Assembly: GCF_019649055.1 (NCBI RefSeq)
Contig: NW_026570223.1
Location: 2,790,001 to 2,854,000 of the forward strand
Source of the DNA: Paramacrobiotus metropolitanus
Lineage: Eukaryota; Tardigrada; Eutardigrada; Parachela; Macrobiotidae
DNA: 64,000 nt
Direction of reading: 5' to 3'
Below, piece by piece: positions 1 through 64,000 of the stretch. The notes under the pieces are model-generated. The model ran no database searches. It was not told the DNA's origin and saw only the letters and a program-made list of their open reading frames with translations. Position 1 is the first letter of the stretch; each line of letters opens with the position of its first letter. The position numbers and the translations under genes are program-made.

Positions 1-3000
1 ACTGACACGACGACAAGCACCGCCAGTACGTCGACGGACACTAGCACCGATACCAGCACGTCTACAGTGTCCAGTACGGATACTACCACTGACACGACAT
101 CGACGTCCACGGACACGACCACCAGTACTGACACAACGTCCACGTCCACGGACACGACCACCAGTGCTGACAGGTAACTTAGCGGCGACGGGACTTGTAA
201 CATTGAGATTGTGTTTCTGAGTGCGGTCGGCCGAATGGAATGTTTTGGAGAATAGCAAAGCCCCCGGTTTTTGCACGCAGGAAAGAGTAGGCAGTCGAGA
301 ACGGGTTGGGAGTCTGACATAACGCGCTTAGCTCCAAGGGGGTAGTGGATTAGTCGGAGCAGTGAGAAAAATCGTTGAGCACATGCTGGCCTAGCGCCAG
401 CCGGTCTTAGGCTAGCAGCCAAAAGCATCATGATCACAGGGAGTGCTGACCGGCATGTTCTATCTTTGCTGCAGCACTACCGACACAACAACCACTCCCA
501 CCACGACAGACACGACAACAACCGCGACCAGTACTGATACGACAACGGACACTACCACAACTGACACGACGACAAGCACCGCCAGTACGTCGACGGACAC
601 TAGCACCGATACCAGCACGTCTACAGTGTCCAGTACGGATACTACCACTGACACGACATCGACGTCCACGGACACGACCACCAGTACTGACACAACGTCC
701 ACGTCCACGGACACGACCACCAGTACTGACAGGTAACTTAGCGGCGACGGGACTTGTAACATTGAGATTGTGTTTCTGAGTGCGGTCGGCCGAATGGAAT
801 GTTTTGGAGAATAGCAAAGCCCCCGGTTTTTGCACGCAGGAAAGAGTAGGCAGTCGAGAACGGGTTGGGAGTCTGACATAACGCGCTTAGCTCCAAGGGG
901 TAGTGGATTAGTCGGAGCAGTGAGAAAAATCGTTGAGCACATGCTGGCCTAGCGCCAGCCGGTCTTAGGCTAGCAGCCAAAAGCATCATGATCACAGGGA
1001 GTGCTGACCGGCATGTTGTATCTTTGCTGCAGCACTACCGACACAACAACCACTCCCACCACGACAGACACGACAACAACCGCGACCAGTACTGATACGA
1101 CAACGGACACTACCACAACTGACACGACGACAAGCACCGCCAGTACGTCGACGGACACTAGCACCGATACCAGCACGTCTACAGTGTCCAGTACGGATAC
1201 TACCACTGACACGACATCGACGTCCACGGACACGACCACCAGTACTGACACAACGTCCACGTCCACGGACACGACCACCAGTGCTGACAGGTAACTTAGC
1301 GGCGACGGGACTTGTAACATTGAGATTGTGTTTCTGAGTGCGGTCGGCCGAATGGAATGTTTTGGAGAATAGCAAAGCCCCCGGTTTTTGCACGCAGGAA
1401 AGAGTAGGCAGTCGAGAACGGGTTGGGAGTCTGACATAACGCGCTTAGCTCCAAGGGGGTAGTGGATTAGTCGGAGCAGTGAGAAAAATCGTTGAGCACA
1501 TGCTGGCCTAGCGCCAGCCGGTCTTAGGCTAGCAGCCAAAAGCATCATGATCACAGGAGTGCTGACCGGCATGTTCTATCTTTGCTGCAGCACTACCGAC
1601 ACAACAACCACTCCCACCACGACAGACACGACAACAACCGCGACCAGTACTGATACGACAACGGACACTACCACAACTGACACGACGACAAGCACCGCCA
1701 GTACGTCGACGGACACTAGCACCGATACCAGCACGTCTACAGTGTCCAGTACGGATACTACCACTGACACGACATCGACGTCCACGGACACGACCACCAG
1801 TACTGACACAACGTCCACGTCCACGGACACGACCACCAGTACTGACAGGTAACTTAGCGGCGACGGGACTTGTAACATTGAGATTGTGTTTCTGAGTGCG
1901 GTCGGCCGAATGGAATGTTTTGGAGAATAGCAAAGCCCCCGGTTTTTGCACGCAGGAAAGAGTAGGCAGTCGAGAACGGGTTGGGAGTCTGACATAACGC
2001 GCTTAGCTCCAAGGGGGTAGTGGATTAGTCGGAGCAGTGAGAAAAATCGTTGAGCACATGCTGGCCTAGCGCCAGCCGGTCTTAGGCCAGCAGCCAAAAG
2101 CATCATGGTCACAGGGAGTGCTGACCGGCATGTTGTATCTTTGCTGCAGCACTACCGACACAACAACCACTCCCACCACGACAGACACGACAACAACCGC
2201 GACCAGTACTGATACGACAACGGACACTACCACAACTGACACGACGACAAGCACCGCCAGTACGTCGACGGACACTAGCACCGATACCAGCACGTCTACA
2301 GTGTCCAGTACGGATACTACCACTGACACGACATCGACGTCCACGGACACGACCACCAGTACTGACACAACGTCCACGTCCACGGACACGACCACCAGTA
2401 CTGACAGGTAACTTAGCGGCGACGGGACTTGTAACATTGAGATTGTGTTTCTGAGTGCGGTCGGCCGAATGGAATGTTTTGGAGAATAGCAAAGCCCCCG
2501 GTTTTTGCACGCAGGAAAGAGTAGGCAGTCGAGAACGGGTTGGGAGTCTGACATAACGCGCTTAGCTCCAAGGGGGTAGTGGATTAGTCGGAGCAGTGAG
2601 AAAAATCGTTGAGCACATGCTGGCCTAGCGCCAGCCGGTCTTAGGCTAGCAGCCAAAAGCATCATGATCACAGGGAGTGCTGACCGGCATGTTGTATCTT
2701 TGCTGCAGCACTACCGACACAACTACCACTCCCACCACGACAGACACGACAACAACCGCGACCAGTACTGATACGACAACGGACACTACCACAACTGACA
2801 CGACGACAAGCACCGCCAGTACGTCGACGGACACTAGCACCGATACCAGCACGTCTACAGTGTCCAGTACGGATACTACCACTGACACGACATCGACGTC
2901 CACGGACACGACCACCAGTACTGACACAACGTCCACGTCCACGGACACGACCACCAGTACTGACAGGTAACTTAGCGGCGACGGGACTTGTAACATTGAG

Positions 3001-6000
3001 ATTGTGTTTCTGAGTGCGGTCGGCCGAATGGAATGTTTTGGAGAATAGCAAAAGCCCCCGGTTTTAGCACGCAGGAAAGAGTAGGCAGTCGAGAACGGGT
3101 TGGGAGTCTGACATAACGCGCTTAGCTCCAAGGGGTAGTGGATTAGTCGGAGCAGTGAGAAAAATCGTTGAGCACATGCTGGCCTAGCGCCAGCCGGTCT
3201 TAGGCTAGCAGCCAAAAGCATCATGATCACAGGAGTGCTGACCGGCATGTTGTATCTTTGCTGCAGCACTACCGACACAACAACCACTCCCACCACGACA
3301 GACACGACAACAACCGCGACCAGTACTGATACGACAACGGACACTACCACAACTGACACGACGACAAGCACCGCCAGTACGTCGACGGACACTAGCACCG
3401 ATACCAGCACGTCTACAGTGTCCAGTACGGATACTACCACTGACACGACATCGACGTCCACGGACACGACCACCAGTACTGACACAACGTCCACGTCCAC
3501 GGACACGACCACCAGTACTGACAGGTAACTTAGCGGCGACGGGACTTGTAACATTGAGATTGTGTTTCTGAGTGCGGTCGGCCGAATGGAATGTTTTGGA
3601 GAATAGCAAAGCCCCCGGTTTTTAGCACGCAGGAAAGAGTAGGCAGTCGAGAACGGGTTGGGAGTCTGACATAACGCGCTTAGCTCCAAGGGGTAGTGGA
3701 TTAGTCGGAGCAGTGAGAAAAATCGTTGAGCACATGCTGGCCTAGCGCCAGCCGGTCTTAGGCCAGCAGCCAAAAGCATCATGATCACAGGGAGTGCTGA
3801 CCGGCATGTTGTATCTTTGCTGCAGCACTACCGACACAACAACCACTCCCACCACGACAGACACGACAACAACCGCGACCAGTACTGATACGACAACGGA
3901 CACTACCACAACTGACACGACGACAAGCACCGCCAGTACGTCGACGGACACTAGCACCGATACCAGCACGTCTACAGTGTCCAGTACGGATACTACCACT
4001 GACACGACATCGACGTCCACGGACACGACCACCAGTACTGACACAACGTCCACGTCCACGGACACGACCACCAGTGCTGACAGGTAACTTAGCGGCGACG
4101 GGACTTTGTAACATTGAGATTGTGTTTCTGAGTGCGGTCGGCCGAATGGAATGTTTTGGAGAATAGCAAAGCCCCCGGTTTTTGCACGCAGGAAAGAGTA
4201 GGCAGTCGAGAACGGGTTGGGAGTCTGACATAACGCGCTTAGCTCCAAGGGGTAGTGGATTAGTCGGAGCAGTGAGAAAAATCGTTGAGCACATGCTGGC
4301 CTAGCGCCAGCCGGTCTTAGGCCAGCAGCCAAAAGCATCATGATCACAGGGAGTGCTGACCGGCATGTTGTATCTTTGCTGCAGCACTACCGACACAACA
4401 ACCACTCCCACCACGACAGACACGACAACAACCGCGACCAGTACTGATACGACAACGGACACTACCACAACTGACACGACGACAAGCACCGCCAGTACGT
4501 CGACGGACACTAGCACCGATACCAGCACGTCTACAGTGTCCAGTACGGATACTACCACTGACACGACATCGACGTCCACGGACACGACCACCAGTACTGA
4601 CACAACGTCCACGTCCACGGACACGACCACCAGTACTGACAGGTAACTTAGCGGCGACGGGACTTGTAACATTGAGATTGTGTTTCTGAGTGCGGTCGGC
4701 CGAATGGAATGTTTTGGAGAATAGCAAAGCCCCGGTTTTGCACGCAGGAAAGAGTAGGCAGTCGAGAACGGGTTGGGAGTCTGACATAACGCGCTTAGCT
4801 CCAAGGGGGTAGTGGATTAGTCGGAGCAGTGAGAAAAATCGTTGAGCACATGCTGGCCTAGCGCCAGCCGGTCTTAGGCTAGCAGCCAAAAGCATCATGA
4901 TCACAGGGAGTGCTGACCGGCATGTTCTATCTTTGCTGCAGCACTACCGACACAACAACCACTCCCACCACGACAGACACGACAACAACCGCGACCAGTA
5001 CTGATACGACAACGGACACTACCACAACTGACACGACGACAAGCACCGCCAGTACGTCGACGGACACTAGCACCGATACCAGCACGTCTACAGTGTCCAG
5101 TACGGATACTACCGCTGACACGACATCGACGTCCACGGACACGACCACCAGTACTGACACAACGTCCACGTCCACGGACACGACCACCAGTACTGACAGG
5201 TAACTTAGCAGCGACGGGACTTGTAACATTGAGATTGTGTTTCTGAGTGCGGTCGGCCAAATGGAATGTTTTGGAGAATAGCAAAGCCCCCGGTTTTAGC
5301 ACGCAGGAAAGAGTAGGCAGTCGAGAACGGGTTGGGCGTCTGACATAACGCGCTTAGCTCCAAGGGGGTAGTGGATTAGTCGGAGCAGTGAGAAAAATCG
5401 TTGAGCACATGCTGGCCTAGCGCCAGCCGGTCTTAGGCTAGCAGCCAAAAGCATCATGACCACAGGAGTGCTGACCGGCATGTTCTATCTTTGCTGCAGC
5501 ACTACCGACACAACAACCACTCCCACCACGACAGACACGACAACAACCGCGACCAGTACTGATACGACAACGGACACTACCACAACTGACACGACGACAA
5601 GCACCGCCAGTACGTCGACGGACACTAGCACCGATACCAGCACGTCTACAGTGTCCAGTACGGATACTACCACTGACACGACATCGACGTCCACGGACAC
5701 GACCACCAGTACTGACACAACGTCCACGTCCACGGACACGACCACCAGTACTGACAGGTAACTTAGCGGCGACGGGACTTGTAACATTGAGATTGTGTTT
5801 CTGAGTGCGGTCGGCCGAATGGAATGTTATGGAGAATAGCAAAGCCCCCGGTTTTGCACGCAGGAAAGAGTAGGCAGTCGAGAACGGGTTGGGAGTCTGA
5901 CATAACGCGCTTAGCTCCAAGGGGTAGTGGATTAGTCGGAGCAGTGAGAAAAATCGTTGAGCACATGCTGGCCTAGCGCCAGCCGGTCTTAGGCCAGCAG

Positions 6001-9000
6001 CCAAAAGCATCATGATCACAGGAGTGCTGACCGGCATGTTGTATCTTTGCTGCAGCACTACCGACACAACAACCACTCCCACCACGACAGACACGACAAC
6101 AACCGCGACCAGTACTGATACGACAACGGACACTACCACAACTGACACGACGACAAGCACCGCCAGTACGTCGACGGACACTAGCACCGATACCAGCACG
6201 TCTACAGTGTCCAGTACGGATACTACCACTGACACGACATCGACGTCCACGGACACGACCACCAGTACTGACACAACGTCCACGTCCACGGACACGACCA
6301 CCAGTACTGACAGGTAACTTAGCGGCGACGGGACTTGTAACATTGAGATTGTGTTTCTGAGTGCGGTCGGCCGAATGGAATGTTTTGGAGAATAGCAAAG
6401 TCCCCGGTTTTTGCACGCAGGAAAGAGTAGGCAGGCGAGAACGGGTTGGGAGTCTGACATAACGCGCTTAGCTCCAAGGGGGTAGTGGATTAGTCGGAGC
6501 AGTGAGAAAAATCGTTGAGCACATGCTGGCCAGGCGCCAGCCGGTCTTAGGCCAGCAGCCAAAAGCATCATGGTCACAGGGAGTGCTGACCGGCATGTTC
6601 TATCTTTGCTGCAGCACTACCGACACAACAACCACTCCCACCACGACAGACACGACAACAACCGCGACCAGTACTGATACGACAACGGACACTACCACAA
6701 CTGACACGACGACAAGCACCGCCAGTACGTCGACGGACACTAGCACCGATACCAGCACGTCTACAGTGTCCAGTACGGATACTACCACTGACACGACATC
6801 GACGTCCACGGACACGACCACCAGTACTGACACAACGTCCACGTCCACGGACACGACCACCAGTACTGACAGGTAACTTAGCGGCGACGGGACTTGTAAC
6901 ATTGAGATTGTGTTTCTGAGTGCGGTCGGCCGAATGGAATGTTTTGGAGAATAGCAAAGCCCCGGTTTTGCACGCAGGAAAGAGTAGGCAGTCGAGAACG
7001 GGTTGGGAGTCTGACATAACGCGCTTAGCTCCAAGGGGTAGTGGATTAGTCGGAGCAGTGAGAAAAATCGTTGAGCACATGCTGGCCTAGCGCCAGCCGG
7101 TCTTAGGCCAGCAGCCAAAAGCATCATGATCACAGGAGTGCTGACCGGCATGTTCTATCTTTGCTGCAGCACTACCGACACAACAACCACTCCCACCACG
7201 ACAGACACGACAACAACCGCGACCAGTACTGATACGACAACGGACACTACCACAACTGACACGACGACAAGCACCGCCAGTACGTCGACGGACACTAGCA
7301 CCGATACCAGCACGTCTACAGTGTCCAGTACGGATACTACCACTGACACGACATCGACGTCCACGGACACGACCACCAGTACTGACACAACGTCCACGTC
7401 CACGGACACGACCACCAGTACTGACAGGTAACTTAGCGGCGACGGGACTTGTAACATTGAGATTGTGTTTCTGAGTGCGGTCGGCCGAATGGAATGTTAT
7501 GGAGAATAGCAAAGCCCCCGGTTTTTGCACGCAGGAAAGAGTAGGCAGTCGAGAACGGGTTGGGAGTCTGACATAACGCGCTTAGCTCCAAGGGGTAGTG
7601 GATTAGTCGGAGCAGTGAGAAAAATCGTTGAGCACATGCTGGCCTAGCGCCAGCCGGTCTTAGGCTAGCAGCCAAAAGCATCATGATCACAGGAGTGCTG
7701 ACCGGCATGTTGTATCTTTGCTGCAGCACTACCGACACAACAACCACTCCCACCACGACAGACACGACAACAACCGCGACCAGTACTGATACGACAACGG
7801 ACACTACCACAACTGACACGACGACAAGCACCGCCAGTACGTCGACGGACACTAGCACCGATACCAGCACGTCTACAGTGTCCAGTACGGATACTACCAC
7901 TGACACGACATCGACGTCCACGGACACGACCACCAGTACTGACACAACGTCCACGTCCACGGACACGACCACCAGTACTGACAGGTAACTTAGCGGCGAC
8001 GGGACTTGTAACATTGAGATTGTGTTTCTGAGTGCGGTCGGCCGAATGGAATGTTTTGGAGAATAGCAAAGCCCCCGGTTTTTGCACGCAGGAAAGAGTA
8101 GGCAGTCGAGAACGGGTTGGGAGTCTGACATAACGCGCTTAGCTCCAAGGGGTAGTGGATTAGTCGGAGCAGTGAGAAAAATCGTTGAGCACATGCTGGC
8201 CAGGCGCCAGCCGGTCTTAGGCCAGCAGCCAAAAGCATCATGGTCACAGGGAGTGCTGACCGGCATGTTCTATCTTTGCTGCAGCACTACCGACACAACA
8301 ACCACTCCCACCACGACAGACACGACAACAACCGCGACCAGTACTGATACGACAACGGACACTACCACAACTGACACGACGACAAGCACCGCCAGTACGT
8401 CGACGGACACTAGCACCGATACCAGCACGTCTACAGTGTCCAGTACGGATACTACCACTGACACGACATCGACGTCCACGGACACGACCACCAGTACTGA
8501 CACAACGTCCACGTCCACGGACACGACCACCAGTACTGACAGGTAACTTAGCGGCGACGGGACTTGTAACATTGAGATTGTGTTTCTGAGTGCGGTCGGC
8601 CGAATGGAATGTTTTGGAGAATAGCAAAGCCCCGGTTTTGCACGCAGGAAAGAGTAGGCAGTCGAGAACGGGTTGGGAGTCTGACATAACGCGCTTAGCT
8701 CCAAGGGGTAGTGGATTAGTCGGAGCAGTGAGAAAAATCGTTGAGCACATGCTGGCCTAGCGCCAGCCGGTCTTAGGCCAGCAGCCAAAAGCATCATGAT
8801 CACAGGGAGTGCTGACCGGCATGTTCTATCTTTGCTGCAGCACTACCGACACAACAACCACTCCCACCACGACAGACACGACAACAACCGCGACCAGTAC
8901 TGATACGACAACGGACACTACCACAACTGACACGACGACAAGCACCGCCAGTACGTCGACGGACACTAGCACCGATACCAGCACGTCTACAGTGTCCAGT

Positions 9001-10214
9001 ACGGATACTACCACTGACACGACATCGACGTCCACGGACACGACCACCAGTACTGACACAACGTCCACGTCCACGGACACGACCACCAGTACTGACAGGT
9101 AACTTAGCAGCGACGGGACTTGTAACATTGAGATTGTGTTTCTGAGTGCGGTCGGCCGAATGGAATGTTTTGGAGAATAGCAAAGCCCCCGGTTTTAGCA
9201 CGCAGGAAAGAGTAGGCAGTCGAGAACGGGTTGGGCGTCTGACATAACGCGCTTAGCTCCAAGGGGGTAGTGGATTAGTCGGAGCAGTGAGAAAAATCGT
9301 TGAGCACATGCTGGCCTAGCGCCAGCCGGTCTTAGGCTAGCAGCCAAAAGCATCATGATCACAGGGAGTGCTGACCGGCATGTTGTATCTTTGCTGCAGC
9401 ACTACCGACACAACAACCACTCCCACCACGACAGACACGACAACAACCGCGACCAGTACTGATACGACAACGGACACTACCACAACTGACACGACGACAA
9501 GCACCGCCAGTACGTCGACGGACACTAGCACCGATACCAGCACGTCTACAGTGTCCAGTACGGATACTACCACTGACACGACATCGACGTCCACGGACAC
9601 GACCACCAGTACTGACACAACGTCCACGTCCACGGACACGACCACCAGTACTGACAGGTAACTTAGCGGCGACGGGACTTGTAACATTGAGATTGTGTTT
9701 CTGAGTGCGGTCGGCCGAATGGAATGTTTTGGAGAATAGCAAAGCCCCCGGTTTTTGCACGCAGGAAAGAGTAGGCAGTCGAGAACGGGTTGGGAGTCTG
9801 ACATAACGCGCTTAGCTCCAAGGGGTAGTGGATTAGTCGGAGCAGTGAGAAAATCGTTGAGCACATGCTGGCCTAGCGCCAGCCGGTCTTAGGCTAGCAG
9901 CCAAAAGCATCATGATCACAGGGAGTGCTGACCGGCATGTTCTATCTTTGCTGCAGCACTACCGACACAACAACCACTCCCACCACGACAGACACGACAA
10001 CAACCGCGACCAGTACTGATACGACAACGGACACTACCACAACTGACACGACGACAAGCACCGCCAGTACGTCGACGGACACTAGCACCGATACCAGCAC
10101 GTCTACAGTGTCCAGTACGGATACTACCACTGACACGACATCGACGTCCACGGACACGACCACCAGTACTGACACAACGTCCACGTCCACGGACACGACC
10201 ACCAGTACTGACAG
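1..10214 (+). CDS. Array exons 1-19
   Basis: Exon 1 is cut by the window edge and ends at 173. The following exons, all 258 nt, start at 475, 1033, 1591, 2150, 2709, 3267, 3826, 4385, 4942, 5500, 6056, 6615, 7170, 7727, 8285, 8841, 9400 and 9957. All donors and acceptors are intact. Intron sequence upstream of several of these exons reads GCATGTTGTATC instead of the usual GCATGTTCTATC, a G/C variant in the pyrimidine tract (for example before 1033, 2150, 2709, 3267, 3826, 4385, 6056, 7727 and 9400). It is largely confined to this end of the array. The intron at 5200-5499 carries a rare haplotype shared with the far end of the array. Confidence 0.72.
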
Positions 10215-13200
10215 GTAACTTAGCGGCGACGGGACTTGTAACATTGAGATTGTGTTTCTGAGTGCGGTCGGCCGAATGGAATGTTTTGGAGAATAGCAAA
10301 GCCCCCGGTTTTTGCACGCAGGAAAGAGTAGGCAGTCGAGAACGGGTTGGGAGTCTGACATAACGCGCTTAGCTCCAAGGGGGTAGTGGATTAGTTGGAG
10401 CAGTGAGACAAATCGTTGAGCACATGCTGGCCATGCGCCAGCCGGTCTTAGGCCAGCAGCCAAACGCATCATGTTCACAGGGAGTGCTGACCGGCGTTTT
10501 CTATCTTTGCTGCAGCACTACCGACACAACAACCACTCCCACTACGACAGACACGACAACAACCGCGACCAGTACTGATACGACAACGGACACTACCACA
10601 ACTGACACGACGACAAGCACCGCCAGTACGTCGACGGACACTAGCACCGATACCAGCACGTCTACAGTGTCCAGTACGGATACTACCACTGACACGACAT
10701 CGACGTCCACGGACACGACCACCCGTACTGACACAACGTCCACGTCCACGGACACGACCACCAGTACTGACAGGTAACTTAGCGGCGACGGGACTTGTAA
10801 CATTGAGATTGTGTTTCTGAGTGCGGTCGGCCGAATGGAATGTTTTAGAGAATAGCAAAGCCCCGGTTTTGCACGCAGGAAAGAGTAGGCAGTCGAGAAC
10901 GGGTTGGGAGTCTGACATAACGCGCTTAGCTCCAAGGGGTAGTGGATTAGTCGGAGCAGTGAGAAAAATCGTTGAGCACATGCTGGCCTAGCGCCAGCCG
11001 GTCTTAGGCCAGCAGCCAAAAGCATCATGATCACAGGGAGTGCTGACCGGCATGTTCTATCTTTGCTGCAGCACTACCGACACAACAACCACTCCCACCA
11101 CGACAGACACGACAACAACCGCGACCAGTACTGATACGACAACGGACACTACCACAACTGACACGACGACAAGCACCGCCAGTACGTCGACGGACACTAG
11201 CACCGATACCAGCACGTCTACAGTGTCCAGTACGGATACTACCACTGACACGACATCGACGTCCACGGACACGACCACCAGTACTGACACAACGTCCACG
11301 TCCACGGACACGACCACCAGTACTGACAGGTAACTTAGCAGCGACGGGACTTGTAACATTGAGATTGTGTTTCTGAGTGCGGTCGGCCGAATGGAATGTT
11401 TTGGAGAATAGCAAAGCCCCGGTTTTTGCACGCAGGAAAGAGTAGGCAGTCGAGAACGGGTTGGGAGTCTGACATAACGCGCTTAGCTCCAAGGGGTAGT
11501 GGATTAGTCGGAGCAGTGAGAAAAATCGTTGAGCACATGCTGGCCTAGCGCCAGCCGGTCTTAGGCCAGCAGCCAAAAGCATCATGGTCACAGGGAGTGC
11601 TGACCGGCATGTTCTATCTTTGCTGCAGCACTACCGACACAACAACCACTCCCACCACGACAGACACGACAACAACCGCGACCAGTACTGATACGACAAC
11701 GGACACTACCACAACTGACACGACGACAAGCACCGCCAGTACGTCGACGGACACTAGCACCGATACCAGCACGTCTACAGTGTCCAGTACGGATACTACC
11801 ACTGACACGACATCGACGTCCACGGACACGACCACCAGTACTGACACAACGTCCACGTCCACGGACACGACCACCAATACTGACAGGTAACTTAGCAGCG
11901 ACGGGACTTGTAACATTGAGATTGTGTTTCTGAGTGCGGTCGGCCGAATGGAATGTTTTGGAGAATAGCAAAGCCCCCGGTTTTTGCACGCAGGAAAGAG
12001 TAGGCAGTCGAGAACGGGTTGGGAGTCTGACATAACGCGCTTAGCTCCAAGGGGTAGTGGATTAGTCGGAGCAGTGAGAAAATCGTTGAGCACATGCTGG
12101 CCAGGCGCCAGCCGGTCTTAGGCCAGCAGCCAAAAGCATCATGGTCACAGGAGTGCTGACCGGCATGTTCTATCTTTGCTGCAGCACTACCGACACAACA
12201 ACCACTCCCACCACGACAGACACGACAACAACCGCGACCAGTACTGATACGACAACGGACACTACCACAACTGACACGACGACAAGCACCGCCAGTACGT
12301 CGACGGACACTAGCACCGATACCAGCACGTCTACAGTGTCCAGTACGGATACTACCACTGACACGACATCGACGTCCACGGACACGACCACCAGTACTGA
12401 CACAACGTCCACGTCCACGGACACGACCACCAGTACTGACAGGTAACTTAGCAGCGACGGGACTTGTAACATTGAGATTGTGTTTCTGAGTGCGGTCGGC
12501 CGAATGGAATGTTTTGGAGAATAGCAAAGCCCCGGTTTTGCACGCAGGAAAGAGTAGGCAGTCGAGAACGGGTTGGGAGTCTGACATAACGCGCTTAGCT
12601 CCAAGGGGTAGTGGATTAGTCGGAGCAGTGAGAAAAATCGTTGAGCACATGCTGGCCAGGCGCCAGCCGGTCTTAGGCCAGCAGCCAAAAGCATCATGGT
12701 CACAGGGAGTGCTGACCGGCATGTTCTATCTTTGCTGCAGCACTACCGACACAACAACCACTCCCACCACGACAGACACGACAACAACCGCGACCAGTAC
12801 TGATACGACAACGGACACTACCACAACTGACACGACGACAAGCACCGCCAGTACGTCGACGGACACTAGCACCGATACCAGCACGTCTACAGTGTCCAGT
12901 ACGGATACTACCACTGACACGACATCGACGTCCACGGACACGACCACCAGTACTGACACAACGTCCACGTCCACGGACACGACCACTAGTACTGACAGGT
13001 AACTTAGCGGCGGCGGGACTTGTAACATTGAGATTGTGTTTCTGAGTGCGGTCGGCCGAATGGAATGTTTTGGAGAATAGCAAAGCCCCCGGTTTTGCAC
13101 GCAGGAAAGAGTAGGCAGTCGAGAACAGGTTTGGGAGTCTGACATAACGCGCTTAGCTCCAAGGGGTAGTGGATTAGTCGGAGCAGTGAGAAAAATCGTT

Positions 13201-16200
13201 GAGCACATGCTGGCCTAGCGCCAGCCGGTCTTAGGCCAGCAGCCAAAAGCATCATGATCACAGGAGTGCTGACCGGCATGTTCTATCTTTGCTGCAGCAC
13301 TACCGACACAACAACCACTCCCACCACGACAGACACGACAACAACCGCGACCAGTACTGATACGACAACGGACACTACCACAACTGACACGACGACAAGC
13401 ACCGCCAGTACGTCGACGGACACTAGCACCGATACCAGCACGTCTACAGTGTCCAGTACGGATACTACCACTGACACGACATCGACGTCCACGGACACGA
13501 CCACCAGTACTGACACAACGTCCACGTCCACGGACACGACCACTAGTACTGACAGGTAACTTAGCGGCGGCGGGACTTGTAACATTGAGATTGTGTTTCT
13601 GAGTGCGGTCGGCCGAATGGAATGTTTTGGAGAATAGCAAAGCCCCCGGTTTTTGCACGCAGGAAAGAGTAGGCAGTCGAGAACAGTTTGGGAGTCTGAC
13701 ATAACGCGCTTAGCTCCAAGGGGGTAGTGGATTAGTCGGAGCAGTGAGAAAAATCGTTGAGCACATGCTGGCCTAGCGCCAGCCGGTCTTAGGCTAGCAG
13801 CCAAAAGCATCATGATCACAGGAGTGCTGACCGGCATGTTCTATCTTTGCTGCAGCACTACCGACACAACAACCACTCCCACCACGACAGACACGACAAC
13901 AACCGCGACCAGTACTGATACGACAACGGACACAACCACAACTGACACGACGACAAGCACCGCCAGTACGTCGACGGACACTAGCACCGATACCAGCACG
14001 TCTACAGTGTCCAGTACGGATACTACCACTGACACGACATCGACGTCCACGGACACGACCACCAGTACTGACACAACGTCCACGTCCACGGACACGACCA
14101 CCAGTACTGACAGGTAACTTAGCGGCGACGGGACTTGTAACATTGAGATTGTGTTTCTGAGTGCGGTCGGCCAAATGGAATGTTTTGGAGAATAGCAAAG
14201 CCCCCGGTTTCAGCACGCAGGAAAGAGTAGGCAGTCGAGAACGGGTTGGGCGTCTGACATAACGCGCTTAGCTCCAAGGGGTAGTGGATTAGTCGGAGCA
14301 GTGAGAAAATCGTTGAGCACATGCTGGCCTAGCGCCAGCCGGTCTTAGGCCAGCAGCCAAAAGCATCATGATCACAGGGAGTGCTGACCGGCATGTTCTA
14401 TCTTTGCTGCAGCACTACCGACACAACAACCACTCCCACCACGACAGACACGACAACAACCGCGACCAGTACTGATACGACAACGGACACTACCACAACT
14501 GACACGACGACAAGCACCGCCAGTACGTCGACGGACACTAGCACCGATACCAGCACGTCTACAGTGTCCAGTACGGATACTACCACTGACACGACATCGA
14601 CGTCCACGGACACGACCACCAGTACTGACACAACGTCCACGTCCACGGACACGACCACCAGTACTGACAGGTAACTTAGCGGCGACGGGACTTGTAACAT
14701 TGAGATTGTGTTTCTGAGTGCGGTCGGCCGAATGGAATGTTTTGGAGAATAGCAAAGCCCCCGGTTTTGCACGCAGGAAAGAGTAGGCAGTCGAGGACGG
14801 GTTGGGAGTCTGACATAAGGGGTAGTGGATTAGTCGGAGCAGTGAGAAAAATCGTTGAGCACATGCTGGCCTAGCGCCAGCCGGTCTTAGGCCAGCAGCC
14901 AAAAGCATCATGGTCACAGGGAGTGCTGACCGGCATGTTCTATCTTTGCTGCAGCACTACCGACACAACAACCACTCCCACCACGACAGACACGACAACA
15001 ACCGCGACCAGTACTGATACGACAACGGACACTACCACAACTGACACGACGACAAGCACCGCCAGTACGTCGACGGACACTAGCACCGATACCAGCACGT
15101 CTACAGTGTCCAGTACGGATACTACCACTGACACGACATCGACGTCCACGGACACGACCACCAGTACTGACACAACGTCCACGTCCACGGACACGACCAC
15201 CAGTACTGACAGGTAACTTAGCGGCGACGGGACTTGTAACATTGAGATTGTGTTTCTGAGTGCGGTCGGCCGAATGGAATGTTTTGGAGAATAGCAAAGC
15301 CCCCGGTTTTGCACGCAGGAAAGAGTAGGCAGTCGAGAACGGGTTGGGAGTCTGACATAACGCGCTTAGCTCCAAGGGGGTAGTGGATTAGTCGGAGCAG
15401 TGAGAAAAATCGTTGAGCACATGCTGGCCAGGCGCCAGCCGGTCTTAGGCCAGCAGCCAAAAGCATCATGGTCACAGGGAGTGCTGACCGGCATGTTCTA
15501 TCTTTGCTGCAGCACTACCGACACAACAACCACTCCCACCACGACAGACACGACAACAACCGCGACCAGTACTGATACGACAACGGACACTACCACAACT
15601 GACACGACGACAAGCACCGCCAGTACGTCGACGGACACTAGCACCGATACCAGCACGTCTACAGTGTCCAGTACGGATACTACCACTGACACGACATCGA
15701 CGTCCACGGACACGACCACCAGTACTGACACAACGTCCACGTCCACGGACACGACCACCAGTACTGACAGGTAACTTAGCGGCGACGGGACTTGTAACAT
15801 TGAGATTGTGTTTCTGAGTGCGGTCGGCCGAATGGAATGTTTTGGAGAATAGCAAAGCCCCCGGTTTTGCACGCAGGAAAGAGTAGGCAGTCGAGAACGG
15901 GTTGGGAGTCTGACATAACGCGCTTAGCTCCAAGGGGGTAGTGGATTAGTCGGAGCAGTGAGAAAAATCGTTGAGCACATGCTGGCCTAGGCGCCAGCCG
16001 GTCTTAGGCCAGCAGCCAAAAGCATCATGGTCACAGGGAGTGCTGACCGGCATGTTCTATCTTTGCTGCAGCACTACCGACACAACAACCACTCCCACCA
16101 CGACAGACACGACAACAACCGCGACCAGTACTGATACGACAACGGACACTACCACAACTGACACGACGACAAGCACCGCCAGTACGTCGACGGACACTAG

Positions 16201-19200
16201 CACCGATACCAGCACGTCTACAGTGTCCAGTACGGATACTACCACTGACACGACATCGACGTCCACGGACACGACCACCAGTACTGACACAACGTCCACG
16301 TCCACGGACACGACCACCAGTACTGACAGGTAACTTAGCGGCGACGGGACTTGTAACATTGAGATTGTGTTTCTGAGTGCGGTCGGCCGAATGGAATGTT
16401 TTGGAGAATAGCAAAGCCCCCGGTTTTTGCACGCAGGAAAGAGTAGGCAGTCGAGAACGGGTTGGGAGTCTGACATAACGCGCTTAGCTCCAAGGGGTAG
16501 TGGATTAGTCGGAGCAGTGAGAAAAATCGTTGAGCACATGCTGGCCTAGCGCCAGCCGGTCTTAGGCCAGCAGCCAAAAGCATCATGATCACAGGAGTGC
16601 TGACCGGCATGTTCTATCTTTGCTGCAGCACTACCGACACAACAACCACTCCCACCACGACAGACACGACAACAACCGCGACCAGTACTGATACGACAAC
16701 GGACACTACCACAACTGACACGACGACAAGCACCGCCAGTACGTCGACGGACACTAGCACCGATACCAGCACGTCTACAGTGTCCAGTACGGATACTACC
16801 ACTGACACGACATCGACGTCCACGGACACGACCACCAGTACTGACACAACGTCCACGTCCACGGACACGACCACCAGTACTGACAGGTAACTTAGCGGCG
16901 ACGGGACTTGTAACATTGAGATTGTGTTTCTGAGTGCGGTCGGCCGAATGGAATGTTTTGGAGAATAGCAAAGCCCCCGGTTTTTGCACGCAGGAAAGAG
17001 TAGGCAGTCGAGAACGGGTTTGGGAGTCTGACATAACGCGCTTAGCTCCAAGGGGTAGTGGATTAGTCGGAGCAGTGAGAAAAATCGTTGAGCACATGCT
17101 GGCCTAGCGCCAGCCGGTCTTAGGCCAGCAGCCAAAAGCATCATGATCACAGGGAGTGCTGACCGGCATGTTCTATCTTTGCTGCAGCACTACCGACACA
17201 ACAACCACTCCCACCACGACAGACACGACAACAACCGCGACCAGTACTGATACGACAACGGACACTACCACAACTGACACGACGACAAGCACCGCCAGTA
17301 CGTCGACGGACACTAGCACCGATACCAGCACGTCTACAGTGTCCAGTACGGATACTACCACTGACACGACATCGACGTCCACGGACACGACCACCAGTAC
17401 TGACACAACGTCCACGTCCACGGACACGACCACCAGTACTGACAGGTAACTTAGCGGCGACGGGACTTGTAACATTGAGATTGTGTTTCTGAGTGCGGTC
17501 GGCCGAATGGAATGTTTTGGAGAATAGCAAAGCCCCCGGTTTTTGCACGCAGGAAAGAGTAGGCAGTCGAGAACGGGTTGGGAGTCTGACATAACGCGCT
17601 TAGCTCCAAGGGGGTAGTGGATTAGTCGGAGCAGTGAGAAAAATCGTTGAGCACATGCTGGCCTAGCGCCAGCCGGTCTTAGGCTAGCAGCCAAAAGCAT
17701 CATGATCACAGGGAGTGCTGACCGGCATGTTCTATCTTTGCTGCAGCACTACCGACACAACAACCACTCCCACCACGACAGACACGACAACAACCGCGAC
17801 CAGTACTGATACGACAACGGACACTACCACAACTGACACGACGACAAGCACCGCCAGTACGTCGACGGACACTAGCACCGATACCAGCACGTCTACAGTG
17901 TCCAGTACGGATACTACCACTGACACGACATCGACGTCCACGGACACGACCACCAGTACTGACACAACGTCCACGTCCACGGACACGACCACCAGTACTG
18001 ACAGGTAACTTAGCGGCGACGGGACTTGTAACATTGAGATTGTGTTTCTGAGTGCGGTCGGCCGAATGGAATGTTTTGGAGAATAGCAAAGCCCCCGGTT
18101 TTTGCACGCAGGAAAGAGTAGGCAGTCGAGAACGGGTTGGGAGTCTGACATAACGCGCTTAGCTCCAAGGGGGTAGTGGATTAGTCGGAGCAGTGAGAAA
18201 AATCGTTGAGCACATGCTGGCCAGGCGCCAGCCGGTCTTAGGCCAGCAGCCAAAAGCATCATGGTCACAGGGAGTGCTGACCGGCATGTTCTATCTTTGC
18301 TGCAGCACTACCGACACAACAACCACTCCCACCACGACAGACACGACAACAACCGCGACCAGTACTGATACGACAACGGACACAACCACAACTGACACGA
18401 CGACAAGCACCGCCAGTACGTCGACGGACACTAGCACCGATACCAGCACGTCTACAGTGTCCAGTACGGATACTACCACTGACACGACATCGACGTCCAC
18501 GGACACGACCACCAGTACTGACACAACGTCCACGTCCACGGACACGACCACCAGTACTGACAGGTAACTTAGCAGCGACGGGACTTGTAACATTGAGATT
18601 GTGTTTCTGAGTGCGGTCGGCCGAATGGAATGTTTTGGAGAATAGCAAAGCCCCCGGTTTTTGCACGCAGGAAAGAGTAGGCAGTCGAGAACGGGTTGGG
18701 AGTCTGACATAACGCGCTTAGCTCCAAGGGGTAGTGGATTAGCCGGAGCAGTGAGAAAATCGTTGAGCACATGCTGGCCAGGCGCCAGCCGGTCTTAGGC
18801 CAGCAGCCAAAAGCATCATGGTCACAGGAGTGCTGACCGGCATGTTCTATCTTTGCTGCAGCACTACCGACACAACAACCACTCCCACCACGACAGACAC
18901 GACAACAACCGCGACCAGTACTGATACGACAACGGACACTACCACAACTGACACGACGACAAGCACCGCCAGTACGTCGACGGACACTAGCACCGATACC
19001 AGCACGTCTACAGTGTCCAGTACGGATACTACCACTGACACGACATCGACGTCCACGGACACGACCACCAGTACTGACACAACGTCCACGTCCACGGACA
19101 CGACCACCAGTACTGACAGGTAACTTAGCGGCGACGGGACTTGTAACATTGAGATTGTGTTTCTGAGTGCGGTCGGCCGAATGGAATGTTTTGAGAATAG

Positions 19201-22200
19201 CAAAGCCCCCGGTTTTTGCACGCAGGAAAGAGTAGGCAGTCGAGAACGGGTTGGGAGTCTGACATAACGCGCTTAGCTCCAAGGGGTAGTGGATTAGTCG
19301 GAGCAGTGAGAAAATCGTTGAGCACATGCTGGCCATGCGCCAGCCGGTCTTAGGCCAGCAGCCAAAGCATCATGGTCACAGGGAGTGCTGACCGGCATGT
19401 TCTATCTTTGCTGCAGCACTACCGACACAACAACCACTCCCACCACGACAGACACGACAACAACCGCGACCAGTACTGATACGACAACGGACACTACCAC
19501 AACTGACACGACGACAAGCACCGCCAGTACGTCGACGGACACTAGCACCGATACCAGCACGTCTACAGTGTCCAGTACGGATACTACCACTGACACGACA
19601 TCGACGTCCACGGACACGACCACCAGTACTGACACAACGTCCACGTCCACGGACACGACCACCAGTACTGACAGGTAACTTAGCGGCGACGGGACTTGTA
19701 ACATTGAGATTGTGTTTCTGAGTGCGGTCGGCCGAATGGAATGTTTTGGAGAATAGCAAAGCCCCCGGTTTTTGCACGCAGGAAAGAGTAGGCAGTCGAG
19801 AACGGGTTGGGAGTCTGACATAACGCGCTTAGCTCCAAGGGGTAGTGGATTAGTCGGAGCAGTGAGAAAAATCGTTGAGCACATGCTGGCCTAGCGCCAG
19901 CCGGTCTTAGGCCAGCAGCCAAAAGCATCATGATCACAGGGAGTGCTGACCGGCATGTTCTATCTTTGCTGCAGCACTACCGACACAACAACCACTCCCA
20001 CCACGACAGACACGACAACAACCGCGACCAGTACTGATACGACAACGGACACTACCACAACTGACACGACGACAAGCACCGCCAGTACGTCGACGGACAC
20101 TAGCACCGATACCAGCACGTCTACAGTGTCCAGTACGGATACTACCACTGACACGACATCGACGTCCACGGACACGACCACCAGTACTGACACAACGTCC
20201 ACGGACACGACCACCAGTACTGACAGGTAACTTAGCAGCGACGGGACTTGTAACATTGAGATTGTGTTTCTGAGTGCGGTCGGCCGAATGGAATGTTTTG
20301 GAGAATAGCAAAGCCCCGGTTTTTGCACGCAGGAAAGAGTAGGCAGTCGAGAACGGGTTGGGAGTCTGACATAACGCGCTTAGCTCCAAGGGGTAGTGGA
20401 TTAGTCGGAGCAGTGAGAAAATCGTTGAGCACATGCTGGCCAGGCGCCAGCCGGTCTTAGGCCAGCAGCCAAAAGCATCATGGTCACAGGGAGTGCTGAC
20501 CGGCATGTTCTATCTTTGCTGCAGCACTACCACCACGACAGACACGACAACAACCGCGACCAGTACTGATACGACAACGGACACTACCACAACTGACACG
20601 ACGACAAGCACCGCCAGTACGTCGACGGACACTAGCACCGATACCAGCACGTCTACAGTGTCCAGTACGGATACTACCACTGACACGACATCGACGTCCA
20701 CGGACACGACCACCAGTACTGACACAACGTCCACGGACACGACCACCAGTACTGACAGGTAACTTAGCAGCGACGGGACTTGTAACATTGAGATTGTGTT
20801 TCTGAGTGCGGTCGGCCGAATGGAATGTTTTGGAGAATAGCAAAGCCCCCGGTTTTTGCACGCAGGAAAGAGTAGGCAGTCGAGAACGGGTTGGGAGTCT
20901 GACATAACGCGCTTAGCTCCAAGGGGGTAGTGGATTAGTCGGAGCAGTGAGAAAAATCTTTGAGCACATGCTGGCCAGGCGCCAGCCGGTCTTAGGCCAG
21001 CAGCCAAAAGCATCATGGTCACAGGGAGTGCTGACCGGCATGTTCTATCTTTGCTGCAGCACTACCGACACAACAACCACTCCCACCACGACAGACACGA
21101 CAACAACCGCGACCAGTACTGATACGACAACGGACACTACCACAACTGACACGACGACAAGCACCGCCAGTACGTCGACGGACACTAGCACCGATACCAG
21201 CACGTCTACAGTGTCCAGTACGGATACTACCACTGACACGACATCGACGTCCACGGACACGACCACCAGTACTGACACAACGTCCACGTCCACGGACACG
21301 ACCACCAGTACTGACAGGTAACTTAGCGGCGACGGGACTTGTAACATTGAGATTGTGTTTCTGAGTGCGGTCGGCCGAATGGAATGTTTTGGAGAATAGC
21401 AAAGCCCCGGTTTTTGCACGCAGGAAAGAGTAGGCAGTCGAGAACGGGTTGGGAGTCTGACATAACGCGCTTAGCTCCAAGGGGTAGTGGATTAGTCGGA
21501 GCAGTGAGAAAAATCGTTGAGCACATGCTGGCCAGGCGCCAGCCGGTCTTAGGCCAGCAGCCAAAAGCATCATGGTCACAGGGAGTGCTGACCGGCATGT
21601 TCTATCTTTGCTGCAGCACTACCGACACAACAACCACTCCCACCACGACAGACACGACAACAACCGCGACCAGTACTGATACGACAACGGACACTACCAC
21701 AACTGACACGACGACAAGCACCGCCAGTACGTCGACGGACACTAGCACCGATACCAGCACGTCTACAGTGTCCAGTACGGATACTACCACTGACACGACA
21801 TCGACGTCCACGGACACGACCACCAGTACTGACACAACGTCCACGTCCACGGACACGACCACCAGTACTGACAGGTAACTTAGCAGCGACGGGACTTGTA
21901 ACATTGAGATTGTGTTTCTGAGTGCGGTCGGCCGAATGGAATGTTTTGGAGAATAGCAAAGCCCCGGTTTTGCACGCAGGAAAGAGTAGGCAGTCGAGAA
22001 CGGGTTGGGAGTCTGACATAACGCGCTTAGCTCCAAGGGGTAGTGGATTAGTCGGAGCAGTGAGAAAAATCGTTGAGCACATGCTGGCCATGCGCCAGCC
22101 GGTCTTAGGCCAGCAGCCAAAAGCATCATGGTCACAGGAGTGCTGACCGGCATGTTCTATCTTTGCTGCAGCACTACCGACACAACAACCACTCCCACCA

Positions 22201-25200
22201 CGACAGACACGACAACAACCGCGACCAGTACTGATACGACAACGGACACTACCACAACTGACACGACGACAAGTACAGTGTCCAGTACGGATACTACCAC
22301 TGACACGACATCGACGTCCACGGACACGACCACCAGTACTGACACAACGTCCACGTCCACGGACACGACCACCAGTACTGACAGGTAACTTAGCGGCGAC
22401 GGGACTTGTAACATTGAGATTGTGTTTCTGAGTGCGTCGGCCGAATGGAATGTTTTGGAGAATAGCAAAGCCCCCAGTTTTTGCACGCAGGAAAGAGTAG
22501 GCAGTCGAGAACGGGTTGGGAGTCTGACATAACGCGCTTAGCTCCAAGGGGGTAGTGGATTAGTCGGAGCAGTGAGAAAAATCGTTGAGCACATGCTGGC
22601 CATGCGCCAGCCGGTCTTAGGCCAGCAGCCAAAAGCATCATGGTCACAGGGAGTGCTGACCGGCATGTTCTATCTTTGCTGCAGCACTACCGACACAACA
22701 ACCACTCCCACCACGACAGACACGACAACAACCGCGACCAGTACTGATACGACAACGGACACTACCACAACTGACACGACGACAAGCACCGCCAGTACGT
22801 CGACGGACACTAGCACCGATACCAGCACGTCTACAGTGTCCAGTACGGATACTACCACTGACACGACATCGACGTCCACGGACACGACCACCAGTACTGA
22901 CACAACGTCCACGTCCACGGACACGACCACCAGTACTGACAGGTAACTTAGCGGCGACGGGACTTGTAACATTGAGATTGTGTTTCTGAGTGCGGTCGGC
23001 CGAATGGAATGTTTTGGAGAATAGCAAAGCCCCGGTTTTGCACGCAGGAAAGAGTAGGCAGTCGAAAACGGGTTGGGAGTCTGACATAACGCGCTTAGCT
23101 CCAAGGGGTAGTGGATTAGTCGGAGCAGTGAGAAAAATCGTTGAGCACATGCTGGCCAGGCGCCAGCCGGTCTTAGCCAGCAGCCAAAAGCATCATGGTC
23201 ACAGGGAGTGCTGACCGGCATGTTCTATCTTTGCTGCAGCACTACCGACACAACAACCACTCCCACCACGACAGACACGACAACAACCGCGACCAGTACT
23301 GATACGACAACGGACACTACCACAACTGACACGACGACAAGCACCGCCAGTACGTCGACGGACACTAGCACCGATACCAGCACGTCTACAGTGTCCAGTA
23401 CGGATACTACCACTGACACGACATCGACGTCCACGGACACGACCACCAGTACTGACACAACGTCCACGTCCACGGACACGACCACCAGTACTGACAGGTA
23501 ACTTAGCAGCGACGGGACTTGTAACATTGAGATTGTGTTTCTGAGTGCGGTCGGCCGAATGGAATGTTTTAGAGAATAGCAAAGCCCCCGGTTTTTGCAC
23601 GCAGGAAAGAGTAGGCAGTCGAGAACGGGTTGGGAGTCTGACATAACGCGCTTAGCTCCAAGGGGGTAGTGGATTAGTCGGAGCAGTGAGAAAAATCGTT
23701 GAGCACATGCTGGCCAGGCGCCAGCCGGTCTTAGGCCAGCAGCCAAAAGCATCATGGTCACAGGGAGTGCTGACCGGCATGTTCTATCTTTGCTGCAGCA
23801 CTACCGACACAACAACCACTCCCACCACGACAGACACGACAACAACCGCGACCAGTACTGATACGACAACGGACACTACCACAACTGACACGACGACAAG
23901 TACAGTGTCCAGTACGGATACTACCACTGACACGACATCGACGTCCACGGACACGACCACCAGTACTGACACAACGTCCACGTCCACGGACACGACCACC
24001 AGTACTGACAGGTAACTTAGCGGCGACGGGACTTGTAACATTGAGATTGTGTTTCTGAGTGCGTCGGCCGAATGGAATGTTTTGGAGAATAGCAAAGCCC
24101 CCGGTTTTTGCACGCAGGAAAGAGTAGGCAGTCGAGAACGGGTTGGGAGTCTGACATAACGCGCTTAGCTCCAAGGGGGTAGTGGATTAGTCGGAGCAGT
24201 GAGAAAAATCGTTGAGCACATGCTGGCCATGCGCCAGCCGGTCTTAGGCCAGCAGCCAAAAGCATCATGGTCACAGGGAGTGCTGACCGGCATGTTCTAT
24301 CTTTGCTGCAGCACTACCGACACAACAACCACTCCCACCACGACAGACACGACAACAACCGCGACCAGTACTGATACGACAACGGACACTACCACAACTG
24401 ACACGACGACAAGTACAGTGTCCAGTACGGATACTACCACTGACACGACATCGACGTCCACGGACACGACCACCAGTACTGACACAACGTCCACGTCCAC
24501 GGACACGACCACCAGTACTGACAGGTAACTTAGCGGCGACGGGACTTGTAACATTGAGATTGTGTTTCTGAGTGCGTCGGCCGAATGGAATGTTTTGGAG
24601 AATAGCAAAGCCCCCGGTTTTTGCACGCAGGAAAGAGTAGGCAGTCGAGAACGGGTTGGGAGTCTGACATAACGCGCTTAGCTCCAAGGGGGTAGTGGAT
24701 TAGTCGGAGCAGTGAGAAAAATCGTTGAGCACATGCTGGCCATGCGCCAGCCGGTCTTAGGCCAGCAGCCAAAAGCATCATGGTCACAGGGAGTGCTGAC
24801 CGGCATGTTCTATCTTTGCTGCAGCACTACCGACACAACAACCACTCCCACCACGACAGACACGACAACAACCGCGACCAGTACTGATACGACAACGGAC
24901 ACTACCACAACTGACACGACGACAAGTACAGTGTCCAGTACGGATACTACCACTGACACGACATCGACGTCCACGGACACGACCACCAGTACTGACACAA
25001 CGTCCACGTCCACGGACACGACCACCAGTACTGACAGGTAACTTAGCGGCGACGGGACTTGTAACATTGAGATTGTGTTTCTGAGTGCGGTCGGCCGAAT
25101 GGAATGTTTTGGAGAATAGCAAAGCCCCGGTTTTTGCACGCAGGAAAGAGTAGGCAGTCGAGAACGGGTTGGGAGTCTGACATAACGCGCTTAGCTCCAA

Positions 25201-28200
25201 GGGGTAGTGGATTAGTCGGAGCAGTGAGAAAAATCGTTGAGCACATGCTGGCCTAGCGCCAGCCGGTCTTAGGCTAGCAGCCAAAAGCATCATGATCACA
25301 GGGAGTGCTGACCGGCATGTTCTATCTTTGCTGCAGCACTACCGACACAACAACCACTCCCACTACGACAGACACGACAACAACCGCGACCAGTACTGAT
25401 ACGACAACGGACACTACCACAACTCTCACGACGACAAGCACCGCCAGTACGTCGACGGACACTAGCACCGATACCAGCACGTCTACAGTGTCCAGTACGG
25501 ACACTACCACTGACACGACATCGACGTCCACGGACACGACCACCAGTACTGACAGGTAACTTAGCGGCGACGGGACTTGTAACATTGAGATTGTGTTTCT
25601 GAGTGCGGTCGGCCGAATGGAATGTTTTGGAGAATAGCAAAGCCCCCGGTTTTTGCACGCAGGAAAGAGTAGGCAGTCGAGAACGGGTTGGGAGTCTGAC
25701 ATAACGCGCTTAGCTCCAAGGGGGTAGTGGATTAGTCGGAGCAGTGAGAAAAATCGTTGAGCACATGCTGGCCAGGCGCCAGCCGGTCTTAGGCCAGCAG
25801 CCAAAAGCATCATGGTCACAGGAGTGCTGACCGGCATGTTCTATCTTTGCTGCAGCACTACCGACACAACAACCACTCCCACCACGACAGACACGACAAC
25901 AACCGCGACCAGTACTGATACGACAACGGACACTACCACAACTGACACGACGACAAGTACAGTGTCCAGTACGGATACTACCACTGACACGACATCGACG
26001 TCCACGGACACGACCACCAGTACTGACACAACGTCCACGTCCACGGACACGACCACCAGTACTGACAGGTAACTTAGCGGCGACGGGACTTGTAACATTG
26101 AGATTGTGTTTCTGAGTGCGGTCGGCCGAATGGAATGTTTTGGAGAATAGCAAAGCCCCCGGTTTTTGCACGCAGGAAAGAGTAGGCAGTCGAGAACGGG
26201 TTGGGAGTCTGACATAACGCGCTTAGCTCCAAGGGGGTAGTGGATTAGTCGGAGCAGTGAGAAAAATCGTTGAGCACATGCTGGCCTAGCGCCAGCCGGT
26301 CTTAGGCTAGCAGCCAAAGCATCATGATCACAGGAGTGCTGACCGGCATGTTCTATCTTTGCTGCAGCACTACCGACACAACAACCACTCCCACTACGAC
26401 AGACACGACAACAACCGCGACCAGTACTGATACGACAACGGACACTACCACAACTCTCACGACGACAAGCACCGCCAGTACGTCGACGGACACTAGCACC
26501 GATACCAGCACGTCTACAGTGTCCAGTACGGACACTACCACTGACACGACATCGACGTCCACGGACACGACCACCAGTACTGACAGGTAACTTAGCGGCG
26601 ACGGGACTTGTAACATTGAGATTGTGTTTCTGAGTGCGGTCGGCCGAATGGAATGTTTTGGAGAATAGCAAAGCCCCCGGGTTTTGCACGCAGGAAAGAG
26701 TAGGCAGTCGAGAACGGGTTGGGAGTCTGACATAACGCGCTTAGCTCCAAGGGGGTAGTGGATTAGTTGGAGCAGTGAGACAAATCGTTGAGCACATGCT
26801 GGTCATGCGCCAGCCGGTCTTAGGCCAGCAGCCAAAAGCATCATGGTCACAGGGAGTGCTGACCGGCATTTTCTATCTTTGCTGCAGCACTACCGACACA
26901 ACAACCACTCCCACTACGACAGACACGACAACAACCGCGACCAGTACTGATACGACAACGGACACTACCACAACTGACACGACGACAAGCACCTCCAGTA
27001 CGTCGACGGACACTAGCACCGATACCAGCACGTCTACAGTGTCCAGTACGGATACTACCACTGACACGACATCGACGTCCACGGACACGACCACCAGTAC
27101 TGACACAACGTCCACGTCCACGGACACGACCACCAGTACTGACAGGTAACTTAGCGGCGACGGGACTTGTAACATTGAGATTGTGTTTCTGAGTGCGGTC
27201 GGCCGAATGGAATGTTTTGGAGAATAGCAAAGCCCCCGGTTTTAGCACGCAGGAAAGAGTAGGCAGTCGAGAACGGGTTGGGAGTCTGACATAACGCGCT
27301 TAGCTCCAAGGGGGTAGTGGATTAGTCGGAGCAGTGAGGAAAATCGTTGAGCACATGCTGGCCTAGCGCCAGCCGGTCTTAGGCTAGCAGCCAAAAGCAT
27401 CATGATCACAGGGAGTGCTGACCGGCATGTTCTATCTTTGCTGCAGCACTACCGACACAACAACCACTCCCACTACGACAGACACGACAACAACCGCGAC
27501 CAGTACTGATACGACAACGGACACTACCACAACTGGCACGACGACAAGCACCGCCAGTACGTCGACGGACACTAGCACCGATACCAGCACGTCTACAGTG
27601 TCCAGTACGGATACTACCACTGACACGACATCGACGTCCACGGACACGACCACCAGTACTGACACAACGTCCACGTCCACGGACACGACCACCAGTACTG
27701 ACAGGTAACTTAGCGGCGAGGGGACTTGTTACATTGAGATTGTGGTTCTGAGTGCGGTCGGCCGAATGGAATGTTTTGGAGAATAGCAAAGCCCCCGGTT
27801 TTAGCACGCAGGAAAGAGTAGGCAGTCGAGAACGGGTTGGGAGTCTGACATAACGCGCTTAGCTCCAAGGGGGTAGTGGATTAGTCGGAGCAGTGAGAAA
27901 AATCGTTGAGCACATGCTGGCCTAGCGCCAGCCGGTCTTAGGCTAGCAGCCAAAAGCATCATGATCACAGGGAGTGCTGACCGGCATGTTCTATCTTTGC
28001 TGCAGCACTACCGACACAACAACCACTCCCACCACGACAGACACGACAACAACCGCGACCAGTACTGATACGACAACGGACACTACCACAACTGACACGA
28101 CGACAAGCACCGCCAGTACGTCGACGGACACTAGCACCGATACCAGCACGTCTACAGTGTCCAGTACGGATACTACAACTGACACGACATCGACGTCCAC

Positions 28201-31200
28201 GGACACGACCACCAGTACTGACACAACGTCCACGTCCACGGACACGACCACCAGTACTGACAGGTAACTTAGCGGCGACGGGACTTGTAACATTGAGATT
28301 GTGTTTCTGAGTGCGGTCGGCCGAATGGAATGTTTTGGAGAATAGCAAAGCCCCGGTTTTGCACGCAGGAAAGAGTAGGCAGTCGAGAACGGGTTGGGAG
28401 TCTGACATAACGCGCTTAGCTCCAAGGGGGTAGTGGATTAGTCGGAGCAGTGAGACAAATCGTTGAGCACATGCTGGCCATGCGCCAGCCGGTCTTAGGC
28501 CAGCAGCCAAAAGCATCATGATCACAGGGAGTGCTGACCGGCATGTTCTATCTTTGCTGCAGCACTACCGACACAACAACCACTCCCACTACGACAGACA
28601 CGACAACAACCGCGACCAGTACTGATACGACAACGGACACTACCACAACTCTCACGACGACAAGCACCGCCAGTACGTCGACGGACACTAGCACCGATAC
28701 CAGCACGTCTACAGTGTCCAGTACGGATACTACCACTGACACGACATCGACGTCCACGGACACGACCACCAGTACTGACACAACGTCCACGTCCACGGAC
28801 ACGACCACCAGTACTGACAGGTAACTTAGCAGCGACGGGACTTGTAACATTGAGATTGTGTTTCTGAGTGCGGTCGGCCGAATGGAATGTTTTGGAGAAT
28901 AGCAAAGCCCCCGGCTTTTGCACGCAGGAAAAGAGTAGGCAGTCGAGAACGGGTTGGGAGTCTGACATAACGCGCTTAGCTCCAAGGGGGTAGTGGATTA
29001 GTCGGAGCAGTGAGAAAAATCGTTGAGCACATGCTGGCCAGGCGCCAGCCGGTCTTAGGCCAGCAGCCAAAAGCATCATGGTCACAGGGAGTGCTGACCG
29101 GCATGTTCTATCTTTGCTGCAGCACTACCGACACAACAACCACTCCCACCACGACAGACACGACAACAACCGCGACCAGTACTGATACGACAACGGACAC
29201 TACCACAACTGACACGACGACAAGCACCGCCAGTACGTCGACGGACACTAGCACCGATACCAGCACGTCTACAGTGTCCAGTACGGATACTACCACTGAC
29301 ACGACATCGACGTCCACGGACACGACCACCAGTACTGACACAACGTCCACGTCCACGGACACGACCACCAGTACTGACAGGTAACTTAGCGGCGACGGGA
29401 CTTGTAACATTGAGATTGTGTTTCTGAGTGCGGTCGGCCGAATGGAATGTTTTGGAGAATAGCAAAGCCCCCGGTTTTAGCACGCAGGAAAGAGTAGGTA
29501 GTCGAGAACGGGTTGGGAGTCTGACATAACGCGCTTAGCTCCAAGGGGGTAGTGGATTAGTCGGAGCAGTGAGGAAAATCGTTGAGCACATGCTGGCCTA
29601 GCGCCAGCCGGTCTTAGGCTAGCAGCCAAAAGCATCATGATCACAGGGAGTGCTGACCGGCATGTTCTATCTTTGCTGCAGCACTACCGACACAACAACC
29701 ACTCCCACTACGACAGACACGACAACAACCGCGACCAGTACTGATACGACAACGGACACTACCACAACTCTCACGACGACAAGCACCGCCAGTACGTCGA
29801 CGGACACTAGCACCGATACCAGCACGTCTACAGTGTCCAGTACGGATACTACCACTGACACGACATCGACGTCCACGGACACGACCACCAGTACTGACAC
29901 AACGTCCACGTCCACGGACACGACGACCAGTACTGACAGGTAACTTAGCAGCGACGGGACTTGTAACATTGAGATTGTGTTTCTGAGTGCGGTCGGCCGA
30001 ATGGAATGTTTTGGAGAATAGCAAAGCCCCCGGTTTTTGCACGCAGGAAAGAGTAGGCAGTCGAGAACGGGTTGGGAGTCTGACATGACGCGCTTAGCTC
30101 CAAGGGGGTAGTGGATTAGTCGGAGCAGTGATAAAAATCGTTGAGCACATGCTGGCCATGCGCCAGCCGGTCTTAGGCCAGCAGCCAAAAGCATCATGTC
30201 ACAGGGAGTGCTGACCGGCATGTTCTATCTTTGCTGCAGCACTACCGACACAACAACCACTCCCACCACGACAGACACGACAACAACCGCGACCAGTACT
30301 GATACGACAACGGACACTACCACAACTGACACGACGACAAGCACCGCCAGTACGTCGACGGACACTAGCACCGATACCAGCACGTCTACAGTGTCCAGTA
30401 CGGACACTACGACTGACACGACATCGACGTCCACGGACACGACCACCAGTACTGACACAACGTCCACGTCCACGGACACGACCACCAGTACTGACAGGTA
30501 ACTTAGCAGCGACGGGACTTGTAACATTGAGATTGTGTTTCTGAGTGCGGTCGGCCGAATGGAATGTTTTGGAGAATAGCAAAGCCCCCGGTTTTTGCAC
30601 GCAGGAAAGAGTAGGCAGTCGAGAACGGGTTGGGAGTCTGACATGACGCGCTTAGCTCCAAGGGGGTAGTGGATTAGTCGGAGCAGTGATAAAAATCGTT
30701 GAGCACATGCTGGCCATGCGCCAGCCGGTCTTAGACCAGCAGCCAAAAGCATCATGTCACAGGGAGTGCTGACCGGCATGTTCTATCTTTGCTGCAGCAC
30801 TACCGACACAACAACCACTCCCACCACGACAGACACGACAACAACCGCGACCAGTACTGATACGACAACGGACACTACCACAACTGACACGACGACAAGC
30901 ACCGCCAGTACGTCGACGGACACTAGCACCGATACCAGCACGTCTACAGTGTCCAGTACGGACACTACCACTGACACGACATCGACGTCCACGGACACGA
31001 CCACCAGTACTGACACAACGTCCACGTCCACGGACACGACGACCAGTACTGACAGGTAACTTAGCAGCGACGGGACTTGTAACATTGAGATTGTGTTTCT
31101 GAGTGCGGTCGGCCGAATGGAATGTTTTGGAGAATAGCAAAGCCCCGGTTTTGCACGCAGGAAAGAGTAGGCAGTCGAGAACGGGTTGGGAGTCTGACAT

Positions 31201-34200
31201 GACGCGCTTAGCTCCAAGGGGGTAGTGGATTAGTCGGAGCAGTGATAAAAATCGTTGAGCACATGCTGGCCATGCGCCAGCCGGTCTTAGGCCAGCAGCC
31301 AAAAGCATCATGTCACAGGGAGTGCTGACCGGCATGTTCTATCTTTGCTGCAGCACTACCGACACAACAACCACTCCCACCACGACAGACACGACAACAA
31401 CCGCGACCAGTACTGATACGACAACGGACACTACCACAACTCACACGACGACAAGCACCGCCAGTACGTCGACGGACACTAGCACCGATACCAGCACGTC
31501 TACAGTGTCCAGTACGGACACTACCACTGACACGACATCGACGTCCACGGACACGACCACCAGTACTGACACAACGTCCACGTCCACGGACACGACCACC
31601 AGTACTGACAGGTAACTTAGCAGCGACGGGACTTGTAACATTGAGATTGTGTTTCTGAGTGCGGTCGGCCGAATGGAATGTTTTGGAGAATAGCAAAGCC
31701 CCCGGTTTTTGCACGCAGGAAAGAGTAGGCAGTCGAGAACGGGTTGGGAGTCTGACATGACGCGCTTAGCTCCAAGGGGGTAGTGGATTAGTCGGAGCAG
31801 TGATAAAAATCGTTGAGCACATGCTGGCCATGCGCCAGCCGGTCTTAGGCCAGCAGCCAAAAGCATCATGTCACAGGAGTGCTGACCGGCATGTTCTATC
31901 TTTGCTGCAGCACTACCGACACAACAACCACTCCCACCACGACAGACACGACAACAACCGCGACCAGTACTGATACGACAACGGACACTACCACAACTCC
32001 GACACGACGACAAGCACCGCCAGTACGTCGACGGACACTAGCACCGATACCAGCACGTCTACAGTGTCCAGTACGGACACTACCACTGACACGACATCGA
32101 CGTCCACGGACACGACCACCAGTACTGACACAACGTCCACGTCCACGGACACGACCACCAGTACTGACAGGTAACTTAGCAGCGACGGGACTTGTAACAT
32201 TGAGATTGTGTTTCTGAGTGCGGTCGGCCGAATGGAATGTTTTGGAGAATAGCAAAGCCCCCGGTTTTTGCACGCAGGAAAGAGTAGGCAGTCGAGAACG
32301 GGTTGGGAGTCTGACATGACGCGCTTAGCTCCAAGGGGGTAGTGGATTAGTCGGAGCAGTGATAAAAATCGTTGAGCACATGCTGGCCATGCGCCAGCCG
32401 GTCTTAGACCAGCAGCCAAAAGCATCATGTCACAGGGAGTGCTGACCGGCATGTTCTATCTTTGCTGCAGCACTGCCGACACAACAACCACTCCCACCAC
32501 GACAGACACGACAACAACCGCGACCAGTACTGATACGACAACGGACACTACCACAACTGACACGACGACAAGCACCGCCAGTACGTCGACGGACACTAGC
32601 ACCGATACCAGCACGTCTACAGTGTCCAGTACGGATACTACCACTGACACGACATCGACGTCCACGGACACGACCACCAGTACTGACACAACGTCCACGT
32701 CCACGGACACGACCACCAGTACTGACAGGTAACTTAGCGGCGACGGGACTTGTAACATTGAGATTGTGTTTCTGAGTGCGGTCGGCCGAATGGAATGTTT
32801 TGGAGAATAGCAAAGCCCCCGGTTTTTGCACGCAGGAAAGAGTAGGCAGTCGAGAACGGGTTGGGAGTCTGACATAACGCGCTTAGCTCCAAGGGGGTAG
32901 TGGATTAGTCGGAGCAGTGAGAAAAATCGTTGAGCACATGCTGGCCATGCGCCAGCCGGTCTTAGGCCAGCAGCCAAAAGCATCATGGTCACAGGGAGTG
33001 CTGACCGGCATGTTCTATCTTTGCTGCAGCACTACCGACACAACAACCACTCCCACCACGACAGACACGACAACAACCGCGACCAGTACTGATACGACAA
33101 CGGACACTACCACAACTGACACGACGACAAGCACCGCCAGTACGTCGACGGACACTAGCACCGATACCAGCACGTCTACAGTGTCCAGTACGGATACTAC
33201 CACTGACACGACATCGACGTCCACGGACACGACCACCAGTACTGACACAACGTCCACGTCCACGGACACGACCACCAGTACTGACAGGTAACTTAGCGGC
33301 GACGGGACTTGTAACATTGAGATTGTGTTTCTGAGTGCGGTCGGCCGAATGGAATGTTTTGGAGAATAGCAAAGCCCCGGTTTTGCACGCAGGAAAGAGT
33401 AGGCAGTCGAGAACGGGTTGGGAGTCTGACATAACGCGCTTAGCTCCAAGGGGTAGTGGATTAGTCGGAGCAGTGAGAAAAATCGTTGAGCACATGCTGG
33501 CCTAGCGCCAGCCGGTCTTAGGCCAGCAGCCAAAAGCATCATGGTCACAGGGAGTGCTGACCGGCATGTTCTATCTTTGCTGCAGCACTACCGACACAAC
33601 AACCACTCCCACCACGACAGACACGACAACAACCGCGACCAGTACTGATACGACAACGGACACTACCACAACTGACACGACGACAAGCACCGCCAGTACG
33701 TCGACGGACACTAGCACCGATACCAGCACGTCTACAGTGTCCAGTACGGATACTACCACTGACACGACATCGACGTCCACGGACACGACCACCAGTACTG
33801 ACACAACGTCCACGTCCACGGACACGACCACCAGTACTGACAGGTAACTTAGCGGCGACGGGACTTGTAACATTGAGATTGTGTTTCTGAGTGCGGTCGG
33901 CCGAATGGAATGTTTTGGAGAATAGCAAAGCCCCCGGTTTTTGCACGCAGGAAAGAGTAGGCAGTCGAGAACGGGTTGGGAGTCTGACATAACGCGCTTA
34001 GCTCCAAGGGGTAGTGGATTAGTCGGAGCAGTGAGAAAAATCGTTGAGCACATGCTGGCCAGGCGCCAGCCGGTCTTAGGCCAGCAGCCAAAAGCATCAT
34101 GGTCACAGGGAGTGCTGACCGGCATGTTCTATCTTTGCTGCAGCACTACCGACACAACAACCACTCCCACCACGACAGACACGACAACAACCGCGACCAG

Positions 34201-37200
34201 TACTGATACGACAACGGACACTACCACAACTGACACGACGACAAGCACCGCCAGTACGTCGACGGACACTAGCACCGATACCAGCACGTCTACAGTGTCC
34301 AGTACGGATACTACCACTGACACGACATCGACGTCCACGGACACGACCACCAGTACTGACACAACGTCCACGTCCACGGACACGACCACCAGTACTGACA
34401 GGTAACTTAGCGGCGACGGGACTTGTAACATTGAGATTGTGTTTCTGAGTGCGGTCGGCCGAATGGAATGTTTTGGAGAATAGCAAAGCCCCCGGTTTTT
34501 GCACGCAGGAAAGAGTAGGCAGTCGAGAACGGGTTGGGAGTCTGACATAACGCGCTTAGCTCCAAGGGGTAGTGGATTAGTCGGAGCAGTGAGAAAAATC
34601 GTTGAGCACATGCTGGCCATGCGCCAGCCGGTCTTAGGCCAGCAGCCAAAAGCATCATGGTCACAGGGAGTGCTGACCGGCATGTTCTATCTTTGCTGCA
34701 GCACTACCGACACAACAACCACTCCCACCACGACAGACACGACAACAACCGCGACCAGTACTGATACGACAACGGACACTACCACAACTGACACGACGAC
34801 AAGCACCGCCAGTACGTCGACGGACACTAGCACCGATACCAGCACGTCTACAGTGTCCAGTACGGATACTACCACTGACACGACATCGACGTCCACGGAC
34901 ACGACCACCAGTACTGACACAACGTCCACGTCCACGGACACGACCACCAGTACTGACAGGTAACTTAGCGGCGACGGGACTTGTAACATTGAGATTGTGT
35001 TTCTGAGTGCGGTCGGCCGAATGGAATGTTTTGGAGAATAGCAAAGCCCCCGGTTTTTGCACGCAGGAAAGAGTAGGCAGTCGAGAACGGGTTGGGAGTC
35101 TGACATAACGCGCTTAGCTCCAAGGGGTAGTGGATTAGTCGGAGCAGTGAGAAAAATCGTTGAGCACATGCTGGCCAGGCGCCAGCCGGTCTTAGGCCAG
35201 CAGCCAAAAGCATCATGGTCACAGGGAGTGCTGACCGGCATGTTCTATCTTTGCTGCAGCACTACCGACACAACAACCACTCCCACCACGACAGACACGA
35301 CAACAACCGCGACCAGTACTGATACGACAACGGACACTACCACAACTGACACGACGACAAGCACCGCCAGTACGTCGACGGACACTAGCACCGATACCAG
35401 CACGTCTACAGTGTCCAGTACGGATACTACCACTGACACGACATCGACGTCCACGGACACGACCACCAGTACTGACACAACGTCCACGTCCACGGACACG
35501 ACCACCAGTACTGACAGGTAACTTAGCGGCGACGGGACTTGTAACATTGAGATTGTGTTTCTGAGTGCGGTCGGCCGAATGGAATGTTTTGGAGAATAGC
35601 AAAGCCCCGGTTTTGCACGCAGGAAAGAGTAGGCAGTCGAGAACGGGTTGGGAGTCTGACATAACGCGCTTAGCTCCAAGGGGTAGTGGATTAGTCGGAG
35701 CAGTGAGAAAAATCGTTGAGCACATGCTGGCCAGGCGCCAGCCGGTCTTAGGCCAGCAGCCAAAAGCATCATGGTCACAGGGAGTGCTGACCGGCATGTT
35801 CTATCTTTGCTGCAGCACTACCGACACAACAACCACTCCCACCACGACAGACACGACAACAACCGCGACCAGTACTGATACGACAACGGACACTACCACA
35901 ACTGACACGACGACAAGCACCGCCAGTACGTCGACGGACACTAGCACCGATACCAGCACGTCTACAGTGTCCAGTACGGATACTACCACTGACACGACAT
36001 CGACGTCCACGGACACGACCACCAGTACTGACACAACGTCCACGTCCACGGACACGACCACCAGTACTGACAGGTAACTTAGCGGCGACGGGACTTGTAA
36101 CATTGAGATTGTGTTTCTGAGTGCGGTCGGCCGAATGGAATGTTTTGGAGAATAGCAAAGCCCCCGGTTTTTGCACGCAGGAAAGAGTAGGCAGTCGAGA
36201 ACGGGTTGGGAGTCTGACATAACGCGCTTAGCTCCAAGGGGTAGTGGATTAGTCGGAGCAGTGAGAAAAATCGTTGAGCACATGCTGGCCATGCGCCAGC
36301 CGGTCTTAGGCCAGCAGCCAAAAGCATCATGGTCACAGGGAGTGCTGACCGGCATGTTCTATCTTTGCTGCAGCACTACCGACACAACAACCACTCCCAC
36401 CACGACAGACACGACAACAACCGCGACCAGTACTGATACGACAACGGACACTACCACAACTGACACGACGACAAGCACCGCCAGTACGTCGACGGACACT
36501 AGCACCGATACCAGCACGTCTACAGTGTCCAGTACGGATACTACCACTGACACGACATCGACGTCCACGGACACGACCACCAGTACTGACACAACGTCCA
36601 CGTCCACGGACACGACCACCAGTACTGACAGGTAACTTAGCGGCGACGGGACTTGTAACATTGAGATTGTGTTTCTGAGTGCGGTCGGCCGAATGGAATG
36701 TTTTGGAGAATAGCAAAGCCCCGGTTTTGCACGCAGGAAAGAGTAGGCAGTCGAGAACGGGTTGGGAGTCTGACATAACGCGCTTAGCTCCAAGGGGTAG
36801 TGGATTAGTCGGAGCAGTGAGAAAAATCGTTGAGCACATGCTGGCCAGGCGCCAGCCGGTCTTAGGCCAGCAGCCAAAAGCATCATGGTCACAGGGAGTG
36901 CTGACCGGCATGTTCTATCTTTGCTGCAGCACTACCGACACAACAACCACTCCCACCACGACAGACACGACAACAACCGCGACCAGTACTGATACGACAA
37001 CGGACACTACCACAACTGACACGACGACAAGCACCGCCAGTACGTCGACGGACACTAGCACCGATACCAGCACGTCTACAGTGTCCAGTACGGATACTAC
37101 CACTGACACGACATCGACGTCCACGGACACGACCACCAGTACTGACACAACGTCCACGTCCACGGACACGACCACCAGTACTGACAGGTAACTTAGCGGC

Positions 37201-40200
37201 GACGGGACTTGTAACATTGAGATTGTGTTTCTGAGTGCGGTCGGCCGAATGGAATGTTTTGGAGAATAGCAAAGCCCCGGTTTTGCACGCAGGAAAGAGT
37301 AGGCAGTCGAGAACGGGTTGGGAGTCTGACATAACGCGCTTAGCTCCAAGGGGTAGTGGATTAGTCGGAGCAGTGAGAAAAATCGTTGAGCACATGCTGG
37401 CCAGGCGCCAGCCGGTCTTAGGCCAGCAGCCAAAAGCATCATGGTCACAGGGAGTGCTGACCGGCATGTTCTATCTTTGCTGCAGCACTACCGACACAAC
37501 AACCACTCCCACCACGACAGACACGACAACAACCGCGACCAGTACTGATACGACAACGGACACTACCACAACTGACACGACGACAAGCACCGCCAGTACG
37601 TCGACGGACACTAGCACCGATACCAGCACGTCTACAGTGTCCAGTACGGATACTACCACTGACACGACATCGACGTCCACGGACACGACCACCAGTACTG
37701 ACACAACGTCCACGTCCACGGACACGACCACCAGTACTGACAGGTAACTTAGCGGCGACGGGACTTGTAACATTGAGATTGTGTTTCTGAGTGCGGTCGG
37801 CCGAATGGAATGTTTTGGAGAATAGCAAAGCCCCCGGTTTTTGCACGCAGGAAAGAGTAGGCAGTCGAGAACGGGTTGGGAGTCTGACATAACGCGCTTA
37901 GCTCCAAGGGGTAGTGGATTAGTCGGAGCAGTGAGAAAAATCGTTGAGCACATGCTGGCCGTAGGCGCCAGCCGGTCTTAGGCCAGCAGCCAAAAGCATC
38001 ATGGTCACAGGGAGTGCTGACCGGCATGTTCTATCTTTGCTGCAGCACTACCGACACAACAACCACTCCCACCACGACAGACACGACAACAACCGCGACC
38101 AGTACTGATACGACAACGGACACTACCACAACTGACACGACGACAAGCACCGCCAGTACGTCGACGGACACTAGCACCGATACCAGCACGTCTACAGTGT
38201 CCAGTACGGATACTACCACTGACACGACATCGACGTCCACGGACACGACCACCAGTACTGACACAACGTCCACGTCCACGGACACGACCACCAGTACTGA
38301 CAGGTAACTTAGCGGCGACGGGACTTGTAACATTGAGATTGTGTTTCTGAGTGCGGTCGGCCGAATGGAATGTTTTGGAGAATAGCAAAGCCCCCGGTTT
38401 TTGCACGCAGGAAAGAGTAGGCAGTCGAGAACGGGTTGGGAGTCTGACATAACGCGCTTAGCTCCAAGAGGGTAGTGGATTAGTCGGAGCAGTGAGAAAA
38501 ATCGTTGAGCACATGCTGGCCAGGCGCCAGCCGGTCTTAGGCCAGCAGCCAAAAGCATCATGGTCACAGGGAGTGCTGACCGGCATGTTCTATCTTTGCT
38601 GCAGCACTACCGACACAACAACCACTCCCACCACGACAGACACGACAACAACCGCGACCAGTACTGATACGACAACGGACACTACCACAACTGACACGAC
38701 GACAAGCACCGCCAGTACGTCGACGGACACTAGCACCGATACCAGCACGTCTACAGTGTCCAGTACGGATACTACCACTGACACGACATCGACGTCCACG
38801 GACACGACCACCAGTACTGACACAACGTCCACGTCCACGGACACGACCACCAGTACTGACAGGTAACTTAGCGGCGACGGGACTTGTAACATTGAGATTG
38901 TGTTTCTGAGTGCGGTCGGCCGAATGGAATGTTTTGGAGAATAGCAAAGCCCCCGGTTTTTGCACGCAGGAAAGAGTAGGCAGTCGAGAACGGGTTGGGA
39001 GTCTGACATAACGCGCTTAGCTCCAAGGGGTAGTGGATTAGTCGGAGCAGTGAGAAAAATCGTTGAGCACATGCTGGCCATGCGCCAGCCGGTCTTAGGC
39101 CAGCAGCCAAAAGCATCATGGTCACAGGGAGTGCTGACCGGCATGTTCTATCTTTGCTGCAGCACTACCGACACAACAACCACTCCCACCACGACAGACA
39201 CGACAACAACCGCGACCAGTACTGATACGACAACGGACACTACCACAACTGACACGACGACAAGCACCGCCAGTACGTCGACGGACACTAGCACCGATAC
39301 CAGCACGTCTACAGTGTCCAGTACGGATACTACCACTGACACGACATCGACGTCCACGGACACGACCACCAGTACTGACACAACGTCCACGTCCACGGAC
39401 ACGACCACCAGTACTGACAGGTAACTTAGCGGCGACGGGACTTGTAACATTGAGATTGTGTTTCTGAGTGCGGTCGGCCGAATGGAATGTTTTGGAGAAT
39501 AGCAAAGCCCCCGGTTTTTGCACGCAGGAAAGAGTAGGCAGTCGAGAACGGGTTGGGAGTCTGACATAACGCGCTTAGCTCCAAGGGGTAGTGGATTAGT
39601 CGGAGCAGTGAGAAAAATCGTTGAGCACATGCTGGCCAGGCGCCAGCCGGTCTTAGGCCAGCAGCCAAAAGCATCATGGTCACAGGGAGTGCTGACCGGC
39701 ATGTTCTATCTTTGCTGCAGCACTACCGACACAACAACCACTCCCACCACGACAGACACGACAACAACCGCGACCAGTACTGATACGACAACGGACACTA
39801 CCACAACTGACACGACGACAAGCACCGCCAGTACGTCGACGGACACTAGCACCGATACCAGCACGTCTACAGTGTCCAGTACGGATACTACCACTGACAC
39901 GACATCGACGTCCACGGACACGACCACCAGTACTGACACAACGTCCACGTCCACGGACACGACCACCAGTACTGACAGGTAACTTAGCGGCGACGGGACT
40001 TGTAACATTGAGATTGTGTTTCTGAGTGCGGTCGGCCGAATGGAATGTTTTGGAGAATAGCAAAGCCCCCGGTTTTTGCACGCAGGAAAGAGTAGGCAGT
40101 CGAGAACGGGTTGGGAGTCTGACATAACGCGCTTAGCTCCAAGGGGGTAGTGGATTAGTCGGAGCAGTGAGAAAAATCGTTGAGCACATGCTGGCCAGGC

Positions 40201-43200
40201 GCCAGCCGGTCTTAGGCCAGCAGCCAAAAGCATCATGGTCACAGGGAGTGCTGACCGGCATGTTCTATCTTTGCTGCAGCACTACCGACACAACAACCAC
40301 TCCCACCACGACAGACACGACAACAACCGCGACCAGTACTGATACGACAACGGACACTACCACAACTGACACGACGACAAGCACCGCCAGTACGTCGACG
40401 GACACTAGCACCGATACCAGCACGTCTACAGTGTCCAGTACGGATACTACCACTGACACGACATCGACGTCCACGGACACGACCACCAGTACTGACACAA
40501 CGTCCACGTCCACGGACACGACCACCAGTACTGACAGGTAACTTAGCGGCGACGGGACTTGTAACATTGAGATTGTGTTTCTGAGTGCGGTCGGCCGAAT
40601 GGAATGTTTTGGAGAATAGCAAAGCCCCCGGTTTTGCACGCAGGAAAGAGTAGGCAGTCGAGAACGGGTTGGGAGTCTGACATAACGCGCTTAGCTCCAA
40701 GGGGGTAGTGGATTAGTCGGAGCAGTGAGAAAATCGTTGAGCACATGCTGGCCATGCGCCAGCCGGTCTTAGGCCAGCAGCCAAAAGCATCATGGTCACA
40801 GGGAGTGCTGACCGGCATGTTCTATCTTTGCTGCAGCACTACCGACACAACAACCACTCCCACCACGACAGACACGACAACAACCGCGACCAGTACTGAT
40901 ACGACAACGGACACTACCACAACTGACACGACGACAAGCACCGCCAGTACGTCGACGGACACTAGCACCGATACCAGCACGTCTACAGTGTCCAGTACGG
41001 ATACTACCACTGACACGACATCGACGTCCACGGACACGACCACCAGTACTGACACAACGTCCACGTCCACGGACACGACCACCAGTACTGACAGGTAACT
41101 TAGCGGCGACGGGACTTGTAACATTGAGATTGTGTTTCTGAGTGCGGTCGGCCGAATGGAATGTTTTGGAGAATAGCAAAGCCCCCGGTTTTTGCACGCA
41201 GGAAAGAGTAGGCAGTCGAGAACGGGTTGGGAGTCTGACATAACGCGCTTAGCTCCAAGGGGGTAGTGGATTAGTCGGAGCAGTGAGAAAAATCGTTGAG
41301 CACATGCTGGCCAGGCGCCAGCCGGTCTTAGGCCAGCAGCCAAAAGCATCATGGTCACAGGGAGTGCTGACCGGCATGTTCTATCTTTGCTGCAGCACTA
41401 CCGACACAACAACCACTCCCACCACGACAGACACGACAACAACCGCGACCAGTACTGATACGACAACGGACACTACCACAACTGACACGACGACAAGCAC
41501 CGCCAGTACGTCGACGGACACTAGCACCGATACCAGCACGTCTACAGTGTCCAGTACGGATACTACCACTGACACGACATCGACGTCCACGGACACGACC
41601 ACCAGTACTGACACAACGTCCACGTCCACGGACACGACCACCAGTACTGACAGGTAACTTAGCGGCGACGGGACTTGTAACATTGAGATTGTGTTTCTGA
41701 GTGCGGTCGGCCGAATGGAATGTTTTGGAGAATAGCAAAGCCCCCGGTTTTTGCACGCAGGAAAGAGTAGGCAGTCGAGAACGGGTTGGGAGTCTGACAT
41801 AACGCGCTTAGCTCCAAGGGGTAGTGGATTAGTCGGAGCAGTGAGAAAAATCGTTGAGCACATGCTGGCCAGGCGCCAGCCGGTCTTAGGCCAGCAGCCA
41901 AAAGCATCATGGTCACAGGGAGTGCTGACCGGCATGTTCTATCTTTGCTGCAGCACTACCGACACAACAACCACTCCCACCACGACAGACACGACAACAA
42001 CCGCGACCAGTACTGATACGACAACGGACACTACCACAACTGACACGACGACAAGCACCGCCAGTACGTCGACGGACACTAGCACCGATACCAGCACGTC
42101 TACAGTGTCCAGTACGGATACTACCACTGACACGACATCGACGTCCACGGACACGACCACCAGTACTGACACAACGTCCACGTCCACGGACACGACCACC
42201 AGTACTGACAGGTAACTTAGCGGCGACGGGACTTGTAACATTGAGATTGTGTTTCTGAGTGCGGTCGGCCGAATGGAATGTTTTGGAGAATAGCAAAGCC
42301 CCCGGTTTTTGCACGCAGGAAAGAGTAGGCAGTCGAGAACGGGTTGGGAGTCTGACATAACGCGCTTAGCTCCAAGGGGTAGTGGATTAGTCGGAGCAGT
42401 GAGAAAAATCGTTGAGCACATGCTGGCCATGCGCCAGCCGGTCTTAGGCCAGCAGCCAAAAGCATCATGGTCACAGGGAGTGCTGACCGGCATGTTCTAT
42501 CTTTGCTGCAGCACTACCGACACAACAACCACTCCCACCACGACAGACACGACAACAACCGCGACCAGTACTGATACGACAACGGACACTACCACAACTG
42601 ACACGACGACAAGCACCGCCAGTACGTCGACGGACACTAGCACCGATACCAGCACGTCTACAGTGTCCAGTACGGATACTACCACTGACACGACATCGAC
42701 GTCCACGGACACGACCACCAGTACTGACACAACGTCCACGTCCACGGACACGACCACCAGTACTGACAGGTAACTTAGCGGCGACGGGACTTGTAACATT
42801 GAGATTGTGTTTCTGAGTGCGGTCGGCCGAATGGAATGTTTTGGAGAATAGCAAAGCCCCCGGTTTTGCACGCAGGAAAGAGTAGGCAGTCGAGAACGGG
42901 TTGGGAGTCTGACATAACGCGCTTAGCTCCAAGGGGGTAGTGGATTAGTCGGAGCAGTGAGAAAAATCGTTGAGCACATGCTGGCCTAGCGCCAGCCGGT
43001 CTTAGGCCAGCAGCCAAAAGCATCATGATCACAGGGAGTGCTGACCGGCATGTTCTATCTTTGCTGCAGCACTACCGACACAACAACCACTCCCACCACG
43101 ACAGACACGACAACAACCGCGACCAGTACTGATACGACAACGGACACTACCACAACTGACACGACGACAAGCACCGCCAGTACGTCGACGGACACTAGCA

Positions 43201-46200
43201 CCGATACCAGCACGTCTACAGTGTCCAGTACGGATACTACCACTGACACGACATCGACGTCCACGGACACGACCACCAGTACTGACACAACGTCCACGTC
43301 CACGGACACGACCACCAGTACTGACAGGTAACTTAGCGGCGACGGGACTTGTAACATTGAGATTGTGTTTCTGAGTGCGGTCGGCCGAATGGAATGTTTT
43401 GGAGAATAGCAAAGCCCCCGGTTTTTGCACGCAGGAAAGAGTAGGCAGTCGAGAACGGGTTGGGAGTCTGACATAACGCGCTTAGCTCCAAGGGGTAGTG
43501 GATTAGTCGGAGCAGTGAGAAAAATCGTTGAGCACATGCTGGCCAGGCGCCAGCCGGTCTTAGGCCAGCAGCCAAAAGCATCATGGTCACAGGGAGTGCT
43601 GACCGGCATGTTCTATCTTTGCTGCAGCACTACCGACACAACAACCACTCCCACCACGACAGACACGACAACAACCGCGACCAGTACTGATACGACAACG
43701 GACACTACCACAACTGACACGACGACAAGCACCGCCAGTACGTCGACGGACACTAGCACCGATACCAGCACGTCTACAGTGTCCAGTACGGATACTACCA
43801 CTGACACGACATCGACGTCCACGGACACGACCACCAGTACTGACACAACGTCCACGTCCACGGACACGACCACCAGTACTGACAGGTAACTTAGCGGCGA
43901 CGGGACTTGTAACATTGAGATTGTGTTTCTGAGTGCGGTCGGCCGAATGGAATGTTTTGGAGAATAGCAAAGCCCCCGGTTTTTGCACGCAGGAAAGAGT
44001 AGGCAGTCGAGAACGGGTTGGGAGTCTGACATAACGCGCTTAGCTCCAAGGGGTAGTGGATTAGTCGGAGCAGTGAGAAAAATCGTTGAGCACATGCTGG
44101 CCATGCGCCAGCCGGTCTTAGGCCAGCAGCCAAAAGCATCATGGTCACAGGAGTGCTGACCGGCATGTTCTATCTTTGCTGCAGCACTACCGACACAACA
44201 ACCACTCCCACCACGACAGACACGACAACAACCGCGACCAGTACTGATACGACAACGGACACTACCACAACTGACACGACGACAAGCACCGCCAGTACGT
44301 CGACGGACACTAGCACCGATACCAGCACGTCTACAGTGTCCAGTACGGATACTACCACTGACACGACATCGACGTCCACGGACACGACCACCAGTACTGA
44401 CACAACGTCCACGTCCACGGACACGACCACCAGTACTGACAGGTAACTTAGCGGCGACGGGACTTGTAACATTGAGATTGTGTTTCTGAGTGCGGTCGGC
44501 CGAATGGAATGTTTTGGAGAATAGCAAAGCCCCCGGTTTTTGCACGCAGGAAAGAGTAGGCAGTCGTGAACGGGTTGGGAGTCTGACATAACGCGCTTAG
44601 CTCCAAGGGGGTAGTGGATTAGTCGGAGCAGTGAGAAAAATCGTTGAGCACATGCTGGCCAGGCGCCAGCCGGTCTTAGGCCAGCAGCCAAAAGCATCAT
44701 GGCCACAGGAGTGCCGACCGGCATGTTCTATCTTTGCTGCAGCACTACCGACACAACAACCACTCCCACCACGACAGACACGACAACAACCGCGACCAGT
44801 ACTGATACGACAACGGACACTACCACAACTGACACGACGACAAGCACCGCCAGTACGTCGACGGACACTAGCACCGATACCAGCACGTCTACAGTGTCCA
44901 GTACGGACACTACCACTGACACGACATCGACGTCCACGGACACGACCACCAGTACTGACACAACGTCCACGTCCACGGACACGACCACCAGTACTGACAG
45001 GTAACTTAGCGGCGACGGGACTTGTAACATTGAGATTGTGTTTCTGAGTGCGGTCGGCCGAATGGAATGTTTTGGAGAATAGCAAAGCCCCCGGTTTTTG
45101 CACGCAGGAAAGAGTAGGCAGTCGAGAACGGGTTGGGAGTCTGACATAACGCGCTTAGCTCCAAGGGGGTAGTGGATTAGTCGGAGCAGTGAGAAAAATC
45201 GTTGAGCACATGCTGGCCATGCGCCAGCCGGTCTTAGGCCAGCAGCCAAAAGCATCATGTCACAGGGAGTGCTGACCGGCATGTTCTATCTTTGCTGCAG
45301 CACTACCGACACAACAACCACTCCCACCACGACAGACACGACAACAACCGCGACCAGTACTGATACGACAACGGACACTACCACAACTGACACGACGACA
45401 AGCACCGCCAGTACGTCGACGGACACTAGCACCGATACCAGCACGTCTACAGTGTCCAGTACGGATACTACCACTGACACGACATCGACGTCCACGGACA
45501 CGACCACCAGTACTGACACAACGTCCACGTCCACGGACACGACCACCAGTACTGACAGGTAACTTAGCGGCGACGGGACTTGTAACATTGAGATTGTGTT
45601 TCTGAGTGCGGTCGGCCGAATGGAATGTTTTGGAGAATAGCAAAGCCCCGGTTTTGCACGCAGGAAAGAGTAGGCAGTCGTGAACGGGTTGGGAGTCTGA
45701 CATAACGCGCTTAGCTCCAAGGGGGTAGTGGATTAGTCGGAGCAGTGAGAAAAATCGTTGAGCACATGCTGGCCAGGCGCCAGCCGGTCTTAGGCCAGCA
45801 GCCAAAAGCATCATGGTCACAGGGAGTGCTGACCGGCATGTTCTATCTTTGCTGCAGCACTACCGACACAACAACCACTCCCACCACGACAGACACGACA
45901 ACAACCGCGACCAGTACTGATACGACAACGGACACTACCACAACTGACACGACGACAAGCACCGCCAGTACGTCGACGGACACTAGCACCGATACCAGCA
46001 CGTCTACAGTGTCCAGTACGGATACTACCACTGACACGACATCGACGTCCACGGACACGACCACCAGTACTGACACAACGTCCACGTCCACGGACACGAC
46101 GACCAGTACTGACAGGTAACTTAGCAGCGACGGGACTTGTAACATTGAGATTGTGTTTCTGAGTGCGGTCGGCCGAATGGAATGTTTTGGAGAATAGCAA

Positions 46201-49200
46201 AGCCCCGGTTTTGCACGCAGGAAAGAGTAGGCAGTCGAGAACGGGTTGGGAGTCTGACATGACGCGCTTAGCTCCAAGGGGGTAGTGGATTAGTCGGAGC
46301 AGTGATAAAAATCGTTGAGCACATGCTGGCCATGCGCCAGCCGGTCTTAGGCCAGCAGCCAAAAGCATCATGTCACAGGGAGTGCTGACCGGCATGTTCT
46401 ATCTTTGCTGCAGCACTACCGACACAACAACCACTCCCACCACGACAGACACGACAACAACCGCGACCAGTACTGATACGACAACGGACACTACCACAAC
46501 TGACACGACGACAAGCACCGCCAGTACGTCGACGGACACTAGCACCGATACCAGCACGTCTACAGTGTCCAGTACGGATACTACCACTGACACGACATCG
46601 ACGTCCACGGACACGACCACCAGTACTGACACAACGTCCACGTCCACGGACACGACCACCAGTACTGACAGGTAACTTAGCGGCGACGGGACTTGTAACA
46701 TTGAGATTGTGTTTCTGAGTGCGGTCGGCCGAATGGAATGTTTTGGAGAATAGCAAAGCCCCCCCGGTTTTTGCACGCAGGAAAGAGTAGGCAGTCGTGA
46801 ACGGGTTGGGAGTCTGACATAACGCGCTTAGCTCCAAGGGGGTAGTGGATTAGTCGGAGCAGTGAGAAAAATCGTTGAGCACATGCTGGCCAGGCGCCAG
46901 CCGGTCTTAGGCCAGCAGCCAAAAGCATCATGGTCACAGGAGTGCTGACCGGCATGTTCTATCTTTGCTGCAGCACTACCGACACAACAACCACTCCCAC
47001 CACGACAGACACGACAACAACCGCGACCAGTACTGATACGACAACGGACACTACCACAACTGACACGACGACAAGCACCGCCAGTACGTCGACGGACACT
47101 AGCACCGATACCAGCACGTCTACAGTGTCCAGTACGGATACTACCACTGACACGACATCGACGTCCACGGACACGACCACCAGTACTGACACAACGTCCA
47201 CGTCCACGGACACGACCACCAGTACTGACAGGTAACTTAGCGGCGACGGGACTTGTAACATTGAGATTGTGTTTCTGAGTGCGGTCGGCCGAATGGAATG
47301 TTTTGGAGAATAGCAAAGCCCCGGTTTTGCACGCAGGAAAGAGTAGGCAGTCGAGAACGGGTTGGGAGTCTGACATAACGCGCTTAGCTCCAAGGGGTAG
47401 TGGATTAGTCGGAGCAGTGAGGAAAAATCGTTGAGCACATGCTGGCCATGCGCCAGCCGGTCTTAGGCCAGCAGCCAAAGCATCATGATCACAGGGAGTG
47501 CTGACCGGCATGTTCTATCTTTGCTGCAGCACTACCGACACAACAACCACTCCCACCACGACAGACACGACAACAACCGCGACCAGTACTGATACGACAA
47601 CGGACACTACCACAACTGACACGACGACAAGCACCGCCAGTACGTCGACGGACACTAGCACCGATACCAGCACGTCTACAGTGTCCAGTACGGATACTAC
47701 CACTGACACGACATCGACGTCCACGGACACGACCACCAGTACTGACACAACGTCCACGTCCACGGACACGACCACCAGTACTGACAGGTAACTTAGCGGC
47801 GACGGGACTTGTAACATTGAGATTGTGTTTCTGAGTGCGGTCGGCCGAATGGAATGTTTTGGAGAATAGCAAAGCCCCCCGGTTTTTGCACGCAGGAAAG
47901 AGTAGGCAGTCGTGAACGGGTTGGGAGTCTGACATAACGCGCTTAGCTCCAAGGGGTAGTGGATTAGTCGGAGCAGTGAGAAAATCGTTGAGCACATGCT
48001 GGCCAGGCGCCAGCCGGTCTTAGGCCAGCAGCCAAAAGCATCATGGTCACAGGGAGTGCTGACCGGCATGTTCTATCTTTGCTGCAGCACTACCGACACA
48101 ACAACCACTCCCACCACGACAGACACGACAACAACCGCGACCAGTACTGATACGACAACGGACACTACCACAACTGACACGACGACAAGCACCGCCAGTA
48201 CGTCGACGGACACTAGCACCGATACCAGCACGTCTACAGTGTCCAGTACGGATACTACCACTGACACGACATCGACGTCCACGGACACGACCACCAGTAC
48301 TGACACAACGTCCACGTCCACGGACACGACCACCAGTACTGACAGGTAACTTAGCGGCGACGGGACTTGTAACATTGAGATTGTGTTTCTGAGTGCGGTC
48401 GGCCGAATGGAATGTTTTGGAGAATAGCAAAGCCCCCGGTTTTTGCACGCAGGAAAGAGTAGGCAGTCGAGAACGGGTTGGGAGTCTGACATAACGCGCT
48501 TAGCTCCAAGGGGTAGTGGATTAGTCGGAGCAGTGAGAAAAATCGTTGAGCACATGCTGGCCAGGCGCCAGCCGGTCTTAGGCCAGCAGCCAAAAGCATC
48601 ATGGTCACAGGGAGTGCTGACCGGCATGTTCTATCTTTGCTGCAGCACTACCGACACAACAACCACTCCCACCACGACAGACACGACAACAACCGCGACC
48701 AGTACTGATACGACAACGGACACTACCACAACTGACACGACGACAAGCACCGCCAGTACGTCGACGGACACTAGCACCGATACCAGCACGTCTACAGTGT
48801 CCAGTACGGATACTACCACTGACACGACATCGACGTCCACGGACACGACCACCAGTACTGACACAACGTCCACGTCCACGGACACGACCACCAGTACTGA
48901 CAGGTAACTTAGCAGCGACGGGACTTGTAACATTGAGATTGTGTTTCTGAGTGCGGTCGGCCGAATGGAATGTTTTGGAGAATAGCAAAGCCCCGGTTTT
49001 GCACGCAGGAAAGAGTAGGCAGTCGTGAACGGGTTGGGAGTCTGACATAACGCGCTTAGCTCCAAGGGGGTAGTGGATTAGTCGGAGCAGTGAGAAAAAT
49101 CGTTGAGCACATGCTGGCCAGGCGCCAGCCGGTCTTAGGCCAGCAGCCAAAAGCATCATGGTCACAGGGAGTGCTGACCGGCATGTTCTATCTTTGCTGC

Positions 49201-52200
49201 AGCACTACCGACACAACAACCACTCCCACCACGACAGACACGACAACAACCGCGACCAGTACTGATACGACAACGGACACTACCACAACTGACACGACGA
49301 CAAGCACCGCCAGTACGTCGACGGACACTAGCACCGATACCAGCACGTCTACAGTGTCCAGTACGGATACTACCACTGACACGACATCGACGTCCACGGA
49401 CACGACCACCAGTACTGACACAACGTCCACGTCCACGGACACGACCACCAGTACTGACAGGTAACTTAGCGGCGACGGGACTTGTAACATTGAGATTGTG
49501 TTTCTGAGTGCGGTCGGCCGAATGGAATGTTTTGGAGAATAGCAAAGCCCCGGTTTTGCACGCAGGAAAGAGTAGGCAGTCGAGAACGGGTTGGGAGTCT
49601 GACATAACGCGCTTAGCTCCAAGGGGTAGTGGATTAGTCGGAGCAGTGAGAAAAATCGTTGAGCACATGCTGGCCATGCGCCAGCCGGTCTTAGGCCAGC
49701 AGCCAAAAGCATCATGATCACAGGAGTGCTGACCGGCATGTTCTATCTTTGCTGCAGCACTACCGACACAACAACCACTCCCACCACGACAGACACGACA
49801 ACAACCGCGACCAGTACGTCGACGGACACAGTACTAAGCACCGATACCAGCACGTCTACAGTGTCCAGTACGGATACTACCACTGACACGACATCGACGT
49901 CCACGGACACGACCACCAGTACTGACACAACGTCCACGTCCACGGACACGACCACCAGTACTGACAGGTAACTTAGCGGCGACGGGACTTGTAACATTGA
50001 GATTGTGTTTCTGAGTGCGGTCGGCCGAATGGAATGTTTTGGAGAATAGCAAAGCCCCGGTTTTGCACGCAGGAAAGAGTAGGCAGTCGAGAACGGGTTG
50101 GGAGTCTGACATAACGCGCTTAGCTCCAAGGGGTAGTGGATTAGTCGGAGCAGTGAGAAAAATCGTTGAGCACATGCTGGCCAGGCGCCAGCCGGTCTTA
50201 GGCCAGCAGCCAAAAGCATCATGATCACAGGGAGTGCTGACCGGCATGTTCTATCTTTGCTGCAGCACTACCGACACAACAACCACTCCCACCACGACAG
50301 ACACGACAACAACCGCGACCAGTACTGATACGACAACGGACACTACCACAACTGACACGACGACAAGCACCGCCAGTACGTCGACGGACACTAGCACCGA
50401 TACCAGCACGTCTACAGTGTCCAGTACGGATACTACCACTGACACGACATCGACGTCCACGGACACGACCACCAGTACTGACACAACGTCCACGTCCACG
50501 GACACGACCACCAGTACTGACAGGTAACTTAGCGGCGACGGGACTTGTAACATTGAGATTGTGTTTCTGAGTGCGGTCGGCCGAATGGAATGTTTTGGAG
50601 AATAGCAAAGCCCCCGGTTTTTGCACGCAGGAAAGAGTAGGCAGTCGAGAACGGGTTGGGAGTCTGACATAACGCGCTTAGCTCCAAGGGGTAGTGGATT
50701 AGTCGGAGCAGTGAGAAAAATCGTTGAGCACATGCTGGCCAGGCGCCAGCCGGTCTTAGGCCAGCAGCCAAAAGCATCATGGTCACAGGGAGTGCTGACC
50801 GGCATGTTCTATCTTTGCTGCAGCACTACCGACACAACAACCACTCCCACCACGACAGACACGACAACAACCGCGACCAGTACTGATACGACAACGGACA
50901 CTACCACAACTGACACGACGACAAGCACCGCCAGTACGTCGACGGACACTAGCACCGATACCAGCACGTCTACAGTGTCCAGTACGGATACTACCACTGA
51001 CACGACATCGACGTCCACGGACACGACCACCAGTACTGACACAACGTCCACGTCCACGGACACGACCACCAGTACTGACAGGTAACTTAGCAGCGACGGG
51101 ACTTGTAACATTGAGATTGTGTTTCTGAGTGCGGTCGGCCGAATGGAATGTTTTGGAGAATAGCAAAGCCCCGGTTTTGCACGCAGGAAAGAGTAGGCAG
51201 TCGAGAACGGGTTGGGAGTCTGACATAACGCGCTTAGCTCCAAGGGGGTAGTGGATTAGTCGGAGCAGTGAGAAAAATCGTTGAGCACATGCTGGCCATG
51301 CGCCAGCCGGTCTTAGGCCAGCAGCCAAAAGCATCATGATCACAGGGAGTGCTGACCGGCATGTTCTATCTTTGCTGCAGCACTACCGACACAACAACCA
51401 CTCCCACCACGACAGACACGACAACAACCGCGACCAGTACTGATACGACAACGGACACTACCACAACTGACACGACGACAAGCACCGCCAGTACGTCGAC
51501 GGACACTAGCACCGATACCAGCACGTCTACAGTGTCCAGTACGGATACTACCACTGACACGACATCGACGTCCACGGACACGACCACCAGTACTGACACA
51601 ACGTCCACGTCCACGGACACGACCACCAGTACTGACAGGTAACTTAGCGGCGACGGGACTTGTAACATTGAGATTGTGTTTCTGAGTGCGGTCGGCCGAA
51701 TGGAATGTTTTGGAGAATAGCAAAGCCCCCGGTTTTTGCACGCAGGAAAGAGTAGGCAGTCGAGAACGGGTTGGGAGTCTGACATAACGCGCTTAGCTCC
51801 AAGGGGTAGTGGATTAGTCGGAGCAGTGAGAAAAATCGTTGAGCACATGCTGGCCAGGCGCCAGCCGGTCTTAGGCCAGCAGCCAAAAGCATCATGGTCA
51901 CAGGGAGTGCTGACCGGCATGTTCTATCTTTGCTGCAGCACTACCGACACAACAACCACTCCCACCACGACAGACACGACAACAACCGCGACCAGTACTG
52001 ATACGACAACGGACACTACCACAACTGACACGACGACAAGCACCGCCAGTACGTCGACGGACACTAGCACCGATACCAGCACGTCTACAGTGTCCAGTAC
52101 GGATACTACCACTGACACGACATCGACGTCCACGGACACGACCACCAGTACTGACACAACGTCCACGTCCACGGACACGACCACCAGTACTGACAGGTAA

Positions 52201-55200
52201 CTTAGCGGCGACGGGACTTGTAACATTGAGATTGTGTTTCTGAGTGCGGTCGGCCGAATGGAATGTTTTGGAGAATAGCAAAGCCCCCGGTTTTTGCACG
52301 CAGGAAAGGGTAGGCAGTCGAGAACGGGTTGGGAGTCTGACATAACGCGCTTAGCTCCAAGGGGGTAGTGGATTAGTCGAAGGAGTGAGAAAAAAGAAAA
52401 ATCGTTGAGCTCATGCTGGCCATGCGCCAGCCGGTCTTAGGCTAGCAGCCAAAAGCATCATGATCACAGGGAGTGCTGACCGGCATGTTCTATCTTTGCT
52501 GCAGCACTACCGACACAACAACCACTCCCACCACGACAGACACGACAACAACCGCGACCAGTACTGATACGACAACGGACACTACCACAACTGACACGAC
52601 GACAAGCACCGCCAGTACGTCGACGGACACTAGCACCGATACCAGCACGTCTACAGTGTCCAGTACGGATACTACCACTGACACGACATCGACGTCCACG
52701 GACACGACCACCAGTACTGACACAACGTCCACGTCCACGGACACGACCACCAGTACTGACAGGTAACTTAGCGGCGACGGGACTTGTAACATTGAGATTG
52801 TGTTTCTGAGTGCGGTCGGCCGAATGGAATGTTTTGGAGAATAGCAAAGCCCCCGGTTTTTGCACGCAGGAAAGAGTAGGCAGTCGAGAACGGGTTGGGA
52901 GTCTGACATAACGCGCTTAGCTCCAAGGGGTAGTGGATTAGTCGGAGCAGTGAGAAAAATCGTTGAGCACATGCTGGCCAGGCGCCAGCCGGTCTTAGGC
53001 CAGCAGCCAAAAGCATCATGGTCACAGGGAGTGCTGACCGGCATGTTCTATCTTTGCTGCAGCACTACCGACACAACAACCACTCCCACCACGACAGACA
53101 CGACAACAACCGCGACCAGTACTGATACGACAACGGACACTACCACAACTGACACGACGACAAGCACCGCCAGTACGTCGACGGACACTAGCACCGATAC
53201 CAGCACGTCTACAGTGTCCAGTACGGATACTACCACTGACACGACATCGACGTCCACGGACACGACCACCAGTACTGACACAACGTCCACGTCCACGGAC
53301 ACGACCACCAGTACTGACAGGTAACTTAGCGGCGACGGGACTTGTAACATTGAGATTGTGTTTCTGAGTGCGGTCGGCCGAATGGAATGTTTTGGAGAAT
53401 AGCAAAGCCCCGGTTTTGCACGCAGGAAAGAGTAGGCAGTCGAGAACGGGTTGGGAGTCTGACATAACGCGCTTAGCTCCAAGGGGGTAGTGGATTAGTC
53501 GGAGCAGTGAGAAAAATCGTTGAGCACATGCTGGCCTAGCGCCAGCCGGTCTTAGGCCAGCAGCCAAAAGCATCATGATCACAGGGAGTGCTGACCGGCA
53601 TGTTCTATCTTTGCTGCAGCACTACCGACACAACAACCACTCCCACCACGACAGACACGACAACAACCGCGACCAGTACTGATACGACAACGGACACTAC
53701 CACAACTGACACGACGACAAGCACCGCCAGTACGTCGACGGACACTAGCACCGATACCAGCACGTCTACAGTGTCCAGTACGGATACTACCACTGACACG
53801 ACATCGACGTCCACGGACACGACCACCAGTACTGACACAACGTCCACGTCCACGGACACGACCACCAGTACTGACAGGTAACTTAGCGGCGACGGGACTT
53901 GTAACATTGAGATTGTGTTTCTGAGTGCGGTCGGCCGAATGGAATGTTTTGGAGAATAGCAAAGCCCCCGGTTTTTGCACGCAGGAAAGAGTAGGCAGTC
54001 GAGAACGGGTTGGGAGTCTGACATAACGCGCTTAGCTCCAAGGGGGTAGTGGATTAGTCGGAGCAGTGAGAAAAATCGTTGAGCACATGCTGGCCTAGCG
54101 CCAGCCGGTCTTAGGCTAGCAGCCAAAAGCATCATGATCACAGGGAGTGCTGACCGGCATGTTCTATCTTTGCTGCAGCACTACCGACACAACAACCACT
54201 CCCACCACGACAGACACGACAACAACCGCGACCAGTACTGATACGACAACGGACACTACCACAACTGACACGACGACAAGCACCGCCAGTACGTCGACGG
54301 ACACTAGCACCGATACCAGCACGTCTACAGTGTCCAGTACGGATACTACCACTGACACGACATCGACGTCCACGGACACGACCACCAGTACTGACACAAC
54401 GTCCACGTCCACGGACACGACCACCAGTACTGACAGGTAACTTAGCGGCGACGGGACTTGTAACATTGAGATTGTGTTTCTGAGTGCGGTCGGCCGAATG
54501 GAATGTTTTGGAGAATAGCAAAGCCCCCGGTTTTTGCACGCAGGAAAGAGTAGGCAGTCGAGAACGGGTTGGGAGTCTGACATAACGCGCTTAGCTCCAA
54601 GGGGGTAGTGGATTAGTCGGAGCAGTGAGAAAAATCGTTGAGCACATGCTGGCCTAGCGCCAGCCGGTCTTAGGCTAGCAGCCAAAGCATCATGATCACA
54701 GGGAGTGATGACCGGCATGTTCTATCTTTGCAGCAGCACTACCGACACAACAACCACTCCCACCACGACAGACACGACAACAACCGCGACCAGTACTGAT
54801 ACGACAACGGACACTACCACAACTGACACGACGACAAGCACCGCCAGTACGTCGACGGACACTAGCACCGATACCAGCACGTCTACAGTGTCCAGTACGG
54901 ATACTACCACTGACACGACATCGACGTCCACGGACACGACCACCAGTACTGACACAACGTCCACGTCCACGGACACGACCACCAGTACTGACAGGTAACT
55001 TAGCAGCGACGGGACTTGTAACATTGAGATTGTGTTTCTGAGTGCGGTCGGCCAAATGGAATGTTTTGGAGAATAGCAAAGCCCCCGGTTTTAGCACGCA
55101 GGAAAGAGTAGGCAGTCGAGAACGGGTTGGGCGTCTGACATAACGCGCTTAGCTCCAAGGGGGTAGTGGATTAGTCGGAGCAGTGAGAAAAATCGTTGAG

Positions 55201-58200
55201 CACATGCTGGCCTAGCGCCAGCCGGTCTTAGGCTAGCAGCCAAAAGCATCATGACCACAGGGAGTGCTGACCGGCATGTTCTATCTTTGCTGCAGCACTA
55301 CCGACACAACAACCACTGCCACCACGACAGACACGACAACAACCGCGACCAGTACTGATACGACAACGGACACTACCACAACTGACACGACGACAAGCAC
55401 CGCCATTACGTCGACGGACACTAGCACCGATACCAGCACGTCTACAGTGTCCAGTACGGATACTACCACTGACACGACATCGACGTCCACGGACACGACC
55501 ACCAGTACTGACACAACGTCCACGTCCACGGACACGACCACCAGTACTGACAGGTAACTTAGCGGCGACGGGACTTGTAACATTGAGATTGTGTTTCTGA
55601 GTGCGGTCGGCCGAATGGAATGTTTTGGAGAATAGCAAAGCCCCCGGTTTTTGCACGCAGGAAAGAGTAGGCAGTCGAGAACGGGTTGGGAGTCTGACAT
55701 AACGCGCTTAGTTCCAAGGGGGTAGTGGATTAGTCGGAGCAGTGAGAAACATCGTTGAGCACATGCTGGCCTAGCGCCAGCCGGTCTTAGGCTAGCAGCC
55801 AAAAGCATCATGACCACAGGGAGTGCTGACCGGCATGTTCTATCTTTGCTGCAGCACTACCGACACAACAACCACTCCCACCACGACAGACACGACAACA
55901 ACCGCGACCAGTACTGATACGACAACGGACACTACCACAACTGACACGACGACAAGCACCGCCAGTACGTCGACGGACACTAGCACCGATACCAGCACGT
56001 CTACAGTGTCCAGTACGGATACTACCACTGACACGACATCGACGTCCACGGACACGACCACCAGTACTGACACAACGTCCACGTCCACGGACACGACCAC
56101 CAGTACTGACAGGTAACTTAGCGGCGACGGGACTTGTAACATTGAGATTGTGTTTCTGAGTGCGGTCGGCCGAATGGAATGTTTTGGAGAATAGCAAAGC
56201 TTCCGGTTTTTGCACGCAGGAAAGAGTAGGCAGTCGAGAACGGGTTGGGAGTCTGACATGACGCGCTTAGCTCCAAGGGGGTAGTGGAATAGTCGGAGCA
56301 GTGAGAAAAATCGTTGAGCACATGCTGGCCTAGCGCCAGCCGGTCTTAGGCTAGCAGCCAAAAGCATCATGACCACAGGGAGTGCTGACCGGCATGTTCT
56401 ATCTTTGCTGCAGCACTACCGACACAACAACCACTCCCATTACGACAGACACGACAACAACCGCGACCAGTACTGATACGACAACGGACACTACCACAAC
56501 TGACACGACGACAAGCACCGCCAGTACGTCGACGGACACTAGCACCGATACCAGCACGTCTACAGTGTCCAGTACGGATACTACCACTGACACGACATCG
56601 ACGTCCACGGACACGACCACCAGTATTGCCACAACGTCCACGTCCACGGACACGACCACCAGTACTGACAGGTAACTTAGCGGCGACGGGACTTGTAACA
56701 TTGAGATTGTGTTTCTGAGTGCGGTCGGCCGAATGGAATGTTTTGGAGAATAGCAAAGCCCCCGGTTTTTGCACGCAGGAAAGGGTAGGCAGTCGAGAAA
56801 GGGTTGGGAGTCTGACATAACGCGCTTAGCTCCAAGGGGGTAGTGGATTAGTCGGAGCAGTGAGAAAAATCGTTGAGCACATGCTGGCCTAGCGGCAGCC
56901 GGTCTTAGGCTAGCAGCCAAAAGCATCATGGTCACAGGGAGTGCTGACCGGCATGTTCTATCTTTGCTGCAGCACTACCGACACAACAACCACTCCCACC
57001 ACGACAGACACGACAACAACCGCGACCAGTACTGATACGACAACGGACACTACCACAACTGACACGACGACAAGCACCGCCAGTACGTCGACGGACACTA
57101 GCACCGATACCAGCACGTCTACAGTGTCCAGTACGGATACTACCACTGACACGACATCGACGTCCACGGACACGACCACCAGTACTGACACAACGTCCAC
57201 GTCCACGGACACGACCACCAGTACCGGCAGGTAAATTAGCGGCGACGGGACTTGTAACATTAAGATTGTGTTTCTGAGTGCGGTCGGCCGAATGGAATGT
57301 TTTGAAAAATAGCAAAGCCCCCGGTTTTTGCACGCAGGAAAGAGTAGGCAGTCGAGAACGGGTTGGGAGTCTGACATAACGCGCTTAGCTCCAAGGGGGT
57401 AGTGGATTAGTCGGAGCAGTGAGAAAAATCGTTGAGCACATGCTGGCCTAGCGCCAGCCGGTCTTAGGCTAGCAGCCAAAAGCATCATGGTCACAGGGAG
57501 TGCTGACCGGCATGTTTTTATGGGTAGATGATCTCTTTTTTCGCCGAAAAATTTTTTGTAGGTTCGTTTCAAGAGTTAGGAAACATGTACCTGCAAAGCA
57601 TATAACAAAAAAAACTAAATTTATGGAAATTAGGAAGAAAAATGTTACAGGGAAAAGTTGATAATCGATTGCCACTTACAATGAAAATTCGTAAAAAGCG
57701 GTCCCTGTTTTTGCTCATTCTAGTACTGTATAGTTCCAACAAAATGAGCACGAGTACTTGAGTACTTGAGTTGGGTATTGACCACGAGTACTTGAGTTGG
57801 GTATTAGCTTTAATAATTACCTTATTTTTCTCCTGTTGTTATCGGTAGTGTTTTTTTATAATAATTTTATGCATATACCGGGTGGCCCAAAAAAATGGCG
57901 GTCTCCGTTTTTGTTTCACTGCTCTTGAACCGCTTGTGGTGCCATACCCGTTTTAGATTCTGTTGATTACAAATTATATTAGCTACTAAAATCAAAAAAC
58001 AGTTTTTTGAAAAGTTATGACACGCTCGTGAAAAGTTGTGAAAACTGAAGTTGTTCGGAAATGTAAAGTGACCCAGCTTTTGGACTAAAGAATTTTGTCT
58101 CCTTTATGATCTATACAAACTATTTCAGTTTCTTTAGTGTTTCATATAGCAAAGAGCGTTTCCTTTCAACAAAAAAAATACGGTTTCCATGGAGCACACA

Positions 58201-61200
58201 ATGGGGGAGCAATGCACTAGATTCACTTTTTGAAAAAATGCAGTTTTTCTGTTTAATTTTTGCTTTTTTTTATTAACATTTTTTACTGCCGGACAGGCTT
58301 CAGCAAAATATGTCAATTTAGTTATTAAATGTAGCTAAGGTGTTGCCTTTATTGAAGCAAGTGTGATTCAGATACTCTCTTTGAGCGTTGGTGAGAAATT
58401 GATTTTCGAAAAAACTGCTGGAGGTTTTCACGAAAATTAAATCTGCGGCGTTCCAGCGCTCCAGTTTCTGGACCGAACACGCTGACCAGAATACCGTATC
58501 TCTTTACGTTAAAAAAAAACAAGGAACAATCCCTCTACTTGGAATACTAAATTGACAAATTTTAATCTACTAAGCTAAACAATAGCAATTTTTAATTCGC
58601 TAATGGAAAAATCCAAATTTTCGGTTCTGGGACACCGTCAAAATCCACCTATTTTATTAAAATAATTCATTAAAAAGTTAAAACTTTGTATATGGTTAAT
58701 ATGATTAAATAATTCTATGCTCCGAACATTGTTCTTCCGAATGAAACTTTTATGAAGTCCATCGGACGTTGGGCGGGGCCAGTGCACCATAATAAACGAG
58801 GCCGCCATTTTGTTGGGCCACCCGGTAACTTTATATTTTAGTGCGATAAAATAGCTTCGTAATCATTTGGCTTAATAGCCATAATCCTGTTTTTCGTAGT
58901 GACTTTAAATGCTCATCTCTTGGTTTACTCATTAATCAAATAAAAATGTTATCGTTACTGGTTTCTTAAACCGCTAAAAGCTGATGTTTCCTGTTTATAT
59001 TTGCCTTTCTTCATTTAAAATTTAGTTGCTTCAAGATAGTTTTCACGCAAATCTTCTGCGCCTTTCTGTTTTAGTTCCAAGAAATGATATCATAAAACTA
59101 TAAAACGCACGAATAACGACCAACCTTATTCACAAAGGGCGAAAATTTTGCTGGACGCGCATAAATGGATAAAGTAGAGCAGTTAAATAATAAACATGAA
59201 AAGCCGCAGTAGCTTATCAAATTTCTCTAGTCGCTTCCGCTAAATCCTCGTACAAAGGAAAAGATTGTAGATTTAGCGGTTTTCTGCAGTACGACTACGA
59301 CGGACACAACAACGCCAACTACAACGTCCACAACGACGGACACTACAACCACAGAAACAACTACGCCGACTACCACGGACACAACAACACCAACTACAAC
59401 GTCCACAACGACGGACACTACAACCACAGAAACAACTACGCCGACTACCACGGACACAACAACGCCAACTACAACGTCCACAACGACGGACACTACAACG
59501 ACCGAAACAACTACCTCGACTACCACCGATACAACAACGCCAACTACAACGTCTACAACGACCGACACTACAACCACAGAAACAACTACGCCGACTACCA
59601 CGGACACAACAACACCAACTACAACGTCCACAACGACGGACACTACAACCCCTACAACGACAGACACTACAACCACAGAAACAACTACACCGACTACCAC
59701 AGACACAACAACGCCAACTACAACGTCCACAACGACGGACACTACAACGACGGAAACAACTACGTCGACTACCACCGATACAACAACGCCAACTACAACG
59801 TCCACAACAACGGACACTACAACCACAGAAACAACTACGTCGACAGCCACCGATACAACAACGCCAACTACAACGTCCACAACGACGGACATTACAACCA
59901 CAGAAACAACTACGCCGACCACCACGGACACAACAACGCCAACTACAACGTCCACAACGACGGACACTACAACGACGGAAACAACTACGTCGACTACCAC
60001 CGATACAACAACGCCAACTACAACGTCCACAACAACGGACACTACAACCACAGAAACAACTACGCCGACTACCACGGACACAACAACGCCAACTACAACG
60101 TCCACAACGACGGACACTACAACCCCTACAACGACAGACACTACAACCACAGAAACAACTACGCCGACTACCACAGACACAACAACGCCAACTACAACGT
60201 CCACAACGACGGACACTACAACGACGGAAACAACTACGTCGACTACCACCGATACAACAACGCCAACTACAACGTCCACAACAACGGACACTACAACCAC
60301 AGAAACAACTACGCCGACCACCACGGACACAACAACGCCAACTACAACGTCCACAACAACGGACACTACAACCACAGAAACAACTACGCCGACCACCACG
60401 GACACAACAACGCCAACTACAACGTCCACAACGACGGACACTACAATCCCTACAACGACAGACACTACAACCACAGAAACAACTACGCCGACTACCACAG
60501 ACACAACAACGCCAACTACAACGTCCGCAACGACGGACACTACAACGACGGAAACAACTACGTCGACTACCACCGATACAACAACGCCAACTACAACGTC
60601 CACCACGACGGACACTACAACACCTACAACGACGGACACTACAACCACAGAAACAACTACGCCGACTACCACGGACACAACAACGCCAACTACAACGTCC
60701 ACAACGACGGGCACTACAACGACCGAAACAACTACGTCGACTACCACCGATACAACAACGCCAACTACAACGTCCACAACAACGGACACTACAACCACAG
60801 AAACAACTACGCCGACTACCACGGACATAACAACGCCAACTACAACATCCACCACGACGGACACTACAACACCTACAACGACGGACACTACAACCACAGA
60901 AACAACTACGTCGACTACCACGGATACAACAACGCCGACTACAACCTCCACAACGACGGACACGACAAGCGATACGACATCTTCGCTAACTGTTCCCACA
61001 CTTAGTGCCGTTAATTCAGTTGATGATAGTACAACTGACAGCACTACGGATTCTACTACCACTACGACATCTACTAGTACAACAACTAACCCGTGCAATC
61101 TGGAGATGTTCTGCTCTGCTTTGCCGGATTCTGCAGTAGGCCCTGATTCTTCAGGAGGACAAGTGTTCGATCAATCGGGTTTTTACTTGTTCTCTGGTGG

Positions 61201-63359
61201 GTACCTTGGTAATACTTATTTGTTCGCTGTTATGTTTCAGTGGTAAAATATTTAGGTTCTTGTGTCCTGCCACTTTCCGTCTGGAGCAAGAATGGTGCCG
61301 GAACACTTACACCTTCTGGCGATCCTGCATTAATCAGCTCCGTGTTTACAACATCACTGACCAGTGTAACGAGAGCTTTTATAAATGATCCAGAGGCTGA
61401 CATGGTTCTGTCCGATGTAAGGAAGCTTTTACAGTTGTCGGATTTTGCTTTCTAAAGCGTATTTAATAAATCACAAAGTAAAATGGCGCTTGGAACTTGA
61501 ATGTTTATGCGCTTACAGGGTACTAGCCTTGAAAGCTGCGGGGCAACCCTTTCAGCTCCATACACATGTAAACCTGGCGCTAAGGCAGTCGCACTTGATT
61601 CATCCCTATCGGCATACTCCAGTTGGATGGAACCTGTTAACTATGGAGCGGTCTATGTAGCGGCTTCGAGTATGTGCTGCGTCAGTTGTTTTCATTGCAT
61701 TTATTGCGTTCTGGCAGGCGCGATTTCATTGGGCCCACATGTAATGTGGTAATAAGTCTGCTCTTTGTTGACTTCCCAGGTGACGGAAAGACATTGCTTT
61801 TCACCGATGGGTCCACTATTTCAACCACCATCAGCATCGCTACAAATCAGTCTACTATCCAGAGAGTGAAAGGACTACAGCATGTGTACGATCAGACTAG
61901 TCAGGAGCATTATCTTTACGTTTTCGGTTTGGATACCAACAATGTGCCTTATTACGGATTGGTTAAACCCGATCCGAGCCCGGCCGTTACCCCGCTTTCG
62001 TCAACCAGCTATAAAGATGTTACGCTCGAGGTGCGGTTGCCCTATGACGAACGAAACTATCGTGTGAACTGTAGCACTAAATTCGTGTTTCCCATTTAGT
62101 GGACCATTCCACCCACTCCATGGAGCCAAATATTCGGCGATAAATGTTCGTCACAAGCAACATCGGCTCCTAATGAGTGCAAGCTGGCTGATTTCTGCAA
62201 GAAGAGTCCGACGGCATCCATGGGTGCTGGATTGTTTTCTCAGGGTGATCTGAATTATTACCTGTTTGATGGTGAGTTTTTAACCTCATTCATGGTGGTA
62301 ATGGAGCGGTAGATCGCCTGTTTTGCTGATTACTCGTACTTATGAAAGTATTGATTTTGGAAAGCAGTGAGCCATGTTTTTTTGCTTCTCGAATGATCTG
62401 ATGCAAGTTTTACATGGACTGTTTTTGCTTACAGATAATGGCTGCGCCCTGAAAGGAACGTTTAGCCCCTCGGGTGAAACCGGTCCTACGCTTACACCTA
62501 CGCTTGGTCCTATGCCCACTGATCAGCTGTTTGCTGGACCATATGCCCCTGTATTGGCAGGAAAATCCGTTATAACAACTAAAGTGGTGCTGGATCAAAG
62601 TGGCAAACCAGAGTTCGAGCTTGTATATGTACGTTGAAGTTGCCCATTGCCGTTTATTTTTGCACTTGAAACACGTTTCGTCGTGCCTGTCCACTCGTAA
62701 TCGCTCGTTACTGCTTGTACCAATACAAAAAAATCACTTTTCTGTAGGATAAGGACGGAAATGCCGTGAAGTGCGTGGAACCGCTCAATGCCGACAACAC
62801 CAAACCTTTCTGTGACGAATTGGTCAAAGTGGATATGACGAATACTTCAGACTTTTCGGCATGGACAGATGGCTCCACATTCAGTATATACTATTTTGTT
62901 AGCGATGGTAAGTCCTAGCTCATACACCATTACCGAAAGCGGACCAAGATGTTCAGGATTGTTTTAATACAATAGGAACCGGAAAAAATATCATGCTGAA
63001 TGACGGCACAAATCATCCTGACCAGTCAGTATCCTTGATTGATGGACAGTCAACAATTGTTGAAGCCACTGCTTTGGATACCTTTAACGATGGGTCTGGC
63101 CAGTATCTGGCTGTGTTTGGTGCAAATGGTGCCGGTACACCATTCGTTGGAATTGCCGGCCTAGAAAATGAGAATGGTCTTTCGGCTACATCAGGACAGC
63201 TCCATCTTAATGTAAGCATTATTCGTACCGATGCGACTATACAGATAGCGCATCTACTTTCACTTGACTATTTTCTTCATATTACAGTGGCAAGCCCAGA
63301 ACGGTGAGAATTTTGTACCGCTTTATAAAACCCTTGTTGGATGTCCAGAAACCAGTTAA
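1..63359 (+). CDS. Giant mucin-like gene, 5' partial: exon array, Thr-rich minisatellite exon and two-module C-terminus
   Basis: Seen: 104 array exons (the first truncated), one 1.9-kb Thr-rich exon and eight small C-terminal exons can be joined in one frame. Array exons end with two codon bases (AG) and begin with one (C), restoring AGC (Ser). The large exon begins with T, giving AGT (Ser). The join therefore stays in frame from the array to the stop at 63,357-63,359, except at one array exon carrying +2 nt. Knowledge: Thr/Ser/Pro-type tandem repeats between cysteine-containing ends are typical of secreted or surface mucins. Inference: an extracellular, heavily O-glycosylated, strongly acidic protein. 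The start codon and any signal peptide lie outside the window. Alternative: the array and the 59.3-63.4 kb part are separate genes, or the array is satellite DNA derived from such a gene. Confidence 0.68.
475..732 (+). CDS. Array exon 2: representative 86-residue Thr/Ser/Asp cassette
   Basis: This is the reference copy: 258 nt flanked by TTTGCTGCAG on the left and GTAACT on the right. By my count the 86 residues include 53 Thr, 16 Ser, 13 Asp, 2 Ala, 1 Pro and 1 Val, with no Lys, Arg, Cys or aromatic residue. The net charge is therefore about -13 per cassette before glycosylation. The distal part holds two adjacent 13-residue copies of TDTTSTSTDTTTS (39 nt each), and this is where two-copy to one-copy deletions occur in other exons. 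Reading past the donor gives Arg then stop (AGG TAA), so retention of any array intron ends translation at once. Confidence 0.75.
733..1032 (+). other. Representative array intron (300 nt)
   Basis: The intron starts GTAACTTAGC and ends TTCTATCTTTGCTGCAG. Across the array its length runs from 284 nt (14,671-14,954, a short internal deletion) to 308 nt (52,197-52,504, a short A-rich insertion), with most copies 297-302. Near its 3' end is a perfect 6-bp inverted repeat, GCTGGC and GCCAGC, around a 5-nt loop. A second GGCCAGC or GGCTAGC about 17 nt further on could pair with the same left arm. I recognise no RNA gene or mobile element in it. Confidence 0.72.
10516..19674 (+). CDS. Array exons 20-36
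   Basis: All 258 nt. Starts: 10516, 11072, 11629, 12185, 12741, 13298, 13856, 14413, 14955, 15513, 16072, 16629, 17188, 17747, 18306, 18862 and 19417. Exon 20 has a Ser-to-Arg change (CCACCCGTACT near 10,720) and a C-to-T variant (CCCACTACGAC) that recurs near 25-30 kb. The intron after exon 27 is shortened to 284 nt, yet both of its splice sites survive. Confidence 0.72.
19975..26586 (+). CDS. Array exons 37-49, the block rich in length variants
   Basis: Exon coordinates: 19975-20226 (252 nt, loses 6), 20525-20758 (234 nt, loses 24), 21060-21317, 21617-21874, 22172-22384 (213), 22685-22942, 23240-23497, 23799-24011 (213), 24312-24524 (213), 24825-25037 (213), 25337-25555 (219), 25856-26068 (213) and 26368-26586 (219). 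Unmarked ones are 258 nt. The 213-nt form lacks the same 45 nt (15 residues) in every copy, and the 219-nt form lacks one 39-nt internal repeat. All are frame-preserving. The 219-nt exons also carry Asp-to-Leu (ACAACTCTCACG). The alternation 213/219/213/219 at 24.8-26.6 kb looks like duplication of a two-unit block. Confidence 0.74.
26888..31611 (+). CDS. Array exons 50-58
   Basis: All 258 nt. Starts: 26888, 27447, 28006, 28563, 29123, 29682, 30240, 30798 and 31354. Several copies vary at the same codon of the cassette: Asp (common), Leu (CTC, exons starting 28563 and 29682), Gly (27447) and His (31354). From about 30.0 kb the introns share a local haplotype: GACATGACGC, GTGATAAAAATCG, and CATCATGTCAC with one base pair fewer than usual. 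Confidence 0.72.
31911..32170 (+). pseudogene. Array exon 59, frame-broken copy (+2 nt)
   Basis: This copy is 260 nt. Compared with neighbours it reads ACAACTCCGACACGACG where others read ACAACTGACACGACG, an extra CC near 31,999. Both splice sites look intact. If included, it shifts the rest of the protein out of the Thr-rich frame into an Arg/Pro-rich one. It is the only array exon in the window whose length is not a multiple of three. It may be a real null cassette that is skipped, a polymorphism, or an assembly error. The same codon is a hotspot of substitution in neighbouring copies (CTC, GGC, CAC). Confidence 0.7.
32471..44442 (+). CDS. Array exons 60-81, the most homogeneous block
   Basis: All 258 nt. 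Starts: 32471, 33030, 33586, 34144, 34702, 35260, 35816, 36374, 36930, 37486, 38046, 38605, 39163, 39721, 40280, 40837, 41396, 41954, 42512, 43070, 43628 and 44185. Apart from a Thr-to-Ala change at the start of exon 60, the encoded cassettes look identical. Units differ almost only at intron homopolymers and at the hairpin loop (CAGGC against CATGC), with one odd loop (CCGTAGGCGCC near 37,960). Confidence 0.73.
44743..49460 (+). CDS. Array exons 82-90
   Basis: All 258 nt. Starts: 44743, 45301, 45858, 46414, 46974, 47530, 48088, 48646 and 49203. The introns after alternate units share GTCGTGAACGGG in place of GTCGAGAACGGG (about 44,565, 45,679, 46,796, 47,911 and 49,024). This every-second-unit pattern is consistent with amplification of a dimer. 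Exon 84 and its downstream intron match the 31-kb region closely. Confidence 0.72.
49758..49967 (+). CDS. Array exon 91, rearranged short cassette (210 nt)
   Basis: This exon has lost 48 nt net and contains a small scramble. After ACCGCGACCAGTACG the order of the internal repeats changes and a novel ACAGTACTAAGC appears near 49,826-49,837, encoding TVLS. Length is still a multiple of three, no stop is introduced, and the splice sites are unchanged. It is the only such event here, unlike the recurrent 45- and 39-nt deletions. Confidence 0.74.
50266..57230 (+). CDS. Array exons 92-104, right end of the array
   Basis: All 258 nt. Starts: 50266, 50824, 51381, 51939, 52505, 53063, 53620, 54179, 54737, 55296, 55855, 56414 and 56973. 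The last four carry more private changes than central copies: Pro-to-Ala and Ser-to-Ile in exon 101, Thr-to-Ile and TDT-to-IAT in exon 103, and Asp-to-Gly at the last codon of exon 104, whose donor is CAG/GTAAAT. This is the edge divergence expected when homogenisation weakens at array margins. Exon 104 is spliced, in this model, to 59,290. Confidence 0.72.
54731..54737 (+). promoter_or_regulatory. Tandem (NAGNAG-type) acceptor of exon 100
   Basis: Every other array acceptor reads TTTGCTGCAG/C. This copy reads TTTGCAGCAG/C, creating a second AG three bases upstream. Use of the upstream AG would add one codon and keep the frame. It is seen in only this unit. Confidence 0.6.
57517..57877. other. 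AT-rich non-coding flank left of the mobile element
   Basis: Unique AT-rich sequence with poly-T and poly-A runs. The only open frames are short and minus-strand, with low-complexity content. I recognise no gene, and the only structure is the direct duplication at 57,749-57,806. Confidence 0.6.
57749..57806. repeat. Short imperfect direct duplication
   Basis: CACGAGTACTTGAG followed by TTGGGTATT occurs twice in succession. The first copy has an extra TACTTGAG. This is a small local duplication between the array edge and the inserted element, with no further meaning visible. Confidence 0.8.
57878..58825. mobile_element. Non-autonomous mariner/Tc1-type element (948 bp)
   Basis: The ends are inverted repeats of about 28 bp. 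The left begins CCGGGTGGCCCAAAAAAATG at 57,878 and the right, read inward on the other strand, begins CCGGGTGGCCCAACAAAATG at 58,825. Both continue GGCGG and differ at a few positions. Each end abuts TA (57,876-57,877 and 58,826-58,827), as expected for the TA target duplication of the Tc1/mariner superfamily. The interior is AT-rich with frequent stops. I see no transposase or DDE/D-like reading frame, so it is a deletion derivative or MITE-like copy. It lies wholly inside the inferred terminal intron. Confidence 0.82.
58826..59289. other. AT-rich non-coding stretch before the minisatellite exon
   Basis: No coding region is supported. An ATG at about 59,195 opens only 15 codons before a stop and does not resemble a signal peptide. 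The last ~20 nt form the acceptor of the next exon. Confidence 0.55.
59290..61196 (+). CDS. Large exon: 25-residue Thr-rich minisatellite leading into the C-terminal domain
   Basis: The exon is 1,907 nt, with one split base on each side and 635 codons between, no stop. From 59,291 to about 60,950 it is a 75-bp tandem repeat encoding variations on DTTTPTTTSTTTDTTTTE followed by TTTPTTT. Some units carry an extra 24 nt inserting PTTTDTTT. Unlike the array cassettes these units are divergent and not interrupted by introns. Thr dominates, with Pro, Asp, Glu and Ser. After about 60,960 the repeat degenerates (SLTVPTLSAVNSVDDS) and a last Thr run leads to NPCNLEMFC at 61,088, the start of the first cysteine-containing module. 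Donor CTCTG/GTGGGT ends in phase 1. The strand is set by the splice sites and the continuing C-terminal frame; the minus-strand Val-rich frame is its antisense shadow. Confidence 0.78.
59291..60960 (+). repeat. 75-bp coding minisatellite
   Basis: Successive GGACACAACAAC motifs are spaced about 75 bp (for example 59,302 and 59,377). Variants with ACCGATACAACAACG and ACGGACATAACAACG also occur. Copies differ by scattered synonymous and nonsynonymous changes, giving a much older look than the 558-bp array. Confidence 0.88.
61241..61416 (+). CDS. C-terminal exon, module A part 2
   Basis: Acceptor TTATGTTTCAG at 61,240 and donor CGAT/GTAAGG, phase 1 in and phase 0 out, 58 whole codons. It encodes VVKYLGSCVLPLSVWSKNG and continues with GAGTLTPSGDP. 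The preceding intron (61,197-61,240) is only 44 nt. An alternative pair, donor at 61,209 with acceptor at 61,255, also keeps the frame (FSGGYLGSC). I prefer the first because the donor position and phase match the homologous exon boundary in module B. One cysteine is visible. The motif LTP plus a following Gly-Pro/Asp-Pro resembles LTPTLGP in the module B counterpart. Confidence 0.65.
61519..61669 (+). CDS. C-terminal exon, module A part 3
   Basis: Acceptor GCGCTTACAG at 61,518 and donor TCGA/GTATGT, phase 0 in and phase 1 out. It encodes GTSLESCGATLSAPYTCKPG and continues through SAYSSWMEPVNYGAVYV. Two cysteines and a central Trp are visible, as in the matching exon of module B (C, C, SAWTDG). 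The upstream intron is 102 nt. Confidence 0.68.
61780..62030 (+). CDS. C-terminal exon, module A part 4
   Basis: Acceptor GACTTCCCAG at 61,779 and donor CGAG/GTGCGG, phase 1 in and phase 0 out, 83 whole codons. It encodes SDGKTLLFTDGST, then NQSTIQRVKGL and HYLYVFGLDTNNVPYYGLV. It lacks cysteines and has the look of a compact beta-rich domain (inference). QSTI and the pattern LxVFGxxxxxxPxxG recur in module B. Without splicing, the frame would run on to a stop at 62,097, which is the TAG of the next acceptor. Confidence 0.68.
62100..62271 (+). CDS. C-terminal exon, end of module A and start of module B
   Basis: Acceptor TTTCCCATTTAG at 62,099 and donor GATG/GTGAGT, phase 0 in and phase 1 out. 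It begins WTIPPTPWSQIFGDKC, the counterpart of WQAQNG at the very C-terminus. After about 27 residues it reaches CKLADFCKKSPT and ends YYLFD, matching CNLEMFCSALPD and FYLFS of module A. This exon therefore fuses the tail of one module to the head of the next, as expected after tandem duplication of a multi-exon block. Confidence 0.7.
62435..62628 (+). CDS. C-terminal exon, module B part 2
   Basis: Acceptor TTTTTGCTTACAG at 62,434 and donor GTATAT/GTACGT, phase 1 in and phase 0 out. It encodes DNGCALKGTFSPSGETGP, then LTPTLGPMPTDQLF and KVVLDQSGKPEFELVY. One cysteine lies near the start, as in module A. Reading through the donor gives Val-Arg-stop. The upstream intron is 163 nt. Confidence 0.7.
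62748..62907 (+). CDS. C-terminal exon, module B part 3
   Basis: Acceptor CACTTTTCTGTAG at 62,747 and donor GATG/GTAAGT, phase 0 in and phase 1 out. It encodes DKDGNAVKCVEPLNADN, then KPFCDELVKVDM and SAWTDGSTFSIYYFVSD. The two cysteines and the single Trp occupy the same order as in the module A exon at 61,519-61,669. Confidence 0.7.
62976..63211 (+). CDS. C-terminal exon, module B part 4
   Basis: Acceptor TTAATACAATAG at 62,975 and donor TTAAT/GTAAGC, phase 1 in and phase 0 out, 78 whole codons. It encodes GTGKNIMLNDGTNHPDQ, then IDGQSTIVEATALDTF and GQYLAVFGANGAGTPFVGIA. It is the clear paralogue of the exon at 61,780-62,030, sharing GK, the DGT/DGS turn, QSTI and the VFG...P..G pattern. 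Confidence 0.72.
63288..63359 (+). CDS. Final coding exon
   Basis: Acceptor CTTCATATTACAG at 63,287. It encodes 23 residues starting WQAQNGENF and ending LVGCPETS, then TAA at 63,357-63,359. The leading Trp matches the start of the module A tail exon. A cryptic donor, AACG/GTGAGAA at 63,300-63,304, lies inside the exon. I treat it as unused because the open frame continues to a nearby stop and poly(A) signals follow. Confidence 0.66.
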   Translation, partial: WQAQNGENFVPLYKTLVGCPETS

Positions 63360-63548
63360 ATCGTCGACGATGCATTTTTTGGAGTGATGCAATAATATGC
63401 ACAAAAGAGTTTATATATTGTGGAGACAACTTATGCATAAATACCACATTCTGTTGTAACCAGATTTCTAAAAGCGCTTTTATTATTGGGGAATGAGGGT
63501 GGTCTCTAAGATTGATCTTGCTTCCTGTCACACTACGATATCGAATCA

Positions 63549-63614
63549 ATTAAAATGAACCTGAAACGTGAACATTTCCGAACTCTGAAAATGAGAAACG
63601 TTCTTCGGAATAAA
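63549..63614 (+). terminator. Poly(A) signals of the mucin-like gene
   Basis: ATTAAA at 63,549-63,554 and a canonical AATAAA at 63,609-63,614 lie about 190 and 250 nt after the stop codon. They precede the convergent gene, which is consistent with transcript ends here. Confidence 0.55.
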
Positions 63615-63789
63615 AGCAAACACTTAGAAAAAGTGCACTGTGGAAGCTGTATGTAATCTACATTGTACGAATATCAGTAAACACCTACTGGATTATTCCA
63701 GCTCAAAACAAACCATTCACATTCTAACAAAACTCTGGGTATATTAGCAAATTTTCTTTTTATATCAAATATCACCGCTTATTTCCTAG

Positions 63790-63923
63790 CTATGACTTCT
63801 TATCAGCCGGCGCCGGTGCTGATGTAGTAGGAACATCATAGAAATAATCCCATGCGAAATCATTGTAAGATTGCTGCTGGATTCCCGCTTGAGTAGCGCC
63901 ATAAATTGGTGGTTTAGGAAGGT
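63790..63923 (-). CDS. Last coding exon of a convergent gene, product unknown
   Basis: On the minus strand, acceptor CGTTTCCTGCAG (63,924-63,935) opens an exon of 2 + 132 nt ending in TAG at 63,790-63,792. It encodes LPKPPIYGATQAGIQQQSY, then NDFAWDYFYDVP, a short Thr/Ser/Ala/Pro stretch and ADKKS. I recognise no domain. The tail is aromatic- and acid-rich. The stop lies about 430 nt from the stop of the mucin-like gene, so the two are tail-to-tail. The nearest poly(A)-like hexamer I see on this strand is a weak TATAAA near 63,760. Confidence 0.62.
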
Positions 63924-63982
63924 CTGCAGGAAACGTTAAAATAAAAATTAGTCAAGTTGTTTAGTTGTGGTAGATAGATTAC

Positions 63983-64000
63983 TGACAGCCGCAAGTAACG
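63983..64000 (-). CDS. Upstream exon fragment of the convergent gene
   Basis: Donor TGTCA/GTAATC on the minus strand (GT at 63,981-63,982) matches the phase of the exon at 63,790-63,923, with a 59-nt intron between. The visible residues would be LLAAV, then Asn across the junction. This could be the end of a signal peptide in a short secreted protein, but the window ends before the start codon. Confidence 0.5.

Follow-up and report, generated by a model that had tools for sequence, protein, structure and literature searches.

The window analysed here, 64,000 nucleotides of Paramacrobiotus metropolitanus DNA at contig positions 2,790,001–2,854,000, carries an array of near-identical exons that probably belongs to a single gene of about 71.5 kb for a secreted, giant mucin-like protein, its cassettes being spliced serially into a rod. 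The predicted layout opens with a signal-like start, three related, weakly hemopexin-like domains and a long Thr-rich exon, continues with 106 cassettes, and closes with another long Thr-rich exon followed by a related pair of C-terminal domains. Splicing of the pre-mRNA from cassette to cassette would give a rod of Thr, Ser and Asp, at most about 8,900 residues long and expected to be densely O-glycosylated. The gene would be transcribed and its product secreted, and the protein may function as a lubricating or protective coat. The array, its splice sites and phases, the flanking gene model and the contrast between exons and introns can be read directly from the assembly.

Structure of the cassette array

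Scanning of the window together with its left flank yields 106 cassette exons, 107 donors and 106 acceptors, extending from the first donor at contig position 2,788,497/8 to the end of the last cassette at 2,847,230 (window position 57,230). To the left of the window lie two further complete cassettes, together with the remainder of cassette 3, which the window edge cuts. In the window, script matching locates 104 donors of the ~558-bp unit and 103 acceptors, the same numbers that a sequence-only reading of this DNA had given for a tandem exon-intron unit with intact sites. GT is present at 107 of 107 array donors and AG at 106 of 106 acceptors. The donor context is CAG/GTAACT in 106 of 107 cases and CAG/GTAAAT in one, and the acceptor context is CAG/CAC in all 106. 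The 106 array introns, measured from a donor to the next cassette acceptor, are 284–308 nt long. The last array intron corresponds to the unit intron over its first 286 nt or so (to 57,516), the remainder being unique sequence.

The prevailing cassette length is 258 nt (95 exons); five cassettes have 213 nt, two have 219 nt, and lengths of 252, 234, 210 and 260 nt occur once each. Phase 2 is shared by both cassette ends, the donor of the upstream exon and the acceptor at 59,290, as had been proposed for the cassettes and the 59,290 exon. The frame symmetry ascribed to the cassettes in the same reading holds for the 105 of 106 exons whose length is a multiple of three and fails for exon 61, which carries two extra bases. 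The spot of these bases is also variable in cassettes 49, 51, 53, 55, 57 and 60. Tandem units consisting of an exon with its splice sites lie inside one gene model with flanking exons in phase, which is the arrangement of a coding exon-intron VNTR.

All 106 cassettes are free of stops in the Thr frame. Since a second reading frame is likewise open in 104 of 106 cassettes and the minus strand of the array has stop-free runs of up to 393 codons, frame openness by itself is weak proof. Retention of an intron would bring in a TAA at most 10 nt past the donor in 105 of the 106 cassette introns.

Gene model around the array

Over its span of 71,453 bp, the complete gene model comprises 128 exons separated by 127 introns, all of them GT-AG (127/127; Table 1); outside the array, splice sites were picked manually to suit phase and domains, and hence their exact positions are part of the model. 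A hydrophobic signal-like stretch begins at the start ATG, which lies 8.1 kb to the left of the window: the first exon starts with MKSLILLTFTAALSYNAVLLSAQ, and the hydrophobic start MKSLILLTFTAALSYNAVLLSA was judged signal-like by eye only. Thus the first exons with a signal peptide that had been expected on the left flank have a plausible counterpart in 13 exons found there. These are 12 exons followed by a Thr-rich exon of 1,919 nt carrying the array's own donor, and they reach the first array donor in phase. The 3' end of the 1,919-nt exon is itself cassette sequence, its last 60 nt being identical to the first cassette (60/60), with 94% identity to the cassette over 87 nt.

On the right, nine exons stay in phase between 59,290 and the TAA at 63,359; the first of them starts in phase 2 and has a Cys-containing domain at its end. 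The matches of the terminal exons (125 aa on the left, 83 aa on the right) in the genome at E ≤ 0.01 are confined to their own gene, three and one, respectively. No Rfam families or tRNAs were found in the window, and the gene is not named in the entries listed by a literature search.

Table 1. Features of the predicted gene and of the related dispersed element (window positions unless stated otherwise)
Feature	Position	Strand	Remarks
13 upstream exons and cassettes 1 and 2, left of window	exons at contig 2781907–2788497 (window -8093 to -1503)	+	
Cassette exon 3, 3' part	1–173	+	cut by window edge
Cassette exons 4–106 with introns	475–57230	+	103 complete; unit ~558 bp, phase 2-2
Cassette exon 61	31911–32170	+	260 nt, sole cassette with length not a multiple of three
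Cassette exon 106 (last)	56973–57230	+	edge unit, diverged end, donor GTAAAT
Last array intron	57231–59289	+	2,059 nt
Downstream Thr-rich non-array exon	59290–61196	+	1,907 nt, TTTDTTTPTTTS / TTTE repeats
C-terminal exon 2	61241–61416	+	
C-terminal exon 3	61519–61669	+	
C-terminal exon 4	61780–62030	+	single copy in genome at E ≤ 0.01
C-terminal exon 5	62100–62271	+	
C-terminal exon 6	62435–62628	+	
C-terminal exon 7	62748–62907	+	
C-terminal exon 8	62976–63211	+	
C-terminal exon 9	63288–63359	+	with stop codon TAA
Unclassified dispersed element with cassette fragment	L018:4522–9030		kin L017, L019–L023

Composition and domains of the predicted protein

The cassettes that are complete in the window (103) amount to about 8,732 codons, and the 105 cassettes remaining when exon 61 is left out encode 8,902 residues, of which T makes up 61.7%, S 18.4% and D 15.0%. 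The earlier estimate of about 8,700 cassette residues, roughly 80% Thr+Ser and 15% Asp, was thus accurate. The region is a long Ser/Thr-rich repeat, as in mucin-like proteins; with proline at 1.2% in the cassettes, it is not a proline-rich PTS domain.

Without exon 61 the model is open over 11,367 aa, about 1.14 MDa before glycosylation. With exon 61 included, the frame shifts and a stop follows after 9,186 residues, so the suggestion that all cassettes could be used in one protein stands only when this exon is omitted. As assembled, the frame break means that exon 61 is skipped, or that it is an assembly error, or that the protein is truncated. The frame also survives skipping of the entire array, with 2,464 aa left open.

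The N-terminus (exons 1–12 and the start of exon 13) contains a domain of about 220 residues in three copies, of which copies 2 and 3 show 35% and 38% identity to copy 1. The Pfam hemopexin family PF00045 matches the N-terminus weakly (38.2 bits, cutoff 21.3), and when the domains are searched singly, two of three match it at E ≤ 1. A PDB profile search produced one MMP12 chain (E = 0.87), ranked below an unrelated chain (E = 0.31). The C-terminus consists of two copies of another domain with 27% identity, and its 506 residues match no Pfam family up to E = 10. For the C-terminal domains, a likeness to hemopexin was not supported: the profile comparison gave a probability of 1.1% and there was no PDB match. 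Pfam matches up to E = 10 for the 795 residues of the N-terminus and the 506 of the C-terminus include neither VWD nor SEA, and somatomedin-B has no Pfam match in the former. Protein searches, one with 500 residues of the N-terminus and one with 506 of the C-terminus, each scored 7,994 candidates and gave no match at E ≤ 0.001, in a collection that may be poor in animal sequences.

Variation of exons and introns

The observed diversity of the exons is lower than that of the introns, and this difference is supported by several counts. Substitutions from the consensus occupy 52 of 26,961 exon cells (0.19%) and 324 of 31,744 intron cells (1.02%), the per-cell intron rate being inflated, since MAFFT sets some intron differences in high-count columns. 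When each distinct change is counted as one position, there are 26 changes per 258 exon positions vs 58 per 301 intron positions (Fisher's test, p = 0.003). For variants seen in at least two copies, where recurrence across copies makes sequencing error unlikely, the counts are 8/258 in the exon vs 26/301 in the intron (p = 0.007). Singleton changes show no difference (18 in the exon vs 32 in the intron, p = 0.14).

Codon-level selection on the cassettes is weakly supported. None of the 26 exon changes makes a stop, and ten are synonymous vs 29% expected (p = 0.21), with pN/pS of 0.67. Of the eight exon changes that recur in two or more copies, five are synonymous (p = 0.053); counting two adjacent changes as one event makes this five of seven (p = 0.026).

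None of the 22 distinct intron indels has a length that is a multiple of three. Among exon gap classes in the alignment six of nine do, and among the exons themselves, judged by total length, 105 of 106 do; the former figure is low because the aligner split one deletion, the odd gaps coming from exons 61 and 93. This exon/intron contrast is biased, as the intron has six homopolymers of at least 4 nt, which favour 1-nt indels, and the exon none; moreover, indels in multiples of three are partly expected in the exons, whose internal repeats have periods of such lengths.

Homogenisation of the array

The 106 cassettes comprise 28 distinct exons, the 106 introns 83 distinct sequences, and the 106 units 86 distinct ones. 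One exon sequence is common to 70 of 106 cassettes, and groups of identical units have up to ten members, so that homogenisation extends over the whole unit, introns included. Adjacent introns resemble each other more than distant ones (Spearman 0.146). The number of intron substitutions from the consensus per copy is 1–8 in the first 30 introns, 1–3 in introns 31–51, 3–7 in introns 52–62, 1–2 in introns 63–83, and 5–8 in the last four. Thus the variation forms a patchwork with a worn right edge and homogeneous inner blocks, and not a smooth gradient from centre to edge. Such a patchwork fits unequal crossing-over or conversion. The exon-plus-intron unit was probably amplified and kept similar by these processes, with selection at the protein level holding the exons cleaner than the introns.

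A cassette fragment in a dispersed element

The exact donor stretch was found at seven other places in the genome, inside a dispersed element. The element fragment consists of about 47 nt of the cassette exon end, the donor and about 281 nt of the intron (328 bp in L018), and its mucin coding sequence is in phase with the donor. The longest matches of the element copies to L018 range from 2.9 to 4.5 kb. The element flank, with at most three mismatches, occurs at 11 places, and the fragment is present in seven of them and absent in three (L024, L026, L027). Derivation of the intron from a mobile element was rejected, because these three places lack the fragment and because the fragment holds in-phase mucin coding sequence together with the donor. 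The fragments differ by 6–12% from the array units and by 0–6% among themselves. Since this divergence exceeds the 1.02% per cell of the array introns, it is most likely that the fragment was copied from the gene to the element before homogenisation of the present array.

The eleventh place, L025:150–560, has the exon end with just the opening bases of the intron, the rest being replaced by unrelated sequence. The last array intron (at 57516) and the L018 fragment (at 5359) both leave the unit sequence at GGCATGTT and then differ. Cassettes 49 and 51 (219 nt) have one of two 39-bp end repeats, as does the element fragment, and share its base at three positions. Towards its right end the element has tandem repeats of about 120 bp, which produce overlapping self-matches. 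The element is left unclassified, as no inverted repeats of at least 18 nt were found at its ends in L018 4400–9200, where only four internal pairs occur. The nuclear-receptor-like appearance of one element ORF (L018 6342–6743, minus strand) found no support in Pfam.

Alternative explanations

It is unlikely that the array is a satellite-like expansion in an intron of a real gene, with the upstream Thr-rich exon joined straight to 59,290 and the cassettes skipped or few of them used. Such a product would keep its frame and would be unharmed by the one frame-breaking cassette; the interior units are strongly homogenised, as satellites are, and the open frames also occur in the second frame and on the minus strand. 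However, neither the intact state of all 106 acceptors and 107 donors nor the smaller number of shared variants in exons than in introns is expected for unused DNA, although sites as short as these could also be preserved by homogenisation alone.

We consider it very improbable that the copy number is largely a product of assembly, the true allele being much shorter or longer and the unit variants being partly read errors. According to the assembly description for P. metropolitanus TYO, Nanopore reads were polished with Illumina reads (PMC8277472), and short reads are unplaceable in near-identical units; the intron indels are often of one base, in an intron with the homopolymers described above. 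Against this, the numerous distinct units, the recurrent variants in blocks and the shared deletion classes are unlike random read errors, and both flanks are unique and in phase. Besides, an assembly error would alter the copy number and not the kind of gene. Hardly credible is a decayed relic, in which the two extra bases of exon 61 would mark a pseudogene: the model shows no other defects, all its introns being GT-AG and the remaining exons, as joined, having no stop, and the exons are cleaner than the introns, which argues against decay. A single expressed gene with serially spliced cassettes remains our preferred reading.

Every cassette but one is frame-neutral, hence gain, loss or skipping of cassettes would alter only the length of the rod. 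A bolder extension of the preferred reading, possible in our view but doubtful, is a mucin of programmable length. Skipping and unequal crossing-over would tune the rod from about 2,460 to more than 11,000 residues at no cost to the frame, obligatory skipping of the frame-broken cassette would bypass its defect, and the unit, with a working-looking donor, would long ago have been spread by a mobile element. With 105 interchangeable frame-neutral cassettes and identical splice sites, a defect in a unit on the scale of one base pair would be bypassed and not lethal.

Comparison with known systems

Lubricin (Proteoglycan 4) has its mucin stretch in one exon, N-terminal somatomedin-B domains and a C-terminal hemopexin domain. 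The predicted protein resembles it in having a large Thr-rich mucin-like stretch and weakly hemopexin-like sequence and in being presumably secreted, but here the hemopexin-like domains are N-terminal and a somatomedin-B match was not found. Hence, by its predicted domain content, it is not lubricin/PRG4. Nor, judged by the same domains, is it a gel-forming mucin, these being described as of the VWD/PTS type (PMC1552070).

A close parallel is in the SmPoMuc genes of Schistosoma mansoni, as far as their published description goes: there a small exon and its flanking intron form tandem repeats that undergo concerted evolution, and their number sets the mucin length (PMC2576457). These genes are thus also mucin genes with homogenised tandem exon-plus-intron units. 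However, the SmPoMuc exon is 27 bp in repeats of about 1 kb, their number being put by Southern blot at about 20 per gene at most, whereas here 258-bp exons occur in 106 copies of a 558-bp unit at one locus. Further, SmPoMuc is a multigene family at several loci, with intron units parted by microsatellites (PMC2576457), while the terminal exons of the present gene have no relatives elsewhere in the genome at E ≤ 0.01. The human LPA kringle IV type-2 repeat, reported as 5.6-kb units in 1–40 copies per allele (PMC11462820), is similar in that in-gene tandem exon-plus-intron units set the length of a secreted protein; it encodes folded kringle domains, unlike the 106 units of 558 bp here, which would encode an unfolded Thr/Ser/Asp rod. 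Spider silk genes and Coccidioides SOWgp are cited in the SmPoMuc report as having repeated exons and near-identical introns under concerted evolution, the introns of silk genes being more homogenised than the exons (PMC2576457). Here the exons are the more homogenised part, and the composition of the silk and SOWgp proteins is unrelated to that of the cassette protein.

Homogenised exon-intron arrays are already known from SmPoMuc and LPA KIV-2; what is new lies in the number of copies, in the gene itself and in the fragment captured by the element. A further departure from these two is that a cassette of one exon would make up a mucin rod. If transcribed as modelled, the array would be among the longest arrays of single-exon clones in one gene, in a comparison that is not a census, and its product, of about 1.1 MDa before glycosylation, would be a predicted giant secreted glycoprotein in a probably anhydrobiotic tardigrade. 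It would offer a natural test of ordered spliceosome pairing of 107 identical donors with 106 identical acceptors, of the split between selection and homogenisation in the exon and intron of the same repeat, and of the evolution of mucin length.

Genome context

CAHS proteins are a eutardigrade family, and a CAHS stretch used as a query matches 17 places in the genome, the best with 82–85% identity. A nematode origin was considered and rejected, as the nematode SL1 sequence gave no match with up to 1 mismatch and the CAHS matches indicate a eutardigrade. The genome analysed has 169,799,020 bases in 533 contigs, and 111.6 kb of flank has a GC content of 41.5%. The summary figures published for the assembly of Paramacrobiotus sp. 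TYO, later P. metropolitanus, are 170,483,395 bp, 684 scaffolds and 43.46% GC (PMC8277472, PMC11191345).
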